Below, piece after piece: positions 1-64,000 of a stretch of DNA of 64,000 bases (its first letter is position 1; each line of letters starts with the position of its first letter). The DNA lies in assembly GCF_014203955.1 (NCBI RefSeq), contig NZ_JACHKA010000001.1:2945001-3009000 (forward strand), in the 5' to 3' direction. The translations under genes and the position numbers were made by a program. The notes under the pieces are model-generated. The model was given only the letters and a program-made list of their open reading frames with translations. It did no database searches and had not been told where the DNA came from. The DNA comes from Sphingobium lignivorans. Its GTDB lineage: Bacteria; Pseudomonadota; Alphaproteobacteria; Sphingomonadales; Sphingomonadaceae.

Positions 1-1045
1 CGTAGGAGACGCGCGCCATTGCCGAATAGCGCTCCACCGGCTGCTGCAGATTGCCGCCCGGATTGATGATTTCGGTATAGTTATCGGTCCCGGCGATCAT
101 CCGGTTACCGAAGACCTCGCCATAGCCGAACTGACCCGTTTGCCCGCCCGGCAGGAATGCGGTCCCGCGCAGCGGACCGCTGGTGATCAGGCCACCTTCC
201 CAAAGATCGGTGCGGCGCACATCATCCGCGTAAATGTTCGCGGGCAAGCCATTCGCGGCATAGTTGGAATTGCCGGCGAGGCCACGGCTAGCCCATGGGC
301 GAGGACGATAAGGGGTCTGGCCGATCCCGTCATTCTTCGAATATTCCCCGCCGATGAGAATGTGACCACGCCCGCCGCCGAAGCGCGTTCCGGCCGCTAG
401 CCCGGCAAGCACGTTCTGGGCATCACCATATTGGGAAATACCGCTCTGCACCGTGCCCTCTACGCCTTCGAGATCCGATTTGAGAATGAGATTGATCACA
501 CCGGAGACAGCGTCGGACCCCCAGGATGCCGAGGCGCCGCCCGTCACGACCTCAGTGCGTGCGATGAGAATGGAAGGGATGACGCCAAGGTCCACCGTGC
601 CATCGGGCGCTGTGGCGACGTGCCGGCGGCCATCGAGGAGAACCAACGTCCGCTGAGGACCGACATTCCGCAGATCAGCCGTCACGGTCGCAGAGGACAG
701 GGCACGCGCCACACCGCTGCCGGTTGTAGAGAATGCCGGAATGAGGCGCAGGATATCATCCACGCGCGTCGGAGCGACGGATTGAATCTGCGCCGTGCTG
801 ATGACAGAAGTCGGCGTAGGGGCCGTAAACCCGCCGGCCTGAATGCGCGAGCCGGTTATCACGATGTCCTGAGCGGGCGCCGCAGCGCTTCCAGCAGCAG
901 CGCTTTCCGGTGTGACCTCAGCCGCCACGGGCGCATCGGCGGGCTGCTCGCTGCTCTGAGCCGTCGCGGCGCTGAACGGGCACACCACCGCGGCGATGCA
1001 AACACCCACAAGAAGGCGCCATGGCGCTGCGTTGAAAGATTTCAT
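1..1045 (-). CDS. TonB-dependent receptor, N-terminal part (gene runs off the window)
   Basis: This is the first ~348 residues of an outer-membrane TonB-dependent receptor; the C-terminal barrel lies beyond base 1. It opens MKSFNAAPWRLLVGVC, a signal peptide ending near residue 30 (ATAQ), followed by an Ala/Pro-rich linker and the TonB-box-like stretch DIVITGSRI. The plug domain follows, with LRNVGPQRTLVLLDGRR and TEVVTGGASASWGSDAVSG, which are typical of sphingomonad receptors. The start at 1045 is preceded by GGATCAG only 1-7 bases upstream. The substrate cannot be told from the plug. The gene has no obvious partner inside the window; the next gene upstream on the same strand starts more than 1.4 kb away. 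Confidence 0.9.
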   Translation of the reverse strand, partial: MKSFNAAPWRLLVGVCIAAVVCPFSAATAQSSEQPADAPVAAEVTPESAAAGSAAAPAQDIVITGSRIQAGGFTAPTPTSVISTAQIQSVAPTRVDDILRLIPAFSTTGSGVARALSSATVTADLRNVGPQRTLVLLDGRRHVATAPDGTVDLGVIPSILIARTEVVTGGASASWGSDAVSGVINLILKSDLEGVEGTVQSGISQYGDAQNVLAGLAAGTRFGGGRGHILIGGEYSKNDGIGQTPYRPRPWASRGLAGNSNYAANGLPANIYADDVRRTDLWEGGLITSGPLRGTAFLPGGQTGQFGYGEVFGNRMIAGTDNYTEIINPGGNLQQPVERYSAMARVSY

Positions 1046-1559
1046 CTGATCCTCTCCCTGCTTCAACTTTTTATGACCCCAAGGGTGAGGCGCCATTGCT
1101 CCGCGGGCTAGATACGCGAGCTGAGCGGCTCCACCCTGAAGTGATGGGCAGCGTCTTAGGTCGGGCCTGGATCGTCAGGAAGACAAGCTCCGTTAGGAGA
1201 TGCATTCTCAAATCGAGAATGGTCGGGCTGTATGCGCACTGGGCGCTGGAGCATTGAAGCTCATCGCGCCTGAGAACCGAGATCGAGGCGGACGGCCAGG
1301 GCAGAGCCGTTCGACCAGATCAAGGCCGACAGACGACTTGTGCAATGGCCCAAGCTCGCGAGCATGAAGCTGATATAAAAGTACACAATCTTGCGAGAAC
1401 TGCCTGCCCCCGCGATAGCGGCCGTTCGCTACCCCGAAGGAAATCGCCGAAAGCTGTCAGAGGTTCATAAATCTGACTGGGGCGCTATTAGCCAGAGCTT
1501 GTCCCGTGCGTCAGTCAAATTTTGAAGCGCAATGGCAATTTGCCGGCTTTTGACCGACA
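1046..1559. other. Intergenic stretch without a recognisable gene
   Basis: About 0.5 kb separates the TonB receptor start (minus strand) from the stop of the SDR gene. I find no convincing open frame, RNA gene or clear terminator. The part around 1250-1500 has GC-rich codon-like texture broken by stops, so it could be decayed coding sequence, but I cannot assign it to a family. Confidence 0.4.
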
Positions 1560-2474
1560 TCAAGCAAACTGCACTTTCGCCAGGTCCAGGGACAGCTCCC
1601 ACAGACGCGCGGCGGCGGCGTCATCCAGCGCCTGCCTGGGCGGTTGCTCATCGGTTGGATATCCTCGCGTGCCGCCAAGCCGGTCGGGTCCATAATAGCC
1701 GCCGTCTCGCGCCGAGGGATCGGTTGCCGCGAAAAGTGTCGGCAAGGCGCCTTGCCAGGCGGGCTGGAACAGGAACCAGAGGTAGCGACGCAGCCGGCCA
1801 TGAAGGCTGGATCGGCCCGAGCCGTTCACGATGAGGTCCGTGCGCGTGATGCCCGGATGCGCCGCGAGGCTCTCGATGCCCCAGCCGGCCGCCTTGCTGC
1901 GCCGGCTCAGCTCGAGCGCGAACATGAGGCAGGCGAGCTTGGACTGGGCATAGACATGCATCGAGCGGTAGCTGCGCTCGGCCTGCAGGTCCTCGAAGTC
2001 GATCGCTCCCTGGCGCGCCGCGACGCTGCTGAGCGTCACGACCCGTGGTTCCTGCCCTTTCCTCAGCAGCGGCAACAGATGCGCAGTAAGCGCGAAATGC
2101 CCGAGATAGTTGGTGCCGAATTGCAGTTCAAAGCCGTCGCGCGTTTCACGACGTTCCGGCGGGCGCATGACCGCCGCATTGTTGATGAGCAGATCAAGAC
2201 TGTCCTGTTCCTGCGCAAGCTGCCCCGCGAAGGCCGCGACCGAGCCGAGATCGGCGAGGTCCAGCTTCCCGAACCGCACCTGTGCGCCAGGCACGGCGCG
2301 CTTGATCGCCGCGACTGCCGCAGCGCCCTTCTCGGGATTGCGCCCGGCGATCACGACATTGGCGCCGGCGGTGGCCAGGGCAAGCGCATCTTGGAAGCCA
2401 AGCCCCCCGGTGCCCGTCACGATCACATCGCGGTTCCATTGGGGCGGGATGTCACTGCTCGTCCAGTTCGTCAT
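1560..2474 (-). CDS. Short-chain dehydrogenase/reductase (SDR), NAD(P)-dependent
   Basis: A 304-residue SDR of the retinol-dehydrogenase/WW-domain-oxidoreductase-like group. The Rossmann nucleotide motif VTGTGGLG lies near residue 19 (one residue shorter than the usual TGxxxGxG), followed by NNAAV near residue 90 and the catalytic YAQSK near residue 167. The frame stays open to 2630, but the ATG at 2474 begins MTNWTSSDIPP just before the Rossmann fold and has AAGGCAAGG upstream, so I take it as the start. It is divergent from a MarR gene, with tandem operator-like repeats between them, which suggests control by that regulator. The substrate is unknown; this group usually reduces or oxidises a carbonyl/alcohol. 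Confidence 0.85.
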   Translation of the reverse strand: MTNWTSSDIPPQWNRDVIVTGTGGLGFQDALALATAGANVVIAGRNPEKGAAAVAAIKRAVPGAQVRFGKLDLADLGSVAAFAGQLAQEQDSLDLLINNAAVMRPPERRETRDGFELQFGTNYLGHFALTAHLLPLLRKGQEPRVVTLSSVAARQGAIDFEDLQAERSYRSMHVYAQSKLACLMFALELSRRSKAAGWGIESLAAHPGITRTDLIVNGSGRSSLHGRLRRYLWFLFQPAWQGALPTLFAATDPSARDGGYYGPDRLGGTRGYPTDEQPPRQALDDAAAARLWELSLDLAKVQFA

Positions 2475-2623
2475 TGATGATCCTTGCCTTCCCAACGCGG
2501 GCGGGCGCCGCGGGCAATCGCAACCCGCGATGCCCTTGCCGCGCCGTCCTGCTCCATGATGCCGGTGGCCCGGAAAACCGCCATGCCGGAACGCGCAAAA
2601 AACCTGCCCATTCCTCCAGGAGG

Positions 2624-2670
2624 TTGACAACCGTATGGCACCTTACATATTTGTATGGTGGCTTACGAAT
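2624..2670 (+). promoter_or_regulatory. Promoter with two tandem MarR-type operators
   Basis: A TTGACA hexamer (2624-2629) is followed 16 bases later by CATATT. Over and downstream of this lie two 19-bp copies of YGTATGGNNNCTTACNNAT at 2632-2650 and 2652-2670, spaced exactly 20 bp (two helical turns). Each copy is an imperfect dyad (GTATGG/CTTAC). They sit between the SDR and MarR genes, which suggests autorepression and control of the divergent SDR. Confidence 0.6.
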
Positions 2671-2684
2671 TAAGGGAGGCATCC

Positions 2685-3146
2685 TTGCCGGACAAACAGG
2701 AAGGCACAGCGCAGGACAGTATCGGCGCCTGGGCGAAGCGCTGCTATTTCGCCGGTCGGGACGTCATGGATTCCGTTCTGCGTCCCCATGGCCTTGGCTC
2801 CGTGCAATGGTATGTTCTGCACCGGCTTGCCACGGTGGGCCCAGTCATCCAGCGCGATCTGGGACGGCTGCTGGAGATCGAACGGGCGACCATGAGCGGC
2901 ATCGTCGCCACGCTCGTGCGCAAGGGGCTGGTCGAGCAGGTGCCCGATCAGGCCGACCAGCGGCAGAAGCTGCTGCGCCTTACCGATGCCGGCGCGAAGC
3001 TGTGGACCACCCTGCCCGACCTGTCCTTCATTCGCGCCGTGGCGTTCGGCGGAATGGACGCGGCCGATATCGAGACCGCGATCGGCGTGCTCCGCACGGC
3101 AACCGAACGGCTCGAAAGCCTGCTTGAGAAAGGAAACAGACCATGA
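2685..3146 (+). CDS. MarR family transcriptional regulator
   Basis: A 153-residue MarR-type winged-helix repressor. The recognition region reads QRDLGRLLEIERATMSGIV followed by LVRKGLVEQVPDQAD, the wing with its conserved acidic and basic residues. An ATG at 2655 lies in frame but inside the operator repeat and has no ribosome site. The TTG at 2685 has GGGAGG five bases upstream, so I prefer it. The end overlaps the following epimerase gene by four bases (ATGA), which shows translational coupling. Its likely targets are its own operon and the divergent SDR through the paired repeats at 2632-2670. The ligand is unknown. Confidence 0.85.
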   Translation: MPDKQEGTAQDSIGAWAKRCYFAGRDVMDSVLRPHGLGSVQWYVLHRLATVGPVIQRDLGRLLEIERATMSGIVATLVRKGLVEQVPDQADQRQKLLRLTDAGAKLWTTLPDLSFIRAVAFGGMDAADIETAIGVLRTATERLESLLEKGNRP

Positions 3147-3958
3147 CCATCCTGGTAACCGGCGCGAGCGGACTGGTCGGCGCCCGGCTTCTTCCGCGTC
3201 TGGTGCAAGCGGGGCTGGACTGCCGGGCACTGGCCCGGCCGGGCAGTGGCGTGCCTGCAGGCGTGTCGATAGCGACTGGCGACCTGCTCGATCCCGCCTC
3301 GCTGGCATCGGCCGTGCAGGGCGTTTCGGCCGTCATCCACCTCGCGGCCGTCTTCCGTACAACCGATGCCGACCTCATCTGGAAAGTGAATCTCGACGGG
3401 ACGCGCAACCTCATCGCCGCGATGAAAGCCCATGCGGCGGACGCGCGGCTCATCATGGCCAGCACGTCCCACGTCTATGACGCCGACGCCCCGCGACCCG
3501 GCGCAGAAGAGGATCGCTGTTCCCCCACGCTCGACTATCCAGCGAGCAAGCTGGCCGCCGAGATGGACCTGCGGGACAGCGGCCTCAACTGGTCCATCCA
3601 GCGCTTCGGCTTCGTCTATGGCGATGGGGACGGCCATATCGAGTCGCTTCCCCGGCATCTCGCCCAAGTGAAGCTTCACCCCGCCCAGCGGATGAGCATG
3701 GTCCATCATCGCGACATTGCGACCGCCATGATGCTGGCGCTGAATGGCGCGATGGACGGGCGGATCGTCAATATCGGCGATGATGCCCCCACATCGATCC
3801 ATGAACTGGTGCAGCTGGCGGGAGGCGCAATCGAGCCCTCCTCCGCGCCGCTGACCAATCCCTGGCGCCTGCATATGGACGGCGCGCTTGCCCGCCGGCT
3901 CGGCTTTCAGCCCGCCGTGAGGAGTGTCCACCAGGCCGCACACGAAGGGCTGCTGTAA
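3143..3958 (+). CDS. NAD-dependent epimerase/dehydratase family protein (extended SDR)
   Basis: A 271-residue extended SDR. TGASGLVGARLL at residues 6-17 is the NAD-binding loop, VIHLAAVF follows near residue 65, and YPASK near residue 131 is the catalytic Tyr/Lys pair with TSHVYD just before it. It starts on the ATG that overlaps the MarR stop, so it is co-transcribed with that regulator. Proteins of this class act on nucleotide sugars, 3-beta-hydroxysteroids or aromatic aldehydes/ketones. The context (MarR regulator, second SDR) favours small-molecule catabolism or detoxification over sugar metabolism, but the substrate is open. Confidence 0.85.
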   Translation: MTILVTGASGLVGARLLPRLVQAGLDCRALARPGSGVPAGVSIATGDLLDPASLASAVQGVSAVIHLAAVFRTTDADLIWKVNLDGTRNLIAAMKAHAADARLIMASTSHVYDADAPRPGAEEDRCSPTLDYPASKLAAEMDLRDSGLNWSIQRFGFVYGDGDGHIESLPRHLAQVKLHPAQRMSMVHHRDIATAMMLALNGAMDGRIVNIGDDAPTSIHELVQLAGGAIEPSSAPLTNPWRLHMDGALARRLGFQPAVRSVHQAAHEGLL

Positions 3959-4009
3959 CGCGCGGCCATGTGAAGGCGCGCTTGCCAAGCCGGCGCCACC
4001 GCGCCGCGC

Positions 4010-5044
4010 CTATGCCTCTTGCAGCGTGCGGCTGGCATATCGGCTATATTGGCGGCGCATATCCAGCACGTCCCGCTTGGGCGCGGCACCGAACATCCGC
4101 GTATATTCCCGACTGAACTGCGACGCGCTTTCATAGCCCACCTGATAGGCAGCCTCGCTCACATTGACCCCGTCGACCACCATCAGTCGCCTGGCTTCCA
4201 GCAAGCGCAGCTGCTTCTGGTACTGAAGCGGCGTCATGGACGTGAGTGCCTTGAAATGCTGATGAAATGACGACGTGCTCATGCGCGCGGTCTCGGCCAG
4301 TTGCTCCACTCGCAGTGTCTGCGCAAAGCTGTTCTGCAGCTGGAATATCGCCTTGCTGACTCGCTCGCTGCTCGATTCCGGCAAGCCAAGGTTGCGCAGT
4401 TCGCCGCCATTCGGACTCGTCAGCAGCCAGTAGCAGATCTCGCGCATCACGGACGGGTAGAGGATCGGGATCGCCTCGGGCGTCTCGGACAGCCGGAGCA
4501 GGCGCAGCATGCAATCGGCCAGAGGTGCATCGACCTTCCCGACGAACAGGCAGGGCCCTGACCCGCTGGTCGGCACGGGCGGCGTTTCGAGCTGTCCCAG
4601 CACCTCGCGCATGATCGTCATGTCGAGATCGATGGTGATGCCGATATAAGGCGCGTCCGCGCTTGCCTCGATGACCCGTCCGCTGGCGGGAAGATCAAGG
4701 CCGATCGCCAGACATTCCATCACGCCATAGCGAAAGGTCTCCTCACCGAAGAGAATTTCCTTTGCGCCCTGGATCACGACGCAAAGCCCCGGCCGATAGA
4801 CCTGCCGCATCGGCATCCGGGCCTCGAAGGACCGCATGATGTGCATGCCGGCAAGCCGCGTCGGAAAACGGCCCTCGCCGCCGCCCTGGGCATCGATATG
4901 AGCGGCGACCGCCGCGTGAAGGGCTGAAGGCACGCGTTTCTCCGCCTGGGCGAGCGGCCAGCGCAGGACCTGCCCATCTCTGCTCACCCTATCGGCGCTT
5001 GGAGGATTGGGCAAGTTTATTGAGGTATTCGGCATTCTGATCAT
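4010..5044 (-). CDS. AraC family transcriptional regulator with N-terminal ligand domain
   Basis: About 344 residues. The N-terminal AraC_N-type domain is recognisable by RQVYRPGLCVVIQGAKEILFG. The C-terminal 100 residues form the two HTH motifs (VEQLAETARMSTSSFHQHFK and VSEAAYQVGYESASQFSREY) ending near FGAAPKRDV. Several in-frame ATGs exist; the one at 5044 has TGGAG seven bases upstream. The gene is divergent from an MFS carrier only about 50 bp away, so it probably activates that carrier and perhaps the MipA gene beyond it. The architecture is the YqhC-like AraC type that responds to aldehydes or small toxins in known members; here the inducer is unknown. Confidence 0.85.
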   Translation of the reverse strand: MIRMPNTSINLPNPPSADRVSRDGQVLRWPLAQAEKRVPSALHAAVAAHIDAQGGGEGRFPTRLAGMHIMRSFEARMPMRQVYRPGLCVVIQGAKEILFGEETFRYGVMECLAIGLDLPASGRVIEASADAPYIGITIDLDMTIMREVLGQLETPPVPTSGSGPCLFVGKVDAPLADCMLRLLRLSETPEAIPILYPSVMREICYWLLTSPNGGELRNLGLPESSSERVSKAIFQLQNSFAQTLRVEQLAETARMSTSSFHQHFKALTSMTPLQYQKQLRLLEARRLMVVDGVNVSEAAYQVGYESASQFSREYTRMFGAAPKRDVLDMRRQYSRYASRTLQEA

Positions 5045-5097
5045 GGGTCGCTCCATCTAACTTGCTGGCACCAACCCAAGTGAGGAGCGTCACGATC

Positions 5098-6414
5098 ATG
5101 GCAGAAATTGCCACGCGATCAACAGAAATATCCAGCGCTTCTTTCCAGATCGGCGAGGAAAGTTCGAATGAACATGCGAATGGATGGCGCTCCGTTCTAA
5201 TACTTTTTGCCCTGTTCCTCGTCAGCCTGATCTCGCAGATTGATCGGATGCTGCCCTTCATCATGGCAGAAGCGATCAAGATTGATCTTTCTCTCAGCGA
5301 TACACAGATCGGACTGCTCACAGGCCTTGCTTTCGCGGTCTGTTATACGCTTCTTTCCCTGCCGCTTGCCCGCGTTTCAGACCGGGGGTCGCCCCGTTTC
5401 GTGCTTGTTTTCTGCGCTCTGGTCTGGAGCGCGATGACAGCGCTCGGAGGTCTTGCCGCGAGTTTCCTGGTCCTGGCGTTCACGCGCTTCGGCGTGGCCT
5501 TCGGGGAGGCCGGCGCGATCCCGGCCGGACATGCGATCATCGCCCGGAAAATCCGGCCGGAGCGAAGAGGCCTGGCGATCGGGCTGTTCGCTCTGGGCAT
5601 CCCTCTTGGCACCATGGTGGGGTTTGCGGCCGGCGGCGCGCTCAGCGACACGGTCGGCTGGCGCACGGCGCTGGTCGGCGCAGGCGCCCTTGGCGGCGTG
5701 ATCGCTCTCATTGCCTTCGTCGCCGTCGGGCCCACGCCGCCGCTGCAACGCATGGCGGCCTCTGCAGAACCCTTCATGCGCACAAGCATGCGCCTGCTGT
5801 CGGCACCCGGCTTTCGCTGGCTGTTCATCGGCGCGATCGCCAGTGGCTTTGCCGCGGCGCCCTTTTATGCCTTCGCCGCACCCTTCCTCATCCGTACCCA
5901 TGGCTTCACCGCCAGCGAGGCCGGCCTCGCCTTCGGGTTGCCGCAGGGTCTGCTGGGCATCGTGGGCACGCTGCTGGGCGGGCGCTGGTTCGACCGGGTG
6001 GTGCGCTCGGGCACCGGACGCGTGCTGGGTCCCCCTGCCATCCTGTTCATCATTGCCGCGGTGACGACGACGGCAGGCCTGTTCGCCCCTGTCGGCTGGC
6101 TCTCGATCCTGCTGTTCCTGCCGAGCATGCTGTCCTTCGCCTTCCTGCTGCCATGGGGTTTCGGCGCCGCGCACCTCGTGGCCGGCCAGGGCCGCGAGGC
6201 CATGGCGTCGAGCCTCGTCCTGATCGGGTCGGGCCTGCTTGGCCCTGCGCTAGGTCCGCTCATCGTCGGCCTGATCAGCGATGCGGGAAGCGCGGCGCAC
6301 ATGCCCAACAGCCTCGGGCTCGGCCTGCTGACCGTGCCCGTCGCCAGCATCCTCAGCGGCCTCGCAATTCTGATGGCAAACCACAGGATCGCTGCCTTGC
6401 TTCGGCAGCGCTGA
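5098..6414 (+). CDS. MFS transporter
   Basis: A 438-residue major facilitator with about 12 membrane segments. SDTQIGLLTGLAFAVCYTLL and ARVSDRG (the loop 2-3 signature) place it in the spinster-like branch common in sphingomonads. ATG 5098 (MAEIATRSTE) has GAGGAG ten bases upstream; an in-frame TTG at 5062 lacks a site. It is divergent from the AraC gene, which likely controls it. Direction of transport and substrate are not visible; an efflux role would fit the AraC and outer-membrane MipA neighbours. Confidence 0.85.
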   Translation: MAEIATRSTEISSASFQIGEESSNEHANGWRSVLILFALFLVSLISQIDRMLPFIMAEAIKIDLSLSDTQIGLLTGLAFAVCYTLLSLPLARVSDRGSPRFVLVFCALVWSAMTALGGLAASFLVLAFTRFGVAFGEAGAIPAGHAIIARKIRPERRGLAIGLFALGIPLGTMVGFAAGGALSDTVGWRTALVGAGALGGVIALIAFVAVGPTPPLQRMAASAEPFMRTSMRLLSAPGFRWLFIGAIASGFAAAPFYAFAAPFLIRTHGFTASEAGLAFGLPQGLLGIVGTLLGGRWFDRVVRSGTGRVLGPPAILFIIAAVTTTAGLFAPVGWLSILLFLPSMLSFAFLLPWGFGAAHLVAGQGREAMASSLVLIGSGLLGPALGPLIVGLISDAGSAAHMPNSLGLGLLTVPVASILSGLAILMANHRIAALLRQR

Positions 6415-6419
6415 CTCCA

Positions 6420-6456
6420 GGGGGTCGCCAATCTCACCCGCCCCGCCGCGACCCCC
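6420..6456 (+). terminator. Hairpin after the MFS gene
   Basis: A perfect 9-bp inverted repeat, GGGGGTCGC (6420-6428) and GCGACCCCC (6448-6456), starts six bases after the MFS stop. There is no U-tract, so termination would be weak or Rho-assisted. Confidence 0.4.
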
Positions 6457-6502
6457 GGCCACCGAAGGACAATTTTCCGGAAACGGAGCGCCTTCGGTGG
6501 CC
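6457..6502 (+). other. Second, abutting hairpin in the MipA leader
   Basis: A perfect 12-bp inverted repeat, GGCCACCGAAGG (6457-6468) and CCTTCGGTGGCC (6491-6502), encloses a 22-base loop. It begins at the base after the first hairpin ends and finishes 11 bases before the AAGGA ribosome site of the MipA gene. It may stabilise the transcript or limit translation of that gene. Confidence 0.5.
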
Positions 6503-6526
6503 CCCTCAAAAAGAAGGAAATCGGCT

Positions 6527-7321
6527 ATGCGACTTCTCGTCTCGACCCTGCTTGTCTGCGGCACGGCCCTGTCGGCCACCGGCGTCCATGCGCAGGAGGC
6601 CTCCCCGGACACCCCCTCGCGCGGCATTGTCGCGGTCGGTGCCGGTATCGTGCCCGAATATGATGGCGCGAGCGACATGCGCGTGCTCCCCTTCGTCACG
6701 GGGGAGATCCGCCTCGGCATCGTCAGCCTCGAAATGCGTGGCCAGCGCCTGCGCCTCGATCTCAACCCGGGGTCGCGCCTCTCCTTCGGCCCGGCCATCG
6801 GCCTGCGCCTGCCGCGTGACGATGCCGACGGTTCCGTCGGCCTCCTGCCGGAAATCGACACCGCGATCGAGGCGGGTGGCTTCGTGGGCTACAGGATCGG
6901 CGGCGATCGCTTCGGCCAGGGATCGGTGCAGATGGACCTCACCGTCGTTCACGACGTGTCGGACACGCATAAGGGCCTGATCGCGACGGCGACCGCCAGC
7001 TATGCCGCGATCCGCAACCCCGTCTTCTCCCTCTCGCTCGATGCGCAGGCCGGCTGGGCCAATGCGGATTATGCCCGCACCTATTTCGGTATCGACGAAG
7101 CCGCCGCCGCTGCCAGCGGTTTGCCAGCCTATCGCCCCGGCGCCGGCTTCCGGGACGTGGGCGCCGGCGTGACGGCATCCTACTGGTTCAACCGCCGCCT
7201 CGGCGTGGTCGCCCGCGCCGGCGCGAGCTATCTCATCGGCGATCTCGCCGACAGCCCCGTCACCCAGGAGGGCAGCCGCTGGCAACCGGCCGCCGGCCTG
7301 GCCCTCGCCTATCGCTTCTGA
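6527..7321 (+). CDS. MipA/OmpV family outer-membrane protein
   Basis: A 264-residue exported beta-barrel. The signal peptide MRLLVSTLLVCGTALSATG ends at VHAQ. The mature protein alternates short amphipathic strands and ends in the outer-membrane signature ALAYRF. VGAGIVPEYDGASDMRVLPF near the mature N-terminus is typical of MipA/OmpV proteins, known as scaffolds for murein enzymes or as small porins. ATG 6527 has AAGGA eight bases upstream; the frame is open further up but covers the hairpin. It lies 112 bases after the MFS gene and may be partly co-expressed with it. Confidence 0.8.
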   Translation: MRLLVSTLLVCGTALSATGVHAQEASPDTPSRGIVAVGAGIVPEYDGASDMRVLPFVTGEIRLGIVSLEMRGQRLRLDLNPGSRLSFGPAIGLRLPRDDADGSVGLLPEIDTAIEAGGFVGYRIGGDRFGQGSVQMDLTVVHDVSDTHKGLIATATASYAAIRNPVFSLSLDAQAGWANADYARTYFGIDEAAAAASGLPAYRPGAGFRDVGAGVTASYWFNRRLGVVARAGASYLIGDLADSPVTQEGSRWQPAAGLALAYRF

Positions 7322-7335
7322 AGTCCGTGCAAGAC

Positions 7336-7371
7336 GGGCGGCCCCGGCGACGATACTGTACGGCGCCGCCC
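7336..7371. terminator. Hairpin between convergent genes
   Basis: GGGCGGC (7336-7342) pairs with GCCGCCC (7365-7371), followed by CTTTC. It lies between the MipA stop and the stop of the minus-strand epimerase gene and could serve the plus-strand unit. Confidence 0.4.
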
Positions 7372-7381
7372 CTTTCGCAGC

Positions 7382-8278
7382 TCAGGCCGCCACGGACGAA
7401 TAGTCCATTCGCTCGAGATCCCCGATCAGGCCCGGTCCACTCGGCTCCCAGCCGAGCAGTGCTCGGGTTCGGGCGCCGGATGCTGACATGTCGGTGGCTG
7501 CGAACATCGCGAACCAGCCGAAATGATGAGACGCTTCTTCAGAAGACAGCGAACAGAGCGGAAGGTCGAGACCAGCGGCAACGCTCGCCGCAATCTCGCG
7601 AAGGGTGACACCTTCCTCCGCGACCGCATGGTAGCGTGCCCCGGGCTCAGCCCGCTCCACCGCGAGGCGATAGAGCTGCGCCACGTCGAGAACATGCGCG
7701 GCGGACCAGCGGTTCTCGCCTTCGCCGACATAGGCAACGACGCCCTTCTCCCGTGCCAGTTCCACATAAGGCGTGATCAGGCCCTGCTTCACCGTGTCAT
7801 GCACTTGCGGAAGGCGAACGACCGACAGGATCACGCCCCTTTCAAGCAGCGCCTCGCCAGCCAGCTCAGAACTCGACCGGGGGTGGTGGCGGACTGTGAA
7901 TAACGTCTCGACGGCCGGGCTGCCATCATCAGACGCACCCATGATCACTGCCGAGGTGATGAGCAGTGGCCGCTCAGAGCCCGCGAGCACCGCGCCAAGC
8001 GCATCGATCACGTGACGATCCTGTTCGCAGCTCGCCGCATATTTTGAGAAGTCATGATCGAAGGCAGTGTGGATGACAGCGTCGGCGCGCTCGGCGCCGG
8101 CGCGGATGCTCGCAAGGTCTTCCAGATTGCCGAGATGGGCCTGCGCGCCAGCGGCGGTCAGCGCGCGTACGCCGGCCTCCGAGCGCGTCAGGCCGATCAC
8201 CTCATGTCCCGCACCCAGAAGCTCAGGCATGATTCGCGAACCGATAAAGCCGGTGGCACCAGTGAGAAAGATACGCAT
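7382..8278 (-). CDS. NAD-dependent epimerase/dehydratase-like SDR
   Basis: A 298-residue atypical SDR of the NmrA/epimerase-like type. It has TGATGFIGSRIMPELL at residues 6-21 and VIHTAFDHD near residue 65. The canonical YxxxK is not evident, so the enzyme may belong to the atypical group that lacks it. The ATG at 8278 has GGAGGAG with a good spacing, whereas the longer frame to 8311 has no site. It is divergent from an XRE/MmyB regulator; such regulators very often sit next to an SDR that they control. Substrate unknown. Confidence 0.85.
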   Translation of the reverse strand: MRIFLTGATGFIGSRIMPELLGAGHEVIGLTRSEAGVRALTAAGAQAHLGNLEDLASIRAGAERADAVIHTAFDHDFSKYAASCEQDRHVIDALGAVLAGSERPLLITSAVIMGASDDGSPAVETLFTVRHHPRSSSELAGEALLERGVILSVVRLPQVHDTVKQGLITPYVELAREKGVVAYVGEGENRWSAAHVLDVAQLYRLAVERAEPGARYHAVAEEGVTLREIAASVAAGLDLPLCSLSSEEASHHFGWFAMFAATDMSASGARTRALLGWEPSGPGLIGDLERMDYSSVAA

Positions 8279-8332
8279 GGGGAACTCCTCCAGATTGACG
8301 GACCGTCCCATTCGGTGAGAAGGTATTCCTGT

Positions 8333-8360
8333 TAAAGTAGTGACTTTATCCTGGTATAAT
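8333..8360 (+). promoter_or_regulatory. Promoter with a perfect operator palindrome
   Basis: A consensus -10 TATAAT lies at 8355-8360, with TTAAAG 17 bases upstream. A perfect 6-4-6 palindrome, TAAAGTAGTGACTTTA (8333-8348), overlaps the -35 and spacer. It lies between the divergent SDR and XRE genes and is a good candidate for the regulator's own binding site. Confidence 0.6.
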
Positions 8361-8376
8361 TATCGACAGGATTCGG

Positions 8377-9201
8377 ATGCCCCTCCAAGGCGAGAACCAG
8401 CTCGGCACATTCCTGCGCGATCGGCGCATGCGCCTGGACCCGGCGACCTTCGGCTTTCAGCCGGGGCGCCGGCGCACCCCCGGCCTGCGCCGGGAGGAGG
8501 TCGCCCAGCGTGCGAACATCAGCCCCACCTGGTATACCTGGCTGGAGCAGGGTCGTGGCGGCGCACCGTCCGCCGATGTGCTGGACCGGATCGCTACCGG
8601 CCTGATGCTCACCCAGCCGGAGCGCGATCATCTCCACATCCTCGCGTTCGGACATCCTCCTGAGGCGCGCTATCGCCAGCACGAAGGCATCACGCCGCGC
8701 CTGCAGCGCGTGCTGGACGCCATGCCGCACAGCCCCGCCATCATCCGGACCGCGACCTGGGATGTCGTCGCCTGGAACAAGGCGGCGACGCTGGTGCTGG
8801 CCAACTATGCCGAGCTGCCGCGCGAGGGACGCAATATCCTGCGCCTGATCTTCGCCGACGAGCGCGTCCGCGCCGCGCAGGACGACTGGCGCAACGTGGC
8901 GCGCTATGTCGTCGGCACCTTCCGAGCCGATGCCGCGCGCGCTGGGGCCGGTCAGGAGATCCGACAACTTGTCGATGAGCTGTCTGCCTCCAGCGCCGAA
9001 TTCAGGGCGCTGTGGAATGACAATGAAGTCATGGGACACGGCGAAGGCACCAAACGACTTCATCACCCCGTCCTGGGCACCGTCGACCTGGAATTCTCCA
9101 CCTTCGCGGTCGAAGGACGGTCCGATCTCATCATGATGGTCTATAATCCGACGATGCCGCGAACGATCGAGCGCATTCAGGCGCTGGTTGCGGAGGCATG
9201 A
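8377..9201 (+). CDS. XRE-family regulator with MmyB-like ligand-binding domain
   Basis: A 274-residue two-domain regulator. Residues ~10-80 hold the helix-turn-helix (GLRREEVAQRANISPTWYTW with LEQGRG after it). Residues ~105-270 hold the PAS-like MmyB domain, marked by ATWDVVAWNKAATLVL and by DLEFSTFAVEGRSDLIMMVY near the end. MmyB regulators are known to bind fatty-acid-like ligands and to act on an adjacent oxidoreductase gene. The divergent SDR and the palindrome at 8333-8348 fit this. ATG 8377 is the natural start right after the promoter, although no strong ribosome site precedes it, so the transcript may be nearly leaderless. Confidence 0.9.
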   Translation: MPLQGENQLGTFLRDRRMRLDPATFGFQPGRRRTPGLRREEVAQRANISPTWYTWLEQGRGGAPSADVLDRIATGLMLTQPERDHLHILAFGHPPEARYRQHEGITPRLQRVLDAMPHSPAIIRTATWDVVAWNKAATLVLANYAELPREGRNILRLIFADERVRAAQDDWRNVARYVVGTFRADAARAGAGQEIRQLVDELSASSAEFRALWNDNEVMGHGEGTKRLHHPVLGTVDLEFSTFAVEGRSDLIMMVYNPTMPRTIERIQALVAEA

Positions 9202-9412
9202 AGTGGAGATTTCGAACGGACATTCGAACATCGATCTCCGCTTCCCGACAACGGACGCCCGTTCATCACCTGTTGAAAGTGGCGCGAGCTTGGCGGATCC
9301 GCGACAGCGATGGCATCAGCCCCCCAAACTGAACCCTCCAAAAAGTAGATTGCAACCTAATATTCTAATCAGTAGATTGCTACCGGAATAAAAATAACTG
9401 GGAGAGTGAAGC

Positions 9413-12349
9413 ATGAGGGATTCCGTCAAGCGGCTGCTCGCACATTCGAGCGTGGCAGCCTTTGCAGCCGTATTGTGCGCGGGTGTTCAGCCTGTGCACG
9501 CTCAGGCGCAGGAAAGCGCGACTGACGGTCCGGCCGAGAGTGGTACGTCAAACGAAGCGATCATCGTGACGGGATCGCGCATCGTGTCCGGTTTCGATCG
9601 GCCTACACCGGTCTCTGTGATGGACGGGGCGAGGCTCGAGCAGCGAGGCGCCGCGAATATCGGCGATGCCCTTGCGGAAATGCCCGCATTCCGCGCGACA
9701 AACACGCCGGCCTCGACTGGCCTTTCAGCAGCGGCAGGCTATGTCGGTGGCCGCATCCTCGATTTGCGTGGCCTTGGCGCCGTTCGCACACTGACGCTGG
9801 TCGACGGCAAACGCTTCGTTCCCTCGACCACGCAGGCGACGGTCGACACCAACATGATTCCGTCGATCCTGCTTCAGCGCGCCGAGGTCGTCACCGGCGG
9901 CGCCTCTGCCGTTTATGGATCGGACGCGGTTTCCGGCGTCGTCAACCTTCTGATCGACAAGAATCTGACGGGCTATAAACTAGCCGGCCAGATCGGCTTT
10001 TCCGAATATGGCGACAATTATACGCGTCAGTTCGGCGGCGCCGCGGGCTGGGCACTGGGCGACCGGCTGCACCTCGTGATCGGAGGCGAATATGAGCGCA
10101 GCAGCGGCGTGGAAGCCTGCCCGGAGCGCGAATGGTGCGCCAACGGCTTCATCAACGTAGGCCGCAATCCGCTTCGCCCAGGTCAGACGGCCACCATTCC
10201 GGCCAATAATATGCGCCGCGCCGCGACGCCCTGGAGCGCTTCGTATAATGGTGTAACCACCCCGCCCTCTTCTGCATATGTCGGCAACTTCGTGCCCTCG
10301 CTGCGCCCGATCGACGGCATTACTTTCGGCGCGGACGGCACCCCGCGCCGCTTCCAATTCGGCACGCACGTCAATTCACTCTACCAGTTTGGCGGCGAGA
10401 GCGACGGGCCGGGCGAGAATATCTATTTCGACTTCCCCATTGTTTCGCCGACCGAACGCTGGGCAGCAATGGGCTATCTCACCTTCGAGGCCACGCCCGC
10501 ACTCACGCTGGAGCTCGGCGTCAATTACGGCCATGGCGAAGGTGACCACCGTGCGCCGGCCTATCGCAACACCGCAATCACCATCCGTGACGACAATGCT
10601 TTCCTGCCGCGCTCGTCCGACCCGACGCTCGATATCCCGACAATTCTCGCGCAAAGCGGCCTCACCAGCTTCACGCTGGGCAAGGGTTTCAAGGATATCG
10701 GCTCCTCGCCGATCCACGTGCGCAACAATGTCCTGCGCATTGTCGGCTCGGCCGCCTATGAGATCGACAGCAACTGGCGCGCGGATCTTTATTATCAGTT
10801 CGGCCGCAATGATTTCCGCAGCGACCTGACCAACGGTGTCGTGACGAGCCGCATGCTGAACGCCCTGGATTCGGTCCGGAATTCCTCAGGTCAGGCAGTA
10901 TGCCGGATCAACGCGGATGGCATCACGACCAATGACGATCCGAGCTGCGTCGCGCTCAATCCGTTCGGTTTTGCAAACCAGCCGAATTTTGAAGACGCCA
11001 AGGCCTATGTGACGGCCAACGCCTTCCAGACCAACATCACGACGGAGCATGTCGTTGCTGCGAATCTGACGGGATCTCTGATCGATCTTCCCGCCGGCAA
11101 GCTTGGCATCGCGATCGGCGGCGAATATCGCAGCGACAATGTCGAGGGCGACACGGATGCACTCTCGCAGGCGGGCCGCTTCTTCACCGGCGGCGGTTCG
11201 ACCATCTCCGGCAAGATCGACGTTGCCGAAGTCTATGCCGAAGCGGAAGTGCCCTTGCTGGCCGATATGACCGCGTTCCAGGAACTGGGCATCAGCGGCG
11301 CCATCCGCCGGACCCATTACAATCGCTCGAGCGCGACTGCGGAGAGCAGCAGCGTGAATGCCACGACCTGGAAGGTGGGCGGCACGTGGGCGCCGATCGA
11401 TGCCATTCGCTTCCGCGTAACCCGCTCGCGTGACATTCGCGCGCCCAACGTCGCGGAACTGTTCGGGCCGCTCACCAACACACAGGGCATTGTCACCGAC
11501 GTCGGCCGTGGCGGCATTCAGGCCGTAGTCCCGATCACACTGGGCTCCAATCCCGATCTGCGTCCGGAGAAGGCCGATACCTTCACGGTGGGCGTCGTCC
11601 TGGCGCCGAGGGGCGGGTTCCTAGGCCGCTTCCGCTTGTCCGTCGATTATTATGACATTCAGATCGATGATGCGATCAGCACGCTTGGTCAGCAGAATAT
11701 CGTCGCTCGCTGCGCCGATGGCGATGCGCAGAGCTGCGGCTTGGTAACGCGCGATGCAGATGACGTGATCACGAATATTCGCGATACATTCCAGAATGTT
11801 AACGAGCTGATTGCACGGGGTTACGACATCGAGCTGGCTTATCGTCAGCCGCTTGGTGGCAATATGCTGAATCTGCGCGTGCTCGCATCCCATGTGAAGG
11901 ATCTGATCACGGTGGATGCCGTCGGGCCAACCGAACGCGCAGGGCAGACTGGCCTGCGCGGCGGCACGCCTCCGGGTATTCCCGACTGGACGATCGACGG
12001 CACGGCCACGCTCGATATCGGCGAGCGCTTCTCGATGACCGCGAATGCCCGCTGGATCAATGACGGCTTCTACAACGCTGCTTTCGTGGGCCCCGAGCAA
12101 CCCGGCTTTGCCATCGGGTCGGCGAACAGTTCCAACACCAATGCCATGCCCGGCCGCATCTATCTGAACCTGCTCGGCACGGTGAAAGTGCCGATCAGTC
12201 AGGATAACCGGATGGACGTGTATTTCGGCGTCGACAATGTGTTCGACAAGGATCCGCCGAACTATCCAGGTGCGAACGGCAGCGGTAACAACGTGCTGTT
12301 CAATCCCGTCGGTCGGATGTTCAAGGCCGGCGTGCGCGCAGCATTCTGA
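9413..12349 (+). CDS. TonB-dependent receptor
   Basis: A 978-residue outer-membrane receptor. The signal peptide ends near residue 30 (VHAQAQ), TonB-box-like EAIIVTGSRI follows, then the plug (RTLTLVDGKRFVPS, EVVTGGASAVYGSDAVSGVV) and a long barrel ending VGRMFKAGVRAAF. ATG 9413 is preceded by GGGAGAGTGAAGC. The length and the two Cys-containing loops (EACPEREWC; CADGDAQSC) are usual for sphingomonad receptors of unknown substrate. The next gene, an aromatic-acid-type MFS carrier 214 bases downstream, suggests the pair moves one substrate across both membranes. Confidence 0.93.
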   Translation: MRDSVKRLLAHSSVAAFAAVLCAGVQPVHAQAQESATDGPAESGTSNEAIIVTGSRIVSGFDRPTPVSVMDGARLEQRGAANIGDALAEMPAFRATNTPASTGLSAAAGYVGGRILDLRGLGAVRTLTLVDGKRFVPSTTQATVDTNMIPSILLQRAEVVTGGASAVYGSDAVSGVVNLLIDKNLTGYKLAGQIGFSEYGDNYTRQFGGAAGWALGDRLHLVIGGEYERSSGVEACPEREWCANGFINVGRNPLRPGQTATIPANNMRRAATPWSASYNGVTTPPSSAYVGNFVPSLRPIDGITFGADGTPRRFQFGTHVNSLYQFGGESDGPGENIYFDFPIVSPTERWAAMGYLTFEATPALTLELGVNYGHGEGDHRAPAYRNTAITIRDDNAFLPRSSDPTLDIPTILAQSGLTSFTLGKGFKDIGSSPIHVRNNVLRIVGSAAYEIDSNWRADLYYQFGRNDFRSDLTNGVVTSRMLNALDSVRNSSGQAVCRINADGITTNDDPSCVALNPFGFANQPNFEDAKAYVTANAFQTNITTEHVVAANLTGSLIDLPAGKLGIAIGGEYRSDNVEGDTDALSQAGRFFTGGGSTISGKIDVAEVYAEAEVPLLADMTAFQELGISGAIRRTHYNRSSATAESSSVNATTWKVGGTWAPIDAIRFRVTRSRDIRAPNVAELFGPLTNTQGIVTDVGRGGIQAVVPITLGSNPDLRPEKADTFTVGVVLAPRGGFLGRFRLSVDYYDIQIDDAISTLGQQNIVARCADGDAQSCGLVTRDADDVITNIRDTFQNVNELIARGYDIELAYRQPLGGNMLNLRVLASHVKDLITVDAVGPTERAGQTGLRGGTPPGIPDWTIDGTATLDIGERFSMTANARWINDGFYNAAFVGPEQPGFAIGSANSSNTNAMPGRIYLNLLGTVKVPISQDNRMDVYFGVDNVFDKDPPNYPGANGSGNNVLFNPVGRMFKAGVRAAF

Positions 12350-12563
12350 TCCATTCAGGCGACGGGCCTGCGAAGGTCCGGCGCCTCCTGGCCATCCACC
12401 GCGAGGCAGTCATGTTCGATCGATGCTCCAGTAACAGGCCATACATTCTGCAGATCGAGGCGTTTACCCCTGCTCTCGGGCCAGCCCCCCATTGTCGGGC
12501 CCGGGGCGCGGTCCGTCGGGTGGATCCGCACGCGCGTCGCAGCGCAAACCGGGACGCCTGATC

Positions 12564-13937
12564 ATGGCCAGCACGCCCCGCTCGATCGACATCGCGTCGT
12601 TCATCAATAATCGCAAGCTTGGCCCGTTCAATTACAAGCTGATCGTGCTCTCATGGCTGATCACCGTGTTCGACGGGTTCGACATGATGCTCATCAGCTT
12701 CACCGCACCCTGGATGCGGGACGATCTGGGCCTCTCCACCCACATGCTGGGTAATGTCTTCTCCGCGGGTCTGGTCGGCATGATGGTGGGCGGTTTCGCC
12801 CTGGCCTATATCGGGGACAAGATCGGGCGGCGGCAGACGATCATCTGGGCCGCCTTCGCCTTTGGCATTCTCACCGCCGCGACCAGCTTCGCGCAGAACT
12901 ACGAACAACTGCTGGTGCTGCGCTTTCTCGATGGGTTCGCGATCGGCGGCATGCTGCCGCTCGCATGGGCGCTGAACATCGAATATGTACCGGCCAGATA
13001 TCGCTCCACGGTCGTGACCGTCATCATGATGGGGTATAGCATCGGCTCCTCGCTCGCGGGGCCGGTCACGGTGTGGCTCGCGCCCGACTACGGATGGGAG
13101 GGCGTGTTCATCTTCGGCGGTATCGGCACCATCGCCTGCGCCTTCGGCCTGCTCTTGTGGCTACCGGAATCCGTGCGCTTTCTTGCCTCCAAGAACCTCA
13201 AGCCGCAGGTGATCGCCGCGACCCTCAACAAGATCGACCCGGCGCTGAAAGCCACGCCGCAGGACCGTTTCCTGCTGTCGGACGAGAAGAAGGACGAGGG
13301 CAACTTCACAGTCGGCAAACTGTTCACCGGCGATCTCAAATGGCTGACCCCCCTTTTGTGGATCGGCTACATCGCCAGCACGCTCGCGGTCTATTTCAAG
13401 GCCAACTGGGGACCGATCGTTTATGAGGATCTGCAGTTCTCGCGCGAGACGGCTGCCTATGTCTCGTCCATCGGCGGCGTGGCAGGCGCTGTGTTGGGAC
13501 TGTTGCTGATGCGCTTTACCGATGGCAAGGGCCCCTATGCGGTCGCCTTCTATCCGGCCATCGCCTTCCCCCTGCTGCTGCTCGTCGGCCTCGTGCCGAT
13601 GGACCCCACGGTCTTCCTTGCCGTCTCGGTGGCGGCGACCAGCTTTGTAGGCGGCGCGCATTTCGGCATTCTTTCGATCGCGGGCGTTTTCTACCCCTCC
13701 TCGATCCGCGCGAACGGCGCCGGCTGGGCCACCTCCATCGCCAAGATCGGCGGCATCGCCGGGCCGATCGTCGGCGCTTATGTGCTCTCCAGCGGCCTTC
13801 CCATCGTGCGCAGCTTCGCTATCCTGGCGCTGTGTCCCGCCGCGCTAGCCCTGTGCGCCTTCGGCATCGGCGCCATCGTGAAACGGCGCCGGGCGCCGAC
13901 GCCCCCCCCGGCTCCCCATCTGGCTGAGGCGAACTGA
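12564..13937 (+). CDS. MFS transporter, aromatic acid:H+ symporter (AAHS) type
   Basis: A 457-residue carrier with about 12 membrane segments. WLITVFDGFDMMLISFTAP in helix 1 carries the acidic DGFD motif of the AAHS family, and AYIGDKIGRRQTI is the loop 2-3 signature. ATG 12564 (MASTPRSIDIASFINN) starts just before helix 1; the frame is open further upstream but without signals. It sits between the TonB receptor and a MarR gene upstream of aconitase X, so it may import a hydroxylated acid used by that enzyme. The family is known for benzoate, 4-hydroxybenzoate and protocatechuate uptake; the actual substrate is not shown. Confidence 0.88.
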   Translation: MASTPRSIDIASFINNRKLGPFNYKLIVLSWLITVFDGFDMMLISFTAPWMRDDLGLSTHMLGNVFSAGLVGMMVGGFALAYIGDKIGRRQTIIWAAFAFGILTAATSFAQNYEQLLVLRFLDGFAIGGMLPLAWALNIEYVPARYRSTVVTVIMMGYSIGSSLAGPVTVWLAPDYGWEGVFIFGGIGTIACAFGLLLWLPESVRFLASKNLKPQVIAATLNKIDPALKATPQDRFLLSDEKKDEGNFTVGKLFTGDLKWLTPLLWIGYIASTLAVYFKANWGPIVYEDLQFSRETAAYVSSIGGVAGAVLGLLLMRFTDGKGPYAVAFYPAIAFPLLLLVGLVPMDPTVFLAVSVAATSFVGGAHFGILSIAGVFYPSSIRANGAGWATSIAKIGGIAGPIVGAYVLSSGLPIVRSFAILALCPAALALCAFGIGAIVKRRRAPTPPPAPHLAEAN

Positions 13938-13995
13938 GCATCATGGTCCTGCTGGCATCCCGCATGAGACAAACGGGTCGCAGAGGGCGTCGCCC

Positions 13996-14583
13996 GTGAA
14001 AGAGCAGCGACGCACCAAGAAGGCGGAAGGCGGAGAGAGCCCCGAGCAGTCATCCGGCGTTGCGAAGAACGGCTTCTACGGCGGCTATCCCAAGGATCAG
14101 GCCGAGCGCCATTTGCGGAACTTTTACACGACCACCGTTCCGGATGCGCAGGATGTGTTCAATTTTCGCACGACGCGAGCGCTCGTTGTCGCTGGGCGAC
14201 GCTGGCGCAAGCTGGCGAACGACCGGCTCAAGCCGATCGGGCAGAACATGGCGCGTTGGGAAACGCTCTACCTCATGGCGAGCTCCGAGGAGGAGATCAG
14301 CCAGGGTGAACTCGCCCGCGTGGTCGGCGTCGAAGGGCCGACCATGGTATCGATGCTGAACTCGCTCGCGCGTGATGAACTCATTGATCGTTACCAGAGC
14401 AAGATTGATCGCCGCATCACGCACAACCGCATCACGGAGAAGGGCATCCAGGTGGCGCAGAACATCATGGCCATCACGAACAAGCTGCGCAGCGAAGTGC
14501 TCCGGGACATCGATCCGGCCAAGCTTGCGGTGACGCTGGAAGTGCTGGAGCAGATCCATTTCCGGTTGGACGAACTGAGCTAA
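13996..14583 (+). CDS. MarR family transcriptional regulator
   Basis: A 195-residue regulator with a basic, low-complexity N-terminal extension (~45 residues) before a MarR winged helix. ISQGELARVVGVEGPTMVSM is the recognition helix region and the wing follows with SKIDRRITHNRITEKG. The GTG at 13996 is preceded by GAGGGCG. It is followed 39 bases later by the aconitase X large subunit, so it probably controls that operon and/or the upstream carrier and receptor. Confidence 0.85.
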   Translation: MKEQRRTKKAEGGESPEQSSGVAKNGFYGGYPKDQAERHLRNFYTTTVPDAQDVFNFRTTRALVVAGRRWRKLANDRLKPIGQNMARWETLYLMASSEEEISQGELARVVGVEGPTMVSMLNSLARDELIDRYQSKIDRRITHNRITEKGIQVAQNIMAITNKLRSEVLRDIDPAKLAVTLEVLEQIHFRLDELS

Positions 14584-14622
14584 CTGAGAAGCATTCATTG
14601 GAATGATGTCGGAGACGGAAAG

Positions 14623-15912
14623 ATGGTCAAACTGACAGATGCGGAACAGGCGATGCTTGATGGGCAAGCCGGGGCGGCAACAAGCAAAGCCATGGAATTG
14701 CTCATCCGCTATGCCGATGCGCTGGGTGCCGAGCGCTTTGTCGAGACCAACAATGTCGCGGGCGTTCCCGGCTCCGCGCCGCAATGGGTGAAGGACCATT
14801 ATGCGGCCGACGGTGGCGACTATCGCGCTGTCTTCTCGCGCTTTGACCTGGATTCCGACGAGGTCGTGGACGTGCCGCGCATGAACGCCTTCTCCTGTCA
14901 TCTGCAGGGCGGGATGGACCCCGCACTGTGGCAGGAGCAAGGCATGAGCGCGGACGCTCATGCCAATTTCGTGTCGGATGAAGCCGAGGTGGCCGCGCAC
15001 GGCATTCAGATCCTCAAGACCTGCACGCCATATCTGGCCGGAAATGTGCCCGTCATGGGAGAGCATTGCGCATGGATGGAATCAAGTGCTGTCGTCTTCG
15101 CCAATTCGGTGATCGGCGCGCGCACCAATTGCGAAGGCCGCGAATCCACCAGCGCCGCGATGCTGGCCAAGCGCATTCCGGACTGGGGCTTCCATCGGGA
15201 TGACTTCCGGAAGGGGCAGCATCGCGTCAGCGTGGAGATGCCGGTGGACTCGATCTTCGAGTGGGGCATGCTCGGCTATTTCGTGGGTGACGTCGTGCAG
15301 GATACCATCCCGGTCATTACCGGCGACATCAGCAATCCAAGTCTCATTCGCCACAAGCATTTTGGCGCAGCGGCCGCATCGTCCGGCGGGGTCGAGATGT
15401 ATCACATGGTCGGCATCACGCCGGAAGCACCCAGCGTCGAGCACGCCTTTGGTGGTGCGGCGCGCGGCGAGCATTTCGTCTATGACGCCGCTGCCAGGCG
15501 GCGCATCTATGAGACGCTCAACAGCGTCGGCCAGAGCGAGGATGTCGACTATGTCATGCTCGGCTGTCCGCATTATTCCATTGAACAGATCGCTCAGGCC
15601 GCCGCGCTCATCGAGGGGCGAAAAGTGCATGAAAATTGTGCGCTGTGGATCTTCACGAGCCGCGCCGTCAAGGCGACGGCGGACGCGAACGGCTACACCA
15701 GGATCCTGCGTGACGCGGGCGCCTATCTGATGACCGACACGTGCTCCGCGATCAGCCAGGCCGTCCCGAAAGGCACGAAAGTCGCCGCCCTCGATAGCGC
15801 CAAGCAGGTCCATTATCTGCCCGCGATGATGGGCATCGAAGGTTGGTACGGCACGACGGCCGAATGCATCGACGCTGCCTGTACCGGCAAGTGGAAAGGA
15901 AAACTGGCATGA
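14623..15912 (+). CDS. Aconitase X, catalytic (large) subunit
   Basis: A 429-residue AcnX (DUF521) protein, the iron-sulfur dehydratase branch of the aconitase superfamily. Motifs include NNVAGVPGS near residue 43, NAFSCHLQGGMDP near residue 88, the region TCTPYLAGN-PVMGEHCAWMESS near residues 130-150, VIGARTNCEGRES near residue 160 and MLGCPHYS near residue 309. The cysteines in these are the expected cluster ligands. Family members with known activity are cis-3-hydroxy-L-proline dehydratase and mevalonate-5-phosphate dehydratase. No proline or mevalonate genes are nearby, so the substrate here may differ. It is coupled to the small subunit by ATGA overlap. Confidence 0.9.
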   Translation: MVKLTDAEQAMLDGQAGAATSKAMELLIRYADALGAERFVETNNVAGVPGSAPQWVKDHYAADGGDYRAVFSRFDLDSDEVVDVPRMNAFSCHLQGGMDPALWQEQGMSADAHANFVSDEAEVAAHGIQILKTCTPYLAGNVPVMGEHCAWMESSAVVFANSVIGARTNCEGRESTSAAMLAKRIPDWGFHRDDFRKGQHRVSVEMPVDSIFEWGMLGYFVGDVVQDTIPVITGDISNPSLIRHKHFGAAAASSGGVEMYHMVGITPEAPSVEHAFGGAARGEHFVYDAAARRRIYETLNSVGQSEDVDYVMLGCPHYSIEQIAQAAALIEGRKVHENCALWIFTSRAVKATADANGYTRILRDAGAYLMTDTCSAISQAVPKGTKVAALDSAKQVHYLPAMMGIEGWYGTTAECIDAACTGKWKGKLA

Positions 15913-16349
15913 CCCAGCTTCTGGAGAAGCCTCGGATCGTCCTGCGCGGCCGCAAGGTCGTGGGCGGCGTCGCTGAGGGCGAGGCGCTTGTGACGCGACA
16001 GACCATCTCTGGCTGGGGTGGCGTCAATCTCATGAACGGAACTGTCATCGAAACCCGGCACGAGCTCAAGGGTCAGAGCTTCGCGGGCAAGGTTCTCGTT
16101 TTTCCCGGCGCCAAGGGCTCGTCTGGCTGGTCCGGCATCTTCCACATGGCCAAGCTGCGCGGCATGGCCCCGGTCGCAATGGTGTTCAACATCATGACAA
16201 CCAAGGCTGCGCTGGGCGCGGTGGTCATGCGAACACCTGCCGTCACGGACTGCGACCAGGATCCGCTGGATCATATCCGGACCGGCGACTGGGTCCGCGT
16301 CGATGGCGACGCGGGGACAATCACTATATGGGACCGCAAGCCGGATTGA
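15909..16349 (+). CDS. Aconitase X, swivel (small) subunit
   Basis: A 146-residue DUF126/AcnX swivel-domain protein that completes the active site of the large subunit. GEALVTRQTISGWGGVN near residue 25, FPGAKGSSGWSG near residue 66 and the acidic ending DGDAGTITIWD are characteristic. The ATG overlaps the large-subunit stop by four bases; the longer upstream frame runs inside the large subunit and is not real. Many AcnX proteins are single chains; a separate small subunit marks the two-chain type. Confidence 0.88.
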   Translation: MTQLLEKPRIVLRGRKVVGGVAEGEALVTRQTISGWGGVNLMNGTVIETRHELKGQSFAGKVLVFPGAKGSSGWSGIFHMAKLRGMAPVAMVFNIMTTKAALGAVVMRTPAVTDCDQDPLDHIRTGDWVRVDGDAGTITIWDRKPD

Positions 16350-16527
16350 AGCGATCGCTGCTTCATTTTCGGCTGAGGGCGGGCCTTTATGCGCTGCCGA
16401 GTGCTGAGGAGGCAGGCCGACAAATTGAGCATAATCTCTGAGCCGATCTTTCTCCGTCCCGGATGGGACCTGGCGAAAGACCGACCCAGAGATGACCGGT
16501 GTCGGCGATGACGACGCCGTCTAAGTC

Positions 16528-19062
16528 TCAGAACTTCTTCCGAACAGTGACTGCCCATTCCCGAGGACGCCCGGGCTGGCCACTGGAATAGCCCTGCCCG
16601 CCGACCGTCTGATCGTAGATCGTGAGCAGATAATATTCGTCGAAGAGATTTGTCACTTCGAGCGAGACATCAAGATCCTCGTCATCGTTGCGCCAGGTGA
16701 GCCGCGCATTTGCGACTGTGTAAGCGTCGATGCGATTGCTCGAACGGTTTGCGGACACAGTGTAGATCTTGCTCTGGAACGAGGCATCGATACGCGGGGT
16801 CAGCGAGCCCGCCGTACCGAGGTCGATCTCATATTGCGCGCCGGTGCTCCACTTCCATTTCGGCGTGTAGGGCGCATAGTCGCCGAATTGCGGGCCGTTC
16901 AGATTGGTCGGGCCGCCCACAGCCACCGTGGTTGTGCCGACGGTATAGGTTCCAAAGCGCGTATACTCGAAATCAAGATAGCTGACCGCACCATCGATGA
17001 GCAGACCATCTACCGGACGGATGGTCGCCTCCACTTCGATGCCCTTGATATCCGCATCACCGGCGTTGACCGGCAGAGCGCATGGCGCGCCGAACCCTGC
17101 GCCCGTGATGGCCGTGCAATTGCTGAGCGAAAGCTGGATCCCCTTGTACTTGCTCAAGAATGTTGCGACGTTCAGGCGCAGCCGTCGATCGAAGAAGTCG
17201 GTCTTCAAGCCCAGTTCATAGGCGTTCAGCGTTTCCGGGCCGAAAGAAAGCGCCTGCTGAACAAAGAATGGCCGCGGATTTACGCCGCCGCCCTTGAAGC
17301 CCGTCGAGAACTGAGCGTAGGCCATGACGTCGTTGGAAAAGGCATATTGCACATTTGCGCGATAATCCACGCGCTCCCCGCTGAACTTCCCGATCGTTCC
17401 ATTAAGCGGGAGAACGCCGTTTGCCGTTACCGAGGTCGGATCAAGATAGGGCCGTTGGCGGACATACTGGTAGGTCTTGCTCTCCTTGGTGTACCGGATG
17501 CCGCCTGTGAAAGTCAGCGGGTCGATCGGGTTCCACGACAGATGAGCAAACACGGCCTTGCTGTCTGCGTCCACGGGGTCACTTTGCTGGAACTGGAGAT
17601 TTGAAGAACGCAGATCCTGGAACGAGGTATAGACGGACTTCTGGTCGCTGTAATAGGCGCCAACCGTATAGTCGATCGTGCTACCTATCTGACCGTTCAG
17701 CCTGAGCTCCTGACTGAAGAAGCGAAAGGTCAGCGGCCCATAACCAAGGCTGTGAGCCATGGGCGAGACGTCATTATCGTTCGAGAAATTTGACGTGTAG
17801 CGCCGGAATGCCGTGATCGAGTTGAGCTGCAGATGATCGGCGAGCTGCCATTCGACCTGGCCCGATACGCCCCAGCCTTTGAATCTCACCCGGCCATCGC
17901 CGCTTGATGCCCGAAAATTCCCGTCGGCAGGCATGTCGTAGGTGCCGAAGTTGCAATATTGGCCGCAAACAAAGCGATTATCATAAGCCAGCAGCGTATC
18001 CGGGGCTGCGAATGGGTTTATGTCGCGGCCCGGGGGCGAAGCGGCGGCGTAGTTTTGCGGCGGCGATGATCCTGCCGCCGGAATGAGCGGCAAGGGGAAA
18101 CGGGGACTTGCCACCGCGCCATTGGGATATTGGCGCAGCAGCAGCACCGACCCTGCCGCGACGCGATCATCATCGGTATAGTCGCCGATGATGTTGATAT
18201 CGAGCGTATCTGTCGGTCGCACGCGAAGCTGGCCGCGCACGGCGACATAGCCGACCTCTCCCTCCTTCGCGAGAACACAGTCACTGCGATTGGTGCGCGC
18301 CGGGATGCCGCCAACGGGGTTCATCAGCATGGGCGTTTGGTTGGGATTGGAAGCCGTTGGAAAGGCCGGGGTGAAGGTCGCCGGGCCACCGGCCGGATAG
18401 AGGCAACCGAAATCGAGCCGATCCACATAGCCTTCCTGCTTCTTCGCGACGCCCGAGATGCGCGCATCGATCCCGTTTGCGACATGGAAATCCGCGCTTC
18501 CACGCAGGTCGAGCCGATTGCGGATGCCATATGTCGCGGCCACAGAGCCGGTGTTGCTGCCTTCGGGCTTCTTGGAATACAGTTTGACCGCGCCGCCGAT
18601 GGAGTTTCGGCCGGCCAGCGTCCCTTGCGGACCACGCAGCACCTCGACGCGATCAAGGTCGAGCAGATCCATGATCGAACCGGTCAGTGTCGCATAATAG
18701 ACATCATCGACATAGAAGCCCACGCCCGGTTCGAGTGCCGGGTTGAAGTCGGTCTGGCCAACGCCGCGAATATTGGCACTCAGGGAAGGACCATAAGCGG
18801 CTCCCTGCGGTTTGAGCGTGACTGAAGGAGCCTGATTGGCCACCTGACTGATATCGGTTTGACTGCGCGCTTCCAGCATTCCCGCATTGACGGCCGTAAT
18901 CGCGATTGGCGTGTCCTGGAGATTTTGAGCCCGGAACTGCGCCGTCACGACGATATCGGTCTCGGAAGCTTCGCTCCCTGTCTGTGCGGTTTGCCCGTTT
19001 GCCGAAGATGTCGCGAGCAAGGCCATGGCCGTGCCGCCGATCAAGAGTGTCCTGCTATTCAT
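16528..19062 (-). CDS. TonB-dependent receptor
   Basis: An 844-residue receptor of the FecA/pesticin-like class frequent in sphingomonads. The signal peptide ends near residue 24, TDIVVTAQFR is the TonB-box region, and the plug contains NIRGVGQTDFNPALEPGVGF and DRVEVLRGPQGTLAGRNSIG. The barrel ends AVTVRKKF. ATG 19062 has GGGAGAGG seven bases upstream. It is the last gene after TauD, ThDP enzyme and MFS genes on the same strand (75-base gap to the MFS stop), so it likely imports the substrate of that pathway. Confidence 0.93.
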   Translation of the reverse strand: MNSRTLLIGGTAMALLATSSANGQTAQTGSEASETDIVVTAQFRAQNLQDTPIAITAVNAGMLEARSQTDISQVANQAPSVTLKPQGAAYGPSLSANIRGVGQTDFNPALEPGVGFYVDDVYYATLTGSIMDLLDLDRVEVLRGPQGTLAGRNSIGGAVKLYSKKPEGSNTGSVAATYGIRNRLDLRGSADFHVANGIDARISGVAKKQEGYVDRLDFGCLYPAGGPATFTPAFPTASNPNQTPMLMNPVGGIPARTNRSDCVLAKEGEVGYVAVRGQLRVRPTDTLDINIIGDYTDDDRVAAGSVLLLRQYPNGAVASPRFPLPLIPAAGSSPPQNYAAASPPGRDINPFAAPDTLLAYDNRFVCGQYCNFGTYDMPADGNFRASSGDGRVRFKGWGVSGQVEWQLADHLQLNSITAFRRYTSNFSNDNDVSPMAHSLGYGPLTFRFFSQELRLNGQIGSTIDYTVGAYYSDQKSVYTSFQDLRSSNLQFQQSDPVDADSKAVFAHLSWNPIDPLTFTGGIRYTKESKTYQYVRQRPYLDPTSVTANGVLPLNGTIGKFSGERVDYRANVQYAFSNDVMAYAQFSTGFKGGGVNPRPFFVQQALSFGPETLNAYELGLKTDFFDRRLRLNVATFLSKYKGIQLSLSNCTAITGAGFGAPCALPVNAGDADIKGIEVEATIRPVDGLLIDGAVSYLDFEYTRFGTYTVGTTTVAVGGPTNLNGPQFGDYAPYTPKWKWSTGAQYEIDLGTAGSLTPRIDASFQSKIYTVSANRSSNRIDAYTVANARLTWRNDDEDLDVSLEVTNLFDEYYLLTIYDQTVGGQGYSSGQPGRPREWAVTVRKKF

Positions 19063-19137
19063 TTTTGCCTCTCCCTTCCGTCTTTATCTTTTCATCACGA
19101 CAGGTCCTGCGCTCGCCGAGCGAAGGCGCGTCTCACG

Positions 19138-20493
19138 TCATTGCCGCTGCTCCCTGGTGGTGGCTCTTCCAGCGATGAAGAAGCACAGGCCAGCCAGGAC
19201 CGCTGTTCCGGCGACGATGAGCATCGAGTATCGAATGGCCTGGAGACCGAATGCGGGCTCCAGCAGGTCGTTCATGACCCCGACAAGAAGTGGGCCGACC
19301 GCTTGCCCGAACATGGCCGAGCAGAAGAGCAGGATGGAGGTCGCCACCGCTCGGGTGCGCAGCGGCGCGACAGCAACCACCCCGGCGAACACCGGGCCCT
19401 GATGGACAAGCAGGAGAAAGGCGCTGACGGCGAAGCCGCCGAGCCAGACCACATGATGGTCGCTCAGAGCGAATGCCGCCTCGGCCGGCCCCACTAGAAT
19501 GCAGGCGATCGCAGGGAGCGTCATGCGCCAATGCGCGTGACGACGCCCGAGCCTGTCGATGAGGAGGCCGCCGAGCAGGACGCCCGCCACGCCGCAAGCG
19601 CCGCGCAACGGGCCGATGGTCGCAGCAATCTCGCCCAGGGAAAGGCCATGGACGCGGGTGAGGAATGTGGGGGTCCAGACCGAGGAGGCGAAGACATTGA
19701 GACCCATGAAGGTGGATCCGGCCAGAAGCGCAAGATAAGCGCGCGAACCCAGCAGGAGCCGGAGGCTCTGCCAGAAACGGACAGTGCCTTTGTCCTTGCT
19801 CGAGGTCGCATCGCTGCGGGCCGTCCTGCTTTCCGAGGCTCCGCGACGAGGCTCACGGACCGTCAGGAAGAAGAGCAAGGCCAGCCCCAGCCCGGGCAGC
19901 CCCGCGACGATGAACATCTGGCGCCATCCATAATGCTGCCCAACCCAGCCTGCGATGGGAAAGAAGAGAATGGACGAGATCGAGGCGGCTGTCGCGAAGA
20001 TCGAATAGGCGAGCGGTCGGCGTTCGGCCCGAAACAGATCCGCAGTCATCGAGTTTGACGGCGCGATACCGCAAGCCTCGCCCGCACCCATGAGGAAGCG
20101 GGCAATCGCGAGCTGCCAGATGTTGCCAACCCAGGCCGTGGCGAGGGTCATGAAACTCCAGAACGCAAAGCCCACTGCGATGATGTTGCGTCGGTTCCAC
20201 CGATCCGCTGCCCAGGCGATCGGTACGCTCATGATCGAATAGAACAGGACGAAGGCCAGCCCTGACACGAGCCCCATCACCGTGTCCGAAATATGCATTT
20301 CGGCCTTGATCTGGGGCAACGCCAGGCCAAGCAGTGAGCGGTCGAGATAGTTGAATGAAGAGACCAGCGTCAGGAACCCCAGGCTATATATTGCCTGGGC
20401 TGACCAGTCACCGCGCGGGTTCGTCTCAAGCTCGCGAGCATTTTCGGCATTGGCCGCGGGCGTGGAGCCGTCAGGGATCGGAAGGCCCCTCAC
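19138..20493 (-). CDS. MFS transporter
   Basis: A 451-residue carrier with about 12 membrane segments and a long hydrophilic N-terminus of about 35 residues. SSFNYLDRSLLGLALPQIK in helix 1 and SVPIAWAADRWNRRN (loop 2-3) place it with the spinster-like carriers. It begins on a GTG that overlaps the ThDP-enzyme stop (GTGA), so the two are translationally coupled. Together with the downstream TonB receptor it should provide uptake of the pathway substrate. Confidence 0.87.
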   Translation of the reverse strand: MRGLPIPDGSTPAANAENARELETNPRGDWSAQAIYSLGFLTLVSSFNYLDRSLLGLALPQIKAEMHISDTVMGLVSGLAFVLFYSIMSVPIAWAADRWNRRNIIAVGFAFWSFMTLATAWVGNIWQLAIARFLMGAGEACGIAPSNSMTADLFRAERRPLAYSIFATAASISSILFFPIAGWVGQHYGWRQMFIVAGLPGLGLALLFFLTVREPRRGASESRTARSDATSSKDKGTVRFWQSLRLLLGSRAYLALLAGSTFMGLNVFASSVWTPTFLTRVHGLSLGEIAATIGPLRGACGVAGVLLGGLLIDRLGRRHAHWRMTLPAIACILVGPAEAAFALSDHHVVWLGGFAVSAFLLLVHQGPVFAGVVAVAPLRTRAVATSILLFCSAMFGQAVGPLLVGVMNDLLEPAFGLQAIRYSMLIVAGTAVLAGLCFFIAGRATTREQRQ

Positions 20494-22118
20494 AGCCGCG
20501 ACGCTCTCTTTTCCTTGGCGGTGATGAATTCGATCAGCGCCGGTTGACCGGCTTGCGTCGCGGCGATGCCGCGTCTGATTGCGTCGGCGATATCGGCGGG
20601 ACGTTCGACACGCTCGCCATATCCGCCAAGCGCGCGCGCAAAAGCAGCATAGTCTCCTGAGATGTCGGTCGCACGGTAGCGCTCCGTGGCGGCCGGCATG
20701 ATATCAAGCTCGATCGCCATGGCGCTGTTGTTGAGAAGGATGGAGAGGATCGGCAAACGTTCGCGGACTGCGGTCTCGAAGTCCATGCCCGTGAAACCGA
20801 TTGCCGCGTCGCCCCACACGTTGATGCACAGCTTGTCCGGGCAGGCCAGCTTTGCGCCCATCGCCAGGCCAAGCCCATAGCCAAGCTGCGTCGACTTCCC
20901 CCAGCCGATATAGGAGAGCGGCGTCCTGCTTTTCCAGAATGGGGTGAGTTGGTCTCGGGGTGAGCCCGCGTCATGTGTGATGATGGTGTTGGCCACATCC
21001 ACCGTCTGCTGAAGCTCCCAGAGCACCCGATAGGGTGTCATCGGGACACTGTCGCTGGTGAGGATCGGCAGCCACTCGGCCATCCATGACCGTTCGACCT
21101 GCGCAATCTCCGCTGCGATCGGGGCCATATCCCGGGGACCGTCGATCAGTCCCCGACTTGCGTCGAGCAACATTGAAAGGGTGAGCTTTGCATCTCCGAC
21201 AAGGGCGAGTTCGCAGGGCACCGACTTGTTGATGTCCGCCGGGTCGAGCGTCGCATGAATGATGCGTTTGCCCTCTGGCATACGTACCCCGAAGGCCGTT
21301 TCCGAGAAACTGCAGCCGATGCCGAGAATGACGTCGGCCTCGTCAAGGAAATGCCGAAGCTGGCCGGGAATAGCCGCGCCACCCGAGCCCAGCGCGAGGG
21401 GATGCGTCTCATCAAAACAGCTCTTGCCTTCAAGGCTCGTCGCGACGGGCACGGCCAGCACCTCGGCCAGAGCCCGCAGTTCATCATAGGCCTCTGCCCA
21501 GTGCACGCCCTGCCCGGCATAAATGACGGGACGTTTCGCCGATGTGAGCAGCGTTGCGGCGGCCCGAACGCCGGCCGGATCGGGTGCACTTTTCGCGCTG
21601 ACCGAGGGATGGTAGACAAGGGGTTCTTCTACCTCCTCGGGTAGAACGTCCCAGGGCAATTCGATGATGACCGGCCGCAAGCGACCGTTGCGCAATTGCG
21701 TGAACGCGCGACGCATGACGTTGCCGACTTCCTCGGCCACGTTCAACGGTTCTGCATGCTTGCTGACGTCTCGCATCGAAACTGTCGCATTGTAGTTGTC
21801 GGGCAGGTGCGCGATGCGGCGCGCATAGCCCTGCGGAAGAACAAGGACCGGAACGGATTCCGAATAGGCCTGGGCGACACCGCCATAGGCATTCTCGGTG
21901 CCTGGGCCATGTTGCATGGCGAAGACACCGAGGCGCTTGCCCCGGCTCAAGCGGGACAGCGCATCCGCCATATGGACGCCAGTCCGCTCCTGCCGGACGA
22001 TGACCGGCCGGATACCGATCTCGGCCGCCGTCTCCAGCACGGCATTACGCGGATAGCCGAAGATGACCTCCACGCCCTCTTTCGCGAGGATCTCCGCGAT
22101 GGCTCTGCTGACCTTCAT
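20490..22118 (-). CDS. Thiamine diphosphate-dependent enzyme (acetolactate synthase-like large subunit)
   Basis: A 542-residue ThDP enzyme of the acetolactate synthase/benzoylformate decarboxylase/2-hydroxyacyl-CoA lyase superfamily. The catalytic Glu sits in RQERTGVHMADA near residue 43, the middle domain has VIYAGQGVHWAEAYDEL, and the ThDP-Mg motif is GDAAIGFTGMDFET with LLNNSAMAIELD about 30 residues on. It has no paired regulatory subunit, so it is unlikely to be a biosynthetic acetolactate synthase. It starts one base after the dioxygenase stop (TGAGATG). I infer a C-C lyase or decarboxylase acting on a 2-keto or 2-hydroxy product of the dioxygenase step. The exact reaction is open. Confidence 0.87.
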   Translation of the reverse strand: MKVSRAIAEILAKEGVEVIFGYPRNAVLETAAEIGIRPVIVRQERTGVHMADALSRLSRGKRLGVFAMQHGPGTENAYGGVAQAYSESVPVLVLPQGYARRIAHLPDNYNATVSMRDVSKHAEPLNVAEEVGNVMRRAFTQLRNGRLRPVIIELPWDVLPEEVEEPLVYHPSVSAKSAPDPAGVRAAATLLTSAKRPVIYAGQGVHWAEAYDELRALAEVLAVPVATSLEGKSCFDETHPLALGSGGAAIPGQLRHFLDEADVILGIGCSFSETAFGVRMPEGKRIIHATLDPADINKSVPCELALVGDAKLTLSMLLDASRGLIDGPRDMAPIAAEIAQVERSWMAEWLPILTSDSVPMTPYRVLWELQQTVDVANTIITHDAGSPRDQLTPFWKSRTPLSYIGWGKSTQLGYGLGLAMGAKLACPDKLCINVWGDAAIGFTGMDFETAVRERLPILSILLNNSAMAIELDIMPAATERYRATDISGDYAAFARALGGYGERVERPADIADAIRRGIAATQAGQPALIEFITAKEKRASRL

Positions 22119-22119
22119 C

Positions 22120-23073
22120 TCAGGCTTTTGGGCTGAAGTCGCCAGGACCGAGGGGGCGTTCGCCCTTCACGGTCGTCCGGACGAGGTGACGGCGCTCGAA
22201 TTTGAAATCATGAACACCGCGATGAAGCGTGAAGCGATTATCCCAGACGATCAGCGTGTCCTTCTTCCATTTCACCCGGCAGTGATAATGGAGGTGCTGG
22301 GCGAGGGACTGGAGGTAATTCAGCAGAGCGCGGCTTTCTGCTTCATTCCATCCGACGAAATGCTTGAAATAGGCGCTTGTCGCGAAGAGGGCCTTGCGGC
22401 CGGTGACCGGATGGACACGCACTGCAGGATGCGTGTTGGTCAACTGATCTTCGGTGAAGTCATGGCTCTCGCGCAGGCGGAGGCGTTTTTCCGGCGGCAG
22501 GTTTTCATTCTTCGACCAGATTTCTGCGCCAGAATAAACCACCTGGAGCCCGTCCAGGAGCGCCTTCATCCCGTCCGAGAGATGTTCATAGACAAGATAG
22601 GCATTGGAAAACGCGGTGTCGCCGCCCCATCGCGGCACTTCGAGCGCTCGCATGACGATGCATTTGGGCGGCTGCAGCAGAAACGGGCTGTCCGTATGAA
22701 AATGCTCGAATGACGGAACGACATTCTCGGGCTCGAACGCCTCGCGACGCACTTCCTGCATATCCCGGTGCTCGCCATAGATGGGAGCCTGGGGCAGTTC
22801 AGTGATTTCACCAAAATGACGAGAGAAAGCCTTGTGCTGCTCGGGAGACAGGTTCTGGTCGCGCAGCACGATCACGGTGAAATGTTCAAAAGCCTTCATG
22901 ATCTCCGCGAGCGTCTCGGAATCCAGAGGCTCGCGCAGATCGACGCCGCTGATTTCACACCCACAGGCACCACTGATTGGTTCGACACCAATGCGCTTGA
23001 ACTGGGGCATCGGAAGGCCCGCGACGATCGGGGGAGGCAGCGTTGCGTCGTCGGGCATTGTCTTTGAAACCAT
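22120..23073 (-). CDS. TauD/TfdA family Fe(II)/2-oxoglutarate dioxygenase
   Basis: A 317-residue dioxygenase. FEHFHTDSPF near residue 123 supplies the HxD iron ligands, TLHRGVHDF near residue 284 the distal His, and RRHLVRTTV the 2-oxoglutarate-binding Arg. VMRALEVPRWGGDTAFSN and the N-terminal region PISGACGCEISGVDL are family hallmarks. Relatives hydroxylate taurine, 2,4-D and phenoxypropionates, releasing the product by collapse of a hemiacetal. It is the first gene of a four-gene unit and is divergent from an IclR regulator with two operators between them. The substrate is not visible; an ether- or sulfonate-type compound is possible. Confidence 0.9.
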   Translation of the reverse strand: MVSKTMPDDATLPPPIVAGLPMPQFKRIGVEPISGACGCEISGVDLREPLDSETLAEIMKAFEHFTVIVLRDQNLSPEQHKAFSRHFGEITELPQAPIYGEHRDMQEVRREAFEPENVVPSFEHFHTDSPFLLQPPKCIVMRALEVPRWGGDTAFSNAYLVYEHLSDGMKALLDGLQVVYSGAEIWSKNENLPPEKRLRLRESHDFTEDQLTNTHPAVRVHPVTGRKALFATSAYFKHFVGWNEAESRALLNYLQSLAQHLHYHCRVKWKKDTLIVWDNRFTLHRGVHDFKFERRHLVRTTVKGERPLGPGDFSPKA

Positions 23074-23317
23074 TGCTATTTCCTTGAAACAGGCGCGCGA
23101 ACGCAGCTGGCGCGCTTAAGGTCTAAAATTCCTCACTGGGAATGCCCCGACGGCCCGTCACGTGGACCGCTTGCGAGCGTCGCGCGTTCACTCGTTCCTG
23201 TCGCCGAGCGCGCGTGGCCGAGCCGACCAACATCCTCCCCCTCATATTTTTTCCGAAGCCGTTCGCCGGCTCACCTTGGTGATTGGCTAAACCCGCGCGC
23301 GCGCTTTCGTCAACATA

Positions 23318-23357
23318 ATTTCCGATATACGTAATTACTTTTCCGATATACGGAAAA
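23318..23357. promoter_or_regulatory. Two tandem IclR-type operator palindromes
   Basis: Site 2 (23339-23357) is a perfect 7-5-7 palindrome, TTTTCCGATATACGGAAAA. Site 1 (23318-23336) shares the core TTTCCGATATACG and is a 5-of-7 dyad. Their centres are 21 bp apart, two helical turns. They lie between the dioxygenase and IclR genes, which strongly suggests binding by that IclR protein and control of both directions. The GC-rich rest of the intergenic region shows nothing else. Confidence 0.7.
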
Positions 23358-23432
23358 TCTCCGCGCTTTTTCTTTCTTGGCACGATTGAACCGGGCTATG
23401 GATGAAGGGTGGGCCAAGGAAACGGTGGGGCA

Positions 23433-24221
23433 ATGACAGAAGACGATCGCGGAGCAGGTGCACGGACAATTGCCCTGCTCAAGATTGTGGCGGAGAGCGG
23501 GGCCACATTCACATTGACTCAGCTCGGAGCGCAGGCCGCCTTGCCGCCCAGCAGCGTCCATCGCCTTCTTCAGCCGCTGATCCGCTCAGGCATGGTCGAG
23601 CGCGGGACGGGACAGGCCTATCGCGTCGGCAGCGAGTTCCATCGGGTGGCATCGCTCATCATGCAGCATGTCGATCCGGGTCGGCTGGCGGATCCGATCT
23701 TGCGTCGCCTGTGGTCGCAGTGGGAAGAAACCTGCTCCCTTTGTGTCTACAAGCCATCAACTCATACGGCCGTCGTCGTTGCCACGATACAGACGCCGCA
23801 TCCTCTGCGCTTCATGATCGAACGTCACACGGAACTCTCACTGAGTTGGGGATCGCTCGGGCGCGCCATTCTGGCTTCACTTCCAGATGCAGATGCGGCC
23901 GAAGCGATGAAGAATCACGCCCTGGGCCCGCTGAGCGGCCAGGCCATGCCCTCCGCCGCTCAAATGGCATCGGTCATCGAGAAGGTGCGCACGGACGGCG
24001 TGGCAAACTACAGGAACGAGGAAATGGATGTTGCCGGTGTCGCGGCTCCCGTCTTCCGCGCCGACGGGACGGTTTTGGGGAGTTTAGGCGTCACAGCACC
24101 GGCCAGACGGCTGCTGCCCCACATAGCGCTCGACATAGAGAGCTCGGTGAAGAGTGCGGCTCGGGAGCTGTCTGCTCTGCTGGGTTATAAAGCCCGCGAT
24201 GTGTTGCCTTCAAGTCGGTGA
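23433..24221 (+). CDS. IclR family transcriptional regulator
   Basis: About 262 residues. The N-terminal winged helix is TLTQLGAQAALPPSSVHRLL with QPLIRSGMVERG. The C-terminal effector domain contains SWGSLGRAILASLPDA and GVANYRNEEMDVAGVAAPVF, the usual IclR GAF-like signature. An in-frame GTG at 23409 is an alternative start, but GAAGG abuts it directly. ATG 23433 has AAGGA farther upstream, and I prefer it with limited confidence. It is divergent from the dioxygenase operon and its operators are probably the two palindromes at 23318-23357. Confidence 0.85.
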   Translation: MTEDDRGAGARTIALLKIVAESGATFTLTQLGAQAALPPSSVHRLLQPLIRSGMVERGTGQAYRVGSEFHRVASLIMQHVDPGRLADPILRRLWSQWEETCSLCVYKPSTHTAVVVATIQTPHPLRFMIERHTELSLSWGSLGRAILASLPDADAAEAMKNHALGPLSGQAMPSAAQMASVIEKVRTDGVANYRNEEMDVAGVAAPVFRADGTVLGSLGVTAPARRLLPHIALDIESSVKSAARELSALLGYKARDVLPSSR

Positions 24222-24308
24222 TACTCATCACTGGGCAAACAAGGAAGAAGCACCGATGCGCCGAACGAAGCTCCAGCCGCAGAGCCCGACGCTGAAGGCG
24301 TTGACCTG

Positions 24309-25103
24309 CTAGCCGCTTATCGCTGCGCGGCCGGCGGCCTCTTTCACAATCCCTTCGCCAGAGCTTGCGGCAAGCCCGCAGTGGACGGCTTCGCCGATCA
24401 GCAGAAGCGTCGGATCGTCCTGGCCGATTGCCCGGACGAGGAAGGCCAGGGCATCAAGGCGGCCACGCAGCAGCCGTTCGTTCGGCAGCGAGACATTGAC
24501 GGCAATGAGCACGGGCGTGGCCGGGTCGCGGCCCGCTGCGATGAGATTTCGCGCGATGTCCGCAGCGGCCGCGCGGCCCATGTAGATGGCGAGCGTGCCT
24601 TTGGCACGGCCGAGCGCCTCCCAGTCGTGCTCGATTGCCTCACCTCGTCGTGCATGAGCGGTCAGGAAGGTCAGTTGTCTCGCCATGCCGCGCAACGTAA
24701 GCGACGCAAGCCCCTGCGCCGCCGCGGCACTGGCGGCGGTAATGCCGGGACAGATACGCACCGGCACGCCATGCTCAGCGCAGGCAGCGATTTCCTCCGT
24801 CGAACGACCGAAGATCGAAGGATCCCCACCCTTCAGCCGCAGGACATGGCGGCCGGCCAGCGCCGCCTCGACGATCAGCCTGTCGATCGTGCGCTGATCC
24901 TTGGAATGCCGCCCGGCGCGCTTGCCGACATTCACCATTTCCGCCTGAGGCGCCATCGCAAGGATCGATCTGCCGACGAGTGCATCGTGGAAAATGATGT
25001 CGGCGCGGCCCAGCAGGCGTTCCGCCTTGCGGCTGAGCAGGTCGGGATCGCCCGGCCCCGCTCCGACCAGCCAGACCATCCCGGCGGGAAATTCCTCAAC
25101 CAT
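24309..25103 (-). CDS. cobA: Uroporphyrinogen-III C-methyltransferase
   Basis: A 264-residue SUMT that makes precorrin-2 from uroporphyrinogen III using SAM, the first step to the siroheme needed by nitrite reductase. VGAGPGDPDLLSRKAERLL at residue ~10, LRLKGGDPSIFGRSTEE near residue 85 and GITAASAAAA near residue 117 are the classic motifs. The ATG at 25103 overlaps the nitrate reductase stop by eight bases and has AAAGGAAG upstream. Oxidation and ferrochelation (CysG C-terminal functions) are not encoded here and must come from elsewhere. Confidence 0.92.
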   Translation of the reverse strand: MVEEFPAGMVWLVGAGPGDPDLLSRKAERLLGRADIIFHDALVGRSILAMAPQAEMVNVGKRAGRHSKDQRTIDRLIVEAALAGRHVLRLKGGDPSIFGRSTEEIAACAEHGVPVRICPGITAASAAAAQGLASLTLRGMARQLTFLTAHARRGEAIEHDWEALGRAKGTLAIYMGRAAAADIARNLIAAGRDPATPVLIAVNVSLPNERLLRGRLDALAFLVRAIGQDDPTLLLIGEAVHCGLAASSGEGIVKEAAGRAAISG

Positions 25104-27687
25104 TGGCAGCTTCCTTTCGTTCATCGGCAATGAGGCGGGCGATCGCGGGCCGGCATGAACCACAATTGGTGCCAGCTCCCAGAGCCACCCCGATGGCTGC
25201 GATATCGGCCAGCCCTTCATCGCGGATCGCCGCGACGATGGCGCGCATCCCGACATCGAAGCACGCGCAGACGATCGCGCCTCTCTCCAGCTGTCCGCCA
25301 GGCGCGCGACCGGCGAGCACCCGCGGCCCCTGCGGCTGCTGGAGCTGGCCGATCAGCCAGTCCCGCGAAGGCAATTCGCCGCTACGCGTCACGAACAGCG
25401 CGGCGACGAGGCGCCCCTCATGCAGGATGGCGACACGACGCGTGCCCCGGGCAGGATCGCTCGCCTCGACCCGTTCGCCGCGCGGCAAGGCGCGATCGAG
25501 CGCAAGCGGATCGCCCAGCCCCGCGATCTCGTAGAGCGTGCCGCCCGGCACCGTGATCCGCGTCGCCCACAGACAGTCGGGCAGCGGCACTTCGCCATGC
25601 ACGATCAGGAAGCCATGCAAGTCGACAGAAACCGACGCGATGCGCGCGGGCGTCATCTTGAAACCCGGCTGACCGCTGTGCGGATCGACGAGGGGCCGCG
25701 GCAACAGACCGGCGCGGCCGCCGGTCGATTGCCGGTCAGTCCAGTGAATCGGCACGAACAACTCGCCACGCCGCTGTCCCGGTTGATGGGCAACCCGAAA
25801 CACGCTCTCGCCCTGCGGCGTCGAAACCCGCGCCAGCGCCCGATCAGCGAGGCCGAGCGAAGCCGCATCATCGGGATGGATCTCGACCAGCGGCTCCTCG
25901 CGATGCCGCGCCAGCCTGGGGCTGAGCCCCGTGCGCGTCATCGTGTGCCAATGGTCCCGATAGCGCCCGGTGTTGAGCGTCATCGGCCAGTCCGCGAGGC
26001 TTGCCTCGGCGTCGCGCTGGGCCACGGACACCAGCCGCGCCTTACCGTCCGGCGTGGGAAAGCGCCCGTCCGCGAAAGGCCGCCCGCCCCACTGGAACGG
26101 CGCCAGAGCATCATAGGCTTCGTTTCCGATCGCGGCCTTGCCCCGCAGGTCAAGCGCCCGCGCGCCCTCGTTGCGATAAGCGGTCAGACGGGCATGCTCG
26201 CGCCAGATCTCCGCGGGGCGATCATAGCCGAAGGCCGTGCGCCAGCCCATGCGGCGGGCGACTTCCTTGATGATCCACCAGTCCGGCCTCGCCTCCCCGG
26301 GCAGCGGCATCAGCGCACGCTGGCGGCTGATCATGCGCTCGGAATTGGTGACGGTGCCGTCCTTCTCACCCCAGGCGGCGGCGGGGAGCCGAACATGCGC
26401 AAACCGGCCCGTATCGGTATCGGCAATCACATCGGAGACGACGACGAAAGGACATTCGGCGAGGGCTTCGCGGACACGACCAACATCAGGCAGCGACACC
26501 GCCGGATTGGTTGCCATGATCCACACCGCCTTGATCCGGCCCTCGCCCATGGCGCGGAACAGGTCCACCGCCTTGAGCCCCGGCTTCGTCGCCATGCGTT
26601 CCGCTGCCCAGAAACGGCCGACATCGGCGATGTCCTCATCGGAAAAGTTGCGATGCGCCGCCAATGTCGAAGCCAGTCCACCGACTTCCCGCCCCCCCAT
26701 CGCATTGGGCTGCCCCGTGATCGAGAACGGCGCGGCGCCGGTCTTGCCGATCCGGCCGGTCGCAAGATGGACGTTGATGATCGCGTTCACCTGGTCGGTT
26801 CCACGGATCGACTGGTTGATCCCCTGGCTGAACAGCGTGACCGTGCGCGGCGTGGCTGCGAACAGCTCATAGAAGCCCTGCAGGTCCGCGGGGGCGAGAT
26901 CGCACAGGCGTGCCACGCTCCACAGGTCGTTGTCCGTTTCCAGAGCGCTCCAGAACCCGTCCGGCACGCTGACATGCGCTGAAAGATAGGCCTCGTCGAC
27001 CAGCCCCTCGCGCCGCATGTGGGCGAGCAGGCCGTTCATCAGCGCCACGTCCGTGCCGGGGCGCAGCGGCAAGTGAAGGTCCGCCTCCTCGCAGGTCTCG
27101 GTACGGCGGGGATCGATGACGACAAGCTTCGTGCCCCGTGCCGCACGCGCAGCCATGATGCGCTGATAAACAACCGGGTGGCACCAGGCCGTATTGGAAC
27201 CCACGAGCACGATGAGATCGGCCGCGTCGAGATCGTCATAGCTCGCCGGGACGACATCCTCCCCGAACGCCCGCTGATGACCGGCCACGGCGCTCGACAT
27301 GCAGAGGCGCGAATTGGTGTCGATATTGGCCGAGCCGATGAAGCCCTTCATCAGCTTGTTGGCGACATAATAATCCTCGGTCAGCAACTGGCCGGAGACG
27401 TAGAAGGCGACGCTGTCCGGCCCGTGGCGGGCAATGATGTCGCGAAAGCGCTTCGCCACCAGGTTGAGCGCCTTGTCCCAGCTTGTGCGACGGTTGCCGA
27501 TCATGGGGTGGAGCAGCCGGCCCTCAAGGCCGACCGTCTCGCCCAGATGCGTGCCCTTGGAGCAGAGACGGCCGGCATTGGCGGGATGATCGGGATCGCC
27601 CTCGATCTCGACTTTGCGCTCGCCGGTCACACGCGCGAGGATGCCGCAGCCGACACCGCAATAAGCGCAGGTCGTTCGGACAGCCAC
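25096..27687 (-). CDS. nasA: Assimilatory nitrate reductase, catalytic subunit
   Basis: An 863-residue molybdopterin enzyme reducing nitrate to nitrite in the cytoplasm. The N-terminal CAYCGVGCG with the later RLCSKG binds the [4Fe-4S] cluster. STNTAWC-type residues in GSNTAWCHPVVYQRI and the NPAVSLPDVGRVREAL block belong to the bis-MGD domains. The last ~65 residues form a BFD-like [2Fe-2S] domain (IVCACFDVG ... GTNCGSCRPAI), as in NasA/NasC enzymes that take electrons without a separate small subunit. Start is GTG 27687 after GGAAGGGAAGGG. It follows nirD by 58 bases. Confidence 0.93.
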   Translation of the reverse strand: MAVRTTCAYCGVGCGILARVTGERKVEIEGDPDHPANAGRLCSKGTHLGETVGLEGRLLHPMIGNRRTSWDKALNLVAKRFRDIIARHGPDSVAFYVSGQLLTEDYYVANKLMKGFIGSANIDTNSRLCMSSAVAGHQRAFGEDVVPASYDDLDAADLIVLVGSNTAWCHPVVYQRIMAARAARGTKLVVIDPRRTETCEEADLHLPLRPGTDVALMNGLLAHMRREGLVDEAYLSAHVSVPDGFWSALETDNDLWSVARLCDLAPADLQGFYELFAATPRTVTLFSQGINQSIRGTDQVNAIINVHLATGRIGKTGAAPFSITGQPNAMGGREVGGLASTLAAHRNFSDEDIADVGRFWAAERMATKPGLKAVDLFRAMGEGRIKAVWIMATNPAVSLPDVGRVREALAECPFVVVSDVIADTDTGRFAHVRLPAAAWGEKDGTVTNSERMISRQRALMPLPGEARPDWWIIKEVARRMGWRTAFGYDRPAEIWREHARLTAYRNEGARALDLRGKAAIGNEAYDALAPFQWGGRPFADGRFPTPDGKARLVSVAQRDAEASLADWPMTLNTGRYRDHWHTMTRTGLSPRLARHREEPLVEIHPDDAASLGLADRALARVSTPQGESVFRVAHQPGQRRGELFVPIHWTDRQSTGGRAGLLPRPLVDPHSGQPGFKMTPARIASVSVDLHGFLIVHGEVPLPDCLWATRITVPGGTLYEIAGLGDPLALDRALPRGERVEASDPARGTRRVAILHEGRLVAALFVTRSGELPSRDWLIGQLQQPQGPRVLAGRAPGGQLERGAIVCACFDVGMRAIVAAIRDEGLADIAAIGVALGAGTNCGSCRPAIARLIADERKEAANG

Positions 27688-27745
27688 TAGACCCTTCCCT
27701 TCCGGAATAGGGCTTGGATGGAGCGGGGCTTGCGGTGGTTTTCGC

Positions 27746-28084
27746 TCACGCCGCCGCCTTCAATGTGCTTGCCCGGCAGATCAGCACCCGCCCGCCATCG
27801 ATCTTGACCGGGATGACCGGCGTGCAGCCCTTGTCCTCGCCTTGCGCTTCCCCGGTGGCGAGGGCGATGTTCCAGTTGTGGAGGGGGCAGGCGACGCTGT
27901 GGCCATGGACGATGCCCTGGCTGAGCGGCCCGTGTTTGTGCGGGCAGCGATTGACCAGCGCGAAGATCCTGTCGTCACTGGTGCGGAAAACGGCGATCTC
28001 TTCGCCGCCCTCGACGGGCACGGTGCGGCTGCCGCGCACCGGAATCTCATTCACCCAGCCGATGTCGAGCCATTCGCCGATCAT
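27746..28084 (-). CDS. nirD: Nitrite reductase (NADH) small subunit, Rieske-like
   Basis: A 112-residue Rieske-fold subunit of assimilatory NADH-nitrite reductase. NRCPHKHGPLSQG near residue 46 and ACPLHNW near residue 65 keep the CxH...CxxH cluster pattern. The ATG overlaps the nirB stop by four bases (ATGA), giving tight coupling to the large subunit. Confidence 0.93.
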   Translation of the reverse strand: MIGEWLDIGWVNEIPVRGSRTVPVEGGEEIAVFRTSDDRIFALVNRCPHKHGPLSQGIVHGHSVACPLHNWNIALATGEAQGEDKGCTPVIPVKIDGGRVLICRASTLKAAA

Positions 28085-30600
28085 GCCATTTCCTCCAGCC
28101 GTGCAGGTCTGAACTGCGCCATGTGCGCATGCTGCTCGCGTGCCACGCCTTCGGCGCGCTGCGCCCAGGGATCGTCCTGACTGAAGCCCTGCGAGAAGAG
28201 AAAGCGCGCGCGCAGCGCCTCGCGACCGATCTCATCCTCGACGATGCGCTGCTTCACATAATCGATGCCGACCCGCTCGATCCAGGGCGCGGTCCGCTCC
28301 AGATACCGGGCCTCCTCGCGATAGAGCTGGATGAAGGCGGCGCAATAATCGAGCGCCTCCTGTTCCGTCGCCACCCTGCAAAGCAGATCGGTTGCCCGAA
28401 CCTTGATGCCGCCATTGCCGCCGACGCTGAGCTCGTAGCCCGAATCCAGGCAGACCACGCCAAAGTCCTTGATGGTCGCTTCCGCGCAGTTGCGCGGGCA
28501 GCCCGAGACGGCGATCTTGAACTTGTGGGGCATCCAGGAGCCCCATGTCATCCGCTCGATCCTGACGCCGAGGCCGGTCGAATCCTGCGTGCCGAAGCGG
28601 CACCACTCGCTGCCGACACAGGTCTTCACCGTGCGCAGCGACTTGCCATAGGCATGGCCCGAGACCATGCCCGCAGCGTTGAGGTCAGCCCAGACCGCGG
28701 GCAGATCCTCCTTGCGGATGCCGAATATGTCCAGCCGCTGCCCGCCCGTCACCTTGACCATCGGCGCGTTATATTTCTCGACCACATCGGCGATGGCCCG
28801 CAGCTCACGCGGATTAGTGAGGCCGCCCCACATGCGCGGCACGACGGAATAAGTGCCGTCCTTCTGGATGTTGGCGTGCATCCGCTCGTTGACGAAGCGG
28901 CTCTGCTGATCGTCGATATATTCACCGGGCAATGCGCACAGCAGATAATAATTGAGCGCCGGACGGCAGGACGAGCAACCATCAGGCGTGGACCAATGGA
29001 GCTTCTGCATTACCTCGGGGATTGATCGCATGTCCTGGGCCACGATCTCGCGCCGGACATCGTCATGCGTGAAGGTCGTGCATTTGCACATGGTCTTGGA
29101 GCCGGCCTGAACATCGTCGCCCAGCGTGATCGCCAGCAATGTTTCGACCAGGCCGGTGCAGGACCCGCAACTGGCGGACGCCTTGCAGGTGACGCGCACG
29201 GCGTCGAGACTGTGCGCCCCCCTCGCGATGGAGGAAAGCACTTGCCCCTTGGAGACGCCGTTGCAGCCGCAAATCTCGGCATCGTCCGAGAGCGCTGCAA
29301 CGGCAGCCTTAGGGTCCGCCGCGCCCCCTCCCGAGGCGAATGCCTGGCCGAAGATCAGGACGTCACGCAGGTCTGCGACGCATTCGCCTTTCCTCAGAAG
29401 ATCGAAATACCAGCTTCCGTCCGCAGTATCGCCGTACAGGACCGCACCGATGATGCGGTCGTCCTGCAGCACCAGACGCTTGTAGATGCCCCGGCTGGCG
29501 TCTCGCAGGACGATATCCTCGCAACCACCGCCGACGCCCGAAAAGTCGCCCGCCGAGAAGACATCCAGCCCGGCGACCTTGAGCTTGGTCGAGGTCGCCG
29601 AACATCGATAGGGGTTCGCCTTGCCGGTCAGGCCGTCCGCGAAGCTGCGGCACATGTCCCACAGCGGCGCCACGAGGCCATAGACGTTGCCGTCATGTTC
29701 GGCGCACTCTCCCACGGCCAGGATCGACGGGTCGCTCGTGACCATATGGTCGTCGACCTTGATACCGCGCCCGACCTCCAGCCCCGCCTCGCGCGCCAGG
29801 GCGACCGAAGGGCGAATGCCGACTGCCATGACAACGAGACTGGCCGGGATCTCCCGCCCGTCCTTGAGCCGCACGCCTTCCACCTTGCCGTCACCATAAA
29901 TCTCGGCTGTGTCGGCGCCCGTGAGGATCGTCTGTCCACGTTCTTCAAGGGCCGTCTTGAGCAGCCAGCCCGCAGCCTCGTCGAGCTGACGCTCCATCAG
30001 GCTGCCCGGCAGATGCAGCACCGTCACGTTCATGCCGCGCAGCGCAAGGCCATGCGCTGCCTCGAGACCGAGCAGGCCGCCGCCGATCACCACGGCCGCA
30101 CCGCCCTTTGCTGCAGCGGCGAGCATGGTGTCGACATCCTTCATGTCGCGAAAACTGACGACGCCGGGAAGGTCCTTGCCCGGCACGGGAATGATGAAGG
30201 GGTCCGACCCCGTCGCGATCAGCAGGCGATCATAGCCCAGCGTGCGGCCGGACCGGCTGGTGACGGCTGCGGACGCGCGATCGATGGAGACAATGGGATC
30301 GTCCGTGATCAGCGTGATCCCGTTGTCGCGATACCAGTCACGCCCGTTGATGATGATCTCGTCGAACGTCTTCTCGCCCGCGAGCACCGGGGAGAGCATG
30401 ATCCGGTTGTAATTCACATGCGGCTCGGCGCCGAAGATAGTGATGCGATAGCGCCCCGCGTCACGCGCCAGCAGTTCCTCGACCGCCCGGCAGCCCGCCA
30501 TGCCGTTTCCCACTACGACGAGATGCTCGCGCGGATCGCCGGAGAACCGATCTGCAGGCTCGTCGGTCCCTTCGCGGGGTTGATAGTCCTGGAAGTCCAT
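28081..30600 (-). CDS. nirB: Nitrite reductase (NADH) large subunit
   Basis: An 839-residue siroheme enzyme reducing nitrite to ammonium. Domains in order: FAD/NAD-binding oxidoreductase (VVVGNGMAGCRAVEELL; VVIGGGLLGLEAAHGLALRG), BFD-like [2Fe-2S] (CGCNGVSKGQV, CKASASCGSC), then the sulfite/nitrite reductase halves with TCVGSEWCRFGTQDS and VSGCPRNCAEA, the four cluster/siroheme cysteines. The frame is open up to 30780, but that part encodes the leader terminator. ATG 30600 (MDFQDYQP) has GGAG eight bases upstream. Expression should depend on readthrough of the terminator at 30618-30672. Confidence 0.94.
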   Translation of the reverse strand: MDFQDYQPREGTDEPADRFSGDPREHLVVVGNGMAGCRAVEELLARDAGRYRITIFGAEPHVNYNRIMLSPVLAGEKTFDEIIINGRDWYRDNGITLITDDPIVSIDRASAAVTSRSGRTLGYDRLLIATGSDPFIIPVPGKDLPGVVSFRDMKDVDTMLAAAAKGGAAVVIGGGLLGLEAAHGLALRGMNVTVLHLPGSLMERQLDEAAGWLLKTALEERGQTILTGADTAEIYGDGKVEGVRLKDGREIPASLVVMAVGIRPSVALAREAGLEVGRGIKVDDHMVTSDPSILAVGECAEHDGNVYGLVAPLWDMCRSFADGLTGKANPYRCSATSTKLKVAGLDVFSAGDFSGVGGGCEDIVLRDASRGIYKRLVLQDDRIIGAVLYGDTADGSWYFDLLRKGECVADLRDVLIFGQAFASGGGAADPKAAVAALSDDAEICGCNGVSKGQVLSSIARGAHSLDAVRVTCKASASCGSCTGLVETLLAITLGDDVQAGSKTMCKCTTFTHDDVRREIVAQDMRSIPEVMQKLHWSTPDGCSSCRPALNYYLLCALPGEYIDDQQSRFVNERMHANIQKDGTYSVVPRMWGGLTNPRELRAIADVVEKYNAPMVKVTGGQRLDIFGIRKEDLPAVWADLNAAGMVSGHAYGKSLRTVKTCVGSEWCRFGTQDSTGLGVRIERMTWGSWMPHKFKIAVSGCPRNCAEATIKDFGVVCLDSGYELSVGGNGGIKVRATDLLCRVATEQEALDYCAAFIQLYREEARYLERTAPWIERVGIDYVKQRIVEDEIGREALRARFLFSQGFSQDDPWAQRAEGVAREQHAHMAQFRPARLEEMA

Positions 30601-30617
30601 GTCCCATGCTCCAAAAC

Positions 30618-30672
30618 AAAAAAAAGCCGCCACCCAGGCTCCGGCTTTGGCCGGAAGCTGGATGGCGGCTTT
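30618..30672 (-). terminator. Intrinsic terminator in the nirB leader
   Basis: Read on the minus strand, AAAGCCGCCATCCAG pairs with CTGGGTGGCGGCTTT (15 bp with one wobble) around an inner TCCGGC/GCCGGA stem, followed by eight U. It lies 18 bases before the nirB start, so it must be read through for nitrite and nitrate reductase expression. Confidence 0.85.
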
Positions 30673-30690
30673 GCCATCATGACACGCCTT

Positions 30691-30742
30691 GACGGTCCAT
30701 CCTCGGACCGTCGCGGCTATAAGAACAGGGCAACCTTGCCCT
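30691..30742 (-). promoter_or_regulatory. Candidate ANTAR (NasT) recognition hairpins before nirB
   Basis: Two hairpins with six-base loops precede the terminator on the minus strand: AGGGC-AAGGUU-GCCCU (30742-30727) and a perfect 8-bp stem GACGGUCC-GAGGAU-GGACCGUC (30712-30691). ANTAR proteins are known to bind paired hexaloop hairpins with A at loop position 1 and G at position 4. The first loop fits fully and the second has only the G. No promoter is apparent between the porin gene and this leader. Confidence 0.6.
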
Positions 30743-30783
30743 TCGCACTGCAGCATGACCGGGATCGCTTCCCGGCGCAAGCG

Positions 30784-31989
30784 TCAAAATATCCAGTCGA
30801 CCTGCAACCAGAACTTGCTGGTATCGGTCGCGAGCGCATCGGCCTCATAGCGCGCGAATCGTGCCGAAAAGACGGTGCGCTTTATCTTCATGCTGGCCAG
30901 CAGATCGATCTCGTCGCCATAATGCTGATCGAGGCGATCGCTCTCGAAACGATGCCAGGTGGCCTGCAGCGAGACCGAATCGATCCTGCCGGCGCCGGCC
31001 CAGCCATGGCCTGCGCCCACATAGAGATCACGTACGCCATTGGGCGGCGTGGTCAGCAATTTGTCGGCCCAGCCCTGAAACTTGAAGTTCGTGCCCAACG
31101 GGATCTGGAAGCTGGTGAGCGTCATGCCCTCGTCCGCGCCAAGCACCTCATAGCCGGCGTTCAGCTTGAATGGCTTCACATCCAGCGCGAGGTCCACAAG
31201 CCAGTAATCGGCAGCATAGCTATTGGGATTGCGGCGATAATCGCCCTGGCGCGCATAGCTCAAGCCATAGCTCAGCCTGGCCGCCCGGGAGAGGCTCCGC
31301 GATCCGGAAAGACGGAACCCATAAGTCTGGCTGGAGAGACGATAGCCCTGCACATCGGCCTCCTTCTGATCGACCAGATAGGCAAATCCGGTGACCTTCC
31401 CAACGGGCGTTGCATAGGAGAGGTTCACGAAGACATTCTCGCCGCCAATGCTTCGCGGACGTGCGCCCCTGCCGTCCACACCCCAGATCGTGCGGACACT
31501 CCACGCATAGCTGAGGTCCAGCTTGAGTCCGCCTAAGCCTGTCCATTCGGCGCGGACCGCGTCGAAGCTCTGGGCATTCTGGCGAAACGCGACATTGCCG
31601 ACGAACCGCTCGTCATCCAACGCGATGCGCTGTCGCCCCGCGGTAACCATCAGGGCATCCGTCTTGTACTGAAGCTGCGCCCGGTAGAGCGCGACATTTT
31701 CCGGATCAGCGACGAGCGGGCGCGAAGCCGACCCATGGAGGCCGTCATGATAGCTGCCGGCCAGCGCCAGCGTCCCTTGCACCTCTGCAAGTGCCGACCA
31801 GGAGCCCATACCCGCCTGTGCCCCGGTGCGAAGGCGGATCGTCGCGGCATGAGCCTCGTCGGGAAGCCCAGTCTGCTCCACGACTTCATAGCGCAATCGC
31901 GCATCGATGAGGGACTGGACCGTCACGGTCTGGGCGCAAGCGGGTCCGGCAGCGGCCAGCCCGGCCGCCGCGAAAAGACAAGACTTCAT
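30784..31989 (-). CDS. Outer-membrane porin, alginate-export/OprD-like barrel
   Basis: A 401-residue exported beta-barrel. The signal peptide ends at PACAQ (residue ~20). Alternating amphipathic strands follow, ending FWLQVDWIF with the aromatic C-terminal outer-membrane signal. Features such as VTAGRQRIALDDERFVGN and the GG-rich loop are typical of the alginate_exp-type porins seen in sphingomonads. Its position between the nitrate carrier and nirB, in the same direction, suggests it lets nitrate or nitrite cross the outer membrane. That role is inferred from context only. Confidence 0.82.
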   Translation of the reverse strand: MKSCLFAAAGLAAAGPACAQTVTVQSLIDARLRYEVVEQTGLPDEAHAATIRLRTGAQAGMGSWSALAEVQGTLALAGSYHDGLHGSASRPLVADPENVALYRAQLQYKTDALMVTAGRQRIALDDERFVGNVAFRQNAQSFDAVRAEWTGLGGLKLDLSYAWSVRTIWGVDGRGARPRSIGGENVFVNLSYATPVGKVTGFAYLVDQKEADVQGYRLSSQTYGFRLSGSRSLSRAARLSYGLSYARQGDYRRNPNSYAADYWLVDLALDVKPFKLNAGYEVLGADEGMTLTSFQIPLGTNFKFQGWADKLLTTPPNGVRDLYVGAGHGWAGAGRIDSVSLQATWHRFESDRLDQHYGDEIDLLASMKIKRTVFSARFARYEADALATDTSKFWLQVDWIF

Positions 31990-32053
31990 GGACTATCCCC
32001 CGATGAGGAAGCCGGCGGAGCCGTATTCCGGACGCCGGCTTCGCCTCTCCAGC

Positions 32054-33304
32054 TCAGATGCGAGCGCCAGTGCTCCAGTTGGCGCGCCATTTTCCCTTCA
32101 CGAGCGTAATCCCCACCAGCGCCAGCAGGGCGAGACCCGCGAAGATGAGAAAACCGGACCCGAAACTGCCGGTGAACTGCCTCGCGAAACCGAGCGACGA
32201 CGCGAGATAGAAGCCCCCCACCCCGCCGGCCATCCCGACGAGCCCGGTCATGATGCCGATTTCGGACTGAAAGCGCTGGGGAACCAGCTGGAAGACCGCG
32301 CCGTTGCCGGTACCAAGCGCCAGCATCGCAATCACGAACAGCGTGAGCGCAGTTGCCAGTGTCGGCGCCATGCTGACCCCGGCAAGCGCGAGAGCCGCGA
32401 CGATGAACACAATCGTCAGGCTGTTGATGCCTCCGATCCGATCCGCCAGAGCGCCGCCCATGGGCCGCACCAGCGAGCCGGCGAAGACACAGGCGGCCGT
32501 GCAATAGCCGGCCAGGATCGTGGTCAGGCCGAACTGGTCGGTGAAGTAGATCGTCAAGGAAGAGGCAAGGCCCGAGAAGCCGCCGAAGGTGACCGCATAG
32601 AAGCCCATCAGCCACCAGGCGTCGGCGGTCTTGAGGGACGTGAAATAGTCCGCGAATTTCTTCGGCGCGGGAGCGTCAGGCGCATCCTTGGCCAGGATAA
32701 GGTAAATGACGAGGACGATCGTGAGCGGAATGCAGGCGAGGCCCAGCACGGCGTTCCAACCAAAGAGCTTGGCCAGGACCGGCGCGAACAGCGAGGCAAG
32801 AACGGTTCCAGAGTTGCCCATGCCGGCCAGTCCCATAGCCTTGCCCTGATGCTCCGGCGGATACCAGCGACTGGCGAGCGGCAATGCGATGGCGAAGCTG
32901 GCACCGGCAAACCCGAGAATGATCCCCAGGACAAGCGTGCCGACAAAGCTGTTGACGCCCAGAAACCACGCCACGAGCAGGCCCGCGATCACGATCAGCT
33001 GATTGAGGGCACCGGAGAGCTTGGGGCCGATCCGGTCGACCAGCAGACCGTTCGCCACGCGAAGCAAGGCACCCATCAAGGTGGGCGTCGCGACCATCAG
33101 GCCTTTTTCGGCGGGAGTCAGGGACAGCGTCCTGGCGATTTCCGGCGCGAGCGGCCCCAGCAGAACCCACACCATGAAGGCGAGATCGAAATAAAGGAAA
33201 GCAGCAATGAGCGTCGGTTTGTGGCCGACGCGCCAGAAGTTGCTTTTCGCGGTGGCTGCGTCCGGCATTACGGTGCCGGAAATGTCCTGAATGACTGTAG
33301 CCAT
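32054..33304 (-). CDS. Nitrate/nitrite MFS transporter (NarK/NasA type)
   Basis: A 416-residue NNP-family carrier. The nitrate signature regions are visible: GFAGASFAIALPLASRWYP with KAMGLAGMGNSGT, and the second, GTGNGAVFQLVPQRF. RVANGLLVDRIGPK is the loop 2-3 motif. The frame continues upstream to 33451, but that segment is the terminator leader; ATG 33304 (MATVIQDI) has GAGGGGG upstream. It follows nasS and the leader at 33336-33467, so it should be induced with nitrate through NasS-NasT. Confidence 0.92.
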   Translation of the reverse strand: MATVIQDISGTVMPDAATAKSNFWRVGHKPTLIAAFLYFDLAFMVWVLLGPLAPEIARTLSLTPAEKGLMVATPTLMGALLRVANGLLVDRIGPKLSGALNQLIVIAGLLVAWFLGVNSFVGTLVLGIILGFAGASFAIALPLASRWYPPEHQGKAMGLAGMGNSGTVLASLFAPVLAKLFGWNAVLGLACIPLTIVLVIYLILAKDAPDAPAPKKFADYFTSLKTADAWWLMGFYAVTFGGFSGLASSLTIYFTDQFGLTTILAGYCTAACVFAGSLVRPMGGALADRIGGINSLTIVFIVAALALAGVSMAPTLATALTLFVIAMLALGTGNGAVFQLVPQRFQSEIGIMTGLVGMAGGVGGFYLASSLGFARQFTGSFGSGFLIFAGLALLALVGITLVKGKWRANWSTGARI

Positions 33305-33335
33305 GTCACGTCCCCCTCTTTGGACGATGAAAACG

Positions 33336-33391
33336 AAAAAAGCCGCTCGACGGATTTGCGCGCATGGGCGCGAAATCCGGTCAGCGGCTTT
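33336..33391 (-). terminator. Intrinsic terminator in the nitrate-carrier leader
   Basis: On the minus strand AAAGCCGCT pairs with AGCGGCTTT, with inner stems CGGATTT/AAATCCG and CGCGC/GCGCG, followed by six U. The outer AAAGCCGC is the same as in the nirB leader terminator. It lies 31 bases before the carrier start. Confidence 0.85.
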
Positions 33392-33416
33392 GCTGCGAAA
33401 ATGGGGAGGGCAGTGG

Positions 33417-33467
33417 GCTCCGTCTGTGGAGCATACCGTCCAAAAGGCCACGCCTCGTCGCGTAGCC
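33417..33467 (-). promoter_or_regulatory. Candidate ANTAR (NasT) recognition hairpins before the nitrate carrier
   Basis: Minus strand: an 8-bp stem GGCUACGC-GACGAG-GCGUGGCC (33467-33446, one G-U pair), then GCUCC-ACAGAC-GGAGC (33432-33417). Both have six-base loops. ACAGAC has the A1/G4 pattern known for ANTAR targets; GACGAG shares G4 and the GANGA form with the loop GAGGAU of the nirB leader. NasT encoded upstream is the obvious ligand. Confidence 0.65.
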
Positions 33468-33472
33468 CCCGC

Positions 33473-33501
33473 ACTATCTCGCGATTCGTTTCATGTTGCA
33501 A
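33473..33501 (-). promoter_or_regulatory. Candidate promoter of the nitrate-carrier leader
   Basis: Minus strand: TTGCAA (33501-33496), a 17-base spacer and GATAGT (33478-33473), four of six matches each. Transcription would start within a few bases of the first hexaloop hairpin at 33467. Confidence 0.4.
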
Positions 33502-33519
33502 GGCACAATTCTGGGCGCA

Positions 33520-34731
33520 TCAACGCGGCACCTCGAAGCCCTCCAGATAGTCCTCGATCCGATCCGGATCGAACATGCGTCCGTCGAAAAAACGGTCCGG
33601 TCCCAAGGTGATAGCGCCTTTTGGCGCCCCGATGGCGAGGGGCTGGGCCAGCGCGCCTTCGACCTTCATGCTCGCACCGGGCATCGGCGCCTCGCTGCTG
33701 GCCAGGGCACGGCGATAAATGTCGGGGCGGAACACCGCCGCTGCGCGCGCCTGCGCATCGGCACTCGATTCGACCATGCGCCACCGCACGAACTGGGAAT
33801 AGATCCACAGCGCCTGGCTCCGCCAGGGGAAGGGCGTCGCTTCACGCGCGAAGAGCAGGAAATCCGGCAGATCGACCGGCGGCTCCCCGCGACGCGCCAC
33901 AATGTGTCCGGAAAGCGCCCGTTCGATGAGGTCATGCGGCTGATCGACATAGGCGGGATGAGACAGCAGGCGCGCCAGCTCCTCCCGGTTGGCCGGATCG
34001 TCGCACCAGCTTGCCGCTGCCACCAGTGCGCGGAGCAGCCTGTCGACCGTGTCGGCATTGTCTTCCATCCAGTCCGTGCGCAGGGCCAGCACCTTCTCGA
34101 CGCCGCGTTGCCAGAGGCGCTCGCTGGCGGCGACCGCCTCGGCGAGACCCGCTTCGATGGCACTGCTGCCCCATGGCTCGCCTGCCGTAAAACCGTCGAT
34201 TTCCCGCGCGCGCATCGCTTCGACCATCAGCGAGGGCGGCAAGACCCTCAGCACCACGTCCCGATCAGGGTCGACGCCGGCGCTGGCGAGAAAATAGCGC
34301 AGGATCAGGGCGTGGCTGGAGAAGCGATGGACGACACCGATGATGGGCTTGCGATGGTAAAGGCCGATCGCATTCGCAAAATCATGGGCGGTCGCGAGCG
34401 GATCGCCAAGCCGCGCGGCGGCGTCCGGTTCCAGAGCCGCCGCAAAATCCGGGTTCATCACCAGCAGGTTGCCATTGACGTTGAGCTTGCAGGGCGCGGA
34501 GAGTGCGCAAGGCTGCTGGCTCAGCCCAAGCGTCACGGCGACGGCCAGCGGCGCCAGCATATGCGCTGCCTGTACCTGGCCATAGACGAGCCGGTCGCGC
34601 AGCGTTGCCCAGCTTGTGTCACGCAAGAGCTCCAGCGCGATCCCTTCGGCCTCGGCAAAGCCCTTTTCGAGCGCGACGACCAGCGGCGCGGCATCCGTGA
34701 GCCCGAGAAAGGCGATGCGAATGGGCGTCAC
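33520..34731 (-). CDS. nasS: Nitrate/nitrite sensor NasS
   Basis: A 403-residue NrtA/CmpA-type binding protein without a signal peptide, thus cytoplasmic, as expected of NasS. The N-terminus RIAFLGLTDAAPLVVALEKG and the ligand-domain blocks CKLNVNGNLLVMNPDF and EIDGFTAGEPWGSSAIE are family features. NasS is known to hold NasT inactive until nitrate or nitrite binds. It begins on a GTG overlapping the nasT stop (GTGA), which favours equal synthesis of the two partners. Confidence 0.92.
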   Translation of the reverse strand: MTPIRIAFLGLTDAAPLVVALEKGFAEAEGIALELLRDTSWATLRDRLVYGQVQAAHMLAPLAVAVTLGLSQQPCALSAPCKLNVNGNLLVMNPDFAAALEPDAAARLGDPLATAHDFANAIGLYHRKPIIGVVHRFSSHALILRYFLASAGVDPDRDVVLRVLPPSLMVEAMRAREIDGFTAGEPWGSSAIEAGLAEAVAASERLWQRGVEKVLALRTDWMEDNADTVDRLLRALVAAASWCDDPANREELARLLSHPAYVDQPHDLIERALSGHIVARRGEPPVDLPDFLLFAREATPFPWRSQALWIYSQFVRWRMVESSADAQARAAAVFRPDIYRRALASSEAPMPGASMKVEGALAQPLAIGAPKGAITLGPDRFFDGRMFDPDRIEDYLEGFEVPR

Positions 34732-35309
34732 GACATCCCTCCCAACAGGTCGCTGGCGGTAATCAGGGCGGCCGCGACGTCGACCATCTTCTTGCCCTGA
34801 TTCATGGCGGTGGTGCGCAACAGCGCATAAGCGTCCGGCTCGGACAGGTCGCGGGTGCGCATCAGGATCGCCTTGGCGCGATCGATCGTCTTGCGATCGG
34901 CAAGCTGGGTGAGCGCCTCGTCGCGTTCCGCCTGCATCCTCGCGAAGGCATTGAAGCGACGGATGGCGAGATCCAGTATGGGCTTCACCCGCTCCTTGCG
35001 CAGACCGTCCACGACATAGGCCGACACGCCGGCATCGATGGCCGCGCCGATCATGCTGTCATCCGACTGATCGACAAACATCGCAATCGGCTTTGCCAGA
35101 GCCCGGCTGACGATCAGCATCTCTTCCAGGGAATCGCGGCTGGGATTGCCCAGATCGATGAGCACCACATCCGGTGCCATGCGCTCCAGCCGCGCAACGA
35201 AAGCCCCGCGTGGCGGCACCACGTGAATGTCATCATAGCCGGCGTCACGCAGCCCTTCCTCGAGGACCGTGGCCCGCGCACCGCTGTCGTCGATGATGAC
35301 GATTCGCAC
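34728..35309 (-). CDS. nasT: ANTAR-domain antiterminator NasT
   Basis: A 193-residue response-regulator-like protein: a pseudo-receiver domain (IVIIDDSGARATVLEEGL at the N-terminus, VVLIDLGNP near residue 52) and a C-terminal ANTAR RNA-binding domain (LADRKTIDRAKAILMRTRDL, then EPDAYALLRTTAMNQGKKM). The start is GTG 35309 with AAGGAGAT upstream; the longer frame lacks a site. Freed from NasS by nitrate/nitrite, it should bind the hexaloop hairpins at 33417-33467 and 30691-30742 and prevent termination in both leaders. Confidence 0.93.
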   Translation of the reverse strand: MRIVIIDDSGARATVLEEGLRDAGYDDIHVVPPRGAFVARLERMAPDVVLIDLGNPSRDSLEEMLIVSRALAKPIAMFVDQSDDSMIGAAIDAGVSAYVVDGLRKERVKPILDLAIRRFNAFARMQAERDEALTQLADRKTIDRAKAILMRTRDLSEPDAYALLRTTAMNQGKKMVDVAAALITASDLLGGMS

Positions 35310-35406
35310 ATGATCTCCTTCGCATCCGCAACATGCTTGGCTCTGAAGTCCGGGAAGGTCAAACCCCCGCCGGACAAACGCCGCGTGAGAGATCACCGGG
35401 CAGGCA

Positions 35407-35614
35407 TGCCGCAAGAGCGCTCAATCCAGCTTGAGCGCATCCCGCACGATGTAATGGAGATCGGTCTGGTCGAGCAGGCCGCTGACATTGACGGCCTGAG
35501 GCCCATAAGCGGCGATGCGCAGCTGCGCGCCTGTGTGGCCTTGCGAGCCTTCCTCCGCGGTGCCGTAGTTCACTGTCATGACACCGCCCTCCCGCGTGTT
35601 CAGTGCCGCCGTCA
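35407..35614. repeat. 208-bp direct repeat, copy 1 (alkaline phosphatase 3' end)
   Basis: Matches 56828-57035 in the same orientation with 8 mismatches by eye (about 96%), offset 21,421 bp. The identity begins about 14 bp beyond the phosphatase stop codon and ends sharply within the coding region. The two copies bracket the catabolic block. Confidence 0.9.
35421..35614 (-). pseudogene. Truncated alkaline phosphatase, C-terminal 64 codons only
   Basis: The minus strand encodes [19 protein letters not shown] and continues through the EEGSQGHTG metal-site motif to the same ending (VRDALKLD versus VRNALKLD) as the intact phosphatase at 56842-58248. Everything upstream, including the catalytic Ser and most metal ligands, is missing. 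The frame runs on for about 48 unrelated codons. It is a remnant, not a functional enzyme. Confidence 0.88.
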
Positions 35615-35820
35615 CGCCGGCCCGCGATGCGCTCCACCCTCTGACGGGCGAGCAGCTGGTGGAGACGCCGCAGCACAACTGGTTCCGGGTGCCCAAGCTC
35701 ACCGAGATGGAACTGCGCGATCCCTCTTGGCTCCCCATAAAATGCAATTCGACGGAGCCCATTACGCGCGTCGCGCTAAAGGAACTTCAAAAATCACACC
35801 TCCGCCAAAGTAGTGATCGG
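35615..35820 (+). pseudogene. Unidentified gene-end fragment beside the repeat
   Basis: From about 35620 the plus strand reads with strong GC3 codon bias as DALHPLTGEQLVETPQHNW followed by FRVPKLTEMELRDPSW. The bias then decays into AT-richer sequence, so it looks like the 3' end of a gene whose body is gone. I do not recognise the family. It abuts the phosphatase repeat, which supports a rearrangement scar here. Confidence 0.35.
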
Positions 35821-35849
35821 TACCGCACCGCCCCCCTCCCGGCCCCCCG

Positions 35850-36362
35850 CTATCCCCGCACGAAGGCCCAGCTCATGATCGGCCCGGTCGCCGTCGCGGA
35901 CCGGCCTGGGCGGTAGGCCGGGCCGAGGCCTGCGGCGATCTCGGCGAAGACGAGTGGCCATTGATCGCCGGCGATCCTGGCGAGGGCGCCGGCGGAGCGC
36001 ATGGGCTGGTGGCGGGGCTGGACCACGGATCGGTCGGCGCGATGCTGCACGGCCAGTTCGGCGCGATAGCCATGTTCCCGCAGGATGTCGGCGGCCAGCA
36101 ACTGGTCCGCATGACGGGAGAGGCCCCACAGGGAGGCCGGTCTTTCGGCCAGCACGCGCTGCAGCAGCCGCACCCGGTCCTGATCGAGGGCGATTGCCGG
36201 GAGGCCAAGGGCACGCGCGCGCTGGGCGAACAGGCGACCGGCCGCCAGCCCCGGATCATAAAGGGCGATCCGCGCGGCGGACGGCCTGTCCAGCCCGCAG
36301 GCGCCCAGCAGCGGCACGGTGGCGGCTGCGGTGACGAAGCCGCGTCGGCTGACGCGCGTCAT
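35850..36362 (-). CDS. Small Tat-type lipoprotein of unknown function
   Basis: A 170-residue protein starting on an ATG that overlaps the cytochrome c stop (ATGA). The N-terminus MTRVSRRGFVTAAATVPLLG combines a twin-arginine motif with a lipobox (LLGAC), so it is probably exported folded and lipid-anchored. The rest is Arg/Leu-rich, with LAERPASLWGLSRHADQLLA in the middle and no motif I recognise. As the third gene of a flavoprotein-cytochrome operon it may help assemble or anchor the complex. Confidence 0.7.
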   Translation of the reverse strand: MTRVSRRGFVTAAATVPLLGACGLDRPSAARIALYDPGLAAGRLFAQRARALGLPAIALDQDRVRLLQRVLAERPASLWGLSRHADQLLAADILREHGYRAELAVQHRADRSVVQPRHQPMRSAGALARIAGDQWPLVFAEIAAGLGPAYRPGRSATATGPIMSWAFVRG

Positions 36363-36778
36363 GGCGCCGCTGGTCCCTTGCCGCTGGCGAGATAGGTCGC
36401 GATCTGCTGCATCTCCGCGTCGCTCACTTCGCCCCGGGGAATGGGCGGCATGTTGCCGATGCCGGTGCGCGCGGCCTGCACGACATAATCGACGCTTAGG
36501 TCCTTGCGCGCCTCCAGCAGCGGCTCGTCGGTGCGGCGCGCGAGCAGGCCCGAGCCCATGCCGCCGGGGCCATGGCACATGCCGCAATGCTGGATGTACA
36601 GGCGCTCGCCGCCGGTTGCGTCCGGTCTTGCGGCGACCGTCAGTGGCGGCGGTGGGGGCGGCGGGCCTCCTTTCACGGCGTCGCTCTTCTGGTCGGGTGC
36701 CTGCTGGCCGCAGGCCGCGAGGACCAGCGGGAGAAGCGCCAGCGGGAAAGCACCCGCAATCCGGACGCGCACCTTCAT
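36359..36778 (-). CDS. Lipoprotein c-type cytochrome, electron acceptor of the adjacent flavoprotein
   Basis: A 139-residue protein: lipoprotein signal ending LVLAACGQQ, a poly-Pro linker, then a class I cytochrome c domain with heme motif CGMCH near residue 65 and the likely Met ligand in GNMPPIPRGE. The ATG overlaps the flavoprotein stop (ATGA). Known p-cresol methylhydroxylase and eugenol hydroxylase pair a VAO-family flavoprotein with a small cytochrome c; this arrangement matches, though a lipid anchor and Pro linker suggest membrane tethering. Confidence 0.88.
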   Translation of the reverse strand: MKVRVRIAGAFPLALLPLVLAACGQQAPDQKSDAVKGGPPPPPPPLTVAARPDATGGERLYIQHCGMCHGPGGMGSGLLARRTDEPLLEARKDLSVDYVVQAARTGIGNMPPIPRGEVSDAEMQQIATYLASGKGPAAP

Positions 36779-38340
36779 GAAGGCTCTCCCGCCTGCGCCT
36801 GCCGGGTCACGGAGCCGATCCCGCTCTTGCCGGGCGCGATCACCCCATGGGGATCGAGCGCGGCCTTCACCCGGTCGTTCAGCTTCCCCAGCGCGCCATC
36901 GTTGAAATCATAAGTGGAGGCGACCAGGTCCATATAATCGAGATGCGTGCGATATTCGCCGTAGCCCTGCGCCTTCGCGTCGGCGACCAATGCGCGGATG
37001 AAGGGATCGACGCGGGCCATCATGGCGGGATCGTCCTTGTCCAGCAGGATGGCATTGACGTTGATGAGGTGGCGCTCGCCAAAGGCGAAGCTCGCCTGAT
37101 AGTCCATGCCATATTCTTTGTAGCGCTCGTAGGTCCGGCGGAACTGCGCCATGGCCGCGCTGCCCGATTGCGGCAGGACCGGGGAGAAGCCGATATGCCC
37201 GCCCCGGCCGCCATGCCAGTTGGCATTCTGCATGGGAAAGGTGATCGGCGTGCCGGTCCAGCCGGTCATTTCCAGCGGATCGCCGCGTTTCCAGTTCGTC
37301 GGCTTCATGCTCAGCGGCTTGAGCTTGTTCATCTCGCGTTCGAGAATGGCATAGGCTTCGCGGTTGATGGTCTCGCGTCCGTAGAGCCGCAGACTGACGC
37401 CCCACCAGCCCATCTGGAACTTCTTGCGGATCGCCGCGATGACCGCGTCCGACAGCGCGCCTTTCTGGTCCGTCCACTCGTTGCGCGTGGTCAGAATGGC
37501 GGCGGCGCGCAGCCAGTTGCCGATCGTCGGTGATTGCTGGAGGACGCCTTCCCGGCGCAGGGGTGCGATGGCATCGATCAGCGGGCCGAGATCGTCCGGC
37601 TTGTCGAATTCCAGGTCCATGCCCATCAGCGATTCCGGCTCGGGCATGAGCCAGAGGCCCGCCTTGGTGACGATGCCGAAATTGGATTGCACGAACATCT
37701 GGTCCCAGGCCGGCCCGAAGCCGAAGCGATAGAGCTGCCAGGTCGGCGAGTTGGTGAGCGCGCCCATGCCGGTGCGGACCAGCGTGCCGTCGGCCAGCAC
37801 CACTTCCATGCCGCACAGCTTCGTCGTGTGCTCGCCATAGGGCGTGTATCCCACGCCCCGGTCCAGCGCATTGCCGATCACCGAGCCCCAGCTGTTGCCC
37901 GGCGTCGAGAGCCAGTGCTTGAGGCCGCGCGCCTTCAGGAAATCGTAGAGATCGTAGAAGCCGACGCCGGGCTCCAGCAGCACCGTGCCGTTCTCCTCGT
38001 CATATTCGATCTTCTTCATCCGCGAGAGGTCGAGAATGACGGAGCCCGCCAGCACGGGTGCCGAGCCGCCATAACCGAGATTCTTGCCCCGGCTGATCGG
38101 CCAGAGCGCGATCCTGTGCTCGGCCGCGATGCGCACGATCGCCTGGATCTGCTCCACCGTGTCCGGCGCGATGGCACCGGCCGGGCGATGCAGATTGTCG
38201 TCGACCGCGAAGGCATCGGCGTAGGCCTCCTGGTCCTGCGCATCGAAGAACAGATTTTGCGCACCGACCACGGCGGCGAAGCTGCGGCGCGCGGCGGCCA
38301 TCTGTTCCGGGCTGGTGGTGTGGCGTGTGGATGACGGCAT
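36775..38340 (-). CDS. VAO-family FAD oxidoreductase (4-alkylphenol/vanillyl-alcohol type dehydrogenase)
   Basis: A 521-residue flavoprotein of the vanillyl-alcohol oxidase/4-cresol dehydrogenase family. SRGKNLGYGGSAPVLAGSV (residues 83-101) and GNALDRGVGYTPYGEH (156-171) form the FAD domain. Tyr90, Tyr463 and Arg464 (GEYRTHL) match the phenolate-binding Tyr/Tyr/Arg triad. His382 in RGGHIGFSPVL sits where VAO and eugenol oxidase bind FAD covalently through His, unlike p-cresol methylhydroxylase (Tyr). The cytochrome partner suggests a dehydrogenase rather than an oxidase. It should oxidise a para-substituted phenol side chain via a quinone methide. ATG 38340 is preferred over the in-frame GTG at 38361. 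Confidence 0.9.
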   Translation of the reverse strand: MPSSTRHTTSPEQMAAARRSFAAVVGAQNLFFDAQDQEAYADAFAVDDNLHRPAGAIAPDTVEQIQAIVRIAAEHRIALWPISRGKNLGYGGSAPVLAGSVILDLSRMKKIEYDEENGTVLLEPGVGFYDLYDFLKARGLKHWLSTPGNSWGSVIGNALDRGVGYTPYGEHTTKLCGMEVVLADGTLVRTGMGALTNSPTWQLYRFGFGPAWDQMFVQSNFGIVTKAGLWLMPEPESLMGMDLEFDKPDDLGPLIDAIAPLRREGVLQQSPTIGNWLRAAAILTTRNEWTDQKGALSDAVIAAIRKKFQMGWWGVSLRLYGRETINREAYAILEREMNKLKPLSMKPTNWKRGDPLEMTGWTGTPITFPMQNANWHGGRGGHIGFSPVLPQSGSAAMAQFRRTYERYKEYGMDYQASFAFGERHLINVNAILLDKDDPAMMARVDPFIRALVADAKAQGYGEYRTHLDYMDLVASTYDFNDGALGKLNDRVKAALDPHGVIAPGKSGIGSVTRQAQAGEPS

Positions 38341-38446
38341 GGCTTTATCCGGTCTGTGCACCCCCTTGCTGACGCCTCGGTGACCTTGCTCGCCCCTCCC
38401 GGTGCGGCCGGCCGTTGTCCCGCGCGTTCAGCAAGACGATCTGTGA

Positions 38447-38462
38447 GTTGTAACGATCGTTA
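38447..38462 (-). promoter_or_regulatory. Regulon operator A (flavoprotein operon)
   Basis: Minus strand TAACGATCGTTACAAC. The 12-bp perfect palindrome TAACGATCGTTA lies 111 bases upstream of the flavoprotein start and runs into a -10-like TACAAC. It is one of five such motifs in the block. Confidence 0.8.
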
Positions 38463-38499
38463 TATGTTCGACGGCTTGTCCCTGACGCGCCCCGGCCTC

Positions 38500-39000
38500 C
38501 TATGCTGGTTTGTCGAGGCGACGTTCGTTCGGGTCAAGCTTCAGCATCTCCGGGCTCTTGAGGGCCGGGTCCCAATGCTCGACGATCTTGCCGTCCTCGA
38601 TCCTGAACAGGTCGAACCAGCTCGTATGATAAGGCTCGCCTTCCGCGTCGCGCTCGGGACGAACGAACGTGAACTGCACCATGTCCCGCTCGGCGACGAT
38701 GGAGACCAGCGGCAGTTCGATCGTCGGCTTGATGTCGCGTTCGGGGCGCGATGCCCGGATGAAGGCGCTCAGGGCATCCCGGCCGCTCACCACATTGGGA
38801 TTGTGCTGGATATAGTCCGGCCCGATGAAATCGCTCACCCGATCCGCGCGCCCGGCCTGCAGGACGATGCGGTACATGTCATAGCACAGCCGCTTGTTCC
38901 GCGCGATCGCGGGATCGGCGCTGGCGAGCATCGCGTCGTGATCGGCCGCGACGACCGGGGTCGTCTGGCCCGGAATCGGCTCGGCGGCCGCGACCAGCAC
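38500..39000 (-). CDS. NTF2/SnoaL-like protein
   Basis: About 166 residues of NTF2-like fold. PDYIQHNPNVVSGRDALSAF near residue 60, YHTSWFDLFRIEDGKIVEHWD near residue 125 and the ending LDPNERRLD are shared with the periplasmic paralogue at 44419-44997. GTG 39000 has CAGGAC upstream and starts 12 bases after the preceding NTF2-like stop; an ATG 20 codons later is possible. No export signal is evident, so it is cytoplasmic. The fold in known members supports cyclases, isomerases and cofactor-free lyases; the reaction here is unknown. Confidence 0.8.
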   Translation of the reverse strand: MLVAAAEPIPGQTTPVVAADHDAMLASADPAIARNKRLCYDMYRIVLQAGRADRVSDFIGPDYIQHNPNVVSGRDALSAFIRASRPERDIKPTIELPLVSIVAERDMVQFTFVRPERDAEGEPYHTSWFDLFRIEDGKIVEHWDPALKSPEMLKLDPNERRLDKPA

Positions 39001-39011
39001 TGTCCTGCCGC

Positions 39012-39428
39012 TCAAGAGGGCTGCTCCTCGTTCCAGGGGCGCGGCCATTTGCGCGTGTCATCCCAATGCTCGACGATCAGGCCGTCCTCGAGCCGGAACA
39101 TGTCGAAGGCATGGCCCATATAGGTCTCGCCCGGCCGGGTCGGGTCGGGCTGCGCCTGTTCCCAGATGGCCACGACATAGTCGCCCTGGGCCACCGTGCG
39201 CAGCAGTTCCTTGCGAGCGGGCGGCGTGAAGCCTTCCGGCAGATTGCGGATGATCTTGACCAGATGCAGGATATGCTCCCGGCCGGAGGGCATGTTCACA
39301 TTGTGCTGGATATAGTCGGGGTGGATATATTTGAGGACCGCTTCCGGGTCGCCTTCGTAGATCACGCCCTTCCACATCTCCATCACGATCGCGGCATTGC
39401 GCTCTTCAAGGGTGGGTTGGTCTGTCAT
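39012..39428 (-). CDS. NTF2/SnoaL-like protein
   Basis: A 138-residue NTF2-like protein. HPDYIQHNVNMPSGREHILH near residue 35, AFDMFRLEDGLIVEHWDD near residue 107 and a C-terminal WPRPW are visible. It starts seven bases after the DUF3237 stop and is followed closely by another NTF2-like gene, so the three form one unit led by operator B. The YIQHN and HWD elements are common to the small paralogues in this block. Confidence 0.83.
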   Translation of the reverse strand: MTDQPTLEERNAAIVMEMWKGVIYEGDPEAVLKYIHPDYIQHNVNMPSGREHILHLVKIIRNLPEGFTPPARKELLRTVAQGDYVVAIWEQAQPDPTRPGETYMGHAFDMFRLEDGLIVEHWDDTRKWPRPWNEEQPS

Positions 39429-39435
39429 GCCTGCC

Positions 39436-39951
39436 TCATGTCAGCGCGTAGTAACGCAGCACATTGCCTTCGACATGGCGCTCGCCCACGCCGATGAAGA
39501 CATGTTTGGTGAGCCAGTCATGCTTGCCGACCGGCGTCTCGAAGCTCGGCTGGCCGCGAAGATAATATTCCTGCTGCTCGACCGGCGCCCCGCCGCGGAA
39601 CGCCCAGTCGCGGATCCGTTCCATCGTCTCGGGCTTGCGGCCCCATAGGAAACCCTTGTTGTTGAGGAGGATGAGCGTGCCGTCTTCCTCCTCAAGCATG
39701 TAGCGCGCATCGAACACGGCGACGTCGTCCGGTCGGAAAAAGGCATAGTCGCCGCCCGAGCCCGGCACGGCCTTGCCGCGCAGGCGCGGCCCCTCGAAGG
39801 TGCCGCTTTCCACATAGACCGCGCCGCGATTGCCGCCCCAGGGCGTGTTGTTGATCATCTGGACGCGCGGAAAGGTGAGCCGCACTTCCATCACGAACTC
39901 CAGCCGGGGGTTGTCCAGGGTGGAGAAGGGTCCCGTGAAGGCGTCAGTCAT
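39436..39951 (-). CDS. DUF3237 family protein
   Basis: A 171-residue DUF3237 (UPF0311) beta-barrel protein. The hallmarks NTPWGGNRGAVYVESGTFEG near residue 35, PGSGGDYAFFRPDD near residue 62 and ARYMLEEEDGTLI near residue 82 are all present, and YYLRGQPSFETPVGKHDWL near the end is typical. From memory, two DUF3237 proteins of Sphingobium SYK-6 (PhcF, PhcG) were shown to decarboxylate a dehydrodiconiferyl-alcohol derivative to a stilbene. That role would fit the stilbene-cleaving enzyme in this block but is inferred. It is the first gene after operator B. Confidence 0.85.
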   Translation of the reverse strand: MTDAFTGPFSTLDNPRLEFVMEVRLTFPRVQMINNTPWGGNRGAVYVESGTFEGPRLRGKAVPGSGGDYAFFRPDDVAVFDARYMLEEEDGTLILLNNKGFLWGRKPETMERIRDWAFRGGAPVEQQEYYLRGQPSFETPVGKHDWLTKHVFIGVGERHVEGNVLRYYALT

Positions 39952-40070
39952 GGGACAGCCTCCGGGCCGGCGCGGCGGCCGTCGGGGACATCGCGTTCAT
40001 GCCGGTCGGGCGGCAGGATGGTGGAACTGGGCGCAAGGCTAGCCTCTCCTTTTTATCTTCGTTGGGAGGC

Positions 40071-40099
40071 ATGGTAACGATCGTTATTATGCCCTGCAA
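40071..40099 (-). promoter_or_regulatory. Regulon operator B with promoter (DUF3237 operon)
   Basis: Minus strand: TTGCAG (40099-40094), 17-base spacer, TACCAT (40076-40071). The motif TAACGATCGTTACCAT (40086-40071) fills the spacer end and the -10. The 308-bp region up to the MarR start at 40260 shows nothing else clear. Confidence 0.8.
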
Positions 40100-40259
40100 G
40101 AGGCGATGCGCACCCTCGCGCCGGACCCGAAGGCATCGTGCGTCGCCCGAAGGCGCCGGACAGAGCCGGATCCGGACGGGCTTTCCGCGCGATGTCGCGG
40201 TGACGCGCGGATCATCAACGGCCTTGACGAAATCGAACGCGCCGCCGCAGATAGCCCCC

Positions 40260-40799
40260 ATGTCAAACCCATCCGACCCGTCCGAGACGCCGCAGACGTT
40301 ACAGTCCAACCTGAGCGAAGAAGCCGAAATGCTTCACAATATCCTCAAGCTGGCAAACCGGCTGATGGCGCCTTTTTCGACGTTTCTTGCCCATGAACAT
40401 CGCATCAGCCTCAACGAATTCCGGGTGATGATGCAGATCGGATTCTACAACACGACCGCGAGTCACGAGCTGGTCGAGCTGACCGGCGTCAATGCGATGA
40501 GTATCTCGCGCGCGGTCGCCACGCTCGAGCGGCATGGCCGCGTGGTCACGGTCCCCGATCCGACCAATCGCCGACGCAAGCGACTGACCCTGACGGCCGA
40601 GGGCGAGCGGCTGTTCCGCGCGATGCGTCCGGCCACGGATCTTGTCGCCCAGTATCTCCTGTCGCGACTCAAGCCCCATGAGAAGGCGGCGCTCGATCAT
40701 ATCCTGCGCACGCTCATCGACACGCTGGAAGCGAAGGACGAAGAAGGTCGCTCGCTGTTCCTGGAGCACACCCGCCCGGATCGCGCGGTCGAGCCCTGA
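40260..40799 (+). CDS. MarR family regulator, probable repressor of the catabolic regulon
   Basis: A 179-residue MarR protein. The winged helix is TTASHELVELTGVNAMSISR (recognition helix), then AVATLERHGRVV with the basic wing PTNRRRKRLTLTAEG. It starts at ATG 40260 without an obvious ribosome site; earlier in-frame starts cannot be excluded. It is the only regulator inside the 35.6-56.8 kb block and lies next to operator B, so it is the natural candidate to bind the five TAACGANYGTTA sites. The effector is probably a pathway intermediate. Confidence 0.85.
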   Translation: MSNPSDPSETPQTLQSNLSEEAEMLHNILKLANRLMAPFSTFLAHEHRISLNEFRVMMQIGFYNTTASHELVELTGVNAMSISRAVATLERHGRVVTVPDPTNRRRKRLTLTAEGERLFRAMRPATDLVAQYLLSRLKPHEKAALDHILRTLIDTLEAKDEEGRSLFLEHTRPDRAVEP

Positions 40800-40852
40800 A
40801 TGCGAAGACGGATCGACATTCAACCTCTGAAGCGCATTGCCTCCCTGTAAAA

Positions 40853-40941
40853 CGTCATGCTGAACTTGTTTCAGCATCCATTTCGCGTCCGAGACCGGAG
40901 CTTGAAGGCACGATGGATGCTGAAACAAGTTCAGCATGACG
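40853..40941. repeat. Perfect 28-bp inverted repeat (REP-like, bidirectional terminator)
   Basis: Arms 40853-40880 and 40914-40941 are exact reverse complements (CGTCATGCTGAACTTGTTTC followed by AGCATCCA) around a 33-base loop. Such arms recur in sphingomonad genomes as far as I know. It lies 54 bases after the MarR stop. Confidence 0.85.
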
Positions 40942-40995
40942 AAAATATTGGCAGGAAGAGTCCTGTTCAACGGACGAAATGAACGTCGATACCCC

Positions 40996-41143
40996 CTAGG
41001 GCTGATCGACATTCAGATGATGGCGTGGCGAAAATGGTGGTTTCTCGGGACCCGGCGCGCAGCGTACTCAAGGTACGTGAGCACCGGAAGACCGAGAAAG
41101 CGCCATTTGCAGTCCGCCAGCGCTGGATGTCGACCAGCCCTAG
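40996..41143. repeat. 148-bp imperfect long hairpin element
   Basis: CTAGGGCTGATCGACATTCAG (split 40996-41016) pairs imperfectly with 41123-41143, and the whole 148 bp folds back: TGGTTTCTCGGG with CCGAGAAAGCGC and GCGTACTC with GTACGTGAGC at the tip. The right end includes the stop codon of the NTF2-like gene, so it may end its transcript. It looks like a non-coding REP/MITE-type unit. Confidence 0.7.
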
Positions 41144-41568
41144 CCCATGCCGCGCCCGCTTGCGGTGGTGACCGGCACGGGCTGCGCCACGTCCCAATGC
41201 TCGACGATCAGGCCATCCTCGAATCGGAAAATGTTCATCAGCGCATGGCCCGGGTCTTCCGGTCCCTGGCGGCCGATGAGGTGCGCGACGGCATAGTCGC
41301 CGTCCACCAGGATGCGCCGCACGTCCATGGTGACGGTGGGCCGGGCCAACAGGCCTTCGAGATGCGCAATGGCGGCTTCCCGGCCATCGGTGACCGCGGG
41401 ATTATGCTGCATATAGTCGACATGAACGTAACGTTCGAAGGCTTCGCGAACCTTCATTTCGTCATAATATAATCGCACGAAGTCCAGAAATGCAGCGCGC
41501 GTGCGGTTCGTGCGGGCGGCATATTCGGGCGTGGAAGCTTCTGTAAGCTCGGCGGTTCGCATGTTCAT
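41140..41568 (-). CDS. NTF2/SnoaL-like protein
   Basis: A 142-residue NTF2-like protein. HVDYMQHNPAVTDGREAAIA near residue 48 and MNIFRFEDGLIVEHWDVAQP near residue 110 place it with the other small paralogues of the block. ATG 41568 has GGAGGATAGG upstream. It is a single-gene unit with operator C in front, and its stop lies in the end of the long hairpin element. Function unknown; cytoplasmic. Confidence 0.83.
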   Translation of the reverse strand: MNMRTAELTEASTPEYAARTNRTRAAFLDFVRLYYDEMKVREAFERYVHVDYMQHNPAVTDGREAAIAHLEGLLARPTVTMDVRRILVDGDYAVAHLIGRQGPEDPGHALMNIFRFEDGLIVEHWDVAQPVPVTTASGRGMG

Positions 41569-41650
41569 GGCCTATCCTCCTCCTTGATCCGCTCGTTTCG
41601 CGCGGTTTGCCGGATTTTTCGATGTGGTCGCGAGGCTGATGTCAGCTCGA

Positions 41651-41679
41651 TTGACCAATTGTAACGTTCGTTATATTGT
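41651..41679. promoter_or_regulatory. Regulon operator C (NTF2-like gene and TonB receptor)
   Basis: Minus-strand motif TAACGAACGTTACAAT (41673-41658) carries a -10-like TACAAT toward the NTF2-like gene. On the plus strand TTGACC (41651-41656), a 17-base spacer that includes the operator, and TATTGT (41674-41679) form a promoter toward the TonB receptor. One site can thus control both directions. The rest of the 393-bp gap shows no gene. Confidence 0.8.
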
Positions 41680-41961
41680 TCTGCGTCTGGCTTCAAACCA
41701 CTTTCAAGGTGGGAGGGCAAGGAGAGGAAGCGATGCGGGCAAGCGATATCCTGATCGAATGGTGCGTCGGCGCGGCTTCCGGCCTTGCGCGAGGTGAGGC
41801 TGCGGCCGCGCCTGGCTTGCGGAGCGGCGCCGCGATTGCAGGCGACGCCACTCCGGCTCTCGTCGCCGAGTCAGACCATTGGCTCTTGTCCGCATGATCC
41901 GCGGCGGGCCGGCACGACAATCGACACAGATAAGCATCAACAGAAAAGAAGGGGAGGAAGC

Positions 41962-44331
41962 ATGAACACCATATTTTTGCGCGGCTGCACCAGCGCGTTC
42001 GTGATCGCTGCGGCGAGCTTGGGCGCGAGCCAGGGATGGGCGCAGGACGCCGCCGCCGGGGCGCCCGCGCCTCAGGACGAGCGCGTCGACGCGGCCGAGG
42101 GCGATATCGTCGTCACGGCGCAGCGCCGTTCGGAGCGTTTGCAGGATGTCCCGATTTCCGTCTCGGTGGTCGGCGGCGAGCGGCTCGCCCGTGACAATCT
42201 GACGAGCCTGTCCGCGGTCGCCGATCGCCTCGCCAATGTGCGCATCACGCCCGGGCCGTTCGACCAGTTGAACATTCGCGGCATCGGCTCGTCCAACAAC
42301 ACCGGCTTCGAACAGTCGGTGGCGACCTTCGTCGACGGTGTCTATCGCTCGCGTCCGCGCGCCATCCGCGCCGCCTTGTTCGATGTCGAGCGGGTCGAGG
42401 TGCTCAAGGGGCCGCAGACCACCTTCTTCGGCAATAACGCGATCGCGGGCGCGCTCAACATCACCACGCGCAAGCCGGGCAACGCCTTCGAGGCCAATGC
42501 CTCCGCGCTTTACGGCACTTATGGCGAATATAATGTCGAGGCCGGCGTGACCGCGCCGCTCGGCGAGATGCTGAGCGTGCGCCTGGCCGGCCGGCTTTCG
42601 GGGATGGACGGCTTCGTGAAGAACGAGTTCACGGGCAAGGATGGGCCAAGGGAGCGCAACCGGGTCGGGCGCGCGTCGATCGCCTTCACGCCGAGCGCCA
42701 ACTTCCGTTCGGATCTTCGCTTCGACACCGGCAAGATGTCGGCGCAGGATTTCCTGCCTTTCGAGCTAGAGCATTGTCCCCCGCCCTCGCCTTTCCCGGT
42801 CGGCGGCAGCTGCGCCAACTATATCGCGGCCAATGGCGGCCCCGTCGACGACGAGTTGAACTGGCGCAATTCCAGCCGCCCCGGCAAGCTGGACTATGCC
42901 TTCAACGAGCTGGGCTGGACCAACTCGCTCAGCATCGGCGATTACACGCTGAACGCCATCACTGGCTATTTCGATCATGATACGGAATATCTGCAGCAGC
43001 TCATCCCCTCGCCCGTTCCCGGGATCGGCGGGGGCAGCCTGCTGCCGGTCTTCCAGCGCGAGACGTTCAGCCAATGGTCGCAGGAAATTCGCCTCGTCTC
43101 CCCCACGGGGGGCTTCCTCGAATGGCAGCTGGGCGCCTATTATGGCAGCAGCAAGATGCGCAACAATGGCGTGACGGGCTTCTTCTTCGCGCCCTTCGGC
43201 GCGTCCGCGCCGCCCTATACCGCCCAGACGCCCGTTGCCGGGCGCCTGACGGTGCATGAGGATGCCACCACCAAATCGGTGTTCGGCGCCGCCACGCTGC
43301 GGCCGGTGGACCGGGTCAAGCTCAACCTCGGCCTGCGTTACTCGGTGGTCTCGAAGGACGCTTTCCGCGCCCTGCACAACGGCACGGCGGACCCGAACTT
43401 CCCGACACCGGAGAACTATGTGCCGGCCAGCAAGGCCGTCAGCGATACGCTGAACGCCATCCTCGGCTCGAACAACATGGATTTCCCGGATCCCTCGCGC
43501 GAGGATGATAAGCTCATGCCGTCCGTGAGCGTACAGTTCGATGCGACACCGGACCTCACGGCTTACGCGAGCTACACTAAGGGCTTCAAGGCCGGCGGCT
43601 ACAGCGGCGGCTCGGCCGGCGGGGATTTCGGGCCTGAGACGGTCAATGCCTATGAAGTCGGCCTGAAGGGCAATCTCTTCGCCCGGCAGGTCACATTCTC
43701 GCTGAGCGCGTTCCGGGGCGATTATTCGGGCCTTCAGGAATCCGTGTCGGAGACCCTGCCCAGCGGCACGGTGCGCGTCAGCGTCGCCAATGCCGCGTCC
43801 GCCCGATCACAAGGCGTGGAATTCTCGGCGAGCTGGCGCATGACCAGCTGGCTCACTGCGAGCACGGACCTTGCTTATCTGGACGCGATCTACCTCAATT
43901 ATGACGGTGCACCCTGTTCGTCGATCCAGACGCTGCTCGGCGCCTCGGCCGGCTGCGTCGGCCGGCGGCAGGACCTCTCCGGCAAGCGGCGCGGCTTCGC
44001 ACCCGAATGGACCGGCAATTTTCGCCTCGATGCGACCATTCCGGCCGGAGACATGCAGGTGCGGATCTCGCCGCTCCTCTATTTCAGCTCCTGGTACTTC
44101 CAGTCCTCCACGGCGGACGACCTGATCCGGCAGAAAGGCTTCGCGAAAGTCGATCTGCGCGTCGGCGTCGGGCCGCAGGATGATCGCTGGAGCGTGGCGG
44201 TGATCGGCCAGAACCTGACCGACCGCGCCACCGCCGGGTTCCGCCAGACGGTGAGCGGCGCCAATGGCTCGGTCTCGGCCCTGGCCGAGCGTCCGCGCAC
44301 GGTCGCGGTCCAGCTGACCGCGCGCTACTGA
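41962..44331 (+). CDS. TonB-dependent receptor of the catabolic regulon
   Basis: A 789-residue receptor. The signal peptide ends at GWAQDA (residue ~24), GDIVVTAQRRSERLQDVPIS is the N-terminal signature, NIRGIGSSNNTGFEQSVATF and VEVLKGPQTTFFGNNAIAG mark the plug, and the barrel ends RTVAVQLTARY. ATG 41962 has GGGGAGGAAGC upstream. Transcription probably starts at the promoter overlapping operator C. It heads a unit with a periplasmic NTF2-like protein and an aldehyde dehydrogenase, so it likely imports the aromatic substrate of this regulon. Confidence 0.92.
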   Translation: MNTIFLRGCTSAFVIAAASLGASQGWAQDAAAGAPAPQDERVDAAEGDIVVTAQRRSERLQDVPISVSVVGGERLARDNLTSLSAVADRLANVRITPGPFDQLNIRGIGSSNNTGFEQSVATFVDGVYRSRPRAIRAALFDVERVEVLKGPQTTFFGNNAIAGALNITTRKPGNAFEANASALYGTYGEYNVEAGVTAPLGEMLSVRLAGRLSGMDGFVKNEFTGKDGPRERNRVGRASIAFTPSANFRSDLRFDTGKMSAQDFLPFELEHCPPPSPFPVGGSCANYIAANGGPVDDELNWRNSSRPGKLDYAFNELGWTNSLSIGDYTLNAITGYFDHDTEYLQQLIPSPVPGIGGGSLLPVFQRETFSQWSQEIRLVSPTGGFLEWQLGAYYGSSKMRNNGVTGFFFAPFGASAPPYTAQTPVAGRLTVHEDATTKSVFGAATLRPVDRVKLNLGLRYSVVSKDAFRALHNGTADPNFPTPENYVPASKAVSDTLNAILGSNNMDFPDPSREDDKLMPSVSVQFDATPDLTAYASYTKGFKAGGYSGGSAGGDFGPETVNAYEVGLKGNLFARQVTFSLSAFRGDYSGLQESVSETLPSGTVRVSVANAASARSQGVEFSASWRMTSWLTASTDLAYLDAIYLNYDGAPCSSIQTLLGASAGCVGRRQDLSGKRRGFAPEWTGNFRLDATIPAGDMQVRISPLLYFSSWYFQSSTADDLIRQKGFAKVDLRVGVGPQDDRWSVAVIGQNLTDRATAGFRQTVSGANGSVSALAERPRTVAVQLTARY

Positions 44332-44418
44332 GATGGGAGGGCGGCGGGGCCTTGCTCCGCCGCCCGACACGGGCCCGCCGCAGGGCCGGCACAGGGTAGA
44401 GACAGGAGAGCCTCGCGC

Positions 44419-44997
44419 ATGAAGTCGCCCTTGATGATGATGCTGGTCGCCTTCGCCGCCACGTCCATGAGCCATGCCCAGACCGTCACCACGGCCGAAG
44501 GGCAGGCAGCGCTGCTCGCCAGCGCGGACAGCAAGCTCCAAGCCAACAAGAAGCTCGTCTATGACATGTATCGCGAGGTGCTGCTCGGCGGCCGCGCCGA
44601 TCTGGTCGATCGCTACTTCACGGTCGAATATCTGCAGCATAATCCCAACGTCGCATCGGGCCGCGATGCGCTGGCAAAGTTCATTCGCGGGTCGCGGCCC
44701 GAGCGTCCGGTCAATCCCACGATCACGCTGCCGCTCATCACCATCATGGCCGAGCGCGACCTCGTTCTGGTCGTGACGCAGCGCCCGATGCGCGACGAAG
44801 GCGGTGAAGGCTATGTGACGAGCTGGTTCGATCTTTTCCGCATTGCCGATGGCAGGATCGCCGAGCATTGGGATCCGGCGCTGAAGTCCGCCGCAATGCT
44901 TCGGTTCGATCCCAACAGCGTGCCCGAGGCGCTGTCGGCGATCGAAGCGGAGACCGCGAAGGATGAAAAGAAACCCGGGGGCGACCCCGAACGCTGA
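44419..44997 (+). CDS. Exported NTF2/SnoaL-like protein
   Basis: A 192-residue paralogue of the protein at 38500-39000 with a signal peptide (MKSPLMMMLVAFAATSMSHA, cleavage near HAQ). EYLQHNPNVASGRDALAKF near residue 73 and VTSWFDLFRIADGRIAEHWD near residue 133 match the paralogue, and both end with the ALKS.(A/E)ML.(F/L)DPN segment. Export places an NTF2-like, perhaps enzymatic, step in the periplasm right behind the TonB receptor (87-base gap). Some sphingomonads are known to start aromatic dimer processing outside the cytoplasm, so a role on the incoming substrate is plausible. Confidence 0.82.
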   Translation: MKSPLMMMLVAFAATSMSHAQTVTTAEGQAALLASADSKLQANKKLVYDMYREVLLGGRADLVDRYFTVEYLQHNPNVASGRDALAKFIRGSRPERPVNPTITLPLITIMAERDLVLVVTQRPMRDEGGEGYVTSWFDLFRIADGRIAEHWDPALKSAAMLRFDPNSVPEALSAIEAETAKDEKKPGGDPER

Positions 44998-45060
44998 TAT
45001 CATGCAAGCCGGTGCGACCGATCGCCCGGAGTCGGCCACGACGTCATCTGGAGGAACGAT

Positions 45061-46479
45061 ATGGACCATGAATTCAAGCTGCTGATCGACGGCAAGGCCG
45101 TCGATGGCGCAAGCAGTTTCGATGTCATCAATCCTGCGACCGGAGAAGCGTTCGCGCAATGCCCGAAGGCGGACGCGGCGATGCTCGAGGACGCGGTGGC
45201 CGCTGCCCGGCGGGCTTTCCCCGCATGGTCCGCCCTGCCCATCGAGGAGCGCGCCGCGCGGGTCAACGCGCTTGCCGATGCGCTGGAAGCGCGCGCCAGC
45301 GAGTTCGCGAGCCTGCTGACGCGCGAGCAGGGCAAGCCGATCGATCAGGCCATGTACGAGATCATGGGCAGCGTGTTCACGCTGCGCGCCTTCGCGGACA
45401 TGCGGATCGAAACGAAGGTCCTGCGCGAGGGCGAGGGCAACACGGTCATCGAGCATCGCACGCCGCTCGGGGTCGTCGGCGCGATCACGCCGTGGAATTT
45501 CCCGGTGATCCTGCTGATGAACAAGCTCGGCCCGGCGCTGGTGACGGGCAATTGCGTGGTCGCCAAGCCGGCGCCCACGACGCCGCTCACCACGCTTCTC
45601 TTCGGGGAGCTCGCGAAGGACATTCTGCCGCCGGGCGTGTTCAATGTGCTGTGCGACGAGAATGAGCTGGGCCCGCTCCTCACCAGCCATCCCGACATCG
45701 CGAAGATCGCCTTCACCGGATCGACGGCGACCGGCAAGAAAGTCATGGCTTCGGCTGCGGACAGCGTGAAGCGCGTGACGCTGGAACTGGGCGGCAATGA
45801 TGCCGCGATCGTGCTTGACGATGTCGATCCGCGGGCGGTGGCCGGCAAAGTCTATCAGGGTGCAATGGCCAATGCCGGCCAGATCTGCGTGGCGATCAAG
45901 CGGGCCTATGTGCCATCCTCCATGTATGACGAGTTCTGCGACGAGCTGGCCCGGCTGGCCGGCGAGGCCGTGGTGGATGACGGTGCCCGGCAAGGCGCGA
46001 CGATCGGCCCGATCCAGAACAGGATGCAGTTCGAGAAGGTCAAGGCGCTGCTCGACAGCGCCCGGGCGGAGGGCACCATCCTGTCCGGCGGCGAAGCGCT
46101 CGACCGACCCGGCTATTTCATTCCGCCAACCATCGTGCGCGATCTCGACGATGATGCGCCGCTGGTCCGGGAGGAACAGTTCGGCCCGGTGCTGCCGGTC
46201 CTCAAATATGACGATATCGATGATGTGATCGCCCGTGCGAATGACAGCGATTACGGGCTCGGCGGCACCGTCTGGGGCCGGGACGTCGCGCGCGCGACGG
46301 AAGTCGCCAAGCGCATCGATACCGGCACCGTCTGGGTGAACCAGCATCTCGCCATCGACGCCAACATCCCCTTCCGCGGATCGAAGCAGTCCGGCCTTGG
46401 CGGCGAACTCGGCGAGGCGGGCCTGTTTGAATATACGCAGGCGCACATCATCAACGCGGTTCCGCTCGAGGACCGCTGA
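45061..46479 (+). CDS. NAD(P)-dependent aldehyde dehydrogenase
   Basis: A 472-residue ALDH. Motifs: TPWNFPVILLMNK near residue 142, FTGSTATGKKVM near 219, the general base Glu in TLELGGNDAAIV near 242, and the nucleophile Cys in NAGQICVAIKR near 276. EEQFGPVLPVL follows near residue 375. It is preceded by GGAGGAACGAT and lies 63 bases after the exported NTF2-like gene. It may oxidise an aromatic aldehyde or side-chain aldehyde produced by the pathway, such as a vanillin-type product; the substrate is inferred from context. Confidence 0.9.
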   Translation: MDHEFKLLIDGKAVDGASSFDVINPATGEAFAQCPKADAAMLEDAVAAARRAFPAWSALPIEERAARVNALADALEARASEFASLLTREQGKPIDQAMYEIMGSVFTLRAFADMRIETKVLREGEGNTVIEHRTPLGVVGAITPWNFPVILLMNKLGPALVTGNCVVAKPAPTTPLTTLLFGELAKDILPPGVFNVLCDENELGPLLTSHPDIAKIAFTGSTATGKKVMASAADSVKRVTLELGGNDAAIVLDDVDPRAVAGKVYQGAMANAGQICVAIKRAYVPSSMYDEFCDELARLAGEAVVDDGARQGATIGPIQNRMQFEKVKALLDSARAEGTILSGGEALDRPGYFIPPTIVRDLDDDAPLVREEQFGPVLPVLKYDDIDDVIARANDSDYGLGGTVWGRDVARATEVAKRIDTGTVWVNQHLAIDANIPFRGSKQSGLGGELGEAGLFEYTQAHIINAVPLEDR

Positions 46480-46490
46480 CCCGCACGATC

Positions 46491-46537
46491 GGCGGCCCGG
46501 CCTCCCTGCTGGACGGGGAGGCCGGGCCGCCTTTTTT
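46491..46537 (+). terminator. Strong intrinsic terminator
   Basis: GGCGGCCCGGCCTCCC pairs with GGGAGGCCGGGCCGCC, followed by TTTTTT (46532-46537). It ends the TonB-NTF2-ALDH unit, and the minus-strand ALDH stop lies immediately beyond. Confidence 0.88.
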
Positions 46538-46539
46538 GC

Positions 46540-48009
46540 TCAGAGCTGCGCGGGCATCGCGTCCAGCAGCACGGTCTTGGTCTCGAGATAGGCCTGCAGG
46601 CCTTCGACCCCGCCTTCCCGGCCGATCCCGGATTGCTTGAACCCGCCGAAGGGCATGCCGAATTCGAGACGCATGCCGTTCTGGCCCACGCCGCCCGTGC
46701 GCATTTGCCGGGCGATGCGATAGGCGGCATCGGCATCATTGGTCAGCACTGAGCCGTTCAGCCCGTACTGGCTTTCATTGGCGATGCGGATGGCGTCGTC
46801 CTCGTCCTCCGCCGGAATGAGGGCCAGCACCGGGCCGAAGATCTCCTCCTGCGCGATGCGGCTGCGATTATCGACATTCGCGAACAGGGTCGGTTCGATG
46901 AAATAGCCCTTGTTGAACGCGGCGGGCCGTCCGCCGCCGGTCACCAAGTCGGCGCTTTCCCGGCCGAGCGCGATATAGTCCTCCACCCGGTCGAGCTGGC
47001 GCTTCATGGCGAGCGGGCCGAGCTGGGTATCGGGCGCATCGCTGTGCCCGATCTTGATGCCCTCCATCACGCGGGCGATGGCGTCCGCCAGCTCGTCATG
47101 GCGTTTCTTGGGCACGATGGCGCGGCTCAGCATGGCGCAGACCTGGCCGGACATGATGGTGATCGTGTTGCCCAGGATGGCGGCTGCGGCCTCGATGGGG
47201 AAATCGTCGCGCACGATGGCGGCGGACTTGCCGCCCAGTTCCAGCGTGCAGCGCGCCACCCGGCTCGCGCAGACCTGCCCGATCCGCTTGCCCGCGGCCG
47301 TGGAGCCAGTGAAGCTGACCTTGTCCACATCCGGGTTGTTCACCAGATGATCGGAGGCGTCGCGATCGGCGCAGACGAGGTTGAGCACCCCGGCCGGGAA
47401 GCCCGCCGCCTCCGCGGCCTCGGCCATGATATAGGCCTCGAGCGGCGTTTCCGGCGAGGGCTTCATGACGACCGTGCAGCCCGCCACCAGCGCATAGGCG
47501 ACCTTGCTGGACATCGTGGCGAACGGCGCATTCCATGGTGCAATGCAGACCGTCACGCCCACCGGCTCGCGGACCACGAGGGCGGTGTCCACCTGCGCGC
47601 TCGGCCGGCGCTCGACGAAGGGATAGCTCTCGCCCAGTGACGCGATGAACTCGAGCGTCGCGACGCCGCCGCCATGCATGATCGGCGCGAAGCTGGCGAG
47701 ACCGCCGACCTGCGCCGTCCAGGCAGCCGACAATTCGCCGATGCGGTCCTTGAGGATCGCGGCCCAGCGGCCGACGAGCGCGCCGCGCTCGGCGGGGCTC
47801 ATGCCGCTCCAGGCACCATTGTCGAAAGCGCGCCGGGCCGCCGCCACGGCGCTGTCCATATCCTCGTTCGTGGCCTCGGCGACGCGCGCGACCACTTCCT
47901 CGCTGTTAGGCGATACGATCTCGATCCTGCCGCCGCGTGCGGGAGCGACCCACTGGCCGTCAATGAAAAGCTTGTCTGGATGCGCGATCCGGATGCCGTC
48001 AGGGGTCAT
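46540..48009 (-). CDS. NAD(P)-dependent aldehyde dehydrogenase
   Basis: A 489-residue ALDH distinct from the one at 45061. APWNAPFATMSSKVAY near residue 160, FTGSTAAGKRIG near 237, Glu in TLELGGKSAAIV near 260 and Cys in MSGQVCAMLSR near 295 are the family residues. It is divergent from the LdpA-like operon and its start lies 52 bases from operator D, so it may share that control. Substrate probably an aldehyde intermediate of the same pathway; the two ALDHs could serve the two halves of a cleaved biaryl. Confidence 0.9.
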   Translation of the reverse strand: MTPDGIRIAHPDKLFIDGQWVAPARGGRIEIVSPNSEEVVARVAEATNEDMDSAVAAARRAFDNGAWSGMSPAERGALVGRWAAILKDRIGELSAAWTAQVGGLASFAPIMHGGGVATLEFIASLGESYPFVERRPSAQVDTALVVREPVGVTVCIAPWNAPFATMSSKVAYALVAGCTVVMKPSPETPLEAYIMAEAAEAAGFPAGVLNLVCADRDASDHLVNNPDVDKVSFTGSTAAGKRIGQVCASRVARCTLELGGKSAAIVRDDFPIEAAAAILGNTITIMSGQVCAMLSRAIVPKKRHDELADAIARVMEGIKIGHSDAPDTQLGPLAMKRQLDRVEDYIALGRESADLVTGGGRPAAFNKGYFIEPTLFANVDNRSRIAQEEIFGPVLALIPAEDEDDAIRIANESQYGLNGSVLTNDADAAYRIARQMRTGGVGQNGMRLEFGMPFGGFKQSGIGREGGVEGLQAYLETKTVLLDAMPAQL

Positions 48010-48048
48010 GTCCCATTCTCTCCTGCACGTTAAAAATTATCGGGGTTC

Positions 48049-48076
48049 TTGCAATAATTCTAACGACCGTTACGAT
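48049..48076 (+). promoter_or_regulatory. Regulon operator D with promoter
   Basis: TTGCAA (48049-48054), 16-base spacer and TACGAT (48071-48076). The motif TAACGACCGTTACGAT (48061-48076) fills spacer and -10. It lies between the divergent ALDH and the SnoaL-like operon. Confidence 0.8.
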
Positions 48077-48122
48077 GATGCGCAACGAGATTGTCGCCAG
48101 AGCGGCTGATAGGAGAGTTGGG

Positions 48123-48761
48123 ATGTCTGATGAAATCGCGTCGCTGCGCGAGTCGATCGAGGCCTTGCGGGCGGAAGTCCACACGCTGAGAGACAGGACG
48201 TCGCAGGCCGAATCCCATCTCGCCATCGCCAATCTCCAGGCCGCTTACGGCTATTATGTCGACAAGGGCCTGTGGGACGAGGCGGCCGACATGTTCACGG
48301 CGGACGGCACGCTCGAGATCGCCGGGCGCGGGGTCTATGTCGGGCAGGATCGGGTGCGGCAATATCTCCACGCGCTGCCGCCTTATGAACGCGGCGTCCT
48401 GTTCAATCACATGCAGCTCCAGCCCGTCATCCATGTCGATGCCGATGGCGAGCGGGCGCAGGGCCGCTGGCGCGCCTTCATCCTCATTGCCTGGCTCGGC
48501 GGCGAGTCTCGCTGGGGTGAGGCGATCTATGAGAACCGCTACCGCAAGGTCGATGGCGTCTGGCGCATTGCCGCGCTGCACGCTTTCATCACTTTCTATT
48601 GCGAGTATGATCGCGGCCTCAATCATGGCGGCGTTCCGATGGTCCGCAGCATCGACGGCCTCCAGCCGGACAAGCCCTCAACGCACGACTATGAGGCTTT
48701 CCCGGAAGTCTTCGTCCCGCCCTTCCATTATCCCAATCCCGTGAGCGGCCGGACATGGTGA
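48123..48761 (+). CDS. SnoaL/NTF2-like protein, candidate cofactor-free lyase (LdpA-like)
   Basis: A 212-residue NTF2-fold protein with an N-terminal coiled-coil segment (residues 1-35, DEIASLRESIEALRAEVHTL). IANLQAAYGYYVDKGLWDEA, MFTADGTLEIAGRGVYVGQD and YENRYRKVDGVWRIAALHAF are the SnoaL-like core. A C-terminal tail of about 45 residues ends FHYPNPVSGRTW. From memory, the sphingomonad diarylpropane lyase LdpA, which deformylates a beta-1 lignin dimer to lignostilbene without cofactor, is an NTF2-fold protein; this one is a good candidate for a similar step. ATG 48123 has AGGAGAG upstream. It overlaps the next gene by seven bases. Confidence 0.75.
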   Translation: MSDEIASLRESIEALRAEVHTLRDRTSQAESHLAIANLQAAYGYYVDKGLWDEAADMFTADGTLEIAGRGVYVGQDRVRQYLHALPPYERGVLFNHMQLQPVIHVDADGERAQGRWRAFILIAWLGGESRWGEAIYENRYRKVDGVWRIAALHAFITFYCEYDRGLNHGGVPMVRSIDGLQPDKPSTHDYEAFPEVFVPPFHYPNPVSGRTW

Positions 48762-49636
48762 GCGCGATGCCGGTCGTCCACGAGAGGGCCGCGCTCTATG
48801 CGGTCATGGATCGGTTCATGGAGGCGCTCGTCGCGCGCGATCCGGGCCGGGTGCGCTGGGCCGATGACCTCCGCGTGACCGAGAACAACGTGGCCCTGAT
48901 GATGGGCGACGGCATCTGGGGCACGGCGACGGCGCGCGGCGACTATGACCTGCGCTTCGCCGATCCGCAGACCGGTCAGGTCGGCCTGTTCACGACGATC
49001 ACCGAGACGGTCGAGGAGTCGGCTTTCACTGTCCGGCTCGGCGTCGATCCCTCAGGCGCGATCACGCAGGTCGAGACGCTGGTCGTCCGCCAGAGCGACG
49101 AGGCGCTGGTGTTCGCGAACCCGCGCTTCGAGAGAAAGCCGGTGCTGGAAGCCATCGTGCCGGAAGCGGAGCGGATGAGCCGCGAGCGGCTGCGCGCCGT
49201 TGCGGATGGCTATTTCAACACGCTCGAGCAGAATGACGGGCAGCTCTTCACGCGCTTTCATCCCGAGTGCAATCGCGTCGAGAATGGCGTGCAGACGACC
49301 AACAATCCCGATTTCATGCTGCCCATCGCCGGTCTTCCCTGCGAGGAGCAGTTCAGGCTGGGCTGGTATCGCTATGACGATCGCCTGCGCGGCCGTCGCT
49401 TCCCGCTCGTAGACGTCGAGCGGGGGCTGGTGCTGGCTTATGGCTTCATCGATCATTGCGGGCGGCTTGCGGACTATACGCTGACCAATGGCGAGCATGT
49501 CTCCTCGCTGATCCGCCGTCCGCATACCTTCTATCTCGCCGAACTGTTCAAGATCGAGAATGGCGCGCTGCGCCAGATCGAGGCGAACTTCATTACCGTG
49601 CCTTATCATATGCCCTCCCCATGGGATCGCCCGTGA
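48755..49636 (+). CDS. Unknown protein with two tandem NTF2-like domains
   Basis: A 293-residue protein that I read as two NTF2-like domains. Residues ~8-125 open ERAALYAVMDRFMEALVARD and contain the strand VGLFTTITETVEESAFTVRL. Residues ~140-285 contain LRAVADGYFNTLEQNDGQLF, NNPDFMLPIAGLPCEEQF and LAELFKIENGALRQIEANF. No cofactor motif is visible. It overlaps both neighbours (7 bases upstream, GTGA downstream), so it must be made in step with the LdpA-like protein and the SDR. A lyase, isomerase or dehydratase role is possible; I do not know the family function. Confidence 0.7.
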   Translation: MVSAMPVVHERAALYAVMDRFMEALVARDPGRVRWADDLRVTENNVALMMGDGIWGTATARGDYDLRFADPQTGQVGLFTTITETVEESAFTVRLGVDPSGAITQVETLVVRQSDEALVFANPRFERKPVLEAIVPEAERMSRERLRAVADGYFNTLEQNDGQLFTRFHPECNRVENGVQTTNNPDFMLPIAGLPCEEQFRLGWYRYDDRLRGRRFPLVDVERGLVLAYGFIDHCGRLADYTLTNGEHVSSLIRRPHTFYLAELFKIENGALRQIEANFITVPYHMPSPWDRP

Positions 49637-50433
49637 GCGCGCGGCTGATAGAGACGGTCGCCTTCGTGACCGGCGGCGGGCGCGGCCTTGGCGCGGGCAT
49701 CGCGACCGCACTGGCCGAGGCGGGCGCGTCGGTCGTCGTGGCGGCGCGCACCCTGCCGCAGGTCGAGGAGACGGTGCAGGCCATCACCCGTGCCGGCGGA
49801 CGGGCGATCGGGGTGCGCTGCGACGTTACCGTTCGTGACAGTGTGGCGGCTGCCTATGCGGAGGCGAAGGCGGCGTTCGGCATGCCGGATCTGCTGGTCA
49901 ACAATGCCGGCGTGCAGGGTCCGCTCGGCCCGGTCGGCCTGGTCGATACGCAGGCCTGGTGGGATACGCAGGCGGTCCACGTCCTGGGCGCCCTGCACTG
50001 CATTTCGACGGCACTGCCCGACATGATCGAGCGCGGCCATGGCCGCATCCTCAACATCGCCTCGCAGGCGGGCACCTTCGTCGCGCCCTTCGCCTCGGCT
50101 TACGCCGTGGCCAAGGCCAGCCTCATTCGCCTTACCGAGCATCTCGATTTCGAGCAGAAGGCGGCCGGCGTGCGCGCCTTCGCCATCCAGCCGGGCACGA
50201 TCATGACGGCGATGGCGCAGGAGACCCTGAAGTCCCCGGAGGCCCATGCCTTCGCCAAGCCGCTGGTCGCCTTGCTCGAATCCACCACGGCGGAGGAGAG
50301 TGCGCAGGGCATGGCCCGGCTGTGCCGGTTCGTGGTGGCGCTCGCCGCCGGTGAGCATGATGCGATGGCCGGCCGCTATCTGGATATCGAGAAGGATATC
50401 CCCGATGCGGCCACGGGGTCTCAGCCGTCGTGA
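49633..50433 (+). CDS. Short-chain dehydrogenase/reductase (SDR)
   Basis: A classical SDR of about 266 residues. VTGGGRGLGAGIATALAEAG is the cofactor loop, NNAGVQGPLGP near residue 90 and the catalytic Ser (NIASQAG) and YAVAK near residue 157 are present. Start GTG 49633 overlaps the previous stop (GTGA) and has GGGA seven bases before; an ATG at 49621 in the same frame has no site. It likely oxidises or reduces a benzylic or side-chain alcohol/ketone in the pathway. Confidence 0.87.
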   Translation: MSARLIETVAFVTGGGRGLGAGIATALAEAGASVVVAARTLPQVEETVQAITRAGGRAIGVRCDVTVRDSVAAAYAEAKAAFGMPDLLVNNAGVQGPLGPVGLVDTQAWWDTQAVHVLGALHCISTALPDMIERGHGRILNIASQAGTFVAPFASAYAVAKASLIRLTEHLDFEQKAAGVRAFAIQPGTIMTAMAQETLKSPEAHAFAKPLVALLESTTAEESAQGMARLCRFVVALAAGEHDAMAGRYLDIEKDIPDAATGSQPS

Positions 50434-51680
50434 CGTCCGCGACCTTATCCGCCGATCGGCGGACCTTCATGCCGCTGCTCCTGTGCGCGCTGATCATGTT
50501 CATCGACGGGTACGATCTCTATGCCCTGCCGCTGGTCGTGCCTTATCTGTCGGCGGAGCTTGGCATTCCTCCCCAGCAGTTCGGCGTGGCGCTTTCCGCG
50601 GTCCTGCTCGGCCTCGGCCTGGGCGCGGTGCTGATCGCGCCAATGGGCGACAGGATCGGGCGCAGGCCGGTCATCCTCACCGCGACCGCCATGATGGGGC
50701 TGACCTGCCTCGGCACCGCCACCGGCTCGACCGTCACGGAGTTCACTTTGTGGCGGCTCGCGACCGGCCTTTCGCTCGGTGCCTGCCTGCCCAACGTGAC
50801 GGCGCTGGTGGCCGAACTCGCGCCGCAGGGCAAAAGCGCGCGGACCCTGACAGTCGTCTCCATGGGCATTTCCGGCGGCGGCATCGTGGCGGGGCTGGTG
50901 GCACCGCCGCTCATATCGCTCGGCGGCTGGGAGTCGCTGTTCGTGGCCGGCGGCATCGCGACGCTGATCCTGCTGGTCGCGCTCGCCTGGAAGCTGCCCG
51001 AATCCCCGACATTCAGGAAATCGGCCGGGCAAGTGCAGGAGAGGAAGTCCATTGCCTTCGTCCAGCTGCTCAGCCCGCCCTTGCTCTTCTCGACCGTCCT
51101 GTTCGCCGGGCTTTATGCGGTCAATGCGCTGGTGCTCTATTATGTGACGAGCTGGGTGCCGACGATCCTGCCCAATGCCGGCTTCGCCATGGACACGGCG
51201 TCGCGCTTCCTCTCGCTGATCCAGCTCGGCGGCCTGCTGATCGGCCTCGGCCTCTCGCTGCTGCTGGATCGCGGCTGGGCCGTGCCGGCGATCGTGGGTA
51301 CCTATGCCAGCGTCGTGGTCGCGCTGCTTCTGCTGGGCGTCGTGGCGCCGGGCCTGTGGAGCTGGGGCTTCCTGCTGCTGGTCGCGGGCGGCGGCATTTC
51401 CGCGGCACATCTGGTCATCATGGCTGTCGCGGTCGGCTTCTTCCCGCCGCATCTGCGCTCCTCCGCGATCGGCATCGCGGTGGCCGTGGCCCGGCTCGGC
51501 GCCATTGGCGGGCCGATGCTGGGCGGCCTCGCGATCGGCGCGGGCGCCAGCACGTCGACATTCTTCGCGCTGGCGGTGCTTCCGGCCTGCCTGTGCATTG
51601 GCGGGGCCTTGCTGATCCCGAGAGCGCAACGCACCGCCAAGGCGGTCACGCCCCCCGCTGTTGTCGGGGCCGGCGCCTGA
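50430..51680 (+). CDS. MFS transporter, aromatic acid:H+ symporter (AAHS) type
   Basis: A 416-residue carrier with about 12 membrane segments. CALIMFIDGYDLYALPLVVP in helix 1 has the DGYD form of the AAHS motif, and APMGDRIGRRPVIL is the loop 2-3 motif. It begins on a GTG overlapping the SDR stop (GTGA), making it the last gene of the four-gene operon behind operator D. It probably moves the aromatic substrate or a product such as vanillate across the inner membrane. Confidence 0.88.
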   Translation: MTSATLSADRRTFMPLLLCALIMFIDGYDLYALPLVVPYLSAELGIPPQQFGVALSAVLLGLGLGAVLIAPMGDRIGRRPVILTATAMMGLTCLGTATGSTVTEFTLWRLATGLSLGACLPNVTALVAELAPQGKSARTLTVVSMGISGGGIVAGLVAPPLISLGGWESLFVAGGIATLILLVALAWKLPESPTFRKSAGQVQERKSIAFVQLLSPPLLFSTVLFAGLYAVNALVLYYVTSWVPTILPNAGFAMDTASRFLSLIQLGGLLIGLGLSLLLDRGWAVPAIVGTYASVVVALLLLGVVAPGLWSWGFLLLVAGGGISAAHLVIMAVAVGFFPPHLRSSAIGIAVAVARLGAIGGPMLGGLAIGAGASTSTFFALAVLPACLCIGGALLIPRAQRTAKAVTPPAVVGAGA

Positions 51681-51690
51681 TCCACGCGGA

Positions 51691-51721
51691 AACGCCCGGC
51701 GGGCAGGACCGGCCGGGCGTT
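51691..51721 (+). terminator. Hairpin after the carrier gene
   Basis: AACGCCCGGC (51691-51700) pairs with GCCGGGCGTT (51712-51721), a perfect 10-bp stem with 11-base loop. Only two U follow in the stem end, so efficiency is uncertain. The remaining bases to 51859 show nothing clear. Confidence 0.5.
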
Positions 51722-51859
51722 CATGCCTCGGAAGAGCGGACCGGGCGTGGCGACATTGCTGCTGTTGCTCTCTCCCCTCCCTTGAGGGGAGAGAAACGGA
51801 GGCTTGTCAGCGTGGCAGGCGCCAGCCATTCCGCGCGAATGACTTTGTAGCCATCACAA

Positions 51860-52618
51860 TCAGCAAGGAACAGCGGGAGACAGCGCATCGACAATCCGTG
51901 TCGTTACCTTGGCCTTGAACAAAACGATGTCACAAAAAAGCCCGAAGATCAGCAATAGCCAAAGACCATAAGTCCAGCCCACGAAATCGCCGTAAAGGAG
52001 GGTAAAAAACCAGTTCTGGCCAAACAAATAGATGACGCTCCCCGTCGCGACGGTCACCCCGAGCAGGATGCCCGGCACAAACAGCTGGCGCGTATAGCTA
52101 GGCCTCGCAATTGAAAGGACTAACAGAAGAACGAAGGCGAGCATGCTGGTGCTAAGGTAAATACGCAAATCGCGTAGCAGATCGGTGACGATCTCGCTGT
52201 ACTTTCCCTGAATTATTCTGCGCAGTTGAGGATCGGCGTGCTGCAAGTTCGAAAGGCGCGATTGACCAACTCTATCTAGACCTCGTCGCATAAATTCACG
52301 GCATTCGCAATCGGCATCCTGCATCTTTGCCAAGGTGTCTGCAATCTGCGCGTCGAGGCCACTTGCCAGATACTGCCGCAGCACGCTGATCTCCTCTTTG
52401 TTCCGCTGCGCCAAAACCTCGGCCATACCGCCGACTCCGACCTCCCGAGCTTCTCGTGGGTGGATGCCGAGTTCATTTTTGATTTGCCGCTTTATCTGGC
52501 TCTGGACGAAGACGCGCGCGGCGCGCTCGACATGGATCGGCGACACATACGTCAGGACCAGAACCGAACCAAAAATGGCTAAGCCCGCAAAGCCCATTAA
52601 TCCTAGCGTCCACTTCAT
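51860..52618 (-). CDS. Predicted membrane protein of unknown function
   Basis: A 252-residue protein with one N-terminal membrane segment (LGLMGFAGLAIFGSVLVLTY), a soluble alpha-helical part of about 130 residues with AKMQDADCECREFMRRGLDR, and three further membrane segments (around 160-180, 187-207 and 218-238). No family recognised. Its base composition is clearly more AT-rich and its codon choice less GC3-biased than its neighbours, which suggests recent acquisition. It is not related in content to the catabolic genes on either side. An in-frame start at 52618 (MKWTLG) is preceded by AAAGGGTTGGG. Confidence 0.7.
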   Translation of the reverse strand: MKWTLGLMGFAGLAIFGSVLVLTYVSPIHVERAARVFVQSQIKRQIKNELGIHPREAREVGVGGMAEVLAQRNKEEISVLRQYLASGLDAQIADTLAKMQDADCECREFMRRGLDRVGQSRLSNLQHADPQLRRIIQGKYSEIVTDLLRDLRIYLSTSMLAFVLLLVLSIARPSYTRQLFVPGILLGVTVATGSVIYLFGQNWFFTLLYGDFVGWTYGLWLLLIFGLFCDIVLFKAKVTTRIVDALSPAVPC

Positions 52619-52765
52619 CCCAACCCTTTCGGCATGCGACGAAGTTAGACAGCCCGGTTGGCAGCCGCAACGGAACTTGTGATGAGGCTCGACTCCTGCC
52701 GTTCGCTCCGCATCGAGGGCTTCTGAAAGCCGACGTTCATTCGGGCTGGAATTTGTCCAAGTGCC

Positions 52766-54244
52766 CTACGCCGCCGCAGCGCGGCCCCGGGCCTGCGCCA
52801 GTCGCTCGCGTGACACCCAGGCGCCATGGATCTGCGCGCGCATCGGAACGGGGATCAGCACTCGCGCCACCGGTCCCGCCGCGATGTCCCCGGCGTTCAC
52901 CACCCACAGTTCCGAAGCGAAGCGACCGGCGTCGAGCTGACGGTCGATCACCGCCAGCAGCCACCCCTCATGGTCCGGCTCGGACGAGGGGACGTGCACC
53001 GGCTCGCTGATCGCCAGGCCGGGCTCCAGCGGCATCATGTCGATCCGGCCATTGCCCGGCTCGATGCGCAGCATGGCGTTGAATGCGGCGCCGACCGGGC
53101 CGCCCGGAAGCGGTGCGCCGCCTTGCGGATTGATGGTGAGATACCAGGCCGCGCGATAGGCCCGGCCCTGATCGGCATCGCGCAGCCGGGGCATGTCGCC
53201 CGGCGGGCCGATCACCCGGGATTCGAAGCCCTCCTCGTCGCTCGCCAGATTGAAGGTCCAGCGGACGAGGCCGCCCCCGAGCTCGTTCTGCGCCCGGTGG
53301 ATGCCGCCCGCCTCGCGCATGAAGGCGAAGGCATTGGTGTCGGACAGGCAGATGTCGAGATGCACCAGATCGCCATCGTCATAGGCGTTGACGAAATGGA
53401 AGGCGGAAACGCCCTTGGGTCCCTTGAACCAGCGCATCTCCTCGACCTTGCCATAGCGCGGCATGATGCCCACCCAGCTTTCCAGCTCCTGCTGATGCGC
53501 CCAGTGGGCACCGCCGGCCTTCAGCCGGTCGAGGTCGGCCGTGGTCGGGAAAATGGGGAAGACCGCATATTTGCCGGTGATCGCGAAATCATGGATGGTC
53601 GAGCAATAAGGCTGCTGGAACCACTGTTCGGAGACCAGATTGCCATCCTTGTCGGCGATGCAATAGGCGACGTCCGGCGTGCAGAGGCCCCCGGCCTCAT
53701 AGCCGAAGAAGAACATCTCGCCGGTCGCCGGATCGACGCGGGGATGCGCAGTGAAGGTCTGCGACTTCAGCGCACCATGATAGTCCCAGCGCCCGATCGT
53801 CTCGAGCGTCTCGGGATCGATCTCGTAAGCAAGGCCATCCTCCTTGGTCATGAACAGGCGCCCCGCATGCCAGACCGGCGTCGTGTTCGAGACCGTCCCG
53901 TCTATGCCCTGAACCTCCGCATCGTCCGTGAACGGATTGCGATATTTGCCGAACAGGGAGCGGCCCGCCGCCTTCTCGGCCTTGTAGCGCGCCGTCTCGA
54001 CATAGCGGATGGCGAAATCCACCTTGCCGTCGCGAATGCCGAACCGGGAGATCATGCCGTCGCCCGAGAGCACGATCTCGTCATCGAACTTCGGCGGATA
54101 GGCGGGGTCGGGCACGGCACGGAAGAAGGCGCCGTCGATCTCGCGCGGGATCTCGCCGATCACGTCCAGATCATGCGCGTTCCATTCGATGCGGACGGGC
54201 GTGTTGAGCCCGGTGAAGTGAATGGTGTCGGGAAAACTCGCCAT
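52766..54244 (-). CDS. Carotenoid-oxygenase-family dioxygenase, probable lignostilbene alpha,beta-dioxygenase
   Basis: A 492-residue non-heme iron enzyme. The four iron histidines are His167 (TFTAHPRVD), His218 (STIHDF), His283 (SAFHFVNAYD) and His473 (QIHGAWVS), almost the same numbering as NOV1 of Novosphingobium. Tyr101 (GKYRNPF) and Lys134 (FMTKEDG) match the pair that binds the 4-hydroxyl of stilbenes in lignostilbene dioxygenases. It should split a 4-hydroxystilbene at the central double bond into two aromatic aldehydes. It follows the GMC gene by 88 bases on the same strand. Confidence 0.9.
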   Translation of the reverse strand: MASFPDTIHFTGLNTPVRIEWNAHDLDVIGEIPREIDGAFFRAVPDPAYPPKFDDEIVLSGDGMISRFGIRDGKVDFAIRYVETARYKAEKAAGRSLFGKYRNPFTDDAEVQGIDGTVSNTTPVWHAGRLFMTKEDGLAYEIDPETLETIGRWDYHGALKSQTFTAHPRVDPATGEMFFFGYEAGGLCTPDVAYCIADKDGNLVSEQWFQQPYCSTIHDFAITGKYAVFPIFPTTADLDRLKAGGAHWAHQQELESWVGIMPRYGKVEEMRWFKGPKGVSAFHFVNAYDDGDLVHLDICLSDTNAFAFMREAGGIHRAQNELGGGLVRWTFNLASDEEGFESRVIGPPGDMPRLRDADQGRAYRAAWYLTINPQGGAPLPGGPVGAAFNAMLRIEPGNGRIDMMPLEPGLAISEPVHVPSSEPDHEGWLLAVIDRQLDAGRFASELWVVNAGDIAAGPVARVLIPVPMRAQIHGAWVSRERLAQARGRAAAA

Positions 54245-54332
54245 GGGCTGATCCTCTCATATTGTCATTGATCGTTCGCGGCAGCGCACCGGCCAAAAGC
54301 GTATTTCAGGACGGCTCTCGGACGTCGCCCTC

Positions 54333-55940
54333 TCAGGCGTTGCGCCGCAGCGTCCGCAGGACATGATCCGCGCCCTTGTCGCCCACCATGATGGCCGTCG
54401 CATTGGTGTTGCCTGCCGTCAGGGATGGGAAGATCGAGGCATCGGCGACCCACAGACCGTCCACGCCGATCACTTTCAGGTCCGGATCGATGACGGCCAT
54501 GGGGTCGTCCGCAGCGCCCATCCTGGCCGTGCCGACCGGGTGGAACATGGGGATGGCCGCGACCCGGACATAATCGCGCAGCTCGGCGGGATCGGTGAGC
54601 GCGGGGCCTGGGCGCACTTCGCTGGTGATATGCTCGGCCACGGGCGGGCGCGTCAGGATATCCCGCGCGATCCCGATGCCTTCGACGATCTGGTCGATAT
54701 CGTCGTCGCAGGACAATTGCTGGTGATGGATGACCGGCGGCGCGAGCGGATCGGCCGATCCAAGCGTGATCTGCCCGCGATAGCTCGGCCGCATCAGGCC
54801 GACCAGTGTCGAGACCGAGGCGGTCTTGCCCAGCACGAGGCGGCCCTGCTCGTCGAAATCGAAGGCAAAGGCCGCGAACGAGATCTGGATATTGGGCGCC
54901 GGCAAGCCCGGCCGGGTCTTCACGAAGGCCTGGGCATGGCCGATGGAGGTGCTGAGCGCGCCGCGCCGCGACACGGCATAGCGCAGCACCGAGAGCGCGC
55001 CGCGCAGGCCGCGCGCATCGTCATTGAGCGTGTGCGCGGTGACGGTGTTGACCACATGCGTGCCGACATGATCCTGCAGGTTGCGGCCGACGCCCGGGCG
55101 ATCGCACAGCACCGGCACGCCGACCGAGGCCAGATGGGCGGCCGGGCCGATGCCGGAGAGCATCAGCAGGCGCGGCGTGTTCATGGCGCCGGCGCTCAGC
55201 ACGACGCCGTGCTTCGCGTGCAGCGTCTTGTGCGCCCCGTCCTGAATATAGGCGATGCCGGTCGCGCGGCCATCCTCGATCAGGATGCGCAGCACCTGGG
55301 CGCCCAGCAGCGTCTGCGGCGGCGTTGCGCCCTTGAACTCATGGAGATAGCCGCGCGCGGACGAGCAGCGCGTGCCGTTCCGCTGGGAGACCTGGACATA
55401 ATCGACCCCTTCGGCCTTCTCGCCGTTGAGGTCGCGTCTTTCGATGCCGGCCTGCTCCGCTGCGGCGATCCACGCATCGGTGATGGGGTAATGCGCGCGC
55501 CCTTCGGACACCGCGATGGGGCCACCTGTGCCGCGCCAGGCATCCGCACCGCGTTCATTGTCCTCCATGCGCCGGAAATAGGGAAGCACGGATTCATAGT
55601 CCCAGCCGGCCGCGCCGAGCGCTTGCCAGTTGTCATAGTCCCAGCGATGTCCCCGGATGAACATCATCCCGTTGAGCGCGCTGCCGCCGCCCAGCATCTT
55701 GCCTGCCGGCCAGATGTCGGCCCGGCCGCCCCGGGATTCGTCCGGCTCCACCTGGTAGCACCAGTCATAGGCGGGGTTCTGGACGATGGAACTGGTGAGC
55801 GCGGGGACGCGGGACCGGAAATGCCGGTCCGACTGGCCCGCCTCAACGAGCGTTACGTTCAATCCGGCCTCGGCGAGCCGGCCGGTCATGGCTGCGCCCG
55901 CCGATCCGCCGCCGATCACGATGATGTCAGTGTCGCTCAC
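54333..55940 (-). CDS. GMC-family FAD oxidoreductase (alcohol dehydrogenase type)
   Basis: A 535-residue glucose-methanol-choline oxidoreductase. DIIVIGGGSAGAAMTGRLAE at the N-terminus binds FAD, GKMLGGGSALNGMMFIRGH near residue 80 and GAMNTPRLLMLSGIGP near residue 250 are the two GMC signatures, and HPVGTARMG near residue 469 and GNTNATAIMVGD near residue 510 hold the active-site His/Asn. In SYK-6, GMC enzymes (PhcC/PhcD, from memory) oxidise a side-chain alcohol of dehydrodiconiferyl alcohol derivatives; a similar role here is plausible. It is the first minus-strand gene behind operator E. Confidence 0.9.
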   Translation of the reverse strand: MSDTDIIVIGGGSAGAAMTGRLAEAGLNVTLVEAGQSDRHFRSRVPALTSSIVQNPAYDWCYQVEPDESRGGRADIWPAGKMLGGGSALNGMMFIRGHRWDYDNWQALGAAGWDYESVLPYFRRMEDNERGADAWRGTGGPIAVSEGRAHYPITDAWIAAAEQAGIERRDLNGEKAEGVDYVQVSQRNGTRCSSARGYLHEFKGATPPQTLLGAQVLRILIEDGRATGIAYIQDGAHKTLHAKHGVVLSAGAMNTPRLLMLSGIGPAAHLASVGVPVLCDRPGVGRNLQDHVGTHVVNTVTAHTLNDDARGLRGALSVLRYAVSRRGALSTSIGHAQAFVKTRPGLPAPNIQISFAAFAFDFDEQGRLVLGKTASVSTLVGLMRPSYRGQITLGSADPLAPPVIHHQQLSCDDDIDQIVEGIGIARDILTRPPVAEHITSEVRPGPALTDPAELRDYVRVAAIPMFHPVGTARMGAADDPMAVIDPDLKVIGVDGLWVADASIFPSLTAGNTNATAIMVGDKGADHVLRTLRRNA

Positions 55941-56099
55941 GCGCTGCTTCTCTCTTCTTTGAGTGAGTGGAGTTTCCGGGAGCCCGGGCGTGTTTTTCCG
56001 GGATGTCAGCGCTGCGTGCAGCTCGTCTCACCAGCCGATGCCACGCATCGCATGCGGTGGATTCACCATCAAGCTCCTCTCGATTTTGGTCCTGCGCCC

Positions 56100-56128
56100 T
56101 TGTCATGAACCATAACGAATGTTACGAT
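56100..56128 (+). promoter_or_regulatory. Regulon operator E with promoter
   Basis: TTGTCA (56100-56105), 17-base spacer and TACGAT (56123-56128). The motif TAACGAATGTTACGAT (56113-56128) covers the spacer end and -10. It lies between the divergent GMC gene and the SnoaL-like gene. Confidence 0.78.
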
Positions 56129-56155
56129 TGTGTCAACAGAATGGAGAGGAACGAC

Positions 56156-56653
56156 ATGGATCTTTCGGTTGAGGATCGCTTTGCCCTGGAGGACCTGCTC
56201 GCGGCTTATGCCTGGGCGCTGGACACCGGTGATGTGGAGGGGCTGGTCGCCTGCTTCACGCCGGATGCGCGGATGGTCGAGGAGGTTTTCGAGGAGCCCG
56301 ACATCTGGGAGGGCCATGAGGGCATTCGCGGCATCGCCGAACATTATCGCAATGCGGAGGGTTTTCCCGGGCGCCAGCACCACGTCACGCAGGTGCAGTA
56401 TATGCCGCAGGCGGATGGGACGGTGAAGATGCGCTCCTTCGCCTTCGTGACCGAATGCGAAGGCGAGACGCCCTTCCTGCTCCGCTTCGTCGGCTATTAT
56501 GAGGACCATGCGGTCAAGGGCGACGATGGCCGCTGGCGCCTCCACCGGCGCGTCGCGCGTCTCTGGGATGGCGAGATCCTCAAGAATTTCCCCGGCCGGG
56601 GCCAATGGACCCCCCGCAAGCGCCCGGATTCCCTCATCATCAGGAAGCCGTAG
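56156..56653 (+). CDS. SnoaL-like protein
   Basis: A 165-residue SnoaL/NTF2-fold protein. FALEDLLAAYAWALDTGDVE, ACFTPDARMVEEVFEEPDIW and YYEDHAVKGDDGRWRLHRRV with ARLWDG are the core. It is of the SnoaL_4 style used by dehydratases and by cofactor-free lyases. ATG 56156 has GAGAGGA five bases upstream. It is the single plus-strand gene behind operator E and the last gene before the second phosphatase repeat. Bases 56654-56827 hold no identifiable gene. Confidence 0.78.
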   Translation: MDLSVEDRFALEDLLAAYAWALDTGDVEGLVACFTPDARMVEEVFEEPDIWEGHEGIRGIAEHYRNAEGFPGRQHHVTQVQYMPQADGTVKMRSFAFVTECEGETPFLLRFVGYYEDHAVKGDDGRWRLHRRVARLWDGEILKNFPGRGQWTPRKRPDSLIIRKP

Positions 56654-56827
56654 GGGGCGAGCATATGCCGCCCCGGGACTGGCCGGCTCCGCCGATGTGC
56701 GCTGGTCGCCGGCGCGGAACTGCGTGGTCAACGGGGGAGCCATTGCCCGAAGCCCGCACTGCGGGGCGGAGCGCGTCGGATCTGATGATCCGCGCACGCC
56801 AGCCGCCCCACCGAACACTCGCGACCT

Positions 56828-57035
56828 TGCCGGAAGAGCGCTCAATCCAGCTTGAGCGCGTTCCGCACGATGTAGTGGAGATCGGTTTGATCGAGCAGGC
56901 CGCTGACATTGACGGCCTGAGGCCCATAAGCGGCGATGCGCAACTGCGCGCCTGTGTGACCTTGCGAGCCTTCCTCCGCGGTGCCGTAGTTCACTGTCAT
57001 GACACCGCCCTCCCGCGTGTTCAGTGCCGCCGTCA
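56828..57035. repeat. 208-bp direct repeat, copy 2 (inside the intact phosphatase)
   Basis: Same orientation and about 96% identical to 35407-35614. Here it is the natural 3' end of the complete alkaline phosphatase gene. Confidence 0.9.
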
Positions 57036-58248
57036 GACCGGACGAGCGCGTGCCGTTGCCCACGATCTGGCTGGTATGGGCATGGTCCGCCGTGACGATG
57101 ACCAGCGTGTGGCCATCCGCCCGCGCGAAGGCCAGCGCGACCTGGACCGCCTCGTCCAGATCGACCGTCTCGCCGATCTGCCCGCAGGGATTGGCCGCAT
57201 GATCCTGCTTGTCGATGGACGCGCCTTCGACCTGAAGGAAGAAGCCTTTGGGCTTGTCCTTCAGGAGCGCGATCGCCTTGCCGGTCATCGTCGCGAGTGT
57301 CGGCGTGCTTTCCGTGCGCGCGGGATTGGGCTGGCAAGTGATGGCCGGCTTGTCGATGTTGCCGTGAAGGCTGGCGCGCGGCCCCGTCCAGCGGACCGGC
57401 ATATTGCCCTCGGCGAACAGGCCGATCAGCGGCTGCCTGTCATCGGCGCGCGTGACGGCCTCGAGTTCGGCGGCGTTGCGGACGATCCGGTAGCCCCGCG
57501 CGCTGGCCTGCTCGAAAAGCGTCTTGCCTTTCCATCGCCCCGCCTTCGCCATCTCCGCGAAACTCGCCGCGCCGCCGCCGAGCACGAGATCGGCGCGGGT
57601 ATCGAGCAGTTGCTCGGTGATCGAGCCGGCCCCGCCATTTTCCAGGGCATTCTGCGGGCAGGTCTTACTGGTCGCGGTCGGCCCATAGCAGCTGCGGAAA
57701 GCGACGTGAGCCAGCAGCGCGGCGGGCGTTGCATCCTGGATCTCGGCGGTCGAGACATTGCCGGTGGCAAGACCGGCTTTCCTGGCCAGCTCGATCAGCG
57801 TTGCATGGGGCTTGCCATGGATATCGACGCCGATCGCGCCGTTATAGCTTTTCACGCCCGACGCCCAGGCGGTGGCGGAGGCAGCACTGTCCGTCACATA
57901 ATCGGGTTTGCCGGTCTCGCGCTCGAGCGAATAATGGGTGTACTGGCCAGTGAAAGGCAGGGCGTCGATGCCCTTGAAATAGCCGCCAGCCCCCTCGGCA
58001 TAATTGCGCGCGATGGTGATCTCCGAATCCCCCATGCCATCGCCGATCAGCAGGATGACGTTGCGCACTTCGCCCTCGGCAGTCAGCCTGCGATAGGCCG
58101 CGCGCATATCACCGGCGAGGCGCCGCGCCCCGCCCGGTTCGCGCAGATCGCCCCGCGCCGCGCGCGCCAGATCCGGCGCCTGCTCCTGTGCGAGAGCTGG
58201 CTGGGCCGCGAGCACGAGTGCGGCAGTCAGAGCGATACGGGTCATCAT
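56842..58248 (-). CDS. Alkaline phosphatase (PhoA superfamily), exported
   Basis: A 468-residue enzyme with signal peptide ending [31 protein letters not shown] near residue 65 and [12 protein letters not shown] near residue 105 (catalytic Ser) are visible, with [10 protein letters not shown] near residue 385 and EEGSQGHTG near residue 428 carrying metal ligands. It hydrolyses phosphomonoesters in the periplasm. The ATG at 58248 has GGAG seven bases upstream; the longer frame is not needed. It follows a TonB receptor by 109 bases and may be co-transcribed with it. Its 3' end is duplicated at 35407. Confidence 0.92.
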
Positions 58249-58357
58249 GGCAGGTCTCCGGGAGAAAAATGGGCCAGCGAGCGGTGCGCATGGTCGAGCA
58301 CGTCGGCGCTGGTCGCGTCCGTCACGCTCGACCGCAGGCCGGCCCGCAGAACGTTGA

Positions 58358-61111
58358 TCAGAGCTGGGCGCGGATGCCCAGGCTGATGCGGCTTCCCGAC
58401 AATTCATAAGTGGTCGGGAAAGACGGATCCATCGTGTAGCCGGTGGTCTTGGCATTGCCGACGTTGATGCCCTGCACCTCGACGCGGACATTGCGGGTCA
58501 ACTGATAGCTCGCCGCAAAGTCGAACTGGCCATAGGCATCGCGATAGACCGGATACATGTTCCGCTCGATCCGCTCCACATATTTGCCCCTGCGATTGTA
58601 GGACAGGCGCAGCGAGAGCGGGCCTTTGTCGTAGAAGACCGTCGCGTTGTAGGCGTTGTCGGACAGGCCGATCGGCGAGGTCGGGATGTCGAGGCTCGAC
58701 TCGCCGGTCAGCGAACTGTCGAGGAACGTGGCATTGGCGTTGATGCCGAAGCCGTCCGCCCATTCGGCAAACATGCCGAAGGGGATCACCGCGTTGAGCT
58801 CGACGCCGCTGACCTTGTAGGAGCCTTCGGCATTGACCGGCTGATAGACGTCGAAGTCATAGACGCCGTTCACCGTGCCATTGGCATTGTAAACCGTCAC
58901 GTCGGGCACGACGCCGGTCAGCTGGCTCTGGACCACCCCCTTGATCTTCTTCCAGAAGTAGGACGCGGAGAGGATGCCGCCACGGCCGAGATACTTCTCG
59001 ACGCCCACTTCCCACTGATCGGCATAAGTGGGCTTCAGGCCGGGATTGCCATCGGTGTATCGGAAGCTGCTGTAGCTCGCCGTGCGCTTGTAGGCGAGAT
59101 CGGTCAGCGCCGGGCGGATCAGCGTCTGCGAGGCGGCGGCGCGCAGGAGCAGGCTTTCGGTCAGCTCGGCATGGGCATTGAACGAGGGCAGGAACTTCTC
59201 GTAGCGACCTTCGCTCGACACCGGCGTCGGCGTAAGCCCGGTCGTGCCGTCCGGGTTCTGGACCTGGTGGAAGCCTTCGGAATGGATGGTGGTGCGCAGA
59301 TAACGGCCGCCGAGATTGACGAACACGGGCACCGCAATGTCGAACTGGAAATCGGCCATCGCATAGCCGGCGATCGTCTCTTCCTTCACCTTGGCATAAT
59401 TGGCATCGGCGAACGGCGTCACGAAACCGGCGGGGCGGAAGAAGTCGCGCGCATAGTCGTTGGAGATCTGGGCCCAGCTGAGATCGCGGGCCTGGTAGGC
59501 CTTGCCGCCAACGATGTCCGTCACATCGGTGAGCGGGCTGGCACCCAGCGTGCGCGTGTTGACATAAGCGGTGCTGCCGCGCGTCGGACCCTGGATCTTC
59601 TCCTCGCCATATTGGCGTTCGTTGCTCTTGTTGGTGTAGCGGCCACCGAAGTTGAGGCGCTTGAGGATCGAGGATGCAAAGCCATAGCTCACATCGACCT
59701 GCGCGGCGTATTTGTCGTCCTTGATCTGCTCGCGGGTCGTTTCATAAGCCTCGAACAGATAAGCATCTGGCGCATTGTACATGTCGATCGTGCGCGGGTT
59801 GCTGCTGGGGATCGTCTCGCCGCCATTCTCGGTGTAGCGGCTGCGCGAGGGCGCATAGGCGACATGCTTGAGATTGGCGTAATCGAGCGTCTTCTCCGCG
59901 CCCGAATAGCCGCCCAGCGCATTGATCGTCCAATTGCCGGTTTCCCAGTTCAGCTCGCCGCCGAACTGTCGATAGTCGGTCTCGTTGATATATTCCTTGC
60001 TCAGAAATTCATGCTGGGTGTTGGTGTAGGACACGTCGCGCAGCACGATGATGCCGGCGTCGGACAAGGTCTTGTCGTCATAGGCATGGATGGTTTCCAG
60101 CGTTGAGTTGCTCGAAGCCGAATAGGCAGCCGCGTCATATTCGTCCTCGGTCGTGTCGTAGGAGCCGACGAACGCATCGAAAGCGAGGCTGAAACTGCTG
60201 CTGGGCTTGTACTGGATCGAGCCTGACAGGCCGAGGCGGTCCTGATCGTTCTGATAGACGCGGTCGCCAACCTTATCGAGGAAGACGATCTTGTTCTTCA
60301 TCGCGTCCGTGAATGTCACGCCGGCGTCACGCTGCAGCACGGCGATCGCCTGATTGCGGTAGGTCGTCCCCGCACGGTCGGTCCAGCGGGCGATCGGACG
60401 GAAATTGATGCCGGAGTTGGAATCGGTCCGGTTGGTGCGCTGCTGCTTGGCGACCGACACGAGCACGCCGAAATCGCCGAAAGTGTTGCTGGCGAGGACA
60501 GAGAAACTCGGATCGATCTTCTCGGAAATCGAATTATACGCGCCCTCGGCGCTGCCGACGAGGCGCAGGCCGGGGTTGTCGAACGGGCGCGCGGTGCGGA
60601 TCGAGACGGACCCTGCGATGCCGCCTTCCTCATCGGCCGCGGTCGGCGACTTCTGGACAGTGACGGACTGGATCAGTTCCGAGGCGAAGATGTCGAACTC
60701 GACATCGCGGCCACCCGAGCCCGAGGCCGTGGCCAGTTTGTTGATGAAGACGAAGGTGAACTCGGTCGGCAGGCCGCGCACGTTGACGCGCGTGCCCAGC
60801 CCCTTGTCACGCTCGATCGTAACGCCCGGTACGCGCTGCAGGGCTTCGGAGAGGTTTTGCTCGGGGAAATCGGCAATGTCGGTCGCGACGATGGAATCGG
60901 AGAATCCCACTGTCACGCGCTTCATGTCGATCGCTTCCTCGATACTGCGACGATAGCCGGAGACGACGATCTCCTCGCCCGCACCGTCCTCGCTCGCCGG
61001 ATCCACCGTCGTGGTCTGCGCCATGCCGGGGGCGGCCGTCAAAGCCGCCAATGCAACGCCGATGAGAAAAGGCGCTGTGCGCACCGAGCGGTTGAATTTG
61101 CTGTTCATCAT
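58358..61111 (-). CDS. TonB-dependent receptor
   Basis: A 917-residue receptor of the Caulobacter-type (TIGR01782-like) group. The signal peptide ends near [25 protein letters not shown] is the N-terminal signature, [20 protein letters not shown] and [18 protein letters not shown] mark the plug, and the barrel ends [14 protein letters not shown] 61111 has AAGGGG upstream; the longer frame is not needed. It precedes the alkaline phosphatase, which suggests uptake of a phosphate ester or of the moiety released by the enzyme. That pairing is inferred. Confidence 0.92.
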
Positions 61112-61542
61112 TGGACCCCTTTTCAAATATCCCGACGTCGGCTCGCAGCGCCCGATCGCTGGGCGCGCGCCTGGGTTTCCCGATCTCCTGGAGACCGGGA
61201 TTGCGGCGCTTCTTGCGAGCTTGTTCTGTGCAGGCGTAGCCACGGCCTTCCGGCCCCAGCGCGCGCCTACCTCCCCCCACCCGACGGGCGGCGACGCATC
61301 GCAGCCTGTAGCGACGACGAATGGCGCGTTGCCAGTTTCGCCGTCCCGTCCGGTTGGCGGGTGCGATGGAGAAGAGATATTACATGGCTGTGACGGGACG
61401 CGATTTGTCAGCCGCCATGCGGCGTGAAAGCAACGCAGGCCGGAAGGCGCCGATCGAAACGACAGACGACCGCCTCCCCGCTTCAAATCTGTGCGGAAAC
61501 GCGGGATTAAGACGCGCGCGAAAATCTCTACAGCATGGCGGC
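61112..61542. other. Intergenic region between divergent genes
   Basis: About 430 bp between the TonB receptor start (minus) and the EthD-domain gene (plus). I see no Pho-box-like repeats, terminators or small genes I can defend. Open frames here look like extensions without ribosome sites. Confidence 0.4.
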
Positions 61543-62403
61543 ATGGCACTGCAGCGATCGACGACGACAATTCCGGAATCCGGATCGCCGAGCCCGGACC
61601 ACGGTCAAGCCGGCTCCGCCACGCGTCGGCAAGTCATTCGGGCCGGAGCCATGCTGCCCTTCCTCGCAATGGCAGGCACCGTAAGGCCGGCGACAGCCAC
61701 AGCTTCCAAGCTGATGGCGATGATCGCGCGCCCGCCCGAGCTTGGCGAGGAGCAGTTCCGTATCCGCTGGTTCGGCTTCCATGCCGCCCTCGCTCGCAGC
61801 CTGCCGGGCCTGCGGACGCTGATCTACTCGGAGACCCTCGGTGCCGGGGGAGCGGACCAGCCGCAGGCCGCTTATCCGTCGCGGATCGACGGAATGGTGC
61901 AATGCGCTTTCGAGAGCGAGGACGCGCGACTGGCCGCGCTCTCCTCAGAGACTGGCGAGGCGCTGTTCGCATCCGGCGGGCGCATCATGGATCGCGCGGA
62001 GTGGCGCCGGTGGACGGTCCGCGAGAATGTCGTCATCGCGCCGGACCGGGCGGCCGTGGGCATCAAGCGCACCCTGCTGCTCGCGCGCAAGCCCGGCCTT
62101 TCCCGTGCGGATTTCGAGCTTCACTGGCTCGGCCGCCACGCCGAACTCGCGCATGAGGTGCCGGGCCTCAAGGGCGTCGTGTTCAACACGATCCTCGAAG
62201 GGGACGCGGGCAACGGTCCCGGGATCGACGGCATCACCGAGACATGGTGGGCGAGCGGCAGCGATGAGCCGGGCGGCAAGGTGCCCTCGCCGCAGGCAGA
62301 TGCCTGGATGGCCGATGGCGAGCATTTCCTCGATCTGCCCCGGTGCCGCACGATCGTGACCATCGAATATCCCTTCATCCTTCCCGATCAATCAGCGGGC
62401 TAA
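61543..62403 (+). CDS. EthD-domain protein with Tat-type signal
   Basis: About 286 residues. A twin-arginine signal (TRRQVIRAGAMLPFLAMAG) at residues ~27-45 is followed by two EthD-like ferredoxin-fold repeats: MIARPPELGEEQFRIRWFGF near residue 60 and LLARKPGLSRADFELHWLGR near residue 178. EthD-type domains occur in ether degradation and in dimeric dehydratases or isomerases acting on aromatics. The frame is open farther upstream without signals; ATG 61543 puts the Tat motif at a normal distance. It lies 18 bases before the CoA-transferase gene and may be co-transcribed with it. Confidence 0.72.
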   Translation: MALQRSTTTIPESGSPSPDHGQAGSATRRQVIRAGAMLPFLAMAGTVRPATATASKLMAMIARPPELGEEQFRIRWFGFHAALARSLPGLRTLIYSETLGAGGADQPQAAYPSRIDGMVQCAFESEDARLAALSSETGEALFASGGRIMDRAEWRRWTVRENVVIAPDRAAVGIKRTLLLARKPGLSRADFELHWLGRHAELAHEVPGLKGVVFNTILEGDAGNGPGIDGITETWWASGSDEPGGKVPSPQADAWMADGEHFLDLPRCRTIVTIEYPFILPDQSAG

Positions 62404-62421
62404 CCTCACAAGGGCCTCTCC

Positions 62422-63132
62422 ATGGCAAACAAGATCCATCCAGATCCGGCGTCCGCGCTGAGCGGCCTCCTGTTCGGTGGCATGACCATCATGTCCGGCG
62501 GGTTCGGCCTCTCCGGCAACCCGGAAAGCCTGATCCCCGAAATCCGCCGGGCCGGCGTCAAGGACCTCACCGTCATTTCCAACAATGCCGGCGCGGACGG
62601 CTTCGGCCTCTGGATGCTGCTGGAGAGCCGCCAGATCAGGAAGATGATCAGTTCCTATGTCGGCGAGAACAAGCTGTTCGAAGCGCAGTATCTGGCCGGC
62701 GAGCTGGAACTGGAACTCACGCCGCAGGGCACGCTTGCCGAGCGCATCCGCGCCGGGGGCGCCGGCATTCCCGCCTTCTACACGAAGACCGGCGTCGGCA
62801 CGCTGGTCGCGCAGGGCAAGCCGACCGAGTTCTTCGATGGCGAGGAATATGTGCGCGAGACCTGGCTGCGGGCCGATCTCTCGATCATCAAGGCGTGGCG
62901 GGCGGATAGCGCCGGCAATCTGATGTTCCGCAAGACCGCGCGCAACTTCAATCCCAACATGGCCACGGCAGGCCGGGTGACGGTCGCGGAAGTCGAGGAG
63001 ATCGTGCCCGCAGGCACGTTCGATCCGGACTGCATCCACACGCCCGGCATCTATGTGGACCGTATCGTGCTGAGTACGATCAACGAGAAACGCATCGAGA
63101 AGCGCACCACGCGCCCCCGCGAGGTCGCATGA
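62422..63132 (+). CDS. 3-oxoacid CoA-transferase, subunit A
   Basis: A 236-residue family I CoA-transferase alpha subunit (PcaI/ScoA-like). GGMTIMSGGFGLSGNPESLI near residue 18 is the CoA-transferase signature 1, and LTVISNNAGADGFG, YVGENKLFEAQYLAGELELE and TPQGTLAERIRAGGAGIPAF follow in the expected order. It transfers CoA from succinyl-CoA to a 3-oxoacid such as 3-oxoadipate or acetoacetate, together with a beta subunit. The stop overlaps the thiolase start (ATGA), so the beta subunit is not in the usual place between them and must follow the thiolase or lie elsewhere. Confidence 0.9.
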   Translation: MANKIHPDPASALSGLLFGGMTIMSGGFGLSGNPESLIPEIRRAGVKDLTVISNNAGADGFGLWMLLESRQIRKMISSYVGENKLFEAQYLAGELELELTPQGTLAERIRAGGAGIPAFYTKTGVGTLVAQGKPTEFFDGEEYVRETWLRADLSIIKAWRADSAGNLMFRKTARNFNPNMATAGRVTVAEVEEIVPAGTFDPDCIHTPGIYVDRIVLSTINEKRIEKRTTRPREVA

Positions 63133-64000
63133 CCGGGGCCTTCATCTGCGATGCGGCGCGTACCGCCATCGGGCGCCTGGGCGGCGCGCTCGCGCCCGTG
63201 CGGGCGGACGACCTCGCCGCAGCGCCGATCCGTGCCCTGATGACGCGCAACCCGGGTCTCCATCCCGCCGCGATCGGGGAAGTGATCCTCGGCTGCGCCA
63301 ATCAGGCGGGCGAGGACAATCGCAACGTGGCGCGCATGGCGGTGCTGCTCGCGGGACTGCCCATCAGCGTCCCCGGCGTGACGGTCAACCGCCTCTGCGC
63401 AAGCGGCGCCGAAGCCGTGGGTCAGGCGGCCCGCGCGATCGCCACGGGCGAGATCGACATCGCCATCGCCGGAGGCATCGAGAGCATGACTCGCGCGCCG
63501 CTGGTGATGGGCAAGGCCGAACAGGCCTTCGCGCGAACGCAGCAGGTCGAGGACACGACCATTGGCTGGCGCTTCGTCAATCCCGCCATGCAGCGCCTCT
63601 ACGGCACCGCCTCGATGCCCCAGACGGCCGAGAATGTCGCGACCCGTTACGGCATCACCCGCGAAGAGCAGGACGCCTATGCCACGCAGAGCCAGCAACG
63701 CGCCGCCGATGCGCGGGCCCGGGGCTACTTCGCGGCCGAGATCATCCCGGTCACGATCAGCGGCCGCAGAGGCGATATCATCGTGGATACGGATGAGCAT
63801 CCCCGCCCCGGCACCAGCCTTCAGGCACTCGCCGCGCTGCGGCCAGTGGTGCATGCGCAAGGGACGGTGACGGCCGGCAACGCATCGGGCGTGAACGATG
63901 GCGCGGCCGCGCTGATCATCGCATCCGAAGCAGCGGCGGCGCGCCATGACCTGACGCCGCGCGCCCGCATCCTCGGCATGGCGAGCGCGGGCGTGGAGCC
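63129..64000 (+). CDS. Acyl-CoA thiolase, N-terminal part (3-oxoadipyl-CoA thiolase-like)
   Basis: The first ~290 residues of a thiolase; the rest is beyond the window. CDAARTAIGRLGGALAPVRA at the N-terminus, the nucleophile Cys in VTVNRLCASGAEAVGQAARA near residue 90, AGGIESMTRAPLVMGK and VTAGNASGVNDGAAALII near residue 240 are thiolase hallmarks and are close to PcaF/PaaE types. With the CoA-transferase subunit it probably completes the beta-ketoadipate pathway, yielding succinyl-CoA and acetyl-CoA from ring-cleavage products. An acetoacetyl-CoA thiolase is the alternative. Confidence 0.88.
   Translation, partial: MTGAFICDAARTAIGRLGGALAPVRADDLAAAPIRALMTRNPGLHPAAIGEVILGCANQAGEDNRNVARMAVLLAGLPISVPGVTVNRLCASGAEAVGQAARAIATGEIDIAIAGGIESMTRAPLVMGKAEQAFARTQQVEDTTIGWRFVNPAMQRLYGTASMPQTAENVATRYGITREEQDAYATQSQQRAADARARGYFAAEIIPVTISGRRGDIIVDTDEHPRPGTSLQALAALRPVVHAQGTVTAGNASGVNDGAAALIIASEAAAARHDLTPRARILGMASAGVE

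Follow-up and report, generated by a model that had tools for sequence, protein, structure and literature searches.

On the regulators of dilignol catabolism little was found in the searched literature, which was mostly open-access. In the window analysed here, a stretch of 64,000 nucleotides of the Sphingobium lignivorans genome, a block of genes whose predicted enzyme types match dilignol catabolism carries five copies of one short sequence and, among them, a gene for a MarR-family regulator (Table 1). An initial annotation had taken these copies for a directional 16-bp motif that defines a MarR regulon. The locus thus raises the question whether the repeats are operators, which protein would bind them and how many promoters they would serve. 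In our reading the MarR-family repressor encoded between the five sites very probably uses them as operators, which would place the block under shared control; that it binds and represses there, the class of its ligand and the limits of the operons are what we infer from sequence.

The repeated palindrome and the genes of the block

All five 16-mers were recovered at the positions and on the strands first assigned to them, and no further copies occur in the window: the pattern TAACGANYGTTACNAY has exactly five matches and none in 100 dinucleotide shuffles, which put the chance expectation for the window at 0. In the genome as a whole, a single contig of 4,207,152 bp, these five places are the only ones with the core TAACGANYGTTA. 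The genome scan proposed in the initial annotation, directed at frequent matches at unrelated genes, accordingly returned 0 other exact core matches and does not speak against a regulon. One mismatch in the core adds six genome places, and the relaxed core TAACRNNYGTTA, the form conserved across species, adds one match, TAACATATGTTA, which lies within a called gene.

The motif could not be upheld as directional. It is a near-perfect palindrome and gene starts flank each of the sites B-E on either side, so that reading it 'toward the nearest gene' is a choice; 4 of the 5 window sites and 65 of 80 sites across species lie between divergent called genes, and the directional 16-mer was rejected. 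What stands of the earlier description is the dyad, as a symmetric 12-bp core (20 bp with flanks, ATNNTAACRNNYGTTANNAT). Gene starts in these orientation counts, as in the counts of remote sites, were taken from a simple purpose-written gene caller, and the same-species genome G144 was left out of the consensus, orientation, promoter-geometry, divergent-TTG, matrix and target-family counts.

Table 1. Candidate operator sites and genes of the block (window positions).
Feature	Position	Strand	Description
Cytochrome c (PinV-like position)	36359..36778	-	Pfam Cytochrome_CBB3
FAD oxidoreductase, vanillyl-alcohol oxidase / 4-cresol dehydrogenase family (PinW-like)	36775..38334	-	Pfam FAD_binding_4
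Site A	38447..38466	.	GTTG-TAACGATCGTTA-TATG; operator-like core upstream of flavoprotein/cytochrome c genes (leftward)
NTF2-a (SnoaL-like)	38500..39048	-	Pfam
NTF2-b (SnoaL-like)	39012..39428	-	Pfam
DUF3237 protein	39436..39951	-	Pfam DUF3237
Site B	40071..40090	.	ATGG-TAACGATCGTTA-TTAT; candidate operator, DUF3237 (left) / marR (right); putatively autoregulatory
marR	40260..40799	+	MarR-family regulator, 179 aa; Pfam MarR/MarR_2/HTH_27 above cut-off
NTF2-c (SnoaL-like)	41140..41568	-	Pfam
Site C	41658..41677	.	ATTG-TAACGTTCGTTA-TATT; candidate operator, NTF2-c (left) / TonB-dependent receptor (right)
TonB-dependent receptor	41962..44331	+	Pfam
NTF2-d (SnoaL-like)	44419..44997	+	Pfam
Aldehyde dehydrogenase 2	45061..46479	+	Pfam
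Aldehyde dehydrogenase	46540..48009	-	Pfam
Site D	48057..48076	.	ATTC-TAACGACCGTTA-CGAT; candidate operator, aldehyde dehydrogenase 46540-48009 (left) / NTF2-e (right)
NTF2-e (SnoaL_4)	48123..48761	+	Pfam
Conserved protein, 293 aa	48755..49636	+	No family match in Pfam/NCBIfam scans
Short-chain dehydrogenase	49621..50433	+	Pfam (scanned from 49624)
MFS transporter	50430..51680	+	Nearest: aromatic acid/H+ symport subfamily, 207.5 bits, below cut-off 418.55
Lignostilbene dioxygenase, NOV2 type	52766..54244	-	NCBIfam NF053780, 894.6 bits vs cut-off 650; PDB lignostilbene dioxygenases
GMC oxidoreductase	54333..55940	-	Pfam
Site E	56109..56128	.	ACCA-TAACGAATGTTA-CGAT; candidate operator, GMC-LSD (left) / NTF2-f (right)
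NTF2-f (SnoaL_4)	56156..56653	+	Pfam; start may be 56141

Several genes of the block have presumed counterparts in Sphingobium SYK-6, where the same block and sites are present. By gene order, the leftward aldehyde dehydrogenase probably corresponds to bzaA (SLG_27910; accessible table of PMC12997858), the lignostilbene dioxygenase (LSD) to LsdF/LSD5 (SLG_27970) and the GMC oxidoreductase to SLG_27980, which that source lists as the PinY homologue of SYK-6. DUF3237 is the family of the dilignol decarboxylases PhcF, PhcG and PinX, according to the accessible text of PMC12607616. The best PDB match of the FAD oxidoreductase (5e-137) is named only 'Oxidoreductase', with eugenol/vanillyl-alcohol oxidases and p-cresol methylhydroxylases at about 1e-89 to 1e-115; its start could be 38301, 38334 or 38361. 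The block proteins 35850 and 51860 had no Pfam match. In the searched literature (mostly open-access, without supplements) SLG_279xx gene names occur in two papers and SLG_280xx names in one, SLG_278xx names do not occur, and TAACGATCGTTA appears in a single paper on soybean.

Promoter-like elements around the palindrome

MarR-family local repressors are winged-helix proteins that bind a palindromic operator of about 16-20 bp near or over a promoter, regulate their own gene and are released by a ligand. In its sequence context the palindrome examined here is likewise placed near or over promoter-like elements, as each half has the TA of a -10-like box at its end. Among 141 gene-facing flanks, 77 have TTG 16 or 17 bp upstream, compared with an average of 1.7% (about 2%) at other offsets and with 4 of 19 sides without a called gene. 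TAnnnT was found in 121 of the 141; T(16) is equally frequent on sides without a called gene (17/19), so that it may be an operator base and was held back as proof of a -10 box. The -35 TTG is the better argument for a promoter. Both directions have TTG at 16 or 17 bp at 25 of the 65 divergent sites, and neither direction at 19, which counts against the promoter geometry.

The -35-like hexamers reported earlier at B, D and E were found again as TTGCAG (17 bp), TTGCAA (16 bp) and TTGTCA (17 bp), respectively, the one at B being read by eye where the scan chose the overlapping CTTGCA at 18 with equal score. Toward marR, site B shows TTGGGA, 17 bp and TATTAT. Site D has TTGCAA-16-TACGAT to the right and TTGCGC-17-TAGAAT to the left, site E TTGACA-16-TATGGT to the left and TTGTCA-17-TACGAT to the right, and site C TTGACC, 15 bp and TATATT on the plus side, with no good -35 on the minus side. 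The core would thus fill the spacer between -35 and -10 together with the first two -10 bases of sigma-70-type promoters on one or both strands; where it does so on both, a single dimer could shut off both divergent promoters.

Since the MarR family includes activators and redox sensors, the protein could also bind these sites and partly activate, or sense redox state or stress instead of a pathway ligand. This is improbable, as an operator over the spacer and the -10-like box is expected to occlude RNA polymerase, and those block genes that could be assigned to a family are of catabolic or uptake type.

Site A departs from the other four. With a matrix built from 75 sites of other species (window and G144 left out), the window sites took ranks 1-5 in the window, B scoring 29.9 (the best), D 28.3, C 27.7 and E 26.7, compared with 17.7 for A at rank 5; A is also without the A(-3)/T(16) flanks, and no -35 above 2 matches was found there. 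If A were no operator and B-E alone were bound, eight promoters would be controlled. We regard this as unlikely: the core of A is exact, intergenic and upstream of the flavoprotein gene, whose orthologues in Sphingobium V4 and the genomes G066 and G103 follow a site, or one lying one gene further upstream.

The MarR gene and the distribution of the motif

That one MarR gene lies among the sites was borne out by an intact 179-aa reading frame with MarR/HTH Pfam matches; MarR chains are among its PDB matches, and Pfam recognised no other transcription factor in the 20 scanned proteins of the block. Orthologues occur in 22 sampled genomes of the family with 55-77% identity and in SYK-6 with 99%, and 23 aligned orthologues show good conservation of the DNA-recognition segment. 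Hitchhiking on a virus or a defence system was rejected, a viral-contig scan yielding no relatives and PADLOC no match for MarR.

Around the MarR orthologues (26 stretches, 948 kb) TAACRNNYGTTA occurs 85 times, while eleven permuted half-site controls gave 0-5. Of these 26 stretches, 22, among them those of the window and SYK-6, have an exact site 76-185 bp in front of the MarR match, which implies that the regulator would control its own gene. The nearest upstream site is 530 bp away in G075 and 577 bp in L044. G117 (contig of 8.6 kb) has one site, at +2210, and none upstream of MarR; G111 (55% identity) has no exact site in 40 kb and a degenerate match at -94; the plasmid PP1Y Mpl (65%) has 0 exact sites over its whole length and degenerate matches at -137 and -3544. 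Near a MarR of 26% identity on the EMRT-2 plasmid no sites were found within 15 kb.

Presence of the orthologue and number of sites go together. Among 197 other family genomes the median is 9 sites in the 22 with an orthologue and 1 in the 175 without (Mann-Whitney p 5e-14, a value that overstates independence as the genomes are related), and the reversed-pattern control showed no such difference between the two groups. At least six sites were counted in 20 of the 22 and in 4 of the 175, so that part of the background is due to chance. Within genera, G075 has 6 sites as opposed to 0 in G143, and G065 has 8 as opposed to 1 in G135, G143 and G135 lacking the orthologue; the two sampled congeners of the window without it have 0 and 1. 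On a plasmid of Novosphingobium RL4 all 6 sites of the record lie at most 18 kb from its MarR, and on one of Sphingobium V4 three are near MarR and three elsewhere on the record.

These data bear on the notion that the repeats are chance occurrences or a common genomic palindrome without regulatory role. The core TAACGATCGTTA does contain CGATCG, and some of its remote matches in relatives adjoin unrelated genes (MucR, sulfotransferase) without the flanks. Yet with none expected by shuffling, none elsewhere in the genome, the low counts of the permuted palindromes and the strong co-occurrence with MarR, this explanation was rejected as extremely improbable; where B-E are concerned, the sequences themselves already argue against it.

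Two regulators that move together cannot be told apart by co-occurrence, and a different transcription factor, co-inherited with the cluster, might bind the palindrome, MarR being one of its targets. The palindrome recurs at remote genes in relatives, and the two block proteins without Pfam match would be conceivable candidates. Such a factor is nevertheless very improbable, given that MarR is the one recognised among the scanned block proteins, that no recognised regulator appeared in 10 scanned of 14 conserved orthologue-neighbour families without window counterpart, and that the site so regularly precedes the MarR match; moreover, G102 has two MarR paralogues, each with a nearby upstream site and its own group of sites. 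Comparative genomics strongly supports the assignment of the sites to MarR.

Predicted target families follow the sites (genes at most 17 kb from MarR, families in at least 7 genomes). A site lies within 350 bp upstream of 18 of 20 LSD orthologues (the window counted, where LSD follows GMC) and of 15 of 16 NTF2-f orthologues, and 13 of 16 members of the 293-aa protein family are directly downstream of one. Of the close orthologues of the window GMC, those in G102, L043 and G165 retain a site at most 350 bp away; those in G075 (about 0.8 kb), RL4 (about 3 kb) and PP1Y do not. A GMC family with sites in 10/10 genomes is a paralogue, 34-37% identical to the window GMC, and was not counted as a target. 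In G165 the orthologues of GMC and NTF2-b (82% and 83%), which do not share a contig with MarR, have sites. The survey of remote sites covered 3 of 7 genomes, with all 23 such sites in those three.

Known systems and the proposed control of the block

Published systems are compared as far as the accessible parts of the respective papers describe them. Saro_0803 of Novosphingobium aromaticivorans is a MarR repressor of nov1, which encodes a stilbene-degrading enzyme, and is weakened by resveratrol (PMC10046596). It resembles the present case in regulator family, sphingomonad host, a stilbene-dioxygenase-type target, a site over the -10 box and a regulator gene reversed upstream of its target. 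However, its GCAATA/TATTGC repeat (GCAATA-N6-TATTGC, 22-bp core; PMC10046596) differs from TAAC/GTTA here, and one target promoter is described there as against about nine predicted here. With 21.5 bits for the window MarR against the family's NCBIfam equivalog NF053777 (cut-off 200) and an operator unlike TAACRNNYGTTA, membership in that family was rejected. DesR of Sphingobium SYK-6, an autoregulated MarR repressor of vanillate/syringate genes with aromatic effectors (PMC6888825), agrees in organism group, repressor type and inverted repeats. The DesR repeats, GTTTGTGTCACATAC and GTTTGTGTAACATAC, are located at +23 to +37 and -40 to -26 and are unrelated in sequence, and DesR controls monomer genes (PMC6888825); given the published GTTTGTGTMACATAC repeat, a DesR-type operator was rejected.

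The block has enzyme types in common with the pinoresinol (pin) pathway of Novosphingobium rhizosphaerae LY (PMC12607616; review PMC12997858). By family assignment, not by direct orthology to pin genes, the types Y (GMC oxidase), X (DUF3237 decarboxylase), W and V (cresol-dehydrogenase-like flavoprotein and cytochrome) and U (stilbene-dioxygenase homologue) are present in the block, whereas Z is absent, its nearest homologue lying elsewhere in the genome; in relatives of the block a site adjoins the gene of an NmrA-type reductase that has the same structural neighbours as PinZ. In the main text of PMC12607616 neither 'MarR' nor 'operator' occurs. Within openly accessible article texts, supplements excluded, the regulator is apparently undescribed, and the switch would be of an ordinary kind.

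The arrangement also recalls bidirectional promoters of E. coli (Warman et al. 2026, PMC12825309), in which pseudo-symmetric DNA directs divergent transcription with regulator sites at the core. Those promoters share one -10 element, with starts commonly 10, 18 or 23 bp apart (PMC12825309), whereas here two -10-like boxes flank the palindrome, the starts would by calculation be about 33 bp apart, and the symmetric element is itself the putative operator.

The simple repression proposed in the initial annotation is consistent with the uniqueness of the sites in the genome, their tracking of the orthologue, the site upstream of marR and the spacer position. That they lie upstream of units of the block also stands; the number of five units does not, divergent pairs giving about nine promoters, marR's own included, which the sites plausibly control. 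In the absence of ligand a MarR dimer would sit on the palindrome and silence flavoprotein-cytochrome c, DUF3237-NTF2-b-NTF2-a, marR itself, NTF2-c, TonB receptor-NTF2-d-aldehyde dehydrogenase 2, the BzaA-type aldehyde dehydrogenase, NTF2-e-293-aa protein-short-chain dehydrogenase-MFS transporter, GMC-lignostilbene dioxygenase and NTF2-f. The inducer may be a lignin-dimer or lignan-type compound or an aromatic breakdown product which, itself or as a metabolite, would release MarR and jointly induce uptake, oxidation, side-chain shortening, stilbene cleavage and aldehyde oxidation. More tentatively, at somewhat short of an even chance, the palindrome could be the heart of a bidirectional promoter module that recurs at dozens of promoters in different species, in a regulon for pinoresinol- or dilignol-type compounds of many sphingomonads that in some species is scattered and stays with its targets far from the regulator gene.

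If the MarR reading is true, a single repressor and its operator would be named for a whole uncharacterised block of lignin-dimer type in the SYK-6 lineage; a further 20 sampled species with the MarR orthologue and at least six sites share the motif. It would provide a sequence rule for finding more target genes, the 293-aa protein included, and a sensor part; the ligand of this sensor would give a lead on the substrate of the pathway.

A conserved candidate operator in the window and genome

The five motif copies proposed in the initial annotation were borne out: TAACGANYGTTACNAY has exactly five matches in the window (G+C 64.2%), at the claimed coordinates and strands (sites A to E, see the table), and none in 100 dinucleotide shuffles. 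Frequent matches at unrelated genes, named there as a counter-indication, did not appear, as the core TAACGANYGTTA occurs in the genome (4,207,152 bp) at these five loci only. Allowing one mismatch adds six places, one of them within the GMC oxidoreductase gene of the block, and the relaxed core TAACRNNYGTTA has six places, namely the five sites and TAACATATGTTA, distant from the block and within a called gene. With a matrix built from 75 sites of other species, sites A to E took ranks 1–5 in the window; the next-best match after site A scored 11.6 and was coding.

Features of the block in window coordinates, with scores of the other-species matrix and predicted promoter elements
Feature	Position	Strand	Matrix score	Remarks
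Site A	38447..38466		17.7	
Site B	40071..40090		29.9	toward marR: TTGGGA-17-TATTAT
Site C	41658..41677		27.7	
Site D	48057..48076		28.3	
Site E	56109..56128		26.7	one per strand: TTGACA-16-TATGGT, TTGTCA-17-TACGAT
marR	40260..40799	+		
Six NTF2/SnoaL-like genes, within 18 kb	38500-39428, 41140-41568, 44419-44997, 48123-48761, 56156-56653			three also alike in DNA sequence (repeats of 47 and 44 nt)
293-aa protein	48755-49636			no Pfam or NCBIfam match
Lignostilbene dioxygenase (LSD)	52766..54244	-		NOV2-type, 894.6 bits (cut-off 650)
GMC oxidoreductase	54333..55940	-		
214-nt direct repeat	35407-35620, 56828-57041			204/214 identical, copies 21.4 kb apart
Alkaline-phosphatase-like gene	56842-58491			intact

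Co-occurrence of the motif with MarR

In 26 stretches (948 kb) around MarR orthologues, taken from 22 sampled family genomes (55-77% identity), SYK-6, two named MAG loci and the window, TAACRNNYGTTA occurred 85 times, against 0 (seven palindromes), 1, 1, 4 and 5 times for 11 control palindromes with permuted half-sites. In 22 stretches the MarR match is preceded by an exact site at a distance of 76-185 bp; the exceptions are G075 (-530), L044 (-577), G117 (a contig of 8.6 kb whose single site is at +2210) and G111, where the stretch has no exact site and only a degenerate match at -94. Among 197 family genomes, window and SYK-6 left out, the median was nine sites in the 22 with a MarR orthologue vs one in the 175 without (p 5e-14, kinship ignored), and the reversed pattern gave no difference (medians 10 and 12). 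Against this trend, four of the 175 have at least six sites and two of the 22 fewer than six (G117 one, G111 four). The window's two sampled congeners that lack the orthologue have 0 and 1 sites, and same-genus contrasts, with vs without, were 6 vs 0 (G075, G143) and 8 vs 1 (G065, G135).

Three plasmids with MarR orthologues (about 58-66% identity) had not been used for finding the motif. The 1.8-Mb record of the Novosphingobium RL4 megaplasmid has six sites, none of them more than 18 kb from MarR. The Sphingobium V4 record has three sites near MarR, of which one immediately precedes the flavoprotein orthologue, and another three at other places. The exact-site rule fails on the Novosphingobium PP1Y plasmid Mpl, an exact site being absent from the whole plasmid and the matches at -137 and -3544 of MarR being degenerate. 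A 30-kb stretch of the EMRT-2 plasmid, with a MarR of 26% identity, has no site. In G102 (C1:2983653-3049065) a pair of MarR paralogues, with 77% and 63% identity to the window MarR, is separated by 51 kb. Each of them is accompanied by a nearby upstream site and a separate group of TAACRNNYGTTA sites, so one operator may be common to co-resident paralogues, which suggests cross-talk between the two.

Candidate target genes and predicted promoter geometry

Among genes that follow a site at a distance of no more than 350 bp are 18 of 20 members of the LSD family (63-77% identical to the window LSD), including the window, where LSD follows GMC. Corresponding counts were 15/16 for NTF2-f, a SnoaL-like gene, 18/23 for MarR, 14/14 for a short-chain dehydrogenase preceding the flavoprotein in relatives, 14/15 for an NmrA-type reductase (Pfam) and 13/16 for the family of the 293-aa protein, whose homologues (57-82% identical) occur in 17 other stretches. 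A GMC family with sites in 10/10 cases proved to be paralogous to the window GMC (34-37% identity); among close orthologues of the window gene, those of G102, L043 and G165 have a site at 350 bp or less, those of G075, RL4 and PP1Y do not. In G165 the GMC (82%) and NTF2-b (83%) orthologues carry sites on a different contig from MarR.

Remote sites in three relatives were intergenic in 22 of 23 cases, and their neighbours include LSD paralogues, aldehyde dehydrogenases, GMC, NTF2, flavin monooxygenases, esterase and PF00144 hydrolases, gluconolactonase-like proteins, a cupin and TonB receptors. Six have neither A(-3) nor T(16) in their flanks; five of them, beside MucR, histidine kinase, sulfotransferase and other genes or within a gene, are probably due to chance.

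In 80 pooled sites (both orientations, SYK-6 left out) A(-3)/T(16) were found at 86%, with T-rich columns at -12 to -10. If the -10 box is taken to begin with the TA that ends the palindrome, TTG stands at a spacing of exactly 16 or 17 bp in 77 of 141 gene-facing flanks, vs an average of 1.7% (maximum 9.2%) at offsets other than 16-18. Sixty-five sites lie between divergent called genes, with TTG in both directions at 25, in one at 21 and in neither at 19. At site A of the window the promoter scan yielded nothing convincing.

The gene block and its proposed regulation

The window MarR is 99% identical to a protein of Sphingobium sp. SYK-6 (NC_015976.1), where five sites, and no others, occupy corresponding places. 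It is the only recognised transcription factor among 20 block proteins scanned, and reaches no NCBIfam equivalog cut-off. Family matches in the block comprise cytochrome c, a flavoprotein of the vanillyl-alcohol-oxidase / cresol-dehydrogenase family, GMC oxidoreductase, two aldehyde dehydrogenases, one short-chain dehydrogenase, a TonB-dependent receptor, an MFS transporter, DUF3237 and six NTF2/SnoaL-like proteins; those at 35850, 48755 and 51860 had no Pfam match. From gene order we infer that the block is the counterpart of the SYK-6 genes that PMC12997858 lists as bzaA SLG_27910, lsdF SLG_27970 and the PinY homologue SLG_27980; lysates with LSD5 (SLG_27970) are reported to cleave lignostilbene (PMC8191317). 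The NTF2/SnoaL-like proteins may be dimer-cleaving enzymes, because the formaldehyde lyases LdpA and PcfL belong to the same superfamily (PMC12997858).

The direct repeat flanks the block, its right copy being the 3' end of the alkaline-phosphatase-like gene and its left copy a remnant of the last codons of such a gene. SYK-6 has the same pair, and two sampled congeners gave no phosphatase match; the repeat looks like a footprint of block insertion or duplication. In relatives (L053:9487-12620 and counterparts) a putative operator divergent from NTF2-f precedes an NmrA-type reductase and a PQQ dehydrogenase with cytochrome domain, neither present in the window block. The solved structures matched by this reductase (triphenylmethane reductase, SimC7, 5f5n, 3e48) are also among the structural neighbours of PinZ in PMC12817470, and the best SYK-6 homologue of the reductase (46% identity) lies at 766 kb, roughly where pinZ SLG_07320 is expected by interpolation from locus numbering.

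Steric repression by MarR, in line with the simple repression initially proposed, is the simplest reading. A dimer bound to the palindrome would occupy the spacer and the first bases of the -10 box on both strands and keep two divergent promoters, as well as marR itself, off until a ligand released it. The likeliest signal would be a compound of lignan or dimer type, or an aromatic product, because the enzyme types match dilignol catabolism, notably the pinoresinol (pin) pathway as presented in PMC12607616 and PMC12997858. The literature searched yielded no published description of this regulator; its predicted operator differs from those of Saro_0803 and DesR. The bidirectional arrangement, as predicted from sequence, would also differ from that of the E. 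coli bidirectional promoters with a shared -10 (PMC12825309). Switches of this type are commonplace among MarR regulators; the predicted operator-promoter arrangement of this regulon is unusually clean and repeated.
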